Assembly (NCBI GenBank): GCA_031213475.1
Contig: JARUPZ010000003.1
Location: 12,281,580 to 12,345,579 of the forward strand
Source of the DNA: Nereocystis luetkeana
Taxonomy: Eukaryota > Sar > Phaeophyceae > Laminariales > Laminariaceae
Direction: 5' to 3'
Length of the DNA: 64,000 nucleotides
Positions 1 through 64,000 of this stretch are shown piece after piece. Every line of letters begins with the position of its first letter. Positions within the stretch are counted from its first letter, which is position 1. A program made the position numbers and the translations under genes. Below the pieces are notes generated by a model. That model was given only the letters and a program-made list of their open reading frames with translations. It was not told where the DNA came from and ran no database searches.

Positions 1-59
1 ATGTACTCATTCAGTCCTCGTATGGTTGAGCCCCTCGGGTGGTGTTTGTTGGTACATAA

Positions 60-330
60 TAGATAAGTTATGGTACATGGTACGTGGTACGGTACGGTGT
101 GGCATGGTGTGCGGTATGGCACGGTATGTGATATAGTATTTTGGCAAGGTATGATGGTACTGTTTGCTATATGGACTAATCACGGTATGGGATATGATAA
201 GTTGGTGGTATGGCATGATGGTACGGCGTGGTGGATGTATTATACTGGTAAGGCTAAATATTGCCTGGTGGTATGGTATGTTTTAGTATATAAGGTATGT
301 GAGAGCCGAAAACGTCATATGAATATCATC
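60..330. repeat. low-complexity GGTAC/GGTATG-rich DNA
   Basis: The stretch is built from irregularly repeated ggtac, ggtatg and tggta words. Reading frames here are by-products of this simple composition. I see no gene or RNA. Confidence 0.6.
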
Positions 331-494
331 TGTGGCGACCCAATATATCGATCATTGGAACGTACTATTAATACTATAAGTTCGAAAATATGAGGGATGC
401 AGACAGACGGACAGACAGGCTGACAGGTTTTCAATTACAGAAATAGAGACTCAGTTTTACAAACTGAAAATACACAATGGTATACTATGTGAAG

Positions 495-548
495 AGGGGG
501 GTGTGTACTCATTTTATGCATGGCCGTAAGTCTCGTACGACCATAGAC
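495..548 (+). repeat. fragment of poly(G)-anchored dispersed repeat
   Basis: A six-G run is followed by a tgtactcat-like segment, then atgcatggccgtaag, then cgtacgaccatagac. This is the same order of blocks as in the longer copies at 26109, 43556 and 54504. Only the first 50 bases are present. Confidence 0.6.
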
Positions 549-2690
549 GGTAGGAAATGTCGACATGCCTTTCCGGCGTGAAACAACCACGCCATTGAAG
601 TGCCGAGCGCTGAATCTACGACGCGTTTTCCGGGAAAACACCTCTTTGAGCCTCGCACTTCCGCTGGTGGTCCTTCTCCTGCAAGTGTAGTGTGCGTGTA
701 CAGTAGTAGGTGTGCAACCATGTTGTCGGGTAGATCTCGCGTCCCCGGCGATGTGTCAGTGATATTTATGCTTACGCTAACGTTTTCGGCGTCAGTATGG
801 CCAAAACCCCTCTTCCCCCCTCCCCCTGCGATCGCAAACAGTGTAATCAGCACCCTGCATTGCCATGCAAGGTATGCATGTACGTTGCAGGTCCCGAAAA
901 AATAGATAAACCAAAGCGTTGCACTACCAAGAAGAGGAGCCGGTGGCGGTCCAGGCGTGTACAAACATCGGAACTACTCAGCTCTTCTCGTTCTTTTTTC
1001 CTGTCACACCCCCCATGTTGGCCAGGGCCGAGACAGAAGGATGCCGGGCAAGCGACGCGAAAACAAAACCTGGTAGGACCCAGACCACCTCTGCCGCATG
1101 TTGTGCATTATCAACCAACCACTGGTGCTTTGGAAGAGTGGCCCCGTATTCTCGACGAGCCGGTTGTACGAGATACACCCGCTACACGCACGCACGTGCG
1201 ACTGACGATTGTGTAGCCGTTTGTAAATTAAAACCTCTTTCGAGAAAATCGGCTCTCGTTTTCGCCTACGAACTTCCTCCTTTACGACCTCATGTACCCT
1301 TCCCGTGTACTTATGCATTGATTATTTTGGCATGTTTTGGGCGGATACTCGCTCCAAATCACATGGGGCTCGATGGAGGGTGTCCCCGTTATCCTCGACT
1401 TGCGTCCCACCCTCCGCCCAGATGGTCGTGGGGGGGGTCTTCAATATATATGGCGATCATCGTTGGTGCAGTAGGGTGTATCCTAGGGATGGGGGGTTCG
1501 AAGTCCAGGACTTCCCCCCCTTCCCCCCCCCCGAGACAAACTCGTCTGCCGCTTGGAGGCCACACGCGCTGCAAAGCGACAGAAGCTTCGCCTGCCGCCG
1601 ACGGAAAGGGGGATCGAACCCCCGCGTTCGGCCCTTTCCGCTAACCCCTAGGACGCCCGAACCGCCACGGACGCAGGTGGCTATCATACACATATGTTGG
1701 TCTACAAAAATGTACCAAGCCCTCCCTTTGAACGCTTCCAGACAGACCCCCTCCCCACTCTAAAAGGAAGCAGGTGTGATCCAGATGGAGGAAGGCGTGT
1801 GTAATAATATATTGCTTCAAGGTGATGCTGCTGTTCCGCTTCGTGACCTGCGATAATTGATCACCTACGCGGATAGCATAATGCGGCAGGTCATCACGGC
1901 CATCGTGCAGCCAGTGAAAATGGTACTGTTCGTTTATCCCAACATGGCATCACATCGCACGAGTACGATATATGCATTTGGCGGCCCCTCTTCCTGAAGC
2001 GCGACTGTCCCGAACAATCTAGGTGTTCCGAAGCGCAGCTCGTCCCACTATTGTAGACGCGTAGAAATACATCGGCGTCACATCGTCGGTAAAACAATGC
2101 ACCGAAAAGAGTACAGGCTAGGTATGTTCACCCCGCCGGATGTTATGAGTACACGACACGCGCCAGAAAGGTTGAACTGAGAAGGACGCACTACGACGCG
2201 TCGCGCTCTCTACTCTACCTTTCACACGTGCAAAGTATGACTTGTCACTTGTGGGTGATACTGTTCGTACTGGTGGCATGGGTGTGGGGTCCTAGTCGAG
2301 TATCCCGTTGCGCCCAGGCAGGGCGAATTATTGCGCAGGCCCACTCAAAATGGGTGTAGCGGTGGTGCCCGGTTGTACACATTCATCGCTCGATACCTGT
2401 GGACAGGACAGTCAACGCACGACGTACCTCAGGGCCTTGCAAAACGTTTGTGATGAATATCTTACCACCAGCGCAAACGACATCTGGCAGACACTCCGAA
2501 GTCTAGCGCATACCAAGTGAGGTATTGTGGGACTGACATTATCGTCACCGCCAGATTTGATTGATAAGCCTCCAGCTCGTTGTTTTCGAGTGGGATCACT
2601 ACCGCTGCAGGCAAAAAAACAGGAAAATCGGCGAAATTCCCGGCAAGAGAAGAGTTGTGAAGGGCGACACGTTCACGAGTAAAGAAACTG
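549..2690. other. no gene assigned
   Basis: Several overlapping open frames exist on both strands but none shows a recognisable motif, signal peptide or paired splice sites. The only structured feature is the tRNA-like helix at 1601-1641. This is presumably the 3' flank of the sulfotransferase gene on the minus strand. Confidence 0.4.
1601..1641 (-). other. tRNA-like acceptor plus T-arm minihelix
   Basis: On the minus strand gcggaaa pairs over seven positions with tttccgt. These enclose an 11-nt spacer and a five-base-pair T-arm with loop ttcgatc, matching a Pol III B box. No D or anticodon arm fits between the halves. It is either a tRNA relic, part of a SINE head, or chance. Confidence 0.25.
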
Positions 2691-2717
2691 GTGTCACTAT
2701 CTGCGTCGATTCCAGAC

Positions 2718-2834
2718 TTACATGGCGTTTGCTTTGCTAGAGCTGTTGGCATTCAAGTACTCGCTGACGACGTACTGGAGGCCCTGGAACTCCTCCAGAT
2801 CTGCTGTTATCACGCTAGACATGACTTCCAGCCT
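2718..2834 (-). CDS. sulfotransferase copy 1, terminal exon
   Basis: 117 bp including the TAA stop. The acceptor is ccccttgcag before AGG. The exon encodes RLEVMSS, then DLEEFQGLQ and YLNANSSSKANAM. The homologous exon at 37714-37830 is also 117 bp and ends SSKANAM. Confidence 0.8.
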   Translation of the reverse strand, partial: RLEVMSSVITADLEEFQGLQYVVSEYLNANSSSKANAM

Positions 2835-5788
2835 CTGCAAGGGGGTCACCGAGTGAATGAAGGCGGTCAATCCAAGCACAGCGATGTACGGTTTATTTGA
2901 ACTGCCACACGCAGCTCAGGGGTAGCACCGCTGAAGCGCCCGTGAGAGGCGGTCACCCAGGGGGTAAACTCATGAGCGAGACATTAAAAATGTAGCACTA
3001 TAGATAGATGTGTTGCAGAGTTTCTGTCAGCGTACCTCCTGTGGGCCATTCCACATAAAGCAGCGAGTAGAAATATTCGTTCTACCCGAAAGCTCCGTAT
3101 CCACAACCTAGGTTTCTCCCTGACGACTGCAGGTCTATCGTTCGCGAAACATTTTTTTCGAGTAGAGGCGTGCTATCGTAGGGGCAGTACCTAAGGTTTC
3201 TGAGGATGCTCGCATAAGGAGATCGACGGTATACGTTACTCAAAGGGCTGCATTCCGAGAAAGGCTGAAAGTGCAGCCCGGCGAACAATCTCAGAGCCTA
3301 CCGAACGCACATCACGAAGAATATAGTAAAACACAGTTGGTATTCAAACGATACTGGGTTAAAGAGCCCGATCAGTCCGAAGTGTTTTGGCCAGAAAGTG
3401 CCACCCATATCGCAGCACGCGTCAGGAAACATTTTGCAGCTACAGTATTCATGACGCCACAATCCAGAGCGCTCTCGTGATCCCTGAGTCGTCGTCGTTG
3501 CTTGCCGATCTCGCTTTATCGAAAATACACCCGGTGGATCTTGACTCCGAGGTGAGATGGACGAGCCGCAAGGATGACCATCGATTCCCGAACCTCTCTT
3601 CCCCAATCAAGCGCGCAGGTTAACGCTACTACGGCGCGTAAAAGAGAGACTATTCCGCCGTATGTCTACCTTTGCGTACTCCTCTTTGGCAGCAGTGTAC
3701 AGCAGCTGGTCCAGCTCCGTGAGTGCGTCGATTTTGTTCTGCACCTGTGCCGACAGTAAGAGAATCCGGTACCGTGGTCCAGACGAGTCACAATCAATAT
3801 TTCGTAGAGCCAACTCTAGTCGGGACTGCTGCGAACAACCTAAGGTACTTACCACCTAGATTGTTCGTCTTTGCCGAAAACTCGTCGGGATTGCGCTACG
3901 GCGCTCTCCGATTCCTGCTGACACAACGGGACGAAACGTTCAACGAGGTTTATCGCGAACTACGACAAAAAGAGCGGGCCCGAAGTCAAGGAGGAAAGTA
4001 CCGCTTAGTTTCTCGTTTGTAGGGGTGCTGCTGACACTGGCTTGAGTCGGAACCCCTTGGCACCCTCAGCGTCTTGCCTTCTCAGGGAGGTCGTCGAACG
4101 AGGGCGTGTCGACGAACGTTTTGCCATCCCATCGCTGCAATCCCGGCTTTGTCTGGTTCAGCCTCATGTAGGTCATGTCGATCATGCTCCAGCCTAGAAT
4201 GCGCCGTAGAATCATCAGCCCCTCGTCGAACCGCTCTGTCAGAAAAACCTTCCTCGCGAAATACGGCGGTTAAAGCGTAGACGATCCACGGTTACCGTAA
4301 TGATAGGGGCAAGCGACGAAGCCCAGATGCAATCCTGATGCTGCCAGGTATCAGGTAACTACTACAAGTAACGCGATGTTTGGGGGGATCGGTACTGTAC
4401 ACCGCGCTGCGCAGTGGAGATGCGTTATCCTTTCGACTGGCGTCAACGAGGGGTTTGCGTGCGACGTGTTTGTGGTGCTGCTCCCCCTTTACTCCAAACA
4501 ATTCTGCACATTACAGCGTACTAGCTGAGGTATACTACATCTCTAGGAGACCGGCTCGTTGCCCACATGGTGGGCAGAAACGACCCAATAGATCCTAATT
4601 GACACAGACCGGCAGTCGACGGCAGGAACAACCTTCCAAAAACTTGCCCTTAATGCGGATACAACAAGTACGTTTGTCTGCTCGCTCGAACGGCTGTGTG
4701 ATCAACACTCGTATAATACTGCTTACTGTCCTTTACTGATGTTTGACGAAATCCCAACACCTTCTCACCAGCTTGAAAGACGGGAGCGCATGCTCAATCA
4801 GGTGTTCCGTCTGTTTCAATGTGTTCACCCCAAACTCCGCCGCGAGTGGGTTATGCATCAGTTTGAAAGGGTTGAGGCCGCTCGGTTGTGTCGTCAGGAA
4901 CTCCTCAAGAGATAGCTGGCCGGCGAATCAGGGGTGCGGGGCGCTTTAGCTGGTGGTACAGAACTCGATGTGTGGCAACGAGGGTCTGCGGTACGCATGG
5001 GTGTGACCGAGGCATTGCCGGCGTTCAACGTCACCGCTGGATCAATTCACGAACGCATGTATTGTGACTGCCCACGTAGACCAAAACCCAAAACGTGCAC
5101 GTGATGGAAGTTGGCGATACGCCCCACCAAACAGACGCTCTTCGCTGCGTTTTTCTCACCCATATCGTGAATAATTACGCTCTCATGCCTTTACCCCGCA
5201 CCACATTACATCTAGGTACCCACGGCCGAAGACAAACATGAGCAGAGTGAATCGTTTGAGAGGTACAAATCGCCCAGTGTGTCGACCAGGTGTTTTACGC
5301 CAATGACACGTTGCACGTTCAAGTCAAGAGTACCTGTCACAACTGCCAGACCTCTTACTGCCTTCTCAGAATACCAAATATTCAAAACGTGGTATCGTCA
5401 GGGGACGTTTTTCTTACCTTGTTCGCCGGTTCGAGGTAATAGTAGTAGTAGCTTCTCGGTCCCGTACACCAAAAAATGGGTTGTCAAACGGAAAATTAAA
5501 TGCCAAACAACGGAATGAAGGTATGGGCGTGAACGTGGTGAAAACTTGTGGTTACGTAACCGCAATCACAACATCAGCTCTGTTTACGAATTGATACCGC
5601 CTCCGCGGGGATACTACTTAACTGAAGCCTGAGCCTTCACTGTAGTGGTTAACCGGGTTCTACAACGGGCTGTCTGTTTCGCGATGTGACCGCGGCGAGC
5701 CTTAACGTCCCTAGCTTAGATTCACACTGCCACACTGGTGGTACTACGTTCACTTTCAAAGAAACTCGACGGTAGATCGAGGAAGAAC

Positions 5789-5825
<37 letters not shown>

Positions 5826-7301
5826 GTACTTTCGCGGGAATGGGTATCCGGACGCTAGGAAACAAAGGCTAAGGCAAGAAGAAGCAGGTACCTGAGAAAG
5901 TGCGATCGGGGCTCCCTCATCACCGTGATGAAGTTAACCCTGTCTGGATCTCGCATTACGCCTCGGTAGTGTCTGTGTGCGTCGGACCATTTGCCATTGA
6001 AGTGCCCTTTGTTTGAGATGTGGTAGTGCATTATGTCCACAGGCTGCTGTTGCATCCTCTCCACCTGGTCGTCGAAACAGATTGTTCACATACATACATC
6101 ATCGACGAACATCAGGTCCGAACGCGGCACTGGGTTCTAACGGGAAGACGTCCCGAAACAGATATAGTTAGGCTGAGCCCGCCCCGATGGTGTTTACCTC
6201 TGTACATAGTCTACGGTATAGTAGCTCCGCTCTCCTTCATCTGGCTGCCGATGAGGTGGACATTCCACCCATTCTTGGGCTTACTTTCGTGTTTCCTCCT
6301 TGATTTCGGTATGTTCATAGGAACATGGGCACAACGTCCAAAGACCGGCGTATCCAATTGTACTGGTATGGCACAGCAGAATGTCAACATCACACTGCGT
6401 CAAGCGCTCACAAAATGTGTCTTGTAGTAGCGAGTCTGCGCCTCCTATTGCTTCGTACCGCAGAAAATAACGCAGAAAGCGCGGCGACTCTGGCCTTGGC
6501 ACATACCCCGGGGTAACACCTGGTACCTATTGTTCTTAGTTGTGGCGGGGTTTCAAAAAGGCCCTTCCGGAGAGCGGATGGGAAAATGCTCGTGCCTCGC
6601 CGCTGCATTCGTATTATCTTGAAAGGCTGCGGTCGGGCTATACTATATCACATCAGGTTGTTATTGAACGGATTGTGTCAGTGCATAACGTACAGGGCAA
6701 GCGAAAGGAGGGAAAGTGCCAAGACAATCTAGACGTTCCTAGATATGGCGGCTTCGCGATGAAGAGCCACCTAGACGTCTGTACGGAAACGTGGAACCTC
6801 ACCTTGCCAGCGAGTGATTTGAGGTCGACCGAGGTCGTTTTGCCGAACCGCGCTAGCTGGGGGTAAGGCGCGCCATGTTTCAGTTGAGGTTGCAGCACGA
6901 CAACAGCATGCAGGTACGAAACGACAAGCGGGAGGGACAAAAATCCATTCAAGGACGGGCGGAACCAGTTGTGACGATCGAAACATCGCGTGCTGTAGTA
7001 AAGCTCCAGTCACTAAACCACGAACAATCGCGGACTACCAATCTGGCCCTCGGCATCAGTATGCTACTACAGCACCAGCATCCGCACTTCAAGCCGAGCT
7101 GACGGTTATTATGTGGGCCGTACTACAGAGTTAGGAACCTCATATCGAAATACATGTTAGCAGCAGATCGTGCGATCACAACAGAAGAACCCACGAACCC
7201 ACGCGTACCTTCAGCCCGTGCCGTACTGCGTAGCGATACAAGATGGCCGCCGTAGTAGTAGATCCTGTTTTGTGCGTTTTGACAAAAACAATGCTGCCTT
7301 C
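2718..7301 (-). CDS. galactose-3-O-sulfotransferase-like gene, copy 1 (spliced, eight exons)
   Basis: Predicted PAPS-dependent Golgi sulfotransferase of the galactose-3-O-sulfotransferase family. Exons in protein order: 7301-7209, 6856-6803, 6064-5892, 5451-5418, 4915-4769, 4248-4078, 3744-3670, 2834-2718. They join without frame breaks into about 287 residues plus stop. Visible motifs are FVKTHKTGSTT (5'-phosphosulfate loop), DIMHYH, VMREPRSHFL-S (3'-phosphate site), SYYYYYLEP, NPLAAEFG, LTERFDEGLMILRR and the C-terminal SSKANAM. All introns are GT-AG except the one after 4078, which starts GC. The N-terminal exon with start codon and membrane anchor was not found; it should lie upstream of 7301. 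A paralogue with matching exon lengths lies at 37714-54475. Introns here are short (about 250-1000 bp). The family call rests on motif order remembered from the family; exact sugar acceptor is unknown. Confidence 0.85.
3670..3744 (-). CDS. sulfotransferase copy 1, exon 7
   Basis: 75 bp, phase 0 at both ends. The acceptor follows a pyrimidine-rich tract (ttactgtcggcacag) and the donor is AAG/gtagac. It encodes 25 residues containing LTELDQLLYTAAKEEY. The paralogous exon at 38609-38683 has the same length and reads LTQLDQMLYTAAKNEY. Confidence 0.8.
4078..4248 (-). CDS. sulfotransferase copy 1, exon 6 (FDEG / GWSMIDMTY block)
   Basis: 171 bp, 57 residues, phase 0. It encodes VFLTERFDEGLMILRRILGW and SMIDMTY, the most conserved C-terminal block of the family, then FDDLPEK. 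The acceptor is gcgaggaag. The donor is AAG/gcaaga, so the following intron would be GC-AG. The paralogous exon at 40863-41033 has exactly the same length and a normal GT donor. Confidence 0.88.
4769..4915 (-). CDS. sulfotransferase copy 1, exon 5
   Basis: 147 bp, 49 residues, phase 0. The acceptor is cgccggccag and the donor CTG/gtgaga. It encodes LSLEEFL, then NPLAAEFGV and LIEHALPSFKL. The paralogous exon at 43385-43528 is one codon shorter and shows NPLSAEFGI and DVLPHFKL. Confidence 0.85.
5418..5451 (-). CDS. sulfotransferase copy 1, 34-nt microexon
   Basis: 34 nt: one base that completes a serine codon (AG/C) plus eleven codons, YYYYYLEPANK. The acceptor is ccgagaag and the donor AAG/gtaaga. 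It bridges the phase-2 end of the upstream exon to the phase-0 start of the next, so the protein cannot be read without it. An identical-length exon exists at 46241-46274. Confidence 0.8.
5791..5822. repeat. (TA)n microsatellite in an intron
   Basis: About sixteen uninterrupted TA units lie within the intron between the sulfotransferase microexon and the upstream exon. Confidence 0.9.
5892..6064 (-). CDS. sulfotransferase copy 1, exon 3 (HYH and 3'-phosphate site)
   Basis: 173 bp, starting in phase 0 and ending in phase 2 (AG/gtacct). It encodes VDIMHYHIS, then VMRDPDRVNFITVMREPRSHFL. The MREPR...(S) motif is the 3'-phosphate-binding site of PAPS sulfotransferases, and the serine codon is completed by the microexon. 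The acceptor cgacgaccag is conserved in copy 2, although its pyrimidine tract is weak; an in-frame TGA lies just upstream of it. Confidence 0.85.
6803..6856 (-). CDS. sulfotransferase copy 1, exon 2 (probable)
   Basis: 54 bp, 18 residues (LARFGKTTSVDLKSLAGK), phase 0 at both ends, with acceptor ttacccccag and donor AAG/gtgagg. It fits between the KTHKT exon and the HYH exon. No counterpart was found in copy 2, so it is less certain than the other exons. Confidence 0.6.
7209..7301 (-). CDS. sulfotransferase copy 1, 5'-phosphosulfate-binding exon
   Basis: 93 bp, 31 residues. The acceptor is cccgttttag and the donor AAG/gtacgc. It encodes IVFVKTHKTGSTTTAAILYR, the 5'-phosphosulfate loop of PAPS-dependent sulfotransferases. 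The paralogous exon at 54383-54475 is also 93 bp. Confidence 0.85.
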
Positions 7302-7531
7302 CTAAAACGGGAAACCGAAAGCGGACGAGGGGATAATTTTCAGTACCGGCGGGGACAGAATGAGTACATCCATCGCGAAAGGTACATGCGTGAAGTTGTG
7401 TGGGTTTCAATAGCAAATTCAGACAGCGCTCGAGACCGTGGACATGATAACAAACACATGCGGCAGTTTCTACCTTGCAGTCTATACGAACGGGTCCCCT
7501 CTTTATTCTTCAAAACCTGCTGGTACTTTAC

Positions 7532-7560
7532 CTAACCCTAACCCTATCCCTTACCCTAAG
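7532..7560. repeat. short telomere-like CCCTAA tract
   Basis: The run taaccctaaccctatcccttaccc contains about four imperfect CCCTAA units. It is interstitial and too short to be a chromosome end. Confidence 0.5.
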
Positions 7561-8149
7561 CACCTGAGTGTCCTTGTTTGCTACGGAGGACTCTACCAAT
7601 GCGTTCAGGTAGCCCCTGTTGGATATCACCCGGCCTAGCGCGCCTGCTCCTCGTACATGTTGATATATATTTGGCAACGAACGGGAGGAAGGGCACGTGC
7701 AGCGTGGGGTTTGAGCACATATGTTGCAATCTGGGGTGCCCCTGTATTGTGCAGGATATTCTGTCTCAAAGCGTGCGGCGTTGTTGGGGGCTAGCGAGCT
7801 AACAAAGACAAACGTGATGTGTGTGTGCTGCATGAGTGGTGTGATACGTATCGCTCAGACAACAAACGACAACAATGGCAGTGACGTTTTGTTGATGTAT
7901 TCGCAAACAAGCCTCTGACGAGATCTGCTGCAATCCCCCGTCAGATTTATATATTTCAATGCGGCGCCGGCGTGGACGCCGTCTGCCGTCCCGTCGGGAG
8001 CTGAAGGCTTGTTGCGCCGGCTGAAAAGAGAATGTGAGCACTTGGGGGTCGACACATTTTCTCGAGGACACGAACGCGCAAGCGGGAAGCTGTCTTGGCG
8101 CGCGCAGCTCGAGAGCAACGTGAGGAAGAGGAACATTGTACTTTCATTT
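7561..8149. other. no gene assigned
   Basis: Unique-looking sequence upstream of the sulfotransferase exons. The missing first exon of that minus-strand gene could lie here, but I could not identify a start codon followed by a hydrophobic segment and a donor in frame. Confidence 0.3.
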
Positions 8150-9480
8150 ATTCATCGCCACCGCTAAACCCACCACCAACATCGACAGCAACAGTGCCGC
8201 CATCGCTGGCGGCACGACTGGTACCGCCATCGCCCTCACATCGGAGCCACCAGCTGAGTCGCCACCAACGCTGCTTCCACCGCATGCTACTTAGCCGCCA
8301 TCGTCGTCACCGCCGACGCTGTACCCGTCAACATTGACAGCAACGTCGCTGCTGCCACCCCCCTCCACCCCCCAATTGTCAAATGACTAAGGAAAACAAC
8401 AAATTAGTACGCCCCCCCCCCCCACCCGCTTTTTAGTAGTATTCGCGGTAGCGAGGGAACCGGAAGCTCGGTTTTTACAACCGTCGGAAGGAGTTATGTC
8501 GCCCGCGTTCGAGCTTAGGAATCTCGATTCCCGCTTCGCCGACGTGACCCCCCGTTCATGTTGTTGTTGGAAGTTGAGGGCAGCACGAGATCGTCTAAAC
8601 AACTTTTGGAACGTTAATGATGCAGGCAAAGCCGTCAGAACGCACGCAAACCCAAACGACAGATCTTCTATATACGAAAGCGTATTTGGGAACGTCCCAA
8701 ATCGCGCAGAATCCACAGGATATAGGGGAACTCCGCACGTCCAGTGATATGTTTTTACGTTCCAACAGGTGTGAAAAAGGCCTGGTTTTCGCTCATCCTA
8801 CGATTTGGAGCTCGAAATGAGGGGGTCTCATCCACCCGTGCGGTGGCCTATTCGGCCACCTCGCCCGCCGTCAACTGCCAAAATGCGGTTGCCACTGTCA
8901 CCATCACTGCTATCAACCCCACTGTCGCCGTTTTAGCCCCAGCCTGGCTCGCATGCTGCCGATGTAGTTGCTCGCCGCATACGAAACTACTCTCCCGGCT
9001 CCTTCATCGATGAGTTCTCCATCGGCTTCAAGACAGGATCTAGCGGCATAGCCACCGCTGCCGCCGCCATGGTCTGCATCGTCGTTGTCGCCACTGGCGG
9101 GGTTGCCGAGGATCCCGATTCCTTTAACAAGGTCACCCCCACCTCCACCATTGCTGCCAGCTACGCCACCTTTTCCCCAGCCGCCGTCGGCCTAGCTGCC
9201 ATCAATATTGTTGCCGACGGTCGCCGACTGTCCTCGTCGGGGTCACACTCAAACCGCCGGCGGTAGGCCTAGGGATCGAGCTGCCGTCGCTGCCACAGCT
9301 ACCATCACCACCATCATCGCCGTCGTCGCCGCCGCCACTGACACAACCATCGTACCCACCGCCACAGCCGCCTTCGCCACCGCCGCTGTCGGGAACGAAG
9401 GAAGGCCAGTGGAGTCCAGGGTACTACGCGGCCCTGGCGTTGCTAGTGTGGCCGTTGCAGCCGGGGCCGGCGAAGTCCAG
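8150..9480. repeat. GCC/ACC/ATC trinucleotide-rich degenerate repeat region
   Basis: Two blocks (about 8150-8360 and 8840-9480) consist of imperfect ccgcca, ccatcg and caccacc triplets. Frames on either strand become Ala, Pro, Val or Gly rich as a result. Such DNA can encode secreted low-complexity proteins, but no start, stop and splice logic supports a gene here. Confidence 0.45.
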
Positions 9481-9599
9481 CGCGATCGAGCAGGGACGCG
9501 CAGCAAAGTAAATGAAACTGGGGCGTGTTCACTGACCTCTCGATGCGACCGCAGGCTCCCGTTCGTGCGAGCTCTCCGCCGCATGTACCTGGATTGTTA

Positions 9600-12030
9600 G
9601 GCTAGCTTCCGCGTCAGGGAAGAGGGATCCACCGCCGAATGTCTGTTGTGCCGAGCACCAGTATCACTCGCCGAAGAATACAGGGAGGCGCCATAGAATC
9701 ACGACGAGGAAGTGACATCCGAGACAGAGGACACTGCATGAGGAGAATGCTGGTCGACGAGCACGAGCACGGAGACCCCTCAGCTAGGCCTGTTGAGCGG
9801 TCGTTGTAAGGGTCGCCGAGTGATATGTGACAGCTGTCATTCGTCGGTGGGAAAGTCCGATTTCAAAAACATATATGGCCTGCTCGTATCGCGTGCACCT
9901 TTTTTGTGGTATGGGACTCTTGGAGAACACAGCCACCCCCGACGGCGGCGACGTCAAACGCTGCACAGCATGCTCAAAGTCCACGGTACGTTAAGAACTC
10001 CCGTTCGAAGCCAAGCCGAACCCCTTGTCAAATACACCCTCCGGGCTGACTAGCGTAGTACTTCTCGTACACATCATTCATGCATAGCGACTGTCGCTGC
10101 GCGTGTGAGCCTACTGCGAGCCACCTCAATAACAACATCAGGGCTTCGATCGTCCATAGCAGGACGCAGAGGCCTTCTGGCGCCTTCCTTTCCTGTCGTA
10201 CAATCGCATGCGTCTTCTGGGGAAAGGGGACATTTTGACATGTGGGGTCCACGACCTAATGCGGGAAAGGGGAAGGTTCCACGAACTAGAACATGAACCG
10301 AAGCTTGCGGGTCCTCCAAACCTCCCCCAGCAGCTCTAACCTGGACGGCTGTGGGGTGAAGAGGAAGCACGAAGCCAACCTACCCACCAGGGGCTCGAAA
10401 ACGTCAACCATCGGAGTCTCTCCGCTTAAAATGAGAGCGAGGATAAGACTTTATCGCCGAAAACGCATCCCGTGCCGTGCGATATGCCGGGTCACCTCGC
10501 TCGCTCCCGACGAAGTAGAGGGCGGCGGGGAGGGGGGTAGGCGGGACAAAAACAACTGTGGAGTTGCATGGTCGGTGACGAAGGGAAAAACACGCAATCT
10601 GGTACTACGTGTGTAGCAGCCAACCGGCTATAACTTGCAATACCTGTACCTGTCTTAGTTTCGTGGTTTTGGCCCCCGAATACAAAATAAAATATATATA
10701 TGCACACGTCAGGTGAAAACAAGACATTATACTGGTATCGGTCGAGCTCATAGCTGTTTTACTGCAGCTTCCCATTTCATCGGTAGGGGACTCAAACGTA
10801 CCAGCACACACACGTGGCCAATACGCACCGCAACGCGGCTTGCCTGCGGAGAGAGGAGAGGGGCTCACAGGATCAGAACATCGAAATATCCCATGCATCC
10901 ATGCAGTACGTGGTACTTCGAAGTATGCCACTATTGTATCATATGTAAATGGCGAGGACGGGGATGACGGGCGTAACTCGGGTGTTGGATTCGTGCTCGA
11001 ACCTACGAGTACAGCATAAAACAAGAGTACAAACCTTACACTCGCAGAGCGAAAGTTGTTGCGCAGAATAAGGCTCAAGGATGGGAGGTTGGCATTACCA
11101 CTCGTAGAGTGCTTCTATCGGCGGAAAGCATACCAGCATCGGATACAGTCGTACAGGGCACCTACGAATATGTGCTTCGACGTATAAATACAAGAAATCG
11201 AGCAATTGATAAAGGCGCGCTGAGAGTTGCAGGAAGCTAACACTATCAGGAGCCGTTACTGAAGTTACTGAAGCTAGTGGAAAACACACCCATTCAATAA
11301 AAAATCCAGTCTGGGCCAGCTTTCCTGTTTCTTGTTACGGTGGGTGTCCGGTACTCACAATTACTGGAGCGTGATTCTCTGCGCTTCACTCGCAAAAACT
11401 CTGACATCATCTATCTATGGACGGACTTAAGATATACCTGGGATTTTTTTTCGTTTATACCGTTCTTTAAACCTTGCTCCCGTTTCGTCGCTACTTCGAT
11501 ATTATCAGCCTCAAGCACTCGCTCCCTTCCTCCCTGCCCGCTACAGTACGTGGCTTGGTTTGCACGTCAGTCAACGTTTTACGTTTTGTGTCGTCTGGTG
11601 GGACCAGAACGAGTACCCCATCGCTGGTCGAGCCACGCCCAACTGCGCATTATTGCCTTCTCAGGCCCACTGTATTGTTCACTGTAGCTATTTATTTCGC
11701 AAAACCGCGGCGTTTCTGCTCTGTGCAAGTGGTATGACCAGCGCCAACAGATGGAAATCCCGTATTGATGTATACCTGGTATTAATAGTGTGTAGATGCA
11801 TACTTAGCCGGGGGCTCCGATATATATATATATATATATACTCTCATGCAACCTTTATACCGTGTCCAGCGGGACAAATTCGAGGGGAAAGAAGGATGAC
11901 GAAAGCGAAACCAACCAACAGAGCCAGTCACATCGGGGTCGGCTGGCCACCGTATATGCTCTACAGTGCGTAAAACGTGTTGTTGTTGGAATGGCCGCGA
12001 TATATGGCTTTTATATAAGGGAATTACCTC
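9600..12030. other. no gene assigned
   Basis: Open frames up to about 150 codons occur on both strands, without recognisable motifs. A (TA)n run of about 20 bases lies at 11820-11840. Nothing else could be supported. Confidence 0.35.
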
Positions 12031-12720
12031 AGAGGGGGTGGCTGGTCAACTTATACCCTGAGTATAAGGGGGGGGGTTTAGTCTGGGTCGATTAATCGGT
12101 TAACCTATACCCCCCTGTGCAAGGCTACACTAAGTACTTCTCTGTGTTGGGTGATTGGTTAATCTATATACCCGGTGAGTATTCGGTAACTGTGTGGTGA
12201 TTACTTTGGGTTCTGGGGGAGAACCCCTTTAGTACCGCAGTCCCGATTTGGGGACAAGCAGGTCTAATTCCAAGTGATTTGTCCCCAAAACGGGACTGGG
12301 GTTCTAAAAGGGTTAACCCATCATACCTGATCGGTTAGCGAATACGGTACCTGATTGGTTAACCTATACCAGTACCTGGTACCCCCTGGTGTGTACTTGG
12401 TATGTATGATGTGAAGTTTTTACCTTCGGGTGGGTGATTAGCTATGATATCACCTGGTATGCGTCCCCCGGTATATTTTCGGTATGCATGCATGTGGTTT
12501 TCACTCTGGGTCACAACAGGGGGTTGGTTAAACTATATTACCGGTGCCTGGTACCCCGATATAGCTGCATTCAGTCTGTCTGTGTTTTCCACTCTCGGGT
12601 GGGTGCTCGGTTAACCTATACCCTGGTATGTATATACCCCAGGTACTCGTTATTTATGTAGTATGTGGTGTTCACTCTGGATTGGGTGTGAGGATAGCCT
12701 ATACCCCGGTACGACACTGT
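12030..12720. repeat. degenerate minisatellite around ttggttaacctatacc
   Basis: The motif (g/c)ggttaacctataccc recurs at least six times with irregular spacing, mixed with tacctggtacccc. The region is not coding. A TTAA-type MITE is inserted at 12224-12312. Confidence 0.5.
12224..12312. mobile_element. TTAA-type MITE
   Basis: 89 bp. Inverted ends are ccccttta...accgcagtcccg and cgggactggggttctaaaaggg. The right end abuts TTAA (12313-12316) and the left flank is diverged. Confidence 0.8.
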
Positions 12721-12786
12721 TGTAGCTCAGTAGTTACAGAAGTAGTAGGTGCAGTAATTCCCAAACATGGCATCAGCGGTATAGTA

Positions 12787-12912
12787 TTACGGGGGACCAT
12801 CATAGTAAATTAAATAGGACCTGATATTGTTAGTAAAAATAGGTAAAAAATAGATACCCTGGTAGGTGTTTATGTGTATTCCATAGGTCCTATTGACTAT
12901 GGCCCCCCGTAA
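12787..12912. mobile_element. TA-type MITE
   Basis: 126 bp from ttacgggggacc to ggccccccgtaa, flanked by TA on both sides. The left end carries a small tandem insertion within the conserved catagtaaat segment. Confidence 0.85.
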
Positions 12913-13119
12913 TAGTATGAAGGGCGGGGGTCCAGATATCACTTCGAACGTTGCCGTTTTTATGCTATCGTTGATTTACGTTTCAAGCCTCAACACGTAC
13001 GTCTCTACGCCCTGAATCCCTCGAAATACAGTAGTAGTAGTAGTAGTAAGTAGTAGAACTAATCTTGTGGGTGTAGTCTAGGCATGTGCCGTTCCCTTGC
13101 TGCCAAGGATCTTCGTGGC

Positions 13120-13420
13120 CTGCCAGCGCCCCGAGGGCCGAGCATGCATCGGAGAAATCACCACAGGCCGGACCAGGCCGAGAGTTTGCAAAACTGAAAA
13201 TATCCCCCCCGTCCGAGCCGGACCGGGCCGGAATGATGGGGGTTTTAAAAATCTGAACATATCACGGGGCAAGCCGCGCCAGGCCGGTTGTGCTTGCGTG
13301 AGAACCTGGTTAGACCACAGGTCTGGTATGCAAACCTGAAAATCGCACGCGTTGGCCGGGCCGGCTTTGAAATCCGAAAATCTCAGCGGCCGGACCAGGT
13401 CGGAACCCCGTCGTCTGGAA
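13120..13420. repeat. degenerate minisatellite (ggccggaccaggccg ... ctgaaaatatc)
   Basis: Four diverged units share a GC-rich ggccgg(a/g)cc block followed by an aaaactgaaaatatc-like block (13191, 13248, 13330 and 13369). Unit length varies around 40-80 bp. Confidence 0.5.
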
Positions 13421-13628
13421 AAAATACGGGCCGGGCCATTATGTCCCGTGAATCGTCCCGTGTTTTGTCGTTGTCGACCTGCGGGCCGACCAAAGAAGCC
13501 CGCCCCAAGACTCGCGAGTTAGTGCCGTCTGGCCTGCCTTACCGTATCCTAAGCGTGCCTACGGTGTCTGATTCAATGTATGTATCATGTGCCTCGGAGG
13601 GATAACTAAGTAATGTGAATTATTAATA

Positions 13629-13739
13629 CTACGGGGGACCATGGTAAAAAATGGGACCTAATAATATTGATAGTAAAAATGGGGGAATATACAGGTTTTT
13701 GTATCCACGGTAGGTCCTATTTACTATGGTCCCCCGTAA
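13629..13739. mobile_element. TA-type MITE
   Basis: 111 bp, ctacgggggacc to ggtcccccgtaa, with internal gatagtaaaaatggg and ggtttttgt typical of the family. A TA precedes it. Confidence 0.85.
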
Positions 13740-13954
13740 AATAGTTAGTACGACTGGACTAACTCGACTAAAATAACACTATTTATTAGTAATACTACTA
13801 CTCTACTGCTGCTGCTGTATGTGCCTCAAGTCAATAACTCATTATTTCACCCACTCACTATTATACCCAATTTACATCATTCATTGTGTTTTTCGGAGGA
13901 GAAAACTTATATGTATTCAACACTACTACGAGCATTAAAACTACAACAGCAGCG

Positions 13955-14434
13955 AACAACATATTCGCCTGATTGAGAGCGTAGTATCTGATTGAGAGCG
14001 AGATTGCGCGATACGCTGTAGCCGGACTACCGCTGAGAGGTGGAGCTTGCTGTGTAGCTTGAATTGAAGGGCTAGCCCGTAGCTTCAAGCCGCTACCCTG
14101 GTGATCGTGTGGGAGTCTCTCGTTGTGGAGCGACAGCCGGGAGCAGAAGCTACAGTAGTAGAGCCCACCGCCCGAGGCGAAACAGTTTGAGGCAGGAATA
14201 GCCAATCTGGGGAAATCTAGCAACTTGTCTAGCTCCTAGCTGCAGCATCCGATGATGATGACACGCATATGCTCGCGACGCTGCTGACGAGACCTTCAAT
14301 TTGCGCCGCTTCTTGGAATAGCCCGTCCCCTACTTACCAAGAAATGGCAAGAGGCGTCTGGACCCGAAATTTCAATTTATTTGGCTCTCGCTCTCAATCA
14401 GATACTTCGCTCTCAATCAGGCGAATATGTTGTT
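13955..14434. mobile_element. 480-bp non-autonomous DNA transposon with 49-bp TIRs
   Basis: Terminal inverted repeats of 49 bp (13955-14003 and 14386-14434) start aacaacatattcgcctgatt and differ at one position. Each contains two copies of ctgattgagagcg. The four bases agcg flank both ends (13951-13954, 14435-14438) as a likely target duplication. There is no coding capacity. A four-base duplication would suit Sola- or Ginger-like elements, but this is not enough to assign a superfamily. Confidence 0.75.
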
Positions 14435-14540
14435 AGCGGCAATTAATGCCATTGCATTATTTACGCGGAATCGCTTATGTTTTTCGTGGGCTAGGTTTCC
14501 TACTATTTCATCGCGTTTTGGTTATTGGCACGCACGCCAC

Positions 14541-14721
14541 GCTTTGTACTTTGCTTTCGAAGTTGTATTATATTAATGCGCAACCCCCCGCCCGGAGAAG
14601 GGGGGTTGGAGAAGGGGTGATCCCCCGGGGCTGCCCCAACGGCAACCCCACGCTAACATCCGTATACTCGAGTCAACTCTCAACCCAACTGGCGGCATAG
14701 AACTCTCGACGCCAGCTTCCA
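14541..14721 (-). repeat. split direct repeat B2 (outer copy)
   Basis: 181 bp, nearly identical to 15432-15612. It contains the hairpin-forming aaccccccgcccggagaagg and ggggctgccccaacggcaacc segments. It ends at the 3' boundary of the retroelement. Confidence 0.9.
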
Positions 14722-15220
14722 CGCCAGTCGAACAAACGGTTCCTGACACATAACTCGAGCAAACCTACCAGGTACATGGTGACCTCACGACCACGTGCAT
14801 ATAAATTTACACACAACTCGTACCAGGCATACACAAATAACACAAATACATTTAACTTACAATGTACTTCAGTGTTAATATACGGATAACCCCATTCTCC
14901 TAAACTTTCAGATTGCGCGCAAATCCGAGCCAATGCACCACCACGTTTTTTTTTTTTTTTTTTTTTTCACTCTCATATTATGATATGAAAAAAAAAAACA
15001 CCATAATATTATGATAAAAAGAAACCCCACTTGCATCGAACAAACAAACGCCAAACAATGCGACTAGCCCCCGCCGCCACTTGCGCAATCTACGACACCC
15101 GGTCGCACCACCAGCGAACATAACGGGTACGTCTAACAAACAGCAACAAACACACACACGTTACTGCGACCATTTAACTCCCCCCCACTGACTCCCTCAA
15201 AAGCACGGGCGGGTGGGTGG
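14722..15220 (-). other. spacer between repeats A2 and B2
   Basis: Single-copy 499 bp inside the retroelement. It holds a run of about 23 T on the plus strand (A-run on the element strand) next to an imperfect palindrome around tcatattatgatatga / ccataatattatgat. It is non-coding and may hold RNA 3'-end or packaging signals; that is inference. Confidence 0.5.
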
Positions 15221-15433
15221 GAACTCAAACTAGTCTGTATCACACCTTGAACCTGTAGCGTTGCCTCTGCTTCACTGCGCTGTTGCGTGTAGGCTGCGGC
15301 TACGTACCAGACAAGGTGTATGTACCAAGGGCTACGATTCACGCTACCGTGAAACATCGCATTCATCTGATTGGCTAAACTTCTTACGTACGTACAAAAC
15401 TCACATTCTCTCATTCTTCCGAGAATACTCTGC
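15221..15433 (-). repeat. split direct repeat A2
   Basis: 213 bp matching 20770-20982 except for one base (ccaaggg versus ccaagga). It abuts B1, sharing the dinucleotide gc, the expected product of circle-junction recombination. Confidence 0.9.
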
Positions 15434-15612
15434 TTTGTACTTTGCTTTCGAAGTTGTATTATATTAATGCGCAACCCCCCGCCCGGAGAAGGGGGGTTGG
15501 AGAAGGGGTGATCCCCCGGGGCTGCCCCAACGGCAACCCCACGCTAACATCCGTATACTCGAGTCAACTCCCAACCCAACTGGCGGCATAGAACTCTCGA
15601 CGCCAGCTTCCA
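15432..15612 (-). repeat. split direct repeat B1
   Basis: 181 bp matching 14541-14721 except for one base (caactccc versus caactctc). It lies just downstream of the recombinase gene on the element strand. Confidence 0.9.
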
Positions 15613-15721
15613 TCGACCCAAATGGGAGTCGACCCTATTTACGGATGTACTCTCACGGCCCCTTTCCCCCTGACTTGCAATATCATAGGGAACGCATGTA
15701 ATAACACACTTCTTCATAGTT

Positions 15722-16885
15722 TCACTTCTGCCTAGTCAAATCTAAGAGTGAGTTAACCCGCCCCCACTCTGTGCCCTGGCCCGGCTGAATCCCACCGCTA
15801 ATTCCTTCCTGGGCCATCACGTCGGCTACCCAACTGGCATCCTTTCCATGACTGCGAACATACGTCTTGTACGCATCGGACGCCCATCGGCCCTCACGCT
15901 GCAACACCTCTGGTGTTGCCCCCCCCGCCGACAAGTGAGTTGCGCCTCCAATCCTCAGAGAGTGCAAAGCGTACTCCTCCGCACGCACGCCCGCCAACGC
16001 AACCACTTTTCGCAGAGCTGCCGTCGCTTGCTGCTGTGTCCACATGGACCATCTGCCATTACCAACACCAAAGGCGGCAAGTGGGGCCGACGAGGGAAGA
16101 AACAAATAGCAAGACATCAATTCGATCATGAGATCGACAGCACCGCCACCGTCGCCCACGCGCAACGCCGGACCACAACGTACGCGCGTCAAAACCGCCC
16201 CTTTCCGCAGTTGGTCCCCTTTCGACCCACGAAACCTAACCTCAACGCGGTCTGCAGAAGACCACTGCGACGCGGTAAGCTGAATATTCTCTCGAAAAAA
16301 CGCTACATCGGCCCGTCGCAAGCAATAAGTTTCATGCACACGCGACCGAGTTTCCGCAAACATTTCTGACGCGCGAGTCAAAAAGCAAAAGGAAGCGCAG
16401 AGGGCAAGCCACAAGACACGACCCCCCGTCTGCCATGTTGAGATCAATTTTTCGCCCGCGATCAACATTTCCCACGAAACAGGCCGACGAACGGTTGCTT
16501 GGTTACCAGCGTCGGCATGCGAACGAGCGGCTCCTTTGAGGGCATTACCCAAAACAGGATGGGTAGTGTCCAGTTCGAACCCTCGTGAAATTCGATGTAA
16601 AAACTTGATCGCTGACAAATGGCTCTCGATAGTTGCCGACCGCAATTTCTTAGTGGCAAAAGCGTACGCTACGTACTCGAACAAATGCCACACGCTAGTC
16701 ATGCTGTCTCCGCCACGCTCTAGGAATACAGGCATGTCACAACGTACCCGAAAGTCTACCCATGCGCCAAAATGCCCCTGATAAGTGCGTTCAGACGAGG
16801 TCGCAATGGCGTTTCGCATGAGTTCGAGGCCAACACCGAAGTACAGAGAGATGTGCCCGCACCCCCCAGGTCCTGCTCCTGCCAC
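15722..16885 (-). CDS. tyrosine recombinase of the retroelement
   Basis: 387 residues. It is a lambda-integrase-type tyrosine recombinase that would integrate the circular DNA copy. Catalytic landmarks in order: arginine 171 in FLTRASEMF, the HSLRIGGATHLS motif with His308 and Arg311, Trp334 in GRWASDAY, and the nucleophile, probably Tyr342 in YKTYVR (Tyr339 is the alternative). The N-terminal half carries the SAM-like core-binding region. It overlaps the end of the RNase H frame and ends just before repeat B1. The first ATG used lies within this overlap; the true start could be internal. The frame is intact. Confidence 0.93.
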   Translation of the reverse strand: MAGAGPGGCGHISLYFGVGLELMRNAIATSSERTYQGHFGAWVDFRVRCDMPVFLERGGDSMTSVWHLFEYVAYAFATKKLRSATIESHLSAIKFLHRISRGFELDTTHPVLGNALKGAARSHADAGNQATVRRPVSWEMLIAGEKLISTWQTGGRVLWLALCASFCFLTRASEMFAETRSRVHETYCLRRADVAFFRENIQLTASQWSSADRVEVRFRGSKGDQLRKGAVLTRVRCGPALRVGDGGGAVDLMIELMSCYLFLPSSAPLAAFGVGNGRWSMWTQQQATAALRKVVALAGVRAEEYALHSLRIGGATHLSAGGATPEVLQREGRWASDAYKTYVRSHGKDASWVADVMAQEGISGGIQPGQGTEWGRVNSLLDLTRQK

Positions 16886-17921
16886 GGAATGTCGGGTCGA
16901 ACAGCACGCAAATTAACGAGGACGGAGGCACAATCCCACCGTGAGATACCATCAGCGGCCACGTTAAAATTCCACGTACGTGTTTTGCGTCAAAGTGCCA
17001 ACCAGAGGAAAACTCGAGCACCCCGAGGAGACGCATTAATGCGCCAGATCTCGGCTCCTTTCCCCCTCGACAACGCCGCACCCACTCGACGGCTGCTTCG
17101 TTGTCGCCACGTAACAACACACAGTCCCCCATGGCGAACGGACGTTCATCACACGCAGATACGAGAACCCATGCAGAAACTACCATGCCCAGCAATTCTA
17201 GAACGTTAATTGATATATCGTTCTCATCTGCAACGGACTTACTCGATCCACAAAATCGAGACCGCTCTCCTGCGTCAAGCTCGTATCGCCAATGCACCCC
17301 AGTTTCCAAGCAAAAACCCCCGACAGCGGTTTTAGATGCGTCCGAAAAAAGAGTACGTCTAGGGGGGCGCTCAAGCAAATTATACATCGGAGCCGACAAG
17401 GTTCCTCCGCGCGCGTCCCACCCTTCCTCAACGAACCACCGCCAGAACTCGAGGTCACCATGGAACTCGGGTCCCAGGGCAAGACACCGCCCGGGGTTCG
17501 CCATACGGCAATCAAAATTAGCTCCGGCGGCAATGCGCGGCATACCAACTGAAGCTAACAAGCGGTTAACGAAAAAAACGCCCCGGACGTACAGCAAAGG
17601 AAACATGCATGAGGAAGCCAACGAGCTGCGACACCTGCTTCGCAGAAGCAGATGCACGAGACGAGGGCCACTCCTTGAGGATATTGTGCAGCTTGAGGCG
17701 CTTATGGGGCGGCAACGTGACCGTAAGCGCCTCAGTATCAATGATCCATCCCAAAACTTCCAGTTGCGTGTCCCAATTAGTAATTTTCTTGGCTGACAGG
17801 AGGGGCGGATCGGAAACACCACGTTCGCCCAACAAGCGAAAGTGGTCCGACGCCAGTGACTGTACAGCACGCAAGCAACGGCGGCCGTCCGGCCACCATT
17901 GCAACTCGACGAGAATGCCAT
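16791..17921 (-). CDS. RNase H domain of the retroelement pol
   Basis: Meaningful coding begins near 17580, where it continues the reverse transcriptase in another frame; upstream residues are an out-of-frame shadow. RNase H acidic residues are visible as Asp194 in LFSDASKTAVGG, Glu242 in NVLELLGMV and Asp273 in LLRGDNEAAVEW. The step from the RT frame to this one occurs at a run of seven T (plus-strand positions 17572-17578). Near 16970 the expected NVAADGISRWD ending of RNase H is in yet another frame, so a second single-base shift is present. RNase H degrades the RNA template during reverse transcription. Confidence 0.88.
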   Translation of the reverse strand: MAFSSSCNGGRTAAVACVLYSHWRRTTFACWANVVFPIRPSCQPRKLLIGTRNWKFWDGSLILRRLRSRCRPISASSCTISSRSGPRLVHLLLRSRCRSSLASSCMFPLLYVRGVFFVNRLLASVGMPRIAAGANFDCRMANPGRCLALGPEFHGDLEFWRWFVEEGWDARGGTLSAPMYNLLERPPRRTLFSDASKTAVGGFCLETGVHWRYELDAGERSRFCGSSKSVADENDISINVLELLGMVVSAWVLVSACDERPFAMGDCVLLRGDNEAAVEWVRRCRGGKEPRSGALMRLLGVLEFSSGWHFDAKHVRGILTWPLMVSHGGIVPPSSLICVLFDPTFRGRSRTWGVRAHLSVLRCWPRTHAKRHCDLV

Positions 17922-19245
17922 CGTCCACGTAGTACCTCACAAAAAAAATGCTCCCGGTGTTGCCCCCTGAACCAGGAACGGGCCCACAATCACGCGGGAT
18001 AGCAACGACCCGAACTCCCCGCGGCGGGGAGAGTTCAACGTGCGCAACGGCGGCAGCCCCTTGTTGGGAAACGTCTGCGCCTTGAAAGGTAGAGTGGGTA
18101 TGAGCATGCTCGAGCGCAGATGCCATTAACCCCCAAAACCCAGGACTATTGCGCCAACCAAACTGCAAGCGCAAATCCACGACAACGTGATCACCGAAAA
18201 CGTATCCAAAATTCGGCGCGCCTGCCGGATCAACCAAAACCTGCCGAAAAGCGTCTTTGACATCCACACGGCACAACAGGATTCGAGCGCGACTACCATG
18301 CGTCTGTCGCAAAAACAGCACCCGTAACAGCACATCACGAAGCACATGGCCGAGCTCGCACGATGGTGCGGAGTCAAAGTCAGTTTCACCATTAACGCTG
18401 GTCCGACCGCCCTCGCGCGCAAACGTAAGATCGTGAATAATCCTTAATTTGGGTTCGAGAACGACACTCAGCGGTGAAAGGCGAAGACCCTGAATCTCGT
18501 CTGCATATCGCAAATCAAACACCACCGCTCGGCCGTGCACCACGTCTGCGCATATCTTATTGTGGATATCCCCCGCATGCGTGGCGACGACCGGGTGATT
18601 ACCATACTCGATTTCTGTGGTCAAATCCCCCCCCCGTGCGACGCCGACAGGCGCGCCCGGCGCCAGCACACGAAGCAACAAAGAAATACGAGGGAATTTC
18701 TTGATCTCACCAAACCAGTGCTGTACGACAGCAACGTTAATATGCGGAGAGAAAATTGAGGAGCCGATGGTGGACAGAAAAAGGTGAACACTGCCTTGAC
18801 ACCGTCGCAAGAGTGAGGAGCTGAGTGACGCGACCTGATCGAGGCTCGCTGAGCCTCGCGCAGACACCGCTTGCACCACTACCTCCCGAGCGGCAAGCCA
18901 CGCATCTACCTCATCTACTCGCAACGCATCCAGACGCACGTCGCCGACCTCACCTTGCACATACGCCGAGTCAACTGGCAAATAACTCGCACGCACGCCC
19001 ACACCCGTACCTTTCTCTGAGAAGGGAACCGAACCCGGAGTCACAGCGACGCTATCACGCCCGACGCCGCCATCGCCCGCCAGAGCTCCTAACGCACGCC
19101 TACGCAACCCCCCCGCTCCTTCGCGGGTGGCCGGCCGAGTGCCCGTTCCACAACTGGCGACGTGCGCCGTCGCCTCTCCGCCACCGGCCCGCACCGCCGC
19201 CGCCCCCCCAGGTGTTGGCCCAACCGACAGGAAGGGCCCGCGTCT
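17566..19245 (-). CDS. reverse transcriptase of the retroelement
   Basis: About 559 codons follow the TGA at 19246; the first ATG is at 19194 (542 residues). RT landmarks counted from that ATG: KLRIIHDLT (~249), RVDVKDAFRQV (~309) with the first catalytic Asp, FGWRNSPGFW (~345), the YVDDG active site (~422), and LGWIIDTEALTVTLP (~481). The KQVSQLVGFL segment leads into the connection with RNase H. The frame is the same as the upstream gag-like ORFs, interrupted only by stop codons, so gag and pol were probably one reading frame or linked by readthrough. It ends prematurely at the T-run frameshift. Confidence 0.93.
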   Translation of the reverse strand, partial: RRGPFLSVGPTPGGAAAVRAGGGEATAHVASCGTGTRPATREGAGGLRRRALGALAGDGGVGRDSVAVTPGSVPFSEKGTGVGVRASYLPVDSAYVQGEVGDVRLDALRVDEVDAWLAAREVVVQAVSARGSASLDQVASLSSSLLRRCQGSVHLFLSTIGSSIFSPHINVAVVQHWFGEIKKFPRISLLLRVLAPGAPVGVARGGDLTTEIEYGNHPVVATHAGDIHNKICADVVHGRAVVFDLRYADEIQGLRLSPLSVVLEPKLRIIHDLTFAREGGRTSVNGETDFDSAPSCELGHVLRDVLLRVLFLRQTHGSRARILLCRVDVKDAFRQVLVDPAGAPNFGYVFGDHVVVDLRLQFGWRNSPGFWGLMASALEHAHTHSTFQGADVSQQGAAAVAHVELSPPRGVRVVAIPRDCGPVPGSGGNTGSIFFVRYYVDDGILVELQWWPDGRRCLRAVQSLASDHFRLLGERGVSDPPLLSAKKITNWDTQLEVLGWIIDTEALTVTLPPHKRLKLHNILKEWPSSRASASAKQVSQLVGFLMHVSFAVRPGRFFR

Positions 19246-20199
19246 TCATCCCGAACCCGAGCCACCACCACCCCCGGCCCCCCCGCGACCACCATCTGGG
19301 CGGAGCACCAGAGCCCGCATCCCGCTAGCTTGCGCCGCCGCTCCACCTCGCGTTCCCCCAGCTGGAGACGCCGATCCGCCGCCGAGAAGAGCTGCAGGAG
19401 AGAAAGAGTTGGCCGGGGTATTCGCATGCACGAATTTGCAGTCTGAATACCGGCATAGGCCCGTGGAAGCGAACATCCCGCACAGCGCGGCGCTCTTCTT
19501 TCTGGCCGGACCCGTCTTGGCAGGGGCGAGGCTTTGGCCCCGCTTGGGTGCCCCATCACTGCTGTCGCGTAGAAATTGGAGAGCTTCCACGATCTTCAGG
19601 ACGTCGCCACCGGACGAGCAAAGGTTGCGTGTACGACCAAACGCTGGGACAGGCGGCGCGTTAAACACGGCGTTGAACTGAGGGGGAACAGTCAACGGAC
19701 GAACTTGCTGGGCGAACCTCATGAGGTCGTTCACCCACAGGCGCAGGTCTTCGTTCACCATGTCGCTCATAACAGCCCGCGACGCGGAGCCGTAACGCAA
19801 AAGGATGCTGCTTAGAGTATGCCGGCGAAGACCGGCCGCCGCGGATGTGAACGAGACGTCGACGGGTGCCAGCCGGTCCAGGCACGCGCGGTCGTCGGCG
19901 ACGTCAGCCGAGAGTCCAACTGTAAGAACCGCCATAAGAGCCTGGCGCAAAAGGTCCAGGCGGTCAGCGACAAACACCAGGTGGTCGACAGGGCGGTCGG
20001 CACGTGGCCCATACATGCTCACGTCAAAGTTGCTGACAGCGCGAAGCTGAGCCGCCACCCCCGCCGTAACGTCGACGCTCTCACCCACGAATGACTGAAT
20101 ATCTGCGGCCGACTCGCCGAGGTTCGGAGGCAAGCGTCCCCGAAGCAGCCAGTGTTTGCGTGACGACATTTTTTTCCAAAGGGCCGTGTCGTCAGTCAA
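19246..20199 (-). CDS. gag-like protein with CCCH zinc finger
   Basis: 318 codons in the same frame as the ORF upstream, which stops with TAG at 20200-20202; the first ATG is at 20169. Residues about 60-200 form a helical capsid-like region. A C-x8-C-x4-C-x3-H zinc finger (Cys240, Cys249, Cys254, His258 counted from 20199) lies near the end, followed by Gly/Ser-rich sequence. CCCH-type fingers in gag bind element RNA. It ends with TGA at 19246-19248 and pol continues in the same frame. Function by position and motif only. Confidence 0.75.
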   Translation of the reverse strand: MTDDTALWKKMSSRKHWLLRGRLPPNLGESAADIQSFVGESVDVTAGVAAQLRAVSNFDVSMYGPRADRPVDHLVFVADRLDLLRQALMAVLTVGLSADVADDRACLDRLAPVDVSFTSAAAGLRRHTLSSILLRYGSASRAVMSDMVNEDLRLWVNDLMRFAQQVRPLTVPPQFNAVFNAPPVPAFGRTRNLCSSGGDVLKIVEALQFLRDSSDGAPKRGQSLAPAKTGPARKKSAALCGMFASTGLCRYSDCKFVHANTPANSFSPAALLGGGSASPAGGTRGGAAAQASGMRALVLRPDGGRGGAGGGGGSGSG

Positions 20200-20766
20200 C
20201 TATGATTTCTTGACGTGCCGCTCCCTCGCATCCCCGCCGTCTCGCACGGAAGGCTCACGGTCGGCAAAGTTGTCCACAAACTGCTGAATCAGGACCTCGA
20301 CGTCGGCGGTCTTGGATGCGCCGCCGGCGACGGCGTCCTGAAGGCTCGCAACAGACAGGAGCACGTTGTCCAGAGATGACTTGACGCCGAGGATCTCCGT
20401 ATCCATGCGGGAAAACTCGGAGGACACCTGATTTTGCCAATGCCGCACGTCAGCTGTCGATACCACTCCCCCCGAGGCTGCCGGCATAGATGGAGGACTA
20501 GCCGCAGCAGCAGGAGTAGCAGCCGCAGCAGCAGTAGCAGCAGCATCGTTGGCCTGGCGAGAGGCCACAGCAGCGTCGGTGGCCTGGCGAGCCTCGGCTT
20601 CGGCTCGTCCAGCACGGCGTGCGTCGACCTCCGCTTGCACAGCAGCTACGGAAGCATGAGCATTCGCCTCGGCTTGTGTTGGCGCAGCAAACAACGCAAC
20701 CTGCACACCTCGCGCCGCAGTAGCCGCGTTGGCACCGGCCTCCGGCGACCTGCTCTCGTCGGACAT
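20200..20766 (-). CDS. N-terminal gag-like ORF, Ala-rich coiled coil
   Basis: 188 residues from ATG at 20766. The first 110 residues are Ala/Glu/Arg rich, predicted alpha-helical, with Ala runs. The C-terminal part (SRMDTEILGVKSSLDNVLLS and on) has heptad spacing typical of a coiled coil. It begins immediately after repeat A1. The TAG stop is followed in the same frame by the zinc-finger gag ORF, so these are likely one protein interrupted by a nonsense codon, or a readthrough pair. Confidence 0.75.
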   Translation of the reverse strand: MSDESRSPEAGANAATAARGVQVALFAAPTQAEANAHASVAAVQAEVDARRAGRAEAEARQATDAAVASRQANDAAATAAAAATPAAAASPPSMPAASGGVVSTADVRHWQNQVSSEFSRMDTEILGVKSSLDNVLLSVASLQDAVAGGASKTADVEVLIQQFVDNFADREPSVRDGGDARERHVKKS

Positions 20767-20769
20767 CCC

Positions 20770-20982
20770 GAACTCAAACTAGTCTGTATCACACCTTGAA
20801 CCTGTAGCGTTGCCTCTGCTTCACTGCGCTGTTGCGTGTAGGCTGCGGCTACGTACCAGACAAGGTGTATGTACCAAGGACTACGATTCACGCTACCGTG
20901 AAACATCGCATTCATCTGATTGGCTAAACTTCTTACGTACGTACAAAACTCACATTCTCTCATTCTTCCGAGAATACTCTGC
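20770..20982 (-). repeat. split direct repeat A1
   Basis: 213 bp forming the 5' end of the retroelement and presumably its promoter and leader. It is open in one frame on the element strand (from about 20984, including GRMRECEFCTYVRSLANQMN), but this frame differs from gag. Confidence 0.9.
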
Positions 20983-21171
20983 ATTGTCAGAGAGTCATGA
21001 AATCATATCACTTACCAGGTATGATAGTACTGGTAATATCCAGTGAACTTCACGTTACAGTAATACTGCTGCTGTTGTTGCTCAAGCCATGCATGCATGC
21101 TGTTATCCCACCCACCTATACACCCAATTTACATCGTTATAGTGTGCCTCGCAGGTACGTAGAAAATACTA

Positions 21172-21277
21172 TTACGGGGGAGCTTGAGTGAATAGGACCT
21201 ATGGTATACATAAAAACCTACATATTTAACCATTTTTACCAACAATATTTGGTCCTATTAACTATGGCCCCCCGTAA
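21172..21277. mobile_element. TA-type MITE
   Basis: 106 bp, ttacgggggagc to ggccccccgtaa, flanked by TA. It is in the orientation with ccatttttaccaacaatatt in its right half. Confidence 0.85.
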
Positions 21278-22740
21278 TAAGTTCTCACGACGATTATTAC
21301 GTACTCTAGGCATTTATTTATTATTTGTAAATTATTATTACGTATTATTATTATTATTTCTCTTGCCATCCGACAATGTGCAGCATGATCTTCAACATGG
21401 ATCACTCACAACTTTCCCGAAAGAAGAAAACCTCGGAAACAAGAGGAAACCCATGCACCAAGTCTACCTCCCTTCCGTGCCAACTTTCAGCTTGTCTACT
21501 CTATTTATTTGCTGTATTTGCTCCTTCCTTCTCATTACGTTCTATCCTTAAGTATTTATTATCGTTATTATTAGTAGTAGTAGTAGGCTTGCCATGCGAC
21601 AATGTGCAGCATGAGCTTTCACGTTGAACAATTAAAACATCCCTGAAAGAAGAGATCTCCGTATACGAAGGAAACCTATACACCAAGTCTATATACCTTC
21701 TTCTATGTCTACTTATTTTATGTTTTATCTACGATACTCTATATATATATGTATGTATGTGCTGTTTTTGCTCCCTCCTACATCTTAATATGTACTGCAG
21801 TAGTAGCGGTACGGCCACGGCTCCGTCCAAGACGCTATAGCCGTGCGTTCCACAATAATACAGGTACACAGCAGCAGTAGTACGTAGTATCAATATACCA
21901 GGTATCCGGCACCTGGTCCTTATTACGTACGCGGACTATTATTGGCGCCAAGGGAGGGGGCAGAGGGAGGAAAGGGAACGCAGCCCTATAAAAGGGGTTG
22001 TCGGTCGCATGTTTTGGATCGATTTGAACATCAACGTGTTCTGTTCCTGGAAAAGCGTGTGTGTGTGTGCAAGAACGGGATATATATCCAATACGTACAA
22101 AAGGCGCGTTGCGGGCGAAACCGCCGGCTATATATATGCGCTCGCTCACAAAGAATAATGGAACGGATCAAGATGTGGTCCAAAGGTGTAGGTGCTATAA
22201 CAACAGGAGACTTGCAAATAAATAAATGCCAAGAGCTCCACATGCTCCAGTAGTAGTGAAGGCGTTGCCTCCTCGGGGTGCAGGTGGTATGTCGTCGGTG
22301 TTGCGATGTTCGTCCCCCGTTTCATTATAGTCCTCGCTGTCGTTTATGTTACTCCATCACGAGCGTGATGAGAGCTATTGCTAGGTGCATAAACCAGGTG
22401 ATAAAGGGTATACATGAAGCGGAGGAAATAGAGTGGAGTGATAGATAGGCCGATGCGAACCAAGACCACTACTATTATTTATTGCGGTTCTTCTCCTGTT
22501 TTACCATTTATTTATTTGCACATCATTTATTTGAGAGGTGTGGCATCATTTCTTCTAGAAGAATCCTAAGAACGCGTACGTTCCCATATCTATCATCTCT
22601 CTGCTGTACATTTTATGGACTCCCATTACTCCAGGGAAATAATCCGGAGGGGGAGTAAGCCCATCTTCACTCGTTATGGGCTCCCATCACACCCACGCGA
22701 CAAGTAAGTGGCTACTTCATACTTCACCCACAACACGGAG
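21278..22740. other. AT-rich repeat-prone DNA, no gene
   Basis: Two diverged copies of a unit containing cttgccatgcgacaatgtgcagcatga lie at about 21361 and 21588, each preceded by attatta or tagtag runs. They look like a short duplicated segment. No coding signal. Confidence 0.4.
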
Positions 22741-22744
22741 CTAA

Positions 22745-22833
22745 CCTTCTAGGACAAACTACAGTCCCGTTTGGGGGACAAACCACTCAGATTATGAACA
22801 GCTTGCCCCCTAGACGGGATTGCAGTTTGCTAC
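22745..22833. mobile_element. TTAA-type MITE, diverged
   Basis: About 89 bp with acagtcccgtttgggggaca and the inverted ccccctagacgggattgca. The right side abuts TTAA (22834-22837). Confidence 0.65.
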
Positions 22834-22837
22834 TTAA

Positions 22838-23540
22838 CTACAACAGTAAACGGCCTATCCATGTTGTGTTGGCGCAGCGTAGCGACACATGGTTGTGTTG
22901 CGGAGAATACCATCAAACCGATATTATATAATAAGCGTCACGGCTTGAAAATGTCGATTTACTGTTGTAGGGTAGATACTCGTGTAAGCAAGTGGCTCTC
23001 GTGAACACACGCTGAAAATAAAGGGCCTGAACGTGACCATCCTTCCGAAGGCATAATAATACATTATATAATATGGTTATTCATGTGTATGAGCAACTAA
23101 CTACGGTAATGTGTGCAAGCCTCCTGTATTTCGCCCACCATCTATCTGCTTGGCCGTCTGCGCTTGAATCTGCTCTGAAAACTGTGCGCCGGAGGGTGCT
23201 GTCTTCCTCCTCGGGTGCTTCTTTCAGATGTTCGAACCGGTTGCGCAGTACCTGACACATACCGGTACGGCAGTAAGTAGAAGCCACGCGACCAGCAGAA
23301 AGAAAGGTGAGCGAGAACAGCAAATTTTAAAGCAGTCAATCGAGGCTCGCAAGGAAGGGTGCTAGGTAGTACTTGTTGGCCGAGAGACATGTTATAATGT
23401 GTGAAGGCATTGATTGGCGAAAGGGACGCGATGAGGCATCGATGCGTGAGAGGGGGGGAGAGGGCGCAAAACGCAAGGCTATACTGCCCCCGCAACAGCC
23501 ATGTTACCATTCCCTCCGAGCACTGTTTCAAACCCTTTGG
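22838..23540. other. no gene assigned
   Basis: No motif-bearing frame, tRNA or repeat family was recognised here. Confidence 0.3.
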
Positions 23541-23554
23541 GGCCCCTTGATAGA

Positions 23555-23677
23555 GTTGAAAAAAAACAACGACAACTTTGGTGCTGTCAAACGTCCACGA
23601 GAGCACAGCGTCAGCGCCCAGCGGCAGCATGGGCAGGATCGTGTTGAGCCCGTCCGTGCCGCACGACTCCTTGCATC
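23555..23677 (-). CDS. candidate exon of unknown gene (ESCGT ... DSTKVVVVF)
   Basis: A minus-strand open segment follows a tgcaag acceptor-like site and encodes ESCGTDGL, LPMLPLGADAVLSW and DSTKVVVVFFQL. A shorter relative at 59255-59365 shares the tgcaag/GAGTCG junction and the DSTK end but lacks about 60 bases in the middle. I do not recognise the protein. It may be an exon downstream of the signal-peptide exon at 25383-25472, or part of a dispersed repeat. Confidence 0.3.
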
Positions 23678-23797
23678 AACCACAGTACGGATCTCGAACA
23701 GAGGGATTTGTATCGTCCCCCAGTCACGCAGTGCCCTTAGCTGTAGTGGTCATTTTTATCGTCGTCAAGTTTTCCCTCCTCCTTTCCTACAGAAAGT

Positions 23798-23886
23798 CTT
23801 TAGAACAACCGCAGTCCCGTTTTGGGGACAAACTACTTGGAATTTGACTGCTTTGTCCCCAAAACGGGACTGCGGTTCTAAAAGGG
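23798..23886. mobile_element. TTAA-type MITE
   Basis: 89 bp with nearly perfect 30-bp inverted ends around cgcagtcccgttttggggac. The right flank is TTAA at 23887-23890. Confidence 0.85.
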
Positions 23887-24457
23887 TTAAGCGATGTGAG
23901 ACTTGGTTTTAGGGGGGAGAGGAGGGGTGCAGTAGCGCACGTGGTTATAATACGAAAAACCGTGGGGAGAAAAAAACAGTTTATGGCCTGGGCCACCGCA
24001 GTGAGTAAATTCGTGTATGCTTGGCCCATTTTATGAGACGATCGATATCGCATATGGTATACCTAGTCTTCCGTCGCTCCAGATCATGGGGCAGCGCGTG
24101 TGAATTTCACTTTTCTGCTATTATTCACGAGGGTAGTTCTACTATTATTAATACTACTACTGTATTTTGGTAATCAGCACCCACGATGGATCCGAAAATC
24201 ACGCACCCCCCCATGCCTATTATTGGCCGTATCTGGTTCTGAGTCCTACAAGTATGATCTCCCATACTGTGAAGGCAGTAGAGTACGTACGTATACACCT
24301 GTTTGTTGGCACTACAGTAGAGAGAAAAAGAGCCGCGACGAGAAGAAAAATGACGATTACGACTGCAACGCCCCACTGCTTGCTTGGGGGGTGGTGATGT
24401 GTTGTGAGATTGGGTGTCCGAACTGCGATACATGGAGCCGTGTGTACGATGCGGGCT

Positions 24458-24490
24458 CAGCTGCAGCAGCAGCAGCAGCAGCAGCAGCAC
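24458..24490. repeat. (GCA)n microsatellite
   Basis: About ten GCA units. They make Ala or Leu runs in overlapping frames that should not be read as genes. Confidence 0.85.
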
Positions 24491-24913
24491 GGCCCTATAC
24501 CCACGCGTTCGCTGCTTCTGCGCGCTCAAACGACTTAGCGTGTGTGCTCCTACCTCCTCTGCTGTGTAGCGGGCGGTTAAGATGACCAAGCTTATCTTAT
24601 ACAGAAAGTGGTCGCTACAATACCTCTGGCAATATTTCTGGGTCCCAAATAAGTTACTGTATACCGGTACTGTAGTATAACCAATAACTACGTATGTATA
24701 GTGCCGGTAAGCTCTAGCCGACAACACCGGCACTGCAGCGGCAACTGGGAGCTCACCTGCGATGTGCTCCGTCTGATATCCAACACCTGAGTCGAGCATC
24801 GCGTTTGACGACCACCATTACACACGAACGATGAATGACAGTTTGCGGTTCGGACGGCAATACGTATGCGCTCAAGATGCAAGCGAGGGTATCGTCGCAT
24901 TGCCCCGGCATTC

Positions 24914-24915
24914 AG

Positions 24916-24946
<31 letters not shown>

Positions 24947-24950
24947 GTAC
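24914..24950. repeat. (CTA)n microsatellite
   Basis: About eleven ctactact units in DNA without assigned genes. Confidence 0.85.
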
Positions 24951-25196
24951 TACAGTACTGACACAACAATAACGATAATCGCCCAAGCCCAACAACTCTC
25001 TGCCCCCCCTCCACGTGACGCCTGTTCTACAGACTTCAAGCGCCAAACGCTAATAATGTTGCATGCCGTGCTTAAACCGTTGGGCGCTATCACCTTCTAT
25101 CTGGTCTTGCTCTGCTGCAATGTTGGTTCGAAGGGAAGACCTTATTACTGGTTCCTACAATAATAGCCTATTTAGTCAGCTATCCCGCCCTCTCAG

Positions 25197-25285
25197 CCCC
25201 TTTAGAACCGCTGTCCCGATTTGGGGACAAACTACTTGAAATTTGAGCGGTTTGTCCCCAAGACGGGACCGCGGTTCCAAAAGGG
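25197..25285. mobile_element. TTAA-type MITE
   Basis: 89 bp, cccctttagaaccgc to gcggttccaaaaggg. The flanks are diverged from TTAA (tcaa on the right). Confidence 0.82.
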
Positions 25286-25382
25286 TCAAGCAACCTGTCG
25301 AATGCTGAGAGGAAACGCGAAACAAGCAAGCTTGCGCGCCGTCAAAATACGAAGTCCCGAGGCGCTGAAGCTGGCTGCTTAC

Positions 25383-25472
25383 CTCCTCCTCCATGTTGAG
25401 GACCAAGGACCAGGTCATCGCCGGCAGTGTCGCAACCAAAAGCGCCACCGAGCCGAGAGAGAGCCGCGCCAT
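25383..25472 (-). CDS. candidate first exon encoding a signal peptide
   Basis: The minus-strand ATG at 25472 opens 30 codons: MARLSLGSVALLVATLPAMT, then WSLVLNMEEE, ending at a strong donor GAG/gtaagc. The basic start, hydrophobic core and small residues resemble a signal peptide or membrane anchor. Downstream exons were not assigned. A CTG array lies just upstream at 25526-25567, so the frame extending upstream of this ATG is polyglutamine and is probably not translated. Confidence 0.35.
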
Positions 25473-25523
25473 AATGCTTTCGAATCGCAACTTCCGGTAG
25501 TTACGTGCTGGTACGAAGCACTC

Positions 25524-25525
<2 letters not shown>

Positions 25526-25567
<42 letters not shown>
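25526..25567. repeat. (CTG)n microsatellite
   Basis: Fourteen uninterrupted CTG/CAG triplets, about 55 bp upstream of the candidate signal-peptide start on the minus strand. Confidence 0.92.
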
Positions 25568-25571
<4 letters not shown>

Positions 25572-26108
25572 GAATTTGTTTGTATACAAAACCTCCACTA
25601 TTGTCAAGCACAGGGAAGTAAGTGTCAGTCTGTCAAGCAAGACTTGAGGGACCAGATCGTACTTCTATCTGCAGAGCAGCGTAGTAGCTCCTGTGGGTGG
25701 AATGCGCCCGTTTTGGTGGAACAGGGACCAGAGAAGCAGAAGCCACAGCACAAACGGGATCTATATATTCGTATGGTGGAGGCTCTGTCTCTGGATATTA
25801 TACGGGTACTGCACCTTGTTCGCGGAGCTCTTAGCCCTCGCAACGCGGACAGGATATACGATAAGTATTTATCAGTACAGCAGTAGTACCTGCCAGTACC
25901 TGCCTGCCTGGTGATTGAAATTCCAGGTGAGCTTAAAAAAAACGAGAAAAAAAGAAGATAACGAGCGAGCAGATCAGGTGGTCGAGCGGCTTCCTTTCGG
26001 GCCTCTTCGACCAACAGTCCCGCACTGCATGCGATAAGTGGTACGCATATATATGATACATGCCCCCGCTCCGTGCATCGCATTTATTTGCCCTTGGCGA
26101 GCGCGTGC

Positions 26109-26325
26109 CGAGGGTGTCTTCGATAGGAGAGATGTACTCGATCTCATGCATGGCCGTAGTCGTATGACCATAGACCCTCGCACCCCTACAATGCCGGGAC
26201 GGAGCATGTTGTCGGGTTTTCACCGACCAGGCAGACATTGCTTGCACCAAGCGCGAGGCGCCGTACTAAAAACAGCTTGTGAGGCGGACTTGCATGCGGA
26301 TGACAGCTTCAACGAGATATTTTAA
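26109..26325 (+). repeat. poly(G)-anchored dispersed repeat, long copy
   Basis: It starts gagggtgtcttcgataggag, then catgcatggccgtagtcgta, and runs on through ccctacaatgccgggacgga and caccgaccaggcagac to gatgacagcttcaacgag. On this strand it is open and reads LMHGRSRMTIDPRTPTMPGR and FHRPGRHCLHQA, then ADLHADDSFNE. The copy at 62060-62313 keeps nearly the same peptide. Origin unknown; possibly an exon carried by a mobile repeat. Confidence 0.6.
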
Positions 26326-26640
26326 TTTCCGGTGTAGCCACTTACTTCCAGAGACAGCAATGAATGGGGGGCGCGCAATGTAACTGCCACTTTTGGGTGC
26401 CTTACCATAAACACTGCGTGATACGATCATTTTCCCCTTGTTGTGCGGAGTAAAGGTTCTTCGCCTCGCCCAAATGATCTAACTCAACCACCAGGCGTGT
26501 GACCGACCGTCAACATAAAAAAACGGTATTATTGCTGTACCCGGCATATTAATAGCTCAAGCAGTTAGCGGCATGTTTTACAGTGGTGCAGTTGCCAACC
26601 GAGACCCCAACCCGCCCTATATAAAATAGGCGGGGTGCGT

Positions 26641-26690
26641 GCGGGGGGGGGGGGGGTGTACTAGTTGTCATGCATAACCGTCGTCATCTA
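26641..26690 (+). repeat. poly(G)-anchored repeat, short diverged copy
   Basis: A run of about 13 G is followed by tgtactagttgtcatgcataaccgtcgtc, a diverged version of the conserved start of this family. Confidence 0.45.
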
Positions 26691-26984
26691 AGATTCTGTT
26701 GTAGTAGCCGTACGCGGAGGGGGGGGGGGTATTTTCCACGGGATTGGGTCGGACTCATGACAGCCTCAAAGAGAAACTTTATCGTTTTCGTCGCTGTTCC
26801 TATGTTATGGCGTTGCTTCAGAAGTCCTTGTAAGACCGGCAATTAGCTGAGCGAGATTATTATGGGAACGTATATTGTAACTGTAACCGGTAGTTTTCAT
26901 CCCGGCATTTTCTGAGCCCCAATTCCATTCGTCGAGGGTCCCCCCCGGCTCGCCCTCAGCTGATTTTAATAAGGGGTCGCGGCA

Positions 26985-27800
26985 TGCGCGCGGGAGTTGC
27001 CCCTGGGGAGAAAATCCCAGTTCCGCCGCACCTGGGGACGATAGGGACCCTTCCCTGGTTCGGATATCCCTCCGTACATCTACAGCTCCAACAACCCAGG
27101 GACGGAAATCGAGTTTCTCCGGGTGCATACCACCCCACACGTTGTGGAAACCCCAACCCCACCGACCGATCGCTGGTTGGCTGGGGATCGAAAACTATTC
27201 CAGCACCATTCGGGAAGGATAGGGACCTATCCCCGATCAGAAATCCTTCCGTTCATTTTCAACTCCACAGTTAACCCAAGACGAAAACGGCGATCCCCCG
27301 TGTCAATACCACCCCGCACGGTGTGGAAATTCCAACCCCACTGATTGCCTAGGATAACTTTGAGGTTCCGTCGCATCCGGGGAGGATAAGGTCGCGTCCC
27401 TGCATCATATATAATACTTACATACACCTACTACGTCGAAAAGGTGGGGACGCAATATAGGTGATCTCCAGGATCGATACCGCCCCGCACGGTGTAGATA
27501 CCCGACCCCACGTGCTTTGTCACTGATTGGTTGAGATTCGTGGAGCCAGCGCCACACGGCGTTGTTAAAGTGCCATTCCCGGATCATGAATCCTCCTGTA
27601 CAGCTACAACCCCGACAACGCCGGGACAAGAACGATGACCCCGAATCGATATCACCTCGCACGGTGTGGAAACTCACATCCCGCTGGGTGATAGCAGTTT
27701 GACTGAGGTAGCTTAGAGGTTCCGCCGCACCCGGGGGGGATAAGAGCCCATTCCCGCATCAGAGATCCTTCCATACATTTACATCTCCGACAAACCGGTT
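26985..27800. repeat. satellite array, about five diverged units of roughly 175 bp
   Basis: The landmark ccccgcacggtgtggaaa recurs at about 27130, 27312, 27482 and 27655. A second landmark, (c)cgcacccggggaggataagg...cccttccc, recurs at about 27018, 27208, 27372, 27570 and 27731. Spacing is 170-190 bp, close to nucleosomal length. Units are 60-75% alike by eye. Confidence 0.75.
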
Positions 27801-27868
27801 CTCCTTTTACGTTTTCCGGGGGGTTTTAGTCAGGTTTGGGAGGGATATTTCTTGTGTTTTGACTGTCT

Positions 27869-28800
27869 TTGACTCCTGCTACGATAGAGTTAAAGTGCAG
27901 CATTTTTTGTCAACAAACCGAGTTTGGCTGGGTAATTAAGCTACTCATGCATGGCACCGGACTGCGTCAAATTTTATGTTTTACCTCTCGACAAGGCATC
28001 CTCCCCCACCCTCGCCCCCTTCTGATTAGTGTGGTTGTACCAAAGCTAGAATATGCAGGCGAGGTATGGGAAGGGAACGCGAAGCTCGTAAAATAGCTGG
28101 AAACATTACAACAGCAGCTACAAAAGTACTATTAATAGGATGCTCAAATACGACGATAAAAAATGCAGTATTGAGAGGGACTGTACCCACTCAAGACAAA
28201 TAGAGGCGTGAGAAAGTTGAAATATCAATATTTATTAGTAAGGAACACGCCAAAAACGAGACTACCCGCCACAGCTGATAGATTTGCATGGAAGATAGCC
28301 ACAAAAGGGCGAGCTGCGATAAGTTGCGATAGCGTAGTCAAGAAAGTCTGCCAGGAGGTAGGAGGAAATTGAGAAGATATACTTTATACGGAGAAGGTTG
28401 GGGGGGTACAAGACAGACGTAGAAGAAAGCATGGAAATAAGGCAAAAGCTAGCGCTAAGAAAAACATTGGAAAAGGATAAACAGCTAGAGATACGAGTAT
28501 AGATAGGGCTAAGAGAAGAGATAGGAGTCAAAACTTAATTGCACGGTCCTATGAACTCCGCGAAAACGATGATTTGCGGGTGGGGGACTTGAACAAGCTA
28601 GAAAGAAGAAAGTGCATCAGCAGCCGGCAAGGGGAAAAAGTAGATGCACACATATGCCCTTGTGACAAACCAATAGAGGGCGGAACTCACAAAGTGGGAC
28701 AACAATGTAAAACGTACAAAAGGAGGGAGTGGATGCGCTAGAGGAGGTGAAAATCGACGAACTTGACATGGAGAAGGACTTCTTTCTGGTACACTACAGT
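27869..28800 (+). pseudogene. decayed C-terminal part of a LINE-like reverse transcriptase
   Basis: Frames at about 28011-28110 encode ISVVVPKLEYAGEVWEGNAK, the pattern typical of the end of non-LTR retrotransposon RT domains. After stops and frameshifts this is followed by L..LQQQLQKYY, LYPLKTNRGVRKLKYQYLL, then CPCDKPIEGGTHKVGQQC resembling the terminal Cys/His segment, and EEVKIDELDMEKDF. At least six stops or frame changes show it is dead. No 5' part of the element is visible in the window. Confidence 0.6.
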
Positions 28801-28990
28801 AGTAGCTACCATAGTCACTACTAGCAATTGTCCATGTCTATGAGGGGGAGGTATAATAGCTGCACAGGCAAGAGCCGATCCCCCCCCACCCCCACTCCCC
28901 CCCTCCCCCTGCTGCCGTGCAACCTTGTCACCGCCGAGACACGCGCCGTACTGGTCCAATAAGGATCACAATATCTTAACGGCAGTACTA

Positions 28991-29105
28991 TTGCGGGGGA
29001 CCAGACCAAGGAGGTCCAAATGTTGTTCCTAGAAAGAGGTAAAAATATACCGGTAGGTTTTTGTGTGTACCGTACGAAGGTCCTATTTAACATGGTCCCA
29101 CACGA
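28991..29105. mobile_element. TA-type MITE, diverged
   Basis: About 115 bp from ttgcgggggacc. The right end is degenerate (catggtcccacacgata). The central gaggtaaaaatataccggta and ggtttttgtgtgtacc are retained. Confidence 0.75.
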
Positions 29106-29109
29106 TAAC

Positions 29110-32100
29110 AGGCCCCTCCAAGAGGATAGGGTGGAGGCAAACAAACGCTGAACCATGAACTGGCGTGCGAACGGCAGTGAGGGGCACGCTTCACGCCGAC
29201 GATGCAGGCCCTGAGTCGGCGGAAGGCCTTGCAAAGACTACGACGGTAATCGTTACCGTTTTCGAAGCAGCGGGTCTGACTGTGTCATAACATAGAAGAA
29301 GACCACATTCCGAAACAGTGCTGGTATACCGTCGGAAGGGGGTAGCAGAGGTTTCCGCTGGTGCGGTCGAAGTCGTGTGCCTGGCTGTTGTTTGGAAAGT
29401 AGTGAAGAAGGTGCTTGGTGTTGAAAGTACCGCTCGCGAACCGGAAAAGCTGCCTCGGCGTATACTGTTGTGCTAAAGCCTAGAACAGGTGTAAACCTCG
29501 ACGAACGATTCTTGTCTGTTTTAAAGCACTCTCAAAATACGTTCTTTGAGTAGAACTCTCATCTTAGAAGTTATGATCTTCTTGTAGAAACAATGATTCC
29601 TCATGTGAACAGCTAGTTATTGATAACGTAGCTGCTATTAATTCCTCGCGACATCGCGACATATATATATATAGCTACAGGTCATGCTTCTACTGTGATG
29701 CGCTATGAATTTGTACTGTAGTCTCTGATGGCAATTGATCGCGACAAGCGGTTGCTGGGGCCTATTTCTCAATACTCCCCTCACACGGAAGTCACGCCTG
29801 CCTGCAAATACTGCTTACCATGCAAACAATTAAGCACTGTTGTGACTTGACTTGATAATTTTAGCGTTTGTTTGAGGTCATCACCTTATTTATGTGAAGT
29901 TTGTGCCTCATATTTAATATCGTTGCAAGCACGTGTCGGGTTTCACTACTCACATTGAGCTTGGGAATCATGCAAATGAAAATATTGTGATGATGACGAT
30001 GATGATGATGGTGGTGATGATGATGATGACGCCTGTGTGGCTGCTCCATGTAGGATTGACGATGTTGGGGGTGCTATTCCGTGTCCTGCACCAATAACGG
30101 CAATAGTTGAGATACCGATGGCCTCGGTGAGGCCGGTTCTGTGACGTACGAACAGCTGATGAGTTTACGAGAGGGCATACGTAGTGGCGGAGTCGCGGTG
30201 AACGTAGAACGCGACGAGCTGTGGCAGTGGCAGCAGCAGTAACCGTTAGAATAGATGTAGCCGGGATGTAGGTGTGGTGGTGCTTCGGGCTAACAACCAT
30301 TTCCTTGTTCGACGCTAGCTTTCCGAGACCCGCCTCCGGTAACCGCATGGTTTTTGGAAGCACATGTCAGAAATAACCACCACTCTCTCCCCCTCTAAAA
30401 GGGTTTTCAGTCTTCGGCGGTGTGCCCAAACCCCCCCCAAGCGTCGCGATCCAGAGTTTATTGAGATGTTGTTCGTGCTCTAGCGCCAGTTTCTCGAGCA
30501 TGAAGGGCTGCTTACCCTGTGCTCTACCATTAGAGCCGACGTTCTGCGTGGCAGTAGAGGCCATGAACGAACAGTGCCCTTGGTGGCGCCGCTCAAACTT
30601 CATATCGAAGGCAGCGTTACCGTGGTTGGCTTGCTTCCTCCGGAGCTGGCACTCGCAGTCTGAGTGAGGTGTGGCCAAGTGTGCTGAGCACCACTTGTCT
30701 CCTCCGCCTTGGTTCTACTACTTCAAGTGATGCTCCTTTTCCTTGGCTATTCACTCGTCGTCGGAGTGGGAGATCGTTTTTAGAGGACCCTCCTCCCCCG
30801 GTTTTTGTTGTGGTTGGGGTCGTACCTGGAGCAAAAACATCCTTACGGTGTCCAGCCTTCCTGAAGACGCACTACCCTACTCGCTGGCGGCACCCTGCGC
30901 TTGATTGCCCACATCACCGCTCGCAATTTGATGGTGTGCTCAAAGGGCGTGACAGAGGGGGTGCACACTACGCATCGTTGGTTTGACATCGCCCGTCCCG
31001 GATTCACGGCCCCTGTGCAGCTGATGCTGCGCATGGAGTTGCACTCAGACGTGAGTCGGTTCGGTGGAGGGTCGTCGATTCGTTCGGGGTATGGTCCCCA
31101 ACATTGTGAAGACGAGCTTGCGCTGTCTCCATGGTGCACACGAAGCGGTCTGTATCCCGGCCCTGGTTCATCTTGGACTTGCCCAGTCTATAGCAGAGGT
31201 CTTGACGAGTGGCTTTGATTGACGGCGTCGTACGCCTCCTCACGCAACTTCCAGGCCGCTTGTCAGTCTACGACTCTGTCTATCCGTATATCGCCTCATG
31301 ACTTCGCACAATTGCGACTCCGCATGGAGCCAGGAAGAGCCTACTCTTAGCGGAGGCGCGTCCGAGTCGAAATGAGCCCCTACGGAAGAAGGGATGGCGA
31401 GGCCATCTGATAACGCGAAGGCAGCATACGGCAGAGGCACGAGCATAACCGAAACGCTAGCACGGTTGATCCCGACGACACGAGAGATTTCATGAGATAC
31501 GAAACAGGAGAGCCAGGGAACCGAAATTTGCCGCAGTGTCTGGGGGGACAGGGAGAGCAGAATGGGACCACCACAACCCGGCTGTTTCCGAGAAGGCGAC
31601 AATCAGAGCGGCAAGAGAAGAAGGGCAACACAGCTTTGCCCGGGAAGGTGGTCGCTGAGGAAGGGGGCTCTAACCAACTACCGAACCTGAAATTCGGTGA
31701 GTTGTCATTGTGTAGTGAGTGGAAGGGTAGGCTCTAAAGAGACAGTTTTTGTTACCGAAACTGGCGTCACCAGCTGAGTTTCGCGAAGGTGCAACGGGTA
31801 CTGCAACACGGATGCGACGAGAGAATCCTCGACTAATCTGTTAGCAGCAAGCAAACGGTTGGAGAGAGCGACTTGAGAAGAAACACGGGCAGCTAAATCT
31901 CCGAACGGATCATCAAATCTCGTACGGGGCCATTGATGGCAGAGAATGCGGAAATCGCACGGGAAGAGCGGTAGCCTACCTCGGTCGGCGCTCGAGGTGA
32001 AGGGTGTCAGGGCTTTCAACCCAACACGCATGGAGGAGGGTCTTCCAAGGAGAAATCTGGGAAAGTGAATATAAGAAAAACGTGTTATTCATCTGACAGA

Positions 32101-35100
32101 GTTAAGCGAGTGCAGCCGCTACGAGCCCGCCCCGTTGGGGGCAGTGGCAGGCGAGAGAGGAACTCGGTGCTCGCGTTGGCACTGTCCTCGCGATTCTCCA
32201 GGGTGCAGTCGTACGAAGTGAAGACTTCCGGCCACTGCTGCACGCGCGGGTCATGTGTCACAGCCTCGTCGCATGCATGTCTCATTAAGTTGCGGCAGAG
32301 CAGTCACAATTCCTGCATGCAAAGTACTCATGATAGGAGCTACCGCCCCGGGGTCCTTTCGGCACCATGCAGCAAGCGCCTGTTTCTACACCAAGGTTAT
32401 TTTCTTTGTTTCGAGAGTTCTAGCCCGCTCTATGCCGGGCGTGCATGCCACGCTCACACTCTGCCCAAGTTCATGCACAAACTGACCATTATACCACGCA
32501 GCCAGCGGTTCTTGTTGGTGAACCATCGTAAGCGCTGTCCTGACCAGTGCTCTTCTGGGGTAGTACAGCGCCGAGGGTGGCAGACTAGGCTACGCTGGGA
32601 GCTCCGAGGTGTCGTGAGCTGCATCGGCCGCACATCCTTTCGTGCGGGCAGGCGTTTATCTCTGGGTTTAGTCACACCACCCTCCTTCCAGTACCAGGCC
32701 CACCCACTTGTCTGGAAACCCTCGAATCCTTGGAAACATCGTCGTGACACATGCCCCGCGATCTGGTCGATACTTTCGAGCGCCTTGTGGGCGTAAACAA
32801 TGCAGAAAGTTGTGCCCCACATGAAAAGGGCGAAGGTGTTTTATACTCCACGACTCCAGACAAGGATTCCCGCTCTAGTTCAAGCCCAGTCCAGTGGCGC
32901 TCAGGCTCGATTGACAAGTAACGCAGCTGATGATCAGGATGCGACGATCGGTCTGCACGTTCTTGTTTTTGGTTCTTGTTCGATGGTGATTCCAAAACCG
33001 CCCACGCAGACGGGAGTTGTCGGTCATGGCGTCCTAGTCGCGGTAGACCAGAACCCGGGGGGCAGCTATTCGGCGAGAACTTCCCACATAGTGGCCTCCA
33101 TATTGGGTGTGAAGACGAAGTTGCCCCCTCCGAACATCGGTGCCGTAGGGGTGAGACGTGACAGGAGAGCTGTTCGGCTTAGCCCAAACCTTGAAGAAAA
33201 GCAGGGGTCAGCAGTTAAAGTCGGTTGAGGACTTCGATCACACGCTGGGGACCTCCGCCGCCTGAGCACCGCCCAACTGAGCGATGGCGGCCGGGATCCG
33301 ACCAGGATCATGCAAGTCGAACGCGATTTCTGTGGGTTGGTAGGTCATCCTATACCTCCAAACAGTACTTCGTACGCTGGCCGGCGCTTACACGTCCAAG
33401 TGGATAAAAATAAGCCAGAGCGAACCGTCTGAAGATGTGAATGGGGCTGAAATTCGGGTGCAGGGGCTGAGATTATAGTTTACAAACTGCCAGCGGACTA
33501 ATCTACCATCTAGAAGGTGGGTGTCTCAGGTTATGTCGACAGCTAGCTGGTGGTGAGGACCCCACGTGGTAGCTTCCTTCGGGGATGTGGTAGGATGCTA
33601 CGCAGTGGTATCATAAACGTTCGGCTGCATTTCGGAAGGAGAGAGGGGCCGGGGTGAGGGAACGTAGTTGCGCGCGCGATGAAAGGCGCATAGCTACAAA
33701 CGCCCCGGGGGGGCAGGGATGGTTTCAGCATCGGGGGTCAGAGCGATGAAGAACTTCATTATCGCGCACCGCTTTTGCGCGACCGAGGGTGTCCGGGGGT
33801 TTCCGTTGTATTAGTAGAGAAAGGAGTTGTTCAGGGGAAGCTGGCGGAGGCGTCGGTCTACATGGACGAGAGCATCTCCATCCAACCGTGCGGTGGTGGC
33901 AAGAGATCGGGGGTTGGCATTTAGGCCCGTTGAAGCCGATGTCTCCGCTGCATTTCCATGTGAGGTAATGAGGGAGCCACTGATGACATACCGCACACGA
34001 CTGCAACACAGGGCGTAGTGGGGTTTGTGCTGGGTGCGAAGGCGGTGTGCAGTACTTGCAGTACTCTTGGAATTGTCCATGTAAGTTAGCAGCTGGCAGA
34101 AAGACCGAAGCGAAGCGCATTTAAATTAACACAGGGGGCAGGCAGAGGCAGACACGGGCGGTGCTGCCGAGCGCAAAAGAGGGGGGGGGGGGGGGGATTC
34201 TAAGGTAGGCTGTTTTGGGGTCTCCATGGTGAAGGAGAGGTGCCGGATGGAAGAACCGCCGTTCTTGGCGTTTTGGAGCGGCAGAACGCTGCACGTGTGG
34301 ACGAGGGGGGTATCCGGCCAACTCCCTCGCCTAGATATATTATATGCGGAATATTCCCTGAGATACGCAAGGTAACACACACCCTGGGTTGCATTCCAGG
34401 CCGATTCCCTCCGGAACAAAAGCGGGGGTACTCATTTGTTGCTTGCCTTATCCTTTTGACTGTTGACCACGCATCCCGACCGAGACGGAGCACTGTTCCT
34501 TCTCCTAAGAGAGGCACTTCCAACAGTTGGGCGCTCATTACGTTGTTTCCACATGTTGCATACCAGGTAGAAACGTTTTGCTATAATCTTATACCCCTCC
34601 TGTTCCTTTTCGCGGGAAACCAAGACGCGGATATGTAAGCAGAGAGAGATCGAGTACTTTTTCATTGGACACCCGAGGGCGAACGTTGCAGACCTCGCCT
34701 TCGTAGCATGGGATTGAGACGTGATGTACCTGGTAGGCGACGCGCGTATTTAAGCAACTGGGAGTTCATATGGTTTGCCTCAACTTTTAACACGAACACA
34801 CAAAACAAAACGTGTTTCCAATGCTGAAACAATAAGCCTACGACACTCATATATACCTCGCACAAGAATTGGAACTCAGGCATAAGTCAAGAGTTGCTTA
34901 AGTGGCGTCGCGTGTTGTTTTGCGGCAGTAGGGGTTGGGGTGGCGTACGACGCGCACCAAGGTCGGGGGACGAGGCGGCGATAGCGGCGATGGAGGGGGG
35001 TGTAGCAGCAGAGGGCGGCAAGACGACAGCACTGATTGGTGAAATGCGGTACTCAAACGGGGAAAATAAGGCGATATTAGTAGACTAGACTGAAACCCTT

Positions 35101-35140
35101 TCGCTACTGTCAACATTGTCCCGCATGAAATCACAACAAC
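29110..35140. other. 6 kb without an assignable gene
   Basis: Open frames of 80-240 codons occur on both strands, for example 32065-32796 (+) and 32454-32822 (-), but none carries a recognisable domain and many overlap. Minus-strand segments such as LALEHEQHLNKLWIATL (30.4 kb) and ALESIDQIAGHV (32.7 kb) have a coding look, so a heavily decayed gene or retroelement is possible. A (GAT)n run lies at 29988-30032 and a 16-G run near 34180. Confidence 0.35.
34426..34493 (+). repeat. 68-bp dispersed repeat (tactcatttgttgcttgcc)
   Basis: It shares tactcatttgttgcttgcc, ttttgac(t/c)gttgacc and cgagaaagagcac-like blocks with 54606-54673, about 75% alike, in the same orientation. A G-rich stretch precedes both copies. 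Confidence 0.55.
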
Positions 35141-35142
35141 TA

Positions 35143-35247
35143 TTACGGGGGACCATAGTAAATAGGACCAAATATTGTCAGTAAAAATAGGGAAAGATGT
35201 AGATTTTTGTGTGTACCGTAGGCCCTATTTACTATGGTCCCCTGTAG
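35143..35247. mobile_element. TA-type MITE
   Basis: 105 bp with TA on both sides. The left end is perfect (ttacgggggaccatagtaaa) and the right end is cctgtag. Confidence 0.88.
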
Positions 35248-35249
35248 TA

Positions 35250-37700
35250 CTACAGTGGTGTGTCGTCCTTACCGTGGGTGCAATTCTGGCGGAGCCAAAG
35301 CGAAGGAGTTGATACCCGGCAAATTAAGAGGAAACGAAGACCTCAGTAAAGACCTTCGGAACGCCAAGCAGGCTCACGTTTTCCAATATTTGCCCAAAAT
35401 TGTGCCATGCTTTTGAAAAAAAAAAAAGGAAAATCTTGCTCTCCCTCATAAAACCTCCGAAGCCAGACCATCCCTGTGCGATGGAAAGCTCCTGCGAGAA
35501 TAGGATGGAATACGCCAGAAACAGAAATTCTCATTAAAACGCTCCCCGCGAGAAACAGCTGCTGAAATGGTGGAAAAAACAAACTTTTCCGAAACTTAAT
35601 AACATAATGTTTCCATAAGCATCGGTCTCGGCTAGCCAAAGATAATGCAGTCGCAGTTCCAAACAGATGGACTGTTGCCATGCCCACGGGAAAATCGCGT
35701 TCTGATGAAAAAACACACACACAAATGTCCCGAGAGTCGAGGGATGAACTACTGGGTCAGTCAGGTTGTGCTCGCAGCTCCGGTGCGCGCCAAAAAAAAA
35801 AAAACTGTGTTACATTGAGACTAGATTACAGTCGTACGTGGCGAGATAAAACACTGATAGAACCTCCCTATATACTGCGTTCACAAGTCGCCTCGTCGTT
35901 GGACAAATAAAGCACATCGTGCATACGTACATCAAGCGCTCGGCCATCATATAGATGGAAACGGTGCGAGTCAAGACACTAACGCGACGAACCGTACCGG
36001 CCAAAAAGATAAATACGGCCGCGGCAGTACGTGCGCATCTACGACAAAGCTCCGTACTTTTCCGAAAGGGATTCACTCTCTTGAACTTCTGCAGGAACTT
36101 TAGGCAGATGTCCAATCCCTCTGACTACTACAAGAAGAAGGGCCGATTTCGCCGCCACCGCCCCCCGAGAGAAGGTCTACGTATCGGGGGCCGGCTGTGA
36201 ACGCACGCTGTCTATTCGGAGAGCAACCACCGCACCATCCCCATACAGCTAAGAGACAAATGTAGAACATAAATTGGAGCGCATGCCCTTCGGCTTCCGC
36301 CTCCTCGCAAAACACACGAATGACACCTGGTGCCGACAAACACGTACCAGGTATCGAACAAGCGGCCAAACACGGCATGGGCGGCTTTTACTCCGCGACA
36401 AGACGTTGAACGTACGTGACGAACATCGTCCCCTCCGCAAAAACGCTATTACGTACCACGAATCTGAGCTGCCCTTCCAGCAAGGTCCGACGCACTACAA
36501 ACACGCTTGCCTCCTTCTTCATCTCTGACGGCGCCCATTTCTGCATGACTAGTTAAGTCACCTCCATGCAGAAAGAAAGCTTGCCGCCACCAAATGCGTA
36601 ACCTGGTACTGTCTATAAATACTTCATTTGCACACGAAACACTGTTGTGACACGACACGACCAACGCCAGAGCCCACCCGGGCGGCGGTGGGAAGAGCGG
36701 GACCAGAAACCACCGACAGCGGCCGAGAAGAAAGGCCCCTGCTCCAGTGCTTCGCGCAGCACAAAGTACACCTCTATTCCGGCACGTTTTGACTGCGCGC
36801 ATCTCAGCATCTCATCGGACGTTCGTTCGGGGCGTCTGGGCACCCTGTCAGAGGACCAACCACCCGCCGAAAGATTTTCACTCGCCCACGGGATCACACC
36901 AACAGAGCTGCCGGTCGCTCCGTTCTCTACCATGAAGCGGGAAACCGCGCACGTGGGGGTATGGGTAGATATTGTCCAAAAAGCACGCAGCTCGGCACTG
37001 GCAACCTTCCCGACGTAAAAGACGCGAGCGCTGATTGGACGATAGCACGGACCACTGCGCGAAACCGACCTGCGGAATTACTTCGTGGAACACAATTGCT
37101 GTACAAGCAGCGCTGAAGGATCCAACGGACTTTCGAGCACGCCGTCTGAAACCGAACCGCGGATGTGTGTGTCAACTATTATAGCAGTCGGCCCAAGTTG
37201 ACCGCTACACATTCGTACTGTAGTTGGCACGGTCGGCCGCTACTGTATAGTTGGCACAGCTTCCCGATGCCTCCTTCAGCCGACTCCGCACGGTGGGTGC
37301 ATCCATGCTCAGAAGTCGTACAGTGGGGATTTTTCCGCGTAGATGTTGCTAGTTTTGTACCTGGCGCAGGCACGCGAGGGTAAAAAAAAGTCGGCCGAAT
37401 ACGGTAGACAAAACAACTTGGCGTGAGCAAAACATCTCCGAAAGCGTATGAAAACCCTGGTACTATTACACCAAGCGAATATTATCCTATCAATAGGGTC
37501 GGCTGCCCTACGTACCGTAGCTTGCCAGAATATGAGCACTCAGGCGAACCTCCAAGCAGGCATGTCTACAAGTCTTTCGGTCGGGTTTCTAAGTCCTTCT
37601 TCGGTCTTAGAAGAAGGTTGGACCGCAAATAATAAACTCGGTTCAAGGCGTTCTCGAGGAGGGGGGGGGGGGGGGGGAATAAGTGCACATTTCACCACTC
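35250..37700. other. no gene assigned
   Basis: This lies downstream (3' side) of sulfotransferase copy 2. No domain-bearing frame was seen on either strand. A 17-G run lies at about 37660. Confidence 0.35.
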
Positions 37701-37713
37701 CGCCTGTCGCTCC

Positions 37714-37830
37714 TCACATCGCGTTCGCCTTGCTGGAGGCGTTGGCGTCCAGATAGGTGGTGACGATGCTCTGAAGCTCTTTGAACTCGGCCAAATCGCT
37801 GCCGAGATATCTGGCGACCGAGTCTCTCCT
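37714..37830 (-). CDS. sulfotransferase copy 2, terminal exon
   Basis: 117 bp including TGA. The acceptor is tttattgttag before AGG. It encodes DLAEFKELQSIVTTYLDANA then SSKANAM. Same length and phase as 2718-2834. Confidence 0.82.
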   Translation of the reverse strand, partial: RRDSVARYLGSDLAEFKELQSIVTTYLDANASSKANAM

Positions 37831-40800
37831 CTAACAATAAATACAGCAGAGAGAGTACCGCAAAGGCCCATGAACGACAGCAAGAAAAAAAAAAAGAGGA
37901 AGAGCGTCAGGAAACAGCCGCCGCTTGAGGTGGTGTCACTTTTTTTGTTTTAGTCATCACTTCCACTTTCCAGCCTAACTCGTAGGAGGTTTCACCCTCG
38001 ACGACCTTCTGGACAAGCCGTGGTCACAGGTGTCTACCCTTCTCCCCCCCGGTACGTACGTGCCTTTATTTTTTGTCGCGCATAGGGTTCAGCATTCCCA
38101 CTGCTCGTCGATGTTCATCGAATGTAGCTAACTCACGCTCTCGCGCTTTCCGCTAATCAATTTCTTTTCATGCAAGAAAAAGCCCTTACGAGCATGCACT
38201 CGGTGGGACTTGAACCCCAAGGAGGCGGCGGGTCGCGCCATACCAGCCTCTACAAACGCGGGCATAGAAGCACAAGCCGGTTGCCGCCGGAAGCGTCCGT
38301 TCTACTGTTTTGCGCCTCCGCACTGTCCCATCTGGTAAGGCGATCACACCGCTGTGACAGCAAACGTACGCTGCTCAAAGCTACCCGCCAGTCCCTACAG
38401 CAGGCGGCGTCCCACCGTTCGATGTTGATAGCGACCGCACTCCGACCCGTACATACACGCTACTCGAAACCGCGCATCACCCCGACCAGTAGATACACGC
38501 CGCTCGGAAACTGCGCATCGCTCTGGAGATGCTGTCCTCCTCGAAAGCATGAAACAAAACAGTGAGCATCCCCACGTACAAAACAAAACAACTAACTGCT
38601 GTTCTGACCTTGTGGTACTCGTTCTTGGCGGCGGTGTACAACATTTGGTCCAGCTGGGTCAAACCGTCGATCAAGTCCCGAGTCTGCGAAGGCCCACGGA
38701 AGGGATCGGAGTCACAAGCGAGATTACTCTGGATTCATTTCTCAAGCCGCAGCCCTAAAATGGCGATCCAGGTGGGTAGCAAGCGACAGCAGCGAACCAG
38801 GTTGCCGCCAATATTTGTGTAGCGCTATATAGGCGTTGCGTGGTGAGTCTATCGCCTCTCGGGCGGTGTTGTGTATCATGCGAGTCGTCACGTACGGAGT
38901 ATGTGGCCTCTCGCGCGGTTGCGTGTCGATGCGAGTCTTCTTCATCTGCAGCAGTAAGTGCATGTCCCTTTGGGACCCAGGGGTCGACACTATTTTATTA
39001 GATAAAACTATGCTCAGAGATGCCGCATTACCAACCGGTGTCTACGACCATAGACAGACTAATGACACCACGCGGCGTGGATGTCGGACATGCCCATGCG
39101 ATGTAGCTGGGATAAGACCCTTATTGATACATCAGCAGCTCGGGCTGGTTTGTGGGGGCAGTGCCGTAATCATCCCTACGAGTTGGACACTTTTTTCCCC
39201 CTCGTTCCAAGTCCCAAAAGGAGGCATTTTTCGTGCGTGCTGTCTGAACGCGCATGGTTGTGCGCGTGCGGGTACATGATGTCGAACGGAGCCGTTGCTA
39301 GACACGCAGGCCTCGTGTCCCTGATCAGGCTTATTCGCAATCACGTGCATGCACGTGCAAGCAAGCACTCGTTCAGCTCAACCCAAGCACGTGGCGAAGG
39401 GTAAATAAAGAGCGTAGCGGCTGAAAAAAACAGCGCGCGGCGAATTTTGACTGGTTCACGCAAGGCTAGGCGGGGCAAACGACGTACCAGTCTGTTCATG
39501 ATTGTACTACGGGGGGCCATAGTAAATAGGACCTACGGTACACACAAAAACCTATATATTTACTCAATTTACTAACGATATTTGGTCCTATTTACTATGG
39601 TCCCCCGTAATAGTGTTGCTGAGAACATTTTGCGGCATTAGGTACTCTGATCCACGATTTTCCAACTCCGCTGTATAGGTTTGATTCGTGGGAATCCCAC
39701 TGGAACTCCCCAATACAACTTGTTTCATAAAGGTGTAAGGTGCGGCTTTTTTCCGTATTTTCTCCTGCCGCAGATTGGGTAACAACATAGGAAAGCTCCC
39801 CACACCTCCACGTACAACATGTGGAAGTGCGTCGATTTAAATCGGTTGCCGTAGCACACGACGTATGGCCGTTTCGATCGGGACCGCTTGAGCGTGCCTG
39901 AAACCTGGTTGACACGCCTGGTTTTGATAGGAGGGGGGAGGGTCACTAATGTCATGTATCGCTGTAGTCGTAGGGCGGTTGTAAGGAGAGAACCCACCCC
40001 CTTGGCCGCACGTGATGAGCCGATGCAGGCGCTATGTTCGGGCTCTGGGCAGTTCTCCTTTAACTACGTGTGATACCTCTCTCCAACCAAATAGCACTCT
40101 ACTGGTTGTACCGTATCATGATATGCCGAATGTATGTGGTAAGTCGGTGCACACGCACACCTTGTTCAGCCTTTGCGCTGGGTGCCTCTTACCGCGTGCG
40201 ATACAGGGATATCCGAGTGACACTGTAGGTAGTCGATCAGTGTATACGCTTTGTTGGGCTGTTCAGGCTCTGCGCAAGCGTGCCTCGTACTGCGATTGAT
40301 GGAGACCTCCTCTCGACTAGCTTGTTACGATGCCATATAGATCTCCGCGTGCCAGTCAGGCGTGGTGTTTTCTCCCCAAGCTCCATTCTAAAAGCCGTGT
40401 TTGTTTCCACGTGACAAGTCAAGAGGTGGCGTTGGATGGCGTTGTTGTACAACTGCAGCATCTCGGTGGTGTGTATCTTCCTGTTGACTAGAGTACGGAC
40501 CCGTCCACCATAAACGCCTACTACAGTACCGACCTGAGCAAGGATCAACCCCTTTTTTTGCTGTAGTGCTGCAGCCCCGCTCAGAGGGCAAACTTCTGAT
40601 TAGTTGAGTGGCTTGTCCCCACAGCTGCACCGCAGTTTTTTGCCCCTAAAAGGGTTGAAAGCTTATAGTGACATTGTCAGCCGGCGTCCGCGGTGGCTTG
40701 GTAGGTGGTCCGCGTGCCTATCAAGATCAATGTCGTGGGGCACGTGTAACCCAACCCAACCCAACCCAGGGTAGAGCCAAACCGAACCAATCCAACCCAA

Positions 40801-43800
40801 CCTAACCCAGCGAGCGTACGTACGCACGCACTCCACTATCCCTCCGACTGCCTCGCTCTCACCTTCTGAGGGAGGTCGTCGAAATGCGGCACATCGACGA
40901 GCTGCTTGCCGTCGAACCGGGTCGAACCTTTCTTCGTCTTGTACATGGAACTGTACGTCATGTCTATCATCGACCATCCCAGCAGCCGTCGCAACACCAT
41001 CATACCTTCGTCGAACTCCTCCGTCAAGATTATCTGGGCGCACGGGGAGGAATTTCGCGACGCCTCTAGGTCAGACAAGACCCAGGGTCGAACCTAACCG
41101 AGCGTCGGGCCTGCAAACCGTACGCGCAAAAAGCGCTTCGTGGCTCCGTGCAGGGAAAGGGGTGCGACGGTTTTTCCAGCGCTCGTCGGTGATTCTACCA
41201 CGGGCAAGGTTGAGGTTGCCAACGCCGAGCAGCAGGGTGTTTCTGGGGGGAGGGGGGGGGGGGGGATAAATCAGGTCGAGAGCTTTCCAAAAAAACACAA
41301 CTGATCAAATAAAGTTTTTTGTCAACCACTGACACCTTTGCCAAGAAGACGAGCGCCGAGAAAACATCGCACCTCTGCTTGTGAAGCTAGAGCGCGTTAC
41401 GGTACACGGCTCGTGGTGGCATCGACTTTCGTGAATCAAGTATATATACACACATATACTATATAATAGATAGATATATATATGACGAGAGGCAACACAG
41501 AAACGCAACGGTTTCAGCTATCTCGACGACCTGGGTTGGGAGAGAGGGGGGGGGCGTATTCGTCCAGGACTACCTGCCTGGGCAGGGCGGCATGAGGCAC
41601 GGGGGGCTGAATCCTCGCGTGAACAGCGGAGTTGTGTCGACGAGAGTTATGCGCGGTCGTCTCAGCTGCCAAATGTCCCGTACGCAGCGTGGGCGCATAC
41701 AAGCAGTAAGTCGCCTAACCTTGTGGCGCAGCTCTCGTGTAGCGGAGCAAGCACGCGGCGGTGTTCTCGGGAGAGAGCGCGACACGACATACGCCGCGGT
41801 TCTGCGCCTCGCGGTACATACACTTGCGAGAGGGGTAACACAAGAGGCCATAACCACACCCTCTTTCGCCCAAGAAAGCCCCCAGAGGGTGGGCACACAA
41901 CCGAGGGGCCACACGGTAGCCAAGACAGGCTGTTCAGCTTGCACGGCCGGGAAAACGCCAGGCAAACGTACTGTAGGGCTCCTGCATTACGCGGGCACGG
42001 TCTAGAAGCGAGAGTGAACCCAGGTAACCGATGGCCTACCCATGGGCCAGCAGTCTCACACATGGGTGTCCATGGAAGTGAGGGCACCGGGCACCCATCA
42101 GTGGCGAGTGCTGGTCAATGGGTAGCCCACGGATAGTACAAGGGTCGTCCGCCCCTGAATTTTTTGGTGGTGGCCCATGGTTACAAACAACCCAATTTGG
42201 GGGGGGGTGGGGGCACTTGCCCTCTCTATAGATGAAACTCCAATGAGGTGTGCTTCGATACGGATGAAGAGTAAATCACCCCTGTAGGGGTGGTGCCCTA
42301 GTTTCTCAGCACCTCGCATGAGCAGCTAGCTAGGGCAGTATCTCACCCGGTATGTGGCTTCGAAAGAAGCCAGTTCGCGCGACATCTGACCAACAAATTC
42401 AATGCGATGGTGCGAAAAAAACGACTATACCAGTAAAAGCAGCATGGAGTAGCCGGTGTGCTAGTAGTTGCTCACTCGGGGAAGTCAACCGGTCAGAAAA
42501 TATTGCCTCAGAAGGCAAGATAGTGCAACCCACTCCTTGGGGTGACTCTATTACATGGCAGTCGACCCGTTTAGGACTGCACTCCCGTTGTGGCGACAAA
42601 ACACCGGGGAATAGAGTCAGGTGTAGGTTTATGCATATGACTGTGCACTAGTGAAAGGATTCACATCTCAGGCAGATAGATGTTCTATGTATGTCTACAG
42701 ATGATCTACAAATCATCTAGGTCATCACCTGCCGTTGTGCGAGGTTGTGCGCGATCTATTGTATCGTAGTACAGACCCAACCCAATAAATGTGTGCTACA
42801 GCAAGCAGGTTGTGCGGCTCCCATCCGCCAACATTAGCTACAGGTATATCATACACGATCGGGAGTTACTCTGCCTCGAACGATCTAGATGATCTGTAGA
42901 TGATCTGTGCGAGGTGAGAAGGGGATCATGGTGACAAGAAGTATCGCGTGAGGAGCTCTAGAGCTGCGCCTCACCCAGCAGCCGACTTGGACAAGGGGGG
43001 AAAAAAAAAGTTAAGCTTACTTAAAGCCCGATATACAGCCCACTGTTTTTTTCGGCGCCATTTAGCGACGACTAAGCGTGTAATGCCCCATTATCCTTGC
43101 AGCGATCGCGCACGAATCTCACAGCAAAGACGTGAGGAGAAGAAAACATGTCCATCCGCGCGAAAACGTGCGCCGTTCCAAGGGTGCGCGGCCGAGGAGG
43201 ACCGAGTGACCTCTGCACTAAAGGCAATAGTTTGGCGTCCGCCAAAACAAGGAAACAAGTTTGTATTTTTCTTGTCTTTGTTTTGTCACAAGGGGTGAAG
43301 GTGGTTGTCTCTTGGCAAGATTTTGCTCCTCTGGGCTGTGCTATAAACGTACCAGTATAGCACAACGGTTGAAGGTTGGCTCACCAGCTTAAAATGCGGG
43401 AGCACATCTGCAATTAAGTTTTCCATCTCCGCGCGTGTCCTGATGCCGAACTCCGCCGAGAGCGGGTTGAACAAGTTAGACTGGGCCGTGTCGCCGCTCT
43501 GTTGCTGCAAAAACGCCCCGATCGGTTTCTGTTTTCAAGACGGCGGAGGGGAGGAGGGGGGGGGGGGGGGGAAGGGGGGGGAGGGGGGGTGTGCTCGATA
43601 GGAGATATGTACTCGATCTCATGCATGGCCGTAGTCGCAAGACCCTCGCCTCCCTACAATGCCGGGACGGAGCATGTCGGGTTTTCACCGACCAGGCAGA
43701 CGTTGCTTGGGGGCAAATGGAAGGGCATTAAATAGGGTCCTCAAACAGGACAGCAAGCAACTAAACGAAGTGATCTCATGTACTTCGCTGTACGCGAATG

Positions 43801-46800
43801 CAACGCGTACACACCGGAGGCCAGCGGCCTTCAGCTATATGTCCACGCGCTGCTCAACGGGTACACTCCGGGATTTTTTTTTGCGGACCCCGTTCCTCCA
43901 CCAGCACGTGTTCAAATGTGCAGCTCTCTTTCTCTGTGTATCGTTCGGGTCGCTGTTTTTGGCTTACATCAGGTCACCTCATTCTGCAGTAGCGGTAATA
44001 AAACTTCGAAACAGCCACTAAGGATTCGGACCACGAGCTGGTTCAAGCACATCGCCCCAAAAATTCGCCAGCCACGAATGCCGCATGCAACAGCTACTCA
44101 AATGTCACATAGTTGGTATCCTACCAGCCGCCATCCATGTACAGCGGAAGAGGGTGACATGGCTAGTTTTTTGTCCAAGGGCCTAGGACTGGCGCTACCG
44201 CCGAAAACGTGACCCAACCAATCGCAGGCCTTCAAAGAGGTCCAACAATAGTAACGCGCCTTCCGTAGGAATATCATTTTCTCATTCCCATTTTTGCTTT
44301 GGAACGAGCCGCTTCCAGGTGGCCCAAGGCAAGTTTGTAGAAAGTTTCACGCAAAATGTTCGAAGATCTGATTTGCGTATGACCAACAGTAAGCAATAAT
44401 TAACGCCCAAAATCGATTACGTACTAAAAACTACAGTGAGTAATTCCGAGGCGATGCCGGAATTTGCACATTAACCTCACAAAGGTCCAAATGTCCACGC
44501 CGTTTTCAAGACATAAACCCCTGAACTTTTGCACACGTGTTCTATACCAGGTACGCCTCTGCCGAACCATCGACGAATTACTTTTTGTTTGCGTCGCCGA
44601 ATACTTGGTATCCCCTGAGACGAGACGTAAACCTCCGAAAAAAAAAAATACCACGAGTATCTGTCGGGAGAAAAAACAAGAAAAACGTTAACGGGTCGTC
44701 AGGAGCTGATAGAACACATCTGCCAAATTTCAGGGTGTAGAATCTCCCAAAAACGCTTTTGAGGACCTTTGGGCGGTATGCTTGAACCGACCTGTATTGT
44801 AGCATCACACCCTCCTCGAGGCGGGGGTGGACAGGGCACTAGTTTCGCTCGCTAGCGCGCTGTTGCTCTGGCGCAATTTTTTGCGGGCGGAAAAACTGAC
44901 GCCTTAGACTTTTCAACCATGTTTGCACTGCACTGCATGCACTGCTGTGTGTAGAAGCATGTTTTTTATTGGGTTTTTTATTTATTTATTTTTAGTCGTC
45001 ACTTTTACTTTCCAGCCAAACTCGTAGGAGGTTTTTACCCTCAGCGGTCTTCTTCCGGACAAGCCGTGGTCACAGGTGTCGTCCCTTATCCCCCCCGGTA
45101 CGTGCCTTCAATTTTGTCGCGCATAAGGGTTCAGCATTACCACTGCTCGTCGATTTCCATCAAATGTAGCTAACTCACGCTCTCGCGCTTTCCGCCAATC
45201 ATTTTTTTTTTTGCAAGAAAAAGTCCCTACGAGCATGCACTCGGTGAGACTTGAACCCACGAAAATGATCTTGATAGGCACGCGGACCACCTACCAAGCC
45301 ACCGGTGATGCCGGTTGCATTTGCCTCTAATTTGAAGTGTCTTGTACCAACAACGGCAGTGCAGCGAGTCCTAATAGCTAAGGGCCTAAAATGGTCAAGT
45401 ATTGCCCTCGCGGAAAATTCCGAACGAAACACATATCTGGCACTCGGATGGTGTAATTTTTCCGTCCAGATAGGTTCACGCTCCAGTGAGGTACGTTCCA
45501 AATAGACACTTGAAAAAACGAACAAACAAACTAACGAACAAACAAACAAACACACACAAACAAACACACTAACAAACAAACACACACAAACAAACACACA
45601 AACAAACACACAAACAAACACACAAACAAACAAACAAACAAACAAACAAACAAACAAACACACAAACAAACAAACAAACACACAAACAAACAAACAAACA
45701 AACACACAAACAAACAAACAAACACACACACAAACAAACAAACAAACAAACAAACAAACAAACAAACAAACAGAGCTGTGAGATCGAAAAAATCCTCAAA
45801 AACCCATCGTTGCAAGTTTTGCGTGATACTGATACGAACTGACACCAACGCGCGTTATGACGCGGCCGGGGTGTGTGGGTTACGTTTTTCCTTCTTTTTT
45901 CCGAGAACAAAAAAAGTGTGGCACGACAAAGCAAGCACGCGAAGAAAAAAAAAAAAAAGCGCGAAGAAAGCGAAAGGCCGTGGAAGGGACGGTTTTTTGT
46001 CGTGGGCTCTCGCTAAGCACGAAGCAGGTGCTTATATCATAATCAAGTGAAAATAAGACAAGAGACAAACGTAAGTAAAACCCATGTACGTACACGGGAA
46101 GAAGAAGAAGAAAAAGTGGGGCCGTCGCGGGAAAAAAAAAAAGAAAAGTCAAGAATGGACTTGAAGGGTACGCAGACCAAAAATTATCTCTCCAAAAGTT
46201 ACCGACACAAGAGCGTCGGGTTGGGTGCGCGCACTCTGACCTTTGTCTTCGGCTGTAAGAAGTAGTAGTAGTAGCTGAAAATGGGGCCCAGCAAGAGCAG
46301 CGAGCGGGCACACAGGTGGGCCAGGGGCAGGGGCAGAGGGGAGGGGCAGGGGAAGGGAAGGGGAGCAACAAAAAGGCAAAGCAAGAGGAAGCAGCAGACA
46401 AAAACGGTGTCGACAGATGGGCGAGAGGAGCGATCGCAGATACGAAGAGTGGGTGGACACTTATCCGACGCTTGCACGTTACGTACGCATGCATACATCC
46501 CCCATCGTCGGCAGATTCCTCTGGTTCCTTGTCTATGGTCGTACGACTACGGCCATGCATGAGACCGGGTACATCTCTCCTATCGAGTGCACCCCCCCCC
46601 CCCCCCCCCCCCGTTGGCGCCATCAATGAGGTGTTCGCATCTGATAAAAAGGGACTGAAAACAGCTGCGAGCCTGATCCACAAGATGTGGAGGTAAAACG
46701 CAGAACTCAACTCCTCGCCCGGATCTATGAAGAGATGCTCAGGCGACCTGACCGACAGCAGACACACGCGGGTTCCGCGTTTTCCGCTCCTGCTCCTGAC

Positions 46801-49800
46801 AATATTTCGGTCCGGGTCGAAGATGCCAAAATGTCGGCCTTAACCCCTTCTCTATTTTCACTCCGAAAATGACCCCTCTCGTCTAATTCCAACTAAATGT
46901 CCCGAAAACGACGGTGCAGCTTGAAACGGGTTATTAACGCAGAGCCAAAGCTATGGAAAAAGCAGGACGCTCCAGCACCGACGTTTTAACCCTTTTAGGA
47001 CTGCAGTCTCGTTTTGGGGACAACTGGAGACAAATTACTTGGAACTTGACTGGTTTGTCCCCAAAACGGGACTGGAGTTCTAAAGGGGTTGAGGCGGCAG
47101 CCTGCTTGGAGTTAGCGCCCGGTCATTTTTTGAAGCAGCAAAAGGAATGTGAGCTTTTTTGCGGAACAGATAAACCGCTTTATTCTGATTTTACTAGTAC
47201 CAAGTCTGACCGAAATTATCCCCCCCCCAACAAAAAAAAAATTGTTCGCCCAATGAGATTCTTCATCACTAGCTTGTCGAACACGTTGGCGTTTGCGCGA
47301 GGAAGACGAGGAAAGTTCTGGCGATAGTGGCACCCATGAGCCGGTCGGTACCCTTCGATTTCCAAAATAAGGTACCTGGTACAAAAGTACCTTATATTTT
47401 CCGACCAGACTGATACATCACACACTGGCAGCAGAACGGTTACGCTTCCCGAAACGGAGAAACCGTTTCGAAACCGTTTCGTTTCATGTTGCTACGGCTG
47501 CGTTATACTCGTAAACCTCGTTAGGCCTGCAGTCCCGTCTGAGGGACAAACTACATTACATGTGAGCGATTTGTCCCCAGAACGGAAATGCAGCCCTGAA
47601 AGCTATAGTAGTCGCTAATAGGGCGGGGGATGGGGTAATAATTCGTGTGGCGTTTTACCTCAGCAGGTGATTTCGCGGCTCCCGCATGACGGAGATGAAG
47701 TTTACCCTCTCAGAGTCCCTCATTATTCGTCGGTAGTAGTCCTCGGCCTCGTTCCACGTGCCCTCATACTGGCCGAACACGGACATGTGGTAGTGCATTA
47801 TGTCCACGCGCCCCCTGCCTTGTTTCGTCTGGTCGACGCGACCATCGAAACGCCATCGTCGCAAGCAAACCGGGGGCGGGGCGGGGGGGGGGGGGGGTCA
47901 GGGGGTAGCTCGCTTTTTATTCTCGCACGAGTACGAGCAAGCTTGGCCAGAGTGCCAGAGTTGCGTGGGCCTCCGCGTGTCTTGTGGGAGGCTTTTTTCC
48001 AGAGACCGGACGGCATGTGTGTTTGGCTTTGGCAGTGTTTCTTTGAGAGACCACGGGGCTTTTTTGTTTACAGCTAACTCATCGCCAGCATCTAGACCAA
48101 GACACACGCTCAAACAACCCAGCCGTCTATCGATCAATAAAAGCTTCACCCCCTGCGCTGTCAAGCTTTATCGGCGCACTTTCATCCAAGCGTCTGCCGG
48201 AAAATTAAACAGAAAGGCTCAATCCATGCTCTTGGGCCGACCCATGATCTCCGGAGGCGATCATTGTTTCTGCTCTCACGTGTGGCGGCGATTGCTAACA
48301 CCTCGGGGACCCAGGTACGACGACCTAAAAAACGAGCAAATAGATACTGTTATCACCCGTCTGTTTTACGAGGGACCCTAGTAAATAGGACCAAATACTG
48401 TTGGTAAAAACAACGAAATATATAGATTTTTGACTATACCGTAGGTTCTATTTAATATGGCCCCCCGTAATAGTGCCATCGTCATGCTGCGCGGGGGTCC
48501 CGCGGCTCCTTTCGTCTGCGCGTCCCATGTACTGTACGAGTACCTCTCGCCGCTAGCGCAAGCCAGCAATTAATAGCTTCGTGTGGTCGAGTGATCGATA
48601 ACGCCGTAAAAATCGTCACCTTTTGCCGAAGTTTTAGTTTTCCCCTCTTAGACCTATTGCCAATGGAAACGCGAAGTTCAAAAGTTTTTTTTCAAATATA
48701 TCGCTTTCAAAAAACAGCCGAAAAAATTATCGTACCGCCGCTGTGGGAAAAAAAGAGAAAAATATTTGATTTTTTCTTTTTTTTCCCCCAACGGCTGCAG
48801 GCGGCGCAATTTGTGCTTTTCTGGTCGCAAATTGTCAACACGGTGATCGAAACCAGCTCGTGCGACGATCGACGCTCGATCTCGACATAGACTCAGCCCA
48901 CGGCCAACCCACTCGGTATCTGGCAAGCCCAACGAATATAGATGACGGCCTCGAAGATATCAGGTGGATCCATGGTCTAGGGGGCGAGAGCTTGCCGGCG
49001 GCGTCCTACGGTATCCTCCCAAACCTGAAAAAAAGACTATTTGTTGCCATTCGAGACGGATGGAGAAGTTTTGTCTTCTGTTTTGTGCAAACCAGCGGCC
49101 AAATGTTTTTTTATCCCACGCCTGGCCAGCTCCCGCCACATGACACCGGCCATGGTGTGAAGACGATGACCCTAGGGTGGGTCGGAGCGCCTAACGAGCG
49201 CACTCCGTTCAGAATTCATGACGCAATCGTTGGTTTCGTTGATCGATGTCTGTCGAGGACTCGGAATCTCGCCGCTTCGAACCAAAGATCGGCCTGAGTT
49301 TTTCTCAAGCCGATGTTGGCCCAACATCGGCCCCAGATTTGCTTTTTTTGGGCTTTTCCAAAAGTTAGGAACTTTTTTTTTTTTTCAGGTGGCTCATAGG
49401 AAGCGTGTTCTGAATTTTTTTTTGCGGAGATCTTTGAAATTAAAAGTTTTTATTGCAACTTCGCTGTCCCATTGGCATAGGTCTTAGACCTATGCCAATG
49501 GAAACGCCAAGTCCGAAAGTTTTCTTTCAACACACTGCTTTCAAAGAACAGCCCGAAAAAAATCCTCGTACTGCCACTGTGGGGAACCGCGGCCCACTTC
49601 TGTGGAACAGAACACTCAAATTATTCCACGGTACGTACCAGGTAAGTAGGTTCTCCACTGGAGGGTGAGCGCTGTCGAGAAAAAACGATCAAAACAGCGC
49701 CAAAAAAAATGATAGCACCGCTGTGCGAACTCGTCTCTCTTTTTATGGTACTACAAAAACGATGGCACGTCTGGGCGAATTCAGCGCTGTTTCCGGTGCT

Positions 49801-52800
49801 ACGGCGGTACTAGGCGTCGCGCGCTTATAATATGTTGCCGCTCATCAGGTTCTTCATCGCCGAAGCACGCCTCACGAAGCCAGATGAGGGTGTAGACGGT
49901 CTGTCTGTCTGCCCTTCGATCCGAAAGCGAAGAGCCGAGGAGTTTCGGAGCGTGCGCAGAGAGGAGGGCACATCTCCAAAGAACGATCCCAAGGCGCGTG
50001 ACACCCGCGCTCGCGTACATATCATGTCACGCGTGACCGAGGCAATAAAAAGAAGAAAAAAAAAATGGAGAGCAAAAAAAAAAGAGAGAGAAGAAAAAAA
50101 AAAAGAAAAAGGCGAAAAAAAAGAGAGAAAGAAAAGAGAAGAAATAAAAGAAAAAAAAAAGAGAAAAAAAGGGGGGGGGGAAGAACAAAAGGCATTAAAA
50201 AAAAAAAAAAAAAGAGAGAGAGAGGGAGAAAAAACGTGCGATCACACGAGTACATATTGCTTTTAATGCCAATGGAAACGCGAAGTTCAAAAGTTTTTTT
50301 TCAAATTTATTGCTTTTAAAAAAACAGCCGAAAAAATTCACGTACCGCCGCTGTGGGAAAAAAAGAGAAAAGCGTTTGATTTTTTTGATTTTTTTCCCCC
50401 CAACGGCTGCAGGCGGCGCAATTTGTGTTTTTCTGGTTGCAAATTGTCAACACAGCGACCGAAACCAGCTCGTGCGACGATCGACGCTCGATCTCGACAT
50501 AGACTCAGCCCACGGCCAACCCGCTCGATATCTGGCAAGGCCAACGAATATAGATGACGGCCTCGAAGATATTAGGTGGATCCATGGTCTAGGGGGCGAG
50601 AGCTTGCCGGCGGCGTCCTGCGGTATCCTCCCAAACCTGAAAAAAAAACTCTTTTTTGCCATTCGAGACGGATGGAGAAGTTTTGTCTTCTGTTTTGTGT
50701 AAACCAGCGGCCAAATGTGTTTTTATCATACACCTGGTCAGCTCCCGCCACATGACACCGGCCATGGTGTAAAGACGGTGACCCTAGGGTGGGTCGAAGC
50801 CCCTAACGAGCGCACTCCGTTCAGCATTCGTGACCCAATCGTTGGTTTTGTTGATCGATGTCTGTCGAGGACTCGGAATCTCGCCGCTTCGAACCAAAGA
50901 TCGGCCTGAGTTTTTCTCAAGCCGATGTTGGCCCAACATCGGCCCCAGATTTGCTTTTTTTGGGCTTTTCCAAAAGTTAGGAACTTTTTTTTTTTTTACG
51001 TGGCCTATAGGAAGCGTGTTCTGAAAAAAACTGGAGGCTATCTTCGAAATTCAAACTTTTTATTGAAATTTCGCTGTCCCATTGGCACAGGTCTAACCCC
51101 GCCAAAATCACTCCACACCAATTGACAAAGGAATTTTGTCGCGAAAAGCGTCCGTGCAGTTCCAAGGAAGGTATAACACTCACCGGTATACCTGAAAAAT
51201 GTGTCCCACACTAATTCCAACCATGACGGGGGAGCACAGCAGTAACCAGGACCCATCAATCACACACAAAAAAGCCTCCATATTCCAGGATGTTTTACTG
51301 TTACTTGCACGTGTTTCGTCCTGATTACTTTGCGTTCCGTGAAAGTACAGCAGTAGGTGCCAAAAAAAAAGGGGGTGTGCGTACTCGCAGTTTTTTTTAG
51401 CACCGCACTCCCATTCGTGGGGACAAAGTACTCAAACTGTGAGTAGTTTGTCCCCAAAACGGGACTGGGGTCCTAAAAGGCTTATAACTTAACCCTCTTC
51501 GGTCATGAGACGAAAAAAAAGGACGGGAAAGAAAAAAGACGATCACGCACAGCAACGGGGGTCAGGTAGGGTCAGCGTGCCCGAGCGCCAGCGGTAACAG
51601 CAGCCTGCTCTGCTGCTGTTGCAACGGGAGCTATGGGTTGAATTGATTACACAGGACACGAAACTAGAACGTGAAAGTGTGGTGAGCTTACGCCTTATTT
51701 GTTCACCAGTCCGCCGGAGGATGCAATAAAGTAAAAAATGAAACAAATTTACAGCAACGGCCAGCACGTGATTGGAGGATGATACAAATCGATGTCGGGG
51801 TTACCATACAAGGAGGCGTACGGACGGTCGTACGTCACGGGCGCAGCATGGCCCTACCCTTAATCCTGCCCGCTCACGCCGCTCGTAGACGGCTGATGGA
51901 CACACCAAGTGTATAATATCATCGTTTCGGTCGCTACCAAAGGGGTTAACCCCTTTAGAACCGCAGTCCCGTTTTGGGGACAAACTACTTGAAATTAGAG
52001 TGGTTTGTCCCCAAAACGGGACTGCGGTTCTAAAAATAATATAGTACTCCTTGAACTATTGTATGATGGCAAGCTGCACGCGTCGAAGCGGCGACAACTC
52101 GGGTTGCGGACGCTGCGCCGCAAGCAGTGCGTAACAACAAACACGCACGAGATAATCAGCACTCCGCCCCTTCCCTTTACTTGGTGTCCAGGCAGTGCTT
52201 TGTCTTCACTGGAGTACGGTACAGTAGTGGATTGAGAGGAGATGCGGCACACGCCGAAAACACCTCTCTCTTATCTAGCTAGCGTTCTTTCGTGTGCACA
52301 GCAGTAGTGGAGAATACATACCAGGTATTCAGCTTTAACGTAGACAGGAGGAGCCCACTCGGCCTCTCTCACAACCCTCTTGAGACCTCAGAGAGCAAAC
52401 AATTACGGTAAAAAAAAGGTGACTGTTTCAGCAAAAACGCCAACTGCGTGACTGGGGGGGGTTCCACGCAAAAAAATCCCCCCGAGTTCCAACGCGAATA
52501 AGTCGCACGGACGGCACAGCTGCAGCGTGACCCTACCCCTACTCCTGCCGGCCAGACACGCTGCTGCTGCTGCTGCTGCTGCTAGATAGGCGGCTGTCAA
52601 CGCCAGACTTGTCTGTGTTATGGTCGCTACCTTCAACGCCTCAGGAGGTTGATAACCGTACTAATCTCTTAGCGTGCCCTCTCTCAAGTCGGGGTACCCA
52701 CCGTATGATATGGCATTACCAAATCTGAATCACCTTACCATAATTACGACGTACTATTTGCGCGATCTCTCGTCGTCTCTACAGCAGTAAGTATAGTTAG

Positions 52801-54475
52801 TGACCACCAGACCTCGTATGTCTCTGTGCGGGTTCGTAGCATGAAGAAATCGGCACGGACATCGCAACAAAATGTGCTGACGTTTCGACGGCTGCGTATC
52901 ATGGAAACACCAGCTCACTGTGATGAACAACCACACACGAATAAAACACACACATACCGGTACACACCTGTGTCACGGCTTCTGGCAGCGGGATCGCCGA
53001 GTTGTGGTCATTGAAGTACGCAAGCTGCGTCCCCCGACAAAAAAAAAGTCAAGGAAGAGGCGTGTGTCAATTGAAGGGGCAGGGGCAGAGGGGGGGAGGC
53101 GTGTGTGTGTGTGGGGGGGGGGGGGGTAAGAGGCAAGGAGGTGAGAAAAGACGTGCTCTCACCGGTTGCACCCGGTACATCAAGACGTTCAGAGCAGTCA
53201 AACGTGTAGCGAAGGGTACGCAGCGTGAGCTATAGTTTTTTTCCCTCGACTCTGGTGTGGGCACTGAGTTGGAGCAAACGCCTTTTATTTACAGCAGTAC
53301 CTTGGAGGACCCATACTTGAGAGAGGAAGGCAGAAATTTGACGAACCCGCCTGGTGCACTAAGGAGGGAGCCATGTAATCGAGAGATAGGCCATTCTATA
53401 TCATCCAAACTTACGCGTAATGCCGCTTTTGTTTTTAGGCCTTGTCGAGTACGGATTGGTGGTAGTACGTGCCGACAATCTTGACGCGACAGCTAGCGCG
53501 AGAGTATGTGTACGAAGCAATCTTTCCGCAGCCACTGCTGCCGGCTATCGTCGGAGGGACTGCTGTGCGAGCATCAGCAATCGCGCACGACTGATACAAG
53601 TATTCCTGCTTATGATCTGGGACGACTGCCGCTGCAGGCGATGGACTTCGGCTACGGCGTACTCTCCTCGGTTCGTAACGCCTTCCCTCCGTGTCGAACT
53701 CCTCGGTGACGCTAACCGGATAAGCTCTTCCATTTTTTCAAACAAGTTAGAATGTAGTGATAGTCATAGTACAACTAACCACACTTTGGTAAAAACCGGA
53801 GCCCCGACCTGACCTCAACCCATTCCTGTCCCGACTTCTGCAGTTATCGGCGGTTCCCCTACAAAAATTGCCTCCACTGAAAAGCTACGAGTATCAGGGT
53901 ATATACATGCACAAGGTTCTTATCCGGGATGTTGTCGGCTTGAAATCCCGGGGGCGTTGCCATAACTCGCGATTTTGAAGACCCAGCGCACCCGCAACGG
54001 GCCCTGGCCGGGACCCACACTTGCCCCGTGGCGTACACACGAACCCCCGGGTGCCCCGCAGCCGCGGGTCCGAGAAAAGGCCCGCAGCCGGAGGAGACAC
54101 GTAAACGGAGTACCAGGTATTCCGGAAGGGGGGGGGGGGGACAATTTGGTACGTGATGCTGTTGCCGTGCCTTTTTCTCCATATGAGATGGCCGCTGGCG
54201 TAAAGAGTGCACGGTGCGTACAGATACCACACAGCAGGAACGACAGTATCACTGAACCTATCCCGCTGCTGTGTCAGGTTAAGAGGCGTAACAACAGCAG
54301 TACCACCACCACCACCACCACCACCGCCGCCACCACTGCTGGATGGAGGCAGCTGCTGTGCAAGGCTACGAGGCGCGCTTGCCTTCTTGTCGTGCCTCCG
54401 CCCATAGCGGAACAGAAGGTAGGCCAGGGTGGTGGAGGCCGTCTTGTGCGTCTTGATAAACGCAATGTTGCATAA
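37714..54475 (-). CDS. galactose-3-O-sulfotransferase-like gene, copy 2 (spliced, at least seven exons)
   Basis: Paralogue of the gene at 2718-7301. Exons in protein order: 54475-54383, 47828-47659, 46274-46241, 43528-43385, 41033-40863, 38683-38609, 37830-37714. Motifs include FIKTHKTASTTLAYLLFRYG, DIMHYHMS, FISVMREPRNHLL-S, YYYYFLQPKTK, NPLSAEFGI, LTEEFDEGMMVLRRLLGW, LTQLDQMLYTAAK and SSKANAM. Five exons have exactly the lengths of copy 1 (93, 34, 171, 75, 117 bp) and intron phases agree. The equivalent of the 54-bp second exon was not found, so it is either too diverged, lost, or the gene is broken. Introns total about 16 kb and are packed with mobile elements, which share the intron space without disrupting any exon found. 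The first intron would start with GC. The predicted role is PAPS-dependent sugar sulfation in the Golgi. Confidence 0.85.
37940..38288 (-). mobile_element. tRNA-derived SINE, copy 1
   Basis: On the minus strand a tRNA-like head with B box ggttcaagtccc is followed by a body of about 250 bp ending in gaaagtggaagtgatga and an A-rich tail. The body is about 80% like 44970-45316 (shared gagcgtgagttagctacatt and acaagccgtggtcaca complements). It lies in the last intron of sulfotransferase copy 2, in the gene's sense orientation. Confidence 0.7.
38609..38683 (-). CDS. sulfotransferase copy 2, exon 6
   Basis: 75 bp, phase 0, acceptor gggccttcgcag, donor AAG/gtcaga. It encodes LTQLDQMLYTAAKNEYHK. Same length as 3670-3744. 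Confidence 0.82.
39507..39610. mobile_element. TA-type MITE in a sulfotransferase intron
   Basis: 104 bp, ctacggggggccatag to ctatggtcccccgtaa, with TA at both borders. Confidence 0.87.
40549..40654. mobile_element. TTAA-type MITE, diverged
   Basis: About 106 bp with ccccttt and ctaaaaggg ends and the internal gggcaaact / ggcttgtcccc pair. The flanks tcaa and ttga are degenerate TTAA sites. Confidence 0.65.
40691..40740 (+). repeat. tRNA-like SINE head, solitary
   Basis: It matches the head of the SINE at 45316-45260 over cggtggcttggtaggtggtc and cgcgtgcctatcaagatca, but in the opposite orientation and without the B box or body. The A box tggcttggtagg is intact. Confidence 0.65.
40748..40811. 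repeat. CCCAA-type simple repeat
   Basis: About ten imperfect acccaa units directly after the SINE head fragment. A similar tract lies at 62530-62575. Confidence 0.7.
40863..41033 (-). CDS. sulfotransferase copy 2, exon 5 (FDEG / GWSMIDMTY block)
   Basis: 171 bp, 57 residues, acceptor gtgcgcccag, donor AAG/gtgaga. It encodes IILTEEFDEGMMVLRRLLGW and SMIDMTY, then FDDLPQK. Exactly the length of 4078-4248. Confidence 0.9.
41520..42140. other. GC-rich intronic segment with open frames on both strands
   Basis: Within the intron between exons 4 and 5 of sulfotransferase copy 2. Frames of 130-140 codons overlap in four registers; none has a motif. A short inverted pair (ctacccatgggc / caatgggtagccc) lies at 42036-42130. 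It is possibly an unclassified insertion. Confidence 0.3.
42567..42609. mobile_element. half of a TTAA-type MITE
   Basis: Only the left arm remains: cgtttaggactgcactcccg, then ggcgacaaa. Confidence 0.45.
43385..43528 (-). CDS. sulfotransferase copy 2, exon 4
   Basis: 144 bp, 48 residues, acceptor cttgaaaacag, donor CTG/gtgagc. It encodes KPIGAFLQQQ, NPLSAEFGI and LIADVLPHFKL. It starts seven residues before FL, exactly as in copy 1. Confidence 0.86.
43556..43745 (+). repeat. poly(G)-anchored dispersed repeat
   Basis: G-runs (about 12, 8 and 7 G) precede tgtgctcgataggagatatg, then tactcgatctcatgcatggc and the ccctacaatgccgggacgga block. It sits immediately next to the sulfotransferase exon, in antisense. 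Confidence 0.65.
44970..45316 (-). mobile_element. tRNA-derived SINE, copy 2
   Basis: The best copy. The minus-strand head contains A box tggcttggtagg and B box ggttcaagtctc with a five-pair T-arm. A body of about 240 bp and a tail of (aaat)n type follow. It lies in the intron after the microexon of sulfotransferase copy 2, sense orientation. A 20-bp piece of the same 3' end occurs at 59129-59148. Confidence 0.75.
45520..45771. repeat. (CAAA)n / (CA)n tetranucleotide array
   Basis: 250 bp of caaa units interspersed with caca. The complementary strand gives frames of repeating LFVC residues up to 188 codons long, which are artefacts of the repeat. Confidence 0.95.
46241..46274 (-). CDS. sulfotransferase copy 2, 34-nt microexon
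   Basis: One base plus eleven codons (YYYYFLQPKTK), acceptor cccattttcag, donor AAG/gtcaga. With the AG at the end of the previous exon it makes the serine of the 3'-phosphate site. Identical in length and phase to 5418-5451. Confidence 0.82.
46470..46612 (-). repeat. poly(G)-anchored dispersed repeat
   Basis: Minus orientation: a run of about 22 G, then tgcactcgataggagagatg, then catgcatggccgtagtcgta and gaccatagac. The rest of the family consensus is missing. Confidence 0.65.
46990..47088. mobile_element. TTAA-type MITE
   Basis: 99 bp with an internal duplication of ggggacaa(ctggagacaa). The left flank is TTAA (46986-46989), the right ttga. Confidence 0.82.
47514..47603. mobile_element. 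TTAA-type MITE, diverged
   Basis: About 90 bp retaining ctgcagtcccgtctgaggga and gatttgtccccagaacgg. Ends are eroded. Confidence 0.6.
47659..47828 (-). CDS. sulfotransferase copy 2, exon 2 (HYH and 3'-phosphate site)
   Basis: 170 bp, phase 0 to phase 2, acceptor cgtcgaccag, donor AG/gtaaaa. It encodes VDIMHYHMS, then RVNFISVMREPRNHLL. One codon shorter than 5892-6064. Confidence 0.86.
48366..48470. mobile_element. TA-type MITE
   Basis: 105 bp, ttacgagggaccctagtaaa to tatggccccccgtaa. TA follows on the right; the left flank has mutated to tt. Confidence 0.83.
48651..49483 (+). mobile_element. 833-bp ORF-bearing DNA transposon, copy 1
   Basis: Inverted ends gacctattgccaatgg and ccattggcataggtc are flanked by TTA on each side, a three-base duplication typical of PIF/Harbinger-like insertions. 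The interior carries the open frame 48860-49297. A second, about 90% identical copy is at 50267-51093, an inverted diverged copy at 57077-57919 and a 5' fragment at 49487. It sits in the first intron of sulfotransferase copy 2. Confidence 0.75.
48860..49297 (+). CDS. conserved ORF inside the 833-bp element, function unknown
   Basis: 145 residues with no family I recognise. Segments such as DGLEDIRWIHGLGGESLP, ILPNLKK, GWRSFVFCFV, TLGWVGAPNERTPFRIHDA and VGFVDRCLSRTRNLA recur in the copies at 50.3-50.9 kb (interrupted by a TAA where copy 1 has CAA) and at 57.3-57.7 kb on the minus strand (129 residues, with two compensating shifts). It is possibly a fragment of a captured host gene or of a transposase. 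Expression is unknown. Confidence 0.4.
   Translation: MRRSTLDLDIDSAHGQPTRYLASPTNIDDGLEDIRWIHGLGGESLPAASYGILPNLKKRLFVAIRDGWRSFVFCFVQTSGQMFFYPTPGQLPPHDTGHGVKTMTLGWVGAPNERTPFRIHDAIVGFVDRCLSRTRNLAASNQRSA
49487..49610 (+). mobile_element. 5' fragment of the 833-bp element
   Basis: It begins gacctatgccaatggaaacg right after the TTA that closes copy 1, and follows the element for about 120 bp before diverging near ctgtgggga. Confidence 0.65.
50041..50236. repeat. polypurine tract (GA/A-rich)
   Basis: About 195 bases with almost only A and G on the plus strand. Lysine/glutamate-rich frames over it are artefacts. It lies directly before copy 2 of the 833-bp element. Confidence 0.9.
50267..51093 (+). 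mobile_element. 833-bp element, copy 2
   Basis: 827 bp, lacking the first six bases of the left end. The right end is ccattggcacaggtc followed by TAA. The reading frame is broken into 50310-50702 and 50715-50909 by one stop. Confidence 0.72.
51394..51481. mobile_element. TTAA-type MITE, partly eroded
   Basis: About 88 bp. The left arm is diverged (gcactcccattcgtggggac) and the right arm typical (ccccaaaacgggactggggt). Confidence 0.72.
51950..52035. mobile_element. TTAA-type MITE
   Basis: Left flank TTAA (51946-51949), preceded by aaagggg as if a second copy ended at the same site. The arms are identical over 30 bp; the right terminus has lost gggg. Confidence 0.83.
52036..53880. other. intronic DNA of sulfotransferase copy 2, no further exon assigned
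   Basis: A (CTG)n run lies at about 52557-52582 and a 12-G run near 53110. The 54-bp second exon expected from copy 1 was searched for here and not found. Confidence 0.35.
54298..54332. repeat. (ACC)n microsatellite
   Basis: About ten ACC units just downstream (gene sense) of the KTHKT exon of sulfotransferase copy 2. Confidence 0.85.
54383..54475 (-). CDS. sulfotransferase copy 2, 5'-phosphosulfate-binding exon
   Basis: 93 bp, 31 residues, acceptor gcgtgcctcag. It encodes NIAFIKTHKTASTTLAYLLF then RYGRRHDKK. The donor is AAG/gcaagc, a GC-type splice site. Same length as 7209-7301. No upstream exon with a start codon was identified. Confidence 0.86.
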
Positions 54476-54503
54476 CTGAGGCACGCACGCGAAAGGCAAA
54501 GGG

Positions 54504-54600
54504 GGCGGGGGGGGGGGGGGGGGGGGGGGGGGTTACTCGATATCATGCATGGTCGTAGTCGTATGCCCGTACATAGACCCTCGCATGTGGGGGGGGGTGG
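54504..54600 (+). repeat. poly(G)-anchored dispersed repeat with 26-G run
   Basis: G26 at about 54507-54532, then ttactcgatatcatgcatgg, cgtagtcgtatgccc and catagaccctcgcat, followed by another G-rich tract. Confidence 0.65.
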
Positions 54601-54605
54601 GGGGG

Positions 54606-54673
54606 TGTACTCATTTGTTGCTTGCCTCAAGTCATTTGACCGTTGACCGCGCATCTTCTCCGAGAAAGAGCAC
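54606..54673 (+). repeat. 68-bp dispersed repeat (tactcatttgttgcttgcc)
   Basis: Second copy of the repeat at 34426-34493. Confidence 0.55.
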
Positions 54674-55046
54674 ACCGACGGCCGGCGGGAGACGGAAGTG
54701 GATGGAATTTTGCCGTCAGTACTGTATTATCCGCGGTAAATGCAGATACTGAAAGTACAAGTGTATATATGTCAGGTACATATGTTAACATCGCGGTACA
54801 TCGGCTGTGAAGTCAGGAAACCGTTCGTCAGCGTTATTTAGAATTCGTCGTGCGTCCAACGGAAATCGCTGCACGCATCGAGAGTTGAAGAATGTACCTC
54901 GTATATAAATGCATATATATATACCTGTACATACATATGTATACATATTTGTATGTATCAGGTATGTATGTAAGTTAACCAATTTACTGATGCAGTACCG
55001 AAGCGTACAGAAACCTAAATCTGAGTACGAGATATGATTCCCAAGT

Positions 55047-55080
55047 GTTTCGTCCGCACAACGGGACTGCACTCCTAAAC
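55047..55080. mobile_element. right half of a TTAA-type MITE
   Basis: Only gtttcgtccgcacaacggga and the following ctgcactcctaaa remain. Confidence 0.5.
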
Positions 55081-55209
55081 TTGTTCACAGAGCTGCACAA
55101 ACGATGTTGGGACTGAAATACTTGGAATTACTGTGTAGTATGGGATGCTGTTTGAAGTGTATGTTATACATGGTATAATACGAGTGAATGTGTGTGCCAG
55201 TAAGACTTT

Positions 55210-55298
55210 CCCTTTTAGCACCGCAGTCCCGTTTTGGGGACAAACCATTCAAATTCCGAGCAGTTTGTCTCCAAAGCGGGACTGCGGTCCTAAAAGGG
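55210..55298. mobile_element. TTAA-type MITE
   Basis: 89 bp with intact arms, cccttttagcaccgcagtcc and complement. The flanks tttc and tcaa are degenerate. Confidence 0.85.
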
Positions 55299-55738
55299 TC
55301 AAGATAGACAGCAGCAACGGTTGAGTAAACGTGAAGAATAGATCCCTTGCTCAATTCCTTTCGTTCTATTATATACCAGGTACCTGGTATAGCTTTTTCC
55401 TCTTCCTGTTGTCATACCGGATGAGAGGGATGGAGGGTGGCGCCCAACACTATTACTCCTGCTGCTGTGGTGTGAAGGCGGATAGAATAACGACGAAATC
55501 AACAAATCCTTACCCCCCGGATACGTGGTGTCAAAACAAAATAAAGTCGTGCATACGTACAGTAGTGTATCGCTACGTGACGCTATGTGAGTCCGACCCA
55601 CGCTGATTGATCGATAACCCAACTTTTGCAAGCAGCGGGATAAATCGGCCGCGAGTATTCAACATCAACATTCACAGACAGTTAAGGAGGATAGTGCCGA
55701 TATGCCGGTGCCTGCCCTGGGGAGTAAAAGCAGCACTA

Positions 55739-55845
55739 TTACGGGGAACCATATCAAATAGGACCTACGGTACACACAAAAATATGCATATTTACCTTTT
55801 TTTACCAACAACATTTGGTCCTATTTACTATGGTCCCCGGTGAAA
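55739..55845. mobile_element. TA-type MITE
   Basis: About 107 bp, ttacggggaaccatatcaaa to ctatggtccccggtg. TA on the left. Confidence 0.82.
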
Positions 55846-56393
55846 CTATTAATACTAACCCTCTTGGGACATCAGAGTGGGAAAATTGATGAAAAAGGAG
55901 TGACGATTACGCACATGAACGGTACAGTATCACACTGGGTGATAAGACAAAACACTCGGTGATAAGATTTCACACCCCCCTCAGACGATTGTTCAGTGCT
56001 GGGTTTCTCGACAGCGGGGAAAGGGCGTATACGCCGCCAGGCGATTCGTTTACTGTGTGCAACGTTCTCGACGGAATATTTCCAAAGCCACCATTTTCGT
56101 CGTGTGTGCCTGCCCCCCGAGCTATGGAGGAAACCGGGTCTGAAATCCGTCCGACCCAGGGGGTGTGTTATCTTATCACCCAGTGTGATACCACTCTGTA
56201 TTTATAAGAAACGGTCCTCGTAAATATTATGTATTAACGGTCCTTATATAGAGAGACATATTACGGTAACTGCGTGATTGGGGGGATGTACAAGTCGGTT
56301 CCCCAGTTGCAGATGCAAGGAACCCTGCGGCACAGACCACCCGACTAGTACGGGGGGGCATAGTAAATAGGACCAAATATTGATACAGCAGTA

Positions 56394-56498
56394 TTACGGG
56401 GGACCATAGTTAACAGGACCAATTATCGTTAGCAAAAATAGGGCAATATATAGGTTTTTGTGTGCACAGTAGGTCCTATTAACTATGGCCCCCCGTAG
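56394..56498. mobile_element. TA-type MITE nested in another copy
   Basis: 105 bp with TA at 56392-56393 and 56499-56500. Confidence 0.87.
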
Positions 56499-56570
56499 TA
56501 GTAATAGCGAAACATATACTGGTAGGTTTTCGTGTACCAGGGTATACCGTACCTGGTAGGTCCCCTTTAA

Positions 56571-56659
56571 CCCCTTTAGAACCGCAGTCCCGTTTTGGAG
56601 ACAAACTACTTAAAATTCGACTGGTTTGCCCCCAAAACGGGACTGCGGTTCTAAAGGGG
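56571..56659. mobile_element. TTAA-type MITE nested in a TA-type MITE
   Basis: 89 bp flanked on both sides by TTAA (56567-56570 and 56660-56663). The host element elsewhere reads tatttaatatgg at this point (48451-48460), so TTAA was present once before insertion. Confidence 0.9.
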
Positions 56660-56788
56660 TTAATATGGTCCCCCGTAAATATTAATACTGCTGGGCGCTC
56701 GCTCTATATACTCCTAAATGGTTGATAACCTGTACACCCAAGTTATCGCTGCTTTCGGTATATATTTCGGGGGGGCCACGAAGGTTAA

Positions 56789-56876
56789 CCCCTTAGAACC
56801 GCAGTCCCGATTTGGGGACAAAGTACTTGAAATTAGAGTTGATTGTCCCCAAAACGGGACTGCGGTTCTAAAGGGG
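56789..56876. mobile_element. TTAA-type MITE
   Basis: 88 bp with perfect TTAA on each side (56785-56788, 56877-56880). Confidence 0.9.
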
Positions 56877-57076
56877 TTAAGAGAACGCCAACACCACCAT
56901 CCTATAGGGTCGGTTTCCATAGACCTTACCCACCCCGTGCACAGGTAGCACGCCTGATCGAACAATCACTTCGCGGTAGTATTACAGCGGTGTTCATACT
57001 AGTATTATTAATAGTATCACACCATGCTTGCAAATATGCTTGCAAATACGAGTTTGAGGGGGGAAAATCGCTCTCA

Positions 57077-57919
57077 GACCCATGCGAACGGAAACGCAAG
57101 GTTCCCATAGAAAGTTCGGATTCCAAAGATACCCATCAGAAGTTTGGAGGCACAGCTTGCTATGGGCACGTTCCTCAAAACGGAAAGTTCCAAACTTTTG
57201 GAAAATCCCAAAAAAAACAACTATGGGGCCGATGTTCAGGCCAAGATCGCCTTCAGAAAACTCAGGCGGATGTTTTGGTGCGAAGCGGCGAGATTCCGAG
57301 TCCTCGACAGACATCAAACGACAGAACCAACGACTGCGTCATGAATTCTGAACGGAGTGTGCGCGTCAGGGGCTCCGACCCACCCTAGGGTCACCGTGTT
57401 CACACAATGACCGGTGACATGTGGCGGGCGCTGGCCAGGCGTATGATAAAAAGAACAAATGGTCGCCGGTGTGCACAAAACAGATGACAAAAATTCTCGA
57501 TCCGTCTCGAATGGCAAAAAATATACTATTTTCAGGTTTGGGAGGATACCGTAGGACGACGACGGCAAGCTCTCGCCCCCTAGACCACGAATCCACCTGA
57601 TAAATTTGAGGCCGTCGTCTATATCCGTTGGCCTTGCCGGGCACCGAGCGGGTTGGTCGTGCGCTGAGTCTATTATGTCGAGATCGAGCCTCTGTTGTCG
57701 CACGAGCTGATTTTTATGAGCGCGTTGACATCTTGCAACGAGAAGAAGAAAAAAATTGGGCCGCCTGCAACCGCTGTAGAACAGAAGAAGAAAAAATCAA
57801 AACAGTTCTTCCCTTCTTTCCCACAACCGCGGCGGCACGAGGATATTTTCGGCCTGTTCTCTGAAGGCAATATTTTTGAAAGAAAACTTTTTTAATTCGC
57901 GTTTCCATTGGCATAGGTA
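57077..57919 (-). mobile_element. 833-bp element, diverged inverted copy
   Basis: The minus-strand start acctatgccaatggaaacgc lies at 57918. The interior keeps the frame 57314-57703 (GLGGESLPSSSYGILPNLK and TLGWVGAPDAHTPFRIHDAV). The 3' end near 57080 is eroded. Confidence 0.68.
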
Positions 57920-58199
57920 TCACATCTTAGTTATTTTTTTTTTAGATATCATGCCGGCCCGCTCACAAGGCATGCCATAAGTACACAAATAGCACAATCT
58001 ATTACGAGTACACTTCCGGGGCAACAAGAAATTATACCAGCGTTAGTGTGAAATGCGGAAGATACTACAGCAGTTGTAGCTCACATGGCAAATCCACCCT
58101 GCACCCAATTTCCCGGTTTCTTATACTTATCAGAGGGTCGGCAGTACTGTACTCCTGTAGTTTATGTATATCCTGCATTCCGGTTGATTATTATTATTA

Positions 58200-58304
58200 T
58201 TACGGAGGACCATAGTTAACAGGACCTATGGTACACATAAAAACCTATATGTGTAACCATTTTTACTAACAATATTTGGTCCTGTTAACTATGGCCCCCC
58301 GTAA
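58200..58304. mobile_element. TA-type MITE
   Basis: 105 bp, ttacggaggaccatagttaa to aactatggccccccgtaa, inserted at the end of an att microsatellite, TA on both sides. Confidence 0.88.
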
Positions 58305-58396
58305 TAGTCTTAGAGAGGGTCGGTGTATACTGCTGCGCTGTAGTTACCCTGTGCACGGAAACTCTTTCGTAAGCGTGACGCGTGACCCGCGTTTAA

Positions 58397-58488
58397 CTCT
58401 CTTGGAACCACAGTCCCGTTTTGGGGACAAACCAGTCAAATTCCTGGAGGTAGTTTGTCCCCAAATCGGGACTGTAGTCCTAAAACGG
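58397..58488. mobile_element. TTAA-type MITE
   Basis: 92 bp with TTAA on both sides (58393-58396, 58489-58492); arms slightly diverged (ctctcttggaaccacagtcc). Confidence 0.87.
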
Positions 58489-58573
58489 TTAAGGAGGGCA
58501 ACATCAATTTTTTCCCTTGCCTTTTCAATGCGGTCATACGCAGTACTCGTACGTAGCTGTTTTTAGTGGGTAA

Positions 58574-58662
58574 CCCCTTCAGAACCGCAGTCCCGTTTTG
58601 GAGACAAACTACTTGAAATTTGAGTATGTTGTCCACCAAACGGGACTGCGGTTCTAGAAGGG
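58574..58662. mobile_element. TTAA-type MITE
   Basis: 89 bp, ccccttcagaaccgcagtcc to ctgcggttctagaagg. The left flank is gtaa; the right flank is lost. Confidence 0.82.
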
Positions 58663-59250
58663 CACATAAAAATTTATCATCGTACATACCTGGTACCAGG
58701 TAAATAATAGTCCGTCCGACCAAATATTTTTTCCACCCACTTTTTTTTCTCGTTTTTTTTTACAGAGTCGTGTAGCGCACCTGAAGCAATGCTTGCCGCC
58801 ACAGCGTGGGCAAGGCGCACCGTAACCCGTCGACAAAAAGGAGGTCGATGAGCAATGCCGGATCCCTACACCAAAAACCCCAGTATACTAACATTTGAGC
58901 TGTCTCGTTCCAATATTTTCATGCGTTTTTTGACGATTTCCAAGAGACTTTTTTTAGCCGACAAAACCAACGACGAGAAAAGCCGATCGTGGAATGAACT
59001 CCCCGTAGTGAGCCCAACAAGTGCACAATCATATAAAACATGCATAACCATATGGTACCATGTACAATTATAATATTACTCCTCTGTCCCTAGAAAGAGA
59101 AGAACCGTTTTTCTTCTTTTACCTGGTATCACTTATACTTTCCAGCCTACGACTGTAGCTGATCATCTAGATCATCTAGATCATCTAGATCAACTGGGTT
59201 CTGTATTACACTACAGTACATAACCCGTTTGGGACCCTCTACATGGCGAC
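58663..59250. other. no gene assigned
   Basis: Contains three tandem gatcatcta units at about 59160-59190 and a 20-bp SINE 3'-end fragment at 59129-59148. No coding signal. Confidence 0.35.
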
Positions 59251-59254
59251 CAAA

Positions 59255-59365
59255 ACAACAATAAGTTTGGTGCTATCAACATTGTACGATACGAGCGTGC
59301 GGTACGACTCCTTGCATTGCAACAGCACTCGGACACCACATTGTGTCATCCGCCAATCAGGCAAT
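59255..59365 (-). pseudogene. relative of the exon-like segment at 23.6 kb
   Basis: The minus strand reads tgcaag/GAGTCGTACCGCAC, then a shortened middle, then TTGATAGCACCAAACTTATT and a TAG stop after VVLVAM. It shares both ends with 23555-23677 but lacks about 60 bases, so it looks like a deleted duplicate. Confidence 0.35.
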
Positions 59366-59605
59366 GGCCGTCCGTTACTGCTGTGACCGTCAATTTGCAC
59401 CGTCGCTTCTTCCCATTCAAGTATCAAGAGGGTTGATAGCGCGCGTGTGTGTACGCAAAATTCCGACGCGAGTCTACGAGCGGAGGGATCTCGCGATGAT
59501 GATGAACGCCCATGTCACAGTGGGGGGGGGGGGGGGGCGCTATGTAACCAGACTACAGTACGCAAATCCCGGATATACACGAAAGGGAGGGAGCTGGGGT
59601 AGGTA

Positions 59606-59719
59606 TTACGGGGGGCCATAGTTAATGGGACCCTTGGTATACATTAAAAGAAACTATATACTTAACCATTTTTACTATTAATAACAATATTTGGTCCTAT
59701 TAACTATGGTCCCCCGTAA
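59606..59719. mobile_element. TA-type MITE
   Basis: 114 bp with TA on both sides; carries a small attaata expansion in the middle. Confidence 0.87.
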
Positions 59720-59722
59720 TAG

Positions 59723-60110
59723 GGCGAAGATGATAGTAGATGACATAATAAAAAGGGAGAAAACACACTCATATTTCGCACAAAATCAGCCGCAAAATTC
59801 CACAAAAAAATGGTAGACCGGTCGTGGGTATACTACACTATTTGTGGTCAGCTATGCAAGCTGCGGTAACCAGTCAGGCTTGTCGGCATCAACAGAGTCC
59901 AAGAACAGCAACATTAGGATGATGATGCCTTAGCCAAAGCCATGGTTGTTTTTATCAATAGTACTATTCGAGTCGGAGAGAAAAAGGTTCACGAAACTCT
60001 TCTGACTTTTGGGGTGACTCCTACACGAAGCGTGTAAGATCAACTGGTACTTCGAAGAATGTATACAATCATGCATACCAAGTGTCAGGTATAGAATACT
60101 GCTGTAGTAG
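59723..60110. other. no gene assigned
   Basis: No motif, repeat family or paired splice signals recognised. Confidence 0.3.
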
Positions 60111-60118
60111 TGCCGGTC

Positions 60119-60193
60119 GCCCCGGTGGTTCAATTGGTTAACCTCGAATTCTACTTGTGTTTGAGTCCTGGGTTCGAGCCCCAGGTGGGTCGG
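60119..60193 (+). tRNA. tRNA-like gene or tRNA pseudogene
   Basis: About 75 nt with an A box (tggttcaattgg), G18-G19, a D-arm ggtt/aacc, and a perfect B box in a five-pair T-arm (ctggg-ttcgagc-cccag). The acceptor stem pairs imperfectly (gccccgg with gtgggtc) and the anticodon arm does not fold into a 5+7+5 structure, so no anticodon is given. It is most likely a tRNA pseudogene or the head of a SINE. Confidence 0.45.
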
Positions 60194-60199
60194 ACTTTT

Positions 60200-61170
60200 G
60201 ACATTATTTGCAAAAATCAAAATCAAAAGGATTCAATTGCTGAGCGTGGGTTGGCACAATTCGATGCGAGTCGACGAGGGAAGAAAAGGCTGAAATCTTC
60301 TCGCGATAAAAATGAAGGCACGTACCGTAGCGAGAAAGGGGGAGAAGAGCCTGATATGTGACCCCGGATCTGAGTTACGAGTTGGAAGGAGCGAGAGAAG
60401 AAGATGGGCGAGGAAAATAAATGTGACGAGCAAAAAAAAAAAATGTGTCGTGCAGCCTAATTCTAGATGTAAGTTGTGCATTGTAATTACGTTGAAATAT
60501 GAGGAATTACTATTAATACTGATAATAGGACCTGTCTATACTTGGAGTACTACTGTAGTACGTGTATTCATATCGGAGCATACTGGTTGCTGCTGTTGAG
60601 TACCATGTTTGAAGCATACCTGGTATAGTGCACCTACATACAGGTCCCTAAAAGCACCAGCACGGGTGTTTGTCGATACGTGTCGATGGTCGATTTTCGC
60701 AATGAGCCTACCGCCGTAGAGCGAAGGACGATGTTGCTACAGCAGTATTTGCTGCCGCTGCCTAAAAAAAACAAGCCAATGACCAACTTCAGGTAGCGGT
60801 GTGGACAGCAAGTGCGATGAGAAACAGACGGAACAAAAAAAAATCCCACAGATAAGACGTGCAATATATATACAGAGTAGATACCGCTCGAAAAAGCGGA
60901 GCAAAAACAGGCTTAAAACGTCAACAACCAAGCAAAACAAGGGGGATACCTCGGAGAAACGATTAACTTGAACGCTTGAACGCGACACACTTTCGCGGTT
61001 TTTTTGTCCAGCCTCCGCACAACAGATGCCGTGGTCACTCTACGATACGAATGTGTGAATAGCGTGTACCCTGGCATGCCCAACCGCCTATTGAAAGCAA
61101 TCCATCCCCCTTGGTGCCTTCATGACAATGCATGCATGCAGCATGCGCCTCGTGACGGCCGAGGGAGCTA
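60200..61170. other. no gene assigned
   Basis: Short open frames only, several caused by A-runs. Nothing recognised. Confidence 0.3.
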
Positions 61171-61180
61171 CGTACAGTAC

Positions 61181-61410
61181 GTCAAAGCCGCGGCAACAGT
61201 CTTCAAAGGAGACAAGCACATCGTAATGACCTGATCCATCAATCTGTACGTACCTACGTCAAAGCCGCGGCAACAGTCTTCGAAGGAGACAAGCACATCG
61301 TAATGACCTGATCCATCAATCTGAACGTACCTACGTCAACGCCGCGGCAACAGTCTTCGAAGGAGACTAGCACATCGTAATGACCTGATCCATCAACCTG
61401 AACGTACCGC
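61181..61410. repeat. 77-bp tandem repeat, three units
   Basis: The block gtcaaagccgcggcaacagt through catcgtaatgacctgatcca repeats with a period of 77 bp at 61181, 61258 and 61335; units differ by one to three bases. The period is not a multiple of three, so any frame shifts between units. Confidence 0.88.
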
Positions 61411-61533
61411 AACTCGTGCAATACAGCAGCGCAGTACCAACACGATTGTAGGAACTGCTGATGCTTGCTTGTCCATCAGACGGCCCCTTATCCCCGACAG
61501 CGGACCGACTCCTAGCCTACCTGCCGACTACTA

Positions 61534-61652
61534 TTACGGGGGACCATAGCAATTTTAGGACCAAAGACTGTTATTAATAGTGAGAATAGGTACTTACATA
61601 CTGGTAGGTTTTTGTGCATACCGTAGGTCCTATTTACTACGGTCCCCCGTAA
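61534..61652. mobile_element. TA-type MITE
   Basis: 119 bp, ttacgggggaccatagcaat to tactacggtcccccgtaa, with TA on both sides. Confidence 0.87.
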
Positions 61653-62059
61653 TACTGCTGTGGGATTGTGTCTACAAGCGACTGCAGTAACTGGTGTCGT
61701 TGCGTGGCAACATACGACCAGGGGTAGTTTTTTCAATACAGCAGTACGAGTATAAACACGCGCGATGACACGCCTCCTTCGACGTTTTCGATAACAGTAG
61801 GTTGGGTTGGCGTCGGTTGGCAACGATACTGCCGTAAAACATGGTCGTACCGTTTTCATTTTTATTTTTATTGTTTTTGTGCAGTCGGTCACAGCTGGCG
61901 ATCGAGTTATAGATCAATTATGCGGGGTGTACAACATTTACTCCGCCCAAGGGGAATGATCTCATCATGTACCGGTGGTGTTCATGACAAGGCATCCACG
62001 AGGCAGTTACGTAGTAAACCCATCGTCGTCTCTTGGAAGTGGCCACTCCGCAAAATAAA

Positions 62060-62313
62060 TTAACTCATTGAAGCTGTCATCCGAGTGCAAGTCTGCCCCA
62101 CAAGCCGTTCTTACTGTAGGAGGATGCAGGTCACTCTTCATGCGACTCGCCCACCACCTCACGGCGTTTCGCGCTTGGTGCACGTAATTTCTGCCTGGTC
62201 GGTGAAAACCCGTCATACTCCGTCCCAGCATTGTAGGGATGCGAGGGTCTATGGTCATACGACTACGGCCATGCATGATATATCGAGTGCACCCCCCCCC
62301 CCCCCCCCCCCCT
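62060..62313 (-). repeat. poly(G)-anchored dispersed repeat, longest copy
   Basis: Minus orientation: about 22 G, tgcactcgatata, catgcatggccgtagtcgta, then tccctacaatgctgggacgg and caccgaccaggcagaaatta, a 60-bp insertion relative to the copy at 26109, and cttgcactcggatgacagct. The frame reads MHGRSRMTIDPRIPTMLGR, then ACGADLHSDDSFNEL. Confidence 0.65.
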
Positions 62314-62529
62314 CGGACGATGTTATAAACTGAATTTTCTCGACATCGCAGAAGAGTGCAAACGCCGAGCGAAGCGTCTATTGTGGGAAAGGTCTTAACG
62401 ACCTCTCCCCAAGACCCACTACTTCCGGCGAGGACTGTAAGCCGATCGTCCGGTAAGACCCTCCGGGGGTCGGCCTGCTCGTTGTCTGCGGGCTAGGAAG
62501 CGCTTCCTCGTGGGATCAACGTACGGGAG

Positions 62530-62580
62530 TAGACCCAACCCAACCCCCAACCCAAACCCAAACCCCAACCCTGACCCCAA
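62530..62580. repeat. CCCAA/CCCAAA simple repeat
   Basis: Seven or eight imperfect acccaa(a/c) units. Confidence 0.7.
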
Positions 62581-62869
62581 AGAGGACCCAAAGAAACGTC
62601 CCTAAAATGGGCGAGAAACGCGGCCCTTTCGCTTTTTTTTGTTATTCCGAACCCGCGGACCACGATTTACCCCGACACACTACTATTAATAGTGAAAGTA
62701 AAATTCCCGGAAACTTCTCGGAAATATTCTACTGGATAAAACGTGGATGCTATCTACTGATTTTCGGCGTGTGCCCCCCTTGATAAGTACGAAATCGGTT
62801 CGTTAAATCCCCCCAAGGCGGTGTGGTGTGCTTTTTTTTGTGTGTGTTGCCATTGCCATACGGTAGGTA

Positions 62870-63565
62870 TTTCTCCTCTCGCTTCTTCTCTGTCTCACTT
62901 GGTTGTCTCGGCTACTGCTGTAGTTGTGTAGCAACTGCCTGTTGCTGCGCGGCGAATGTATAAATAAGGTAGCTGTTCGAGAGGCTCCTGCTCCTCTCTC
63001 TCTTTCCCTGTCTCGATTGGTTGTCTTCACTACTGCTGTGGCTGTGTAGCAACCGCCGGTTGTTGCGCCGCAAACGTGTCAGCAGTGAGCTATCTTTTCG
63101 ATAGGCTCCTTCTCCTCTCTCGTTGTTTGTCTCACTTGGTTGCCTCGACTACTGCTGTGCTCGTGTAGCAGACTGCCTGTTGTTGCGCGACAAACGTATC
63201 AACAATGCACCAGGTGGCTAACAGGGTCCCTCTCCTCTCCCTTTCTCTGCCTCACTTCGTTGTATCCACTACTACCACGGTTGTGTATTACGGAGGACCC
63301 TAGTTAACAGGACCTATGGTGTACATAAAAACCTATATGATTGACCATTTTTACTAACAATATTTGGTCCTGTTAACTATGGCCCCCCGTAATAGCAACT
63401 GCCTCTTGTTGAGCGGCGAGCGTATTTAATAACGTAGCTTTCATCAATAGGGTCCTTCTCCTAACTCCGTCTCATTTAATTGTCTTGACCACTGCTGTGA
63501 TTGTGCGCAAGTAGCAACTGCCTGTCCTTGCGTGGCAACGTACTACTGTAACAGCTATCTTCGAC
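62870..63565. repeat. about 118-bp tandem minisatellite, five units
   Basis: The landmark cttggttgtctcgactactgctgt recurs at about 62900, 63018, 63137, 63258 and 63478; the last spacing is normal after removing the 107-bp MITE insertion at 63288. Each unit also holds tgtgtagcaactgcctgttg and a tctcctctc tract. Units are 70-80% alike. Confidence 0.85.
63288..63392. mobile_element. TA-type MITE inside a minisatellite unit
   Basis: 105 bp from ttacggaggacc to ggccccccgtaa. The interrupted unit reads ggttgtgTA[element]TAgcaactgcc, whereas neighbouring units read gttgtgtagcaactgcc, so the insertion duplicated TA exactly. Confidence 0.95.
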
Positions 63566-64000
63566 GGGTTTCTTCTCTGTTGTCTGACCTGGTTCTCCGT
63601 CAAAACCACCGACGCCGAAACCAAGCCGTTCAGGTAGTCTCTCGCATCTCCCCCCCCCGGTACCTGCGGAAAATCTACGCAAAACAAGAGCGCCGGGGGT
63701 GAGCCAACAGCCCGAAGCAAGGCAAGGGGGGCGATTTCGAGGCATCGTGTCATACAGAGGAGGTGCACACAAATTACTCTAGCCTCGACGTAAAATCGCT
63801 CTCCACGCACCAGTACGTATGCCCAACACACAACGTCGAACCTGCACGACTTCGGGAGGACAAATCAACTGCAGACCCCTTAAGGTGTCATGGTTAGTAC
63901 CATGTACCAGGGTATTAAAGTAGTGAACCGATAACTGATACGTAGCCTGGCAGTAAATAGTGGCGTCGGGACGTTGTGCCGTCGTGGTGAAGAAAGGGCC

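Follow-up and report, generated by a model that had tools for sequence, protein, structure and literature searches.

Two genes, A and B, on a 64,000-nucleotide stretch of the Nereocystis luetkeana genome (the window; contig C3, C3:12281580-12345579) are very probably intact members of the Gal-3-O-sulfotransferase family PF06990 belonging to a four-gene cluster, with the introns of gene B having been enlarged by dispersed elements. This analysis provides corrected models for two brown-algal PF06990 genes and assigns them to a family numbering at least 13 loci, one gene being lengthened by identifiable dispersed elements with its coding frame still under constraint. The models are of use for annotation and for the choice of fucoidan sulfotransferase candidates.

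Rebuilding of the genes from their splice sites gave nine exons each on the minus strand (E1 to E9, Table 1), extending from 7301 to 2345 in A and from 54475 to 37309 in B. A sequence-only reading of the window had described one exon series common to both genes, with seven pairs of equal or near-equal length. The common series was upheld by nine matching pairs without stops; the seven pairs correspond to E1 and E3 to E8, E2 and E9 having been overlooked. Four of the five pairs reported as identical (93, 34, 171 and 75 bp) were as described, while the fifth, given as 117 bp, was the 113-bp E8 plus 4 donor bases; the remaining two pairs, E3 (173/170 bp) and E5 (147/144 bp), did differ by one codon. 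The intron phases (0, 0, 2, 0, 0, 0, 0, 2), also said to agree, were the same in A and B at all eight introns. No in-frame stop was present in any exon of either gene, and all exons were open and flanked by consensus or GC-AG splice sites, with GC donors in 2 of the 16 E1-E9 introns of both genes (after E6 in A and after E1 in B). The joined proteins of 303 aa (A) and 302 aa (B) were identical at 159 of 301 aligned residues (53%; BLASTP E value of 3e-115), a likeness that is beyond chance. The P-loop reads KTHKTGSTT in A versus KTHKTASTT in B, and the REPR block reads REPRSHFLS versus REPRNHLLS.

The donors following E8 are AT/GTAAGT in A and AT/GTGAGG in B. A phase-2 GTAAG or GTGAG donor always reads TAA or TGA and, hence, produces an apparent stop codon after E8. 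E8 was ruled out as the end of the protein by the conservation of E9 in four genes, the phase, length and stop position of this exon being common to the four paralogues. Spans of 4.6 and 16.8 kb had been given previously; these correspond to E1 to E8 with the apparent stop included (4,580 and 16,758 bp), but E9 and a probable upstream exon, E0, extend both genes, to 5.3 kb in A and to 26.3 kb (at least 26 kb) in B. E0 was found by comparing A and B with two neighboring genes, C and D, and has a counterpart in all four; comparison of A with B for 5′ exons yielded mostly repeats. E0 may be either a short exon or a piece of a longer one, codon-position counts made by eye having favored neither. 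Golgi sulfotransferases of the PF06990 type carry an N-terminal signal anchor; upstream of A and B, no convincing hydrophobic exon of this kind and no start codon were found.

Table 1. Exons of genes A and B, clustered genes and intron elements (window positions unless prefixed by C3)
Feature	Position	Strand	Remarks
A E0, probable, 52 bp	7564..7615	-	upstream; acceptor tentative
A E1, 93 bp	7209..7301	-	KTHKTGSTT P-loop; PF06990 genome match C3:12288782-12288892
A E2, 54 bp	6803..6856	-	absent from sequence-only reading; 54-bp counterpart in C and D
A E3, 173 bp	5892..6064	-	VDIMHYH and REPR..S
A E4, 34 bp	5418..5451	-	YYYYYLEPANK
A E5, 147 bp	4769..4915	-	
A E6, 171 bp	4078..4248	-	LTERFDEG...GWSMIDMTY; GC donor next
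A E7, 75 bp	3670..3744	-	
A E8, 113 bp	2722..2834	-	sequence-only reading ran 4 bases into donor
A E9, terminal, 52 bp including stop	2345..2396	-	absent from sequence-only reading
B E0, probable, 52 bp	63589..63640	-	upstream; 9.1-kb intron to E1; acceptor tentative
B E1, 93 bp	54383..54475	-	KTHKTASTT; GC donor next
B E2, 57 bp	52968..53024	-	absent from sequence-only reading
B E3, 170 bp	47659..47828	-	
B E4, 34 bp	46241..46274	-	
B E5, 144 bp	43385..43528	-	
B E6, 171 bp	40863..41033	-	
B E7, 75 bp	38609..38683	-	
B E8, 113 bp	37718..37830	-	
B E9, terminal, 52 bp including stop	37309..37360	-	absent from sequence-only reading
Gene C, E0-E9	C3:12157575-12168071	+	
Gene D	C3:12234002-12244305	+	
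~840-bp dispersed element	48647..49486		B intron E2-E3; full-length copies mostly 90-97% identical, among 40 scored
Second, more diverged copy of ~840-bp element	~50290-51094		
~340-bp SINE-like element	44974..45314		B intron E4-E5; full-length copies 88-92% identical, among 40 scored
Second copy of SINE-like element	~37940-38217		B intron E7-E8
Old degenerate repeat piece	3257..3431		A intron E7-E8; scattered matches, 68-84% identity

The Gal3ST family name had been proposed from motifs, and a profile search with the joined exons supported it: PF06990 matched A with 76.4 bits (E value of 2.6e-21) and B with 68.6 bits (E value of 6.2e-19), both above the curated cut-off of 27 bits. Animal GAL3ST1-4 belong to this family, as do algal proteins. 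Both A and B do contain the KTHKT and REPR...S motifs, and the two proteins are also like the family in their VDIMHYH and LTE.FDEG...GW blocks. They differ from it in that the match ends near profile position 275 of 402. The alignments cover positions 68-275 (A) and 68-271 (B), about half of the profile; the C-terminal third is without a match, and exons E7 to E9 lie outside the aligned part. The part of the profile before position 68 would fall in 5′ exons upstream of those found. We take the KTHKT loop to be the 5′-phosphosulfate site of PAPS and the REPR...S block to be its 3′-phosphate site. Judged by their family, A and B likely encode PAPS-dependent sulfotransferases, which would transfer sulfate to a carbohydrate hydroxyl, probably of a cell-wall polysaccharide such as fucoidan. 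A sequence search of solved structures returned no sulfotransferase, the output being two unrelated weak rows, and among bacterial and archaeal genomes 17 stretches fitted one of two peptide patterns, none of which was confirmed as a relative. One of 74 stretches from viral contigs was confirmed, as a weak relative with 26% identity on contig L001. This small KTHKTGST protein (L001:794-1462), aligned over part of the query, is encoded on a phage-like contig in which a neighboring ORF appeared by eye to be phage terminase-like.

Searching of the genome (465,085,209 bases in 1,987 contigs) produced 12 exon matches with the PF06990 profile and 47 with protein A, together representing at least 13 loci. 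Four of these, C, D, A and B, are located within 190 kb of contig C3. Candidate exons were required to be within ~18 bases of the reference lengths, and exons below set scores were dropped, so that the sharing of lengths outside A to D is partly built into the following counts: E1 was 93 bp in 11 of 13 loci, E6 was 171 bp in 8 of the 12 in which it was found, E7 was 75 bp in 11 of 11 and E8 was 113 bp in 7 of 7. Equal exon lengths therefore typify the family as a whole and do not single out A and B, whose exon plan is in large part that of the family. Gene C is the sole locus of the 13 with KTHE for KTHK in the P-loop and HYE in the MHYH block; every exon of this gene is open despite these alterations, and the encoded enzyme could be altered or inactive. 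In the family member at C21:4265449-4265541, the frame of E3 breaks shortly before the REP block, which could reflect damage to the gene, an additional intron or a misassembly. EsV-1-7 repeats are expanded in brown algae; for this repeat (PF19114), all 150 scored matches (1,710 candidates) were over the cut-off in this genome, with none in 14 control genomes, as befits a brown-algal host.

The difference in size between A and B lies in the introns. Seven of the eight introns were longer in B, the exception being E7-E8 (835 bp in A versus 778 bp in B), and the median E1-E9 intron was 471 bp in A and 1,781.5 bp in B. Within-window repeats occupied 3,693 bases of the 16,258 in the introns of B and 43 of the 4,045 in those of A. 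Comparison with ~0.3 Mb of host sequence, excluding matches among genes A, C, D and a further locus, C17, on account of their paralogy, detected repeats over 3,515 of the 16,258 intron bases of B, 0 of 4,045 for A, 1,802 of 9,237 for C and 682 of 5,985 for D. Genome-wide, intron E2-E3 of B gave 12,748 first-look candidates and intron E4-E5 gave 7,210, with 40 scored in each case; these introns contain, respectively, the ~840-bp and the ~340-bp elements of Table 1, the latter having a tRNA-like box by eye. The 36 candidates from the whole of gene A consisted of paralogous family members, a run of TA and a single old, degenerate repeat. The suggestion in the sequence-only reading of later intron growth by mobile elements thus holds for B, with gene A serving as the control: the introns of B are lengthened by mobile elements, and the repeats shown, at ~22% of its E1-E9 introns, account for part but not the whole of the excess.

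Other repeats were observed in the window. Copies of a short element with an inverted repeat, around GGACTGCAGTCCCGTTTTGGGGACAAA, lie in the introns and flanks of B (46983-47601, 51418-52035, 55.2 kb and 56-59 kb) and elsewhere, and units of 77 bp and 118 bp are tandemly arrayed at 61170-61408 and 62871-63273, in the presumed E0-E1 intron of B. Overlapping long ORFs on the minus strand at 15722-20778 have, by eye, the look of a DIRS/Ngaro-type retroelement, with a YVDD block and a tyrosine-recombinase-like HSLRIGGAT; against Pfam, these ORFs gave a weak integrase match below the cut-off (E value of 0.0073) and a weak CCCH finger.

The presence of A and B on the same strand of one window, with the same exon plan and 53% identity, could indicate a direct duplicate pair in which these two genes alone matter, and an old duplication had been proposed previously. 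The age of the split stands, as dS was ~1.6 between A and B versus 0.62 to 0.75 among A, C and D (B-D being saturated), but the pairing does not. A was closer to C, D and C17 (64-69% identity) than to B (54%), while B was 58% identical to C21 and 56% identical to C12 (partial rows). Sisterhood of A and B, two of at least 13 family loci, was rejected (p-AU of 0.006), and the donor after E6 is GC in A, C and D but GT in B and C17. A direct pair is, on these grounds, extremely improbable. A appears from the tree to group with C, D and C17, this branch having a support of 90/90, below the tool's star, and of 67/88 when C12 (fragmentary, with 49% of columns) and C21 were omitted; the nearest relative of B is uncertain, the support for B with C21 being 58/15. 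Five loci (A, B, C, D and C17) carry a phase-2 E3-E4 intron, which splits off the 34-bp E4; in the remaining eight the coding sequence is continuous at this site, the frame of C21 being broken shortly before it. A single clade of A, B, C, D and C17 gave a borderline p-AU of 0.0486. Should B truly stand apart, this intron would have been gained twice at one site or acquired by gene conversion from cluster neighbors, which we regard as unlikely; simpler accounts would be that the intron was lost in other branches of the family or that the tree is unresolved.

The size gap could also have arisen by loss of sequence from the introns of A instead of growth in B. Over E1-E6, B (13,613 bp) was the longest of the 12 loci measured (12 of the 13 family loci, all from one genome), with a median of 4,466.5 bp and most other loci spanning 2.6 to 7.7 kb, a result supporting growth in B rather than shrinkage of A. 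Furthermore, the introns of B hold high-copy elements whose copies elsewhere are mostly 86-97% identical, indicative of fairly recent insertion, so that loss from A is quite improbable as the source of the gap. A different objection is that A, B or both may be silent copies or copies without function, in keeping with which the promoters and 5′ ends of A and B were not found upstream. The open exons and the splice sites of both genes argue against this, as do their intact P-loop and REPR motifs. The dN/dS ratio was 0.26 between A and B and 0.32 to 0.33 among A, C and D, indicating that the coding frames have been kept. Silencing or loss of function in one or both genes is highly improbable.

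The preferred explanation is that of intact family members with enlarged introns in B. An ancestor of the family would have passed on much of the exon plan to A and B. Gene A would have stayed compact in most introns, as did C and D, and the introns of B would have expanded by insertion of dispersed elements, some of them recent; it is in this sense that we infer that B grew and that the other genes did not shrink. We also infer the activity, acceptor and secretory location: each protein would bind PAPS, with KTHKT at the 5′-phosphosulfate and REPR...S at the 3′-phosphate, and the enzyme would most likely act in the secretory pathway, sulfating a hydroxyl group on a cell-wall polysaccharide that contains galactose or fucose (fucoidan).

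Parts of several published reports allow comparison with other brown algae. PF06990 is counted among algal sulfotransferases (PMC11625862, PMC7554865), and ST clades have been given a candidate role in fucan sulfation (PMC11468063); the parts of the brown-algal sulfotransferase reports cited here contain no tested activity for these genes. In Saccharina japonica, there are 44 ST genes, 25% of them in the PF06990 group, with five tandem clusters and many introns (PMC7291590), and the N. luetkeana family is alike in group, tandem clustering and intron content. ST1, ST4 and ST7 of that species are in tandem within ~180 kb and have 12-13 exons encoding 421-426 aa (PMC7291590); these resemble the present genes by description alone, PF06990 not being stated for them in that part of the report, and orthology would be a guess. 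Five contigs of Saccharina latissima are annotated as galactose-3-O-sulfotransferase 3 (GAL3ST3), of which the top-expressed contig is male specific, with cell-wall polysaccharide as the suggested target (PMC6742357); their likeness to A and B is one of annotation. In Ectocarpus, the median autosomal intron is 524 bp and 81% of genes have at least one genic TE insertion (PMC12477816). Against this value, from another genome, the medians of 471 bp in A and 1,781.5 bp in B may be compared. ST families, tandem clusters and introns that bear TEs have been reported from brown algae before (PMC7291590, PMC12477816), and the pattern observed here is an ordinary one.
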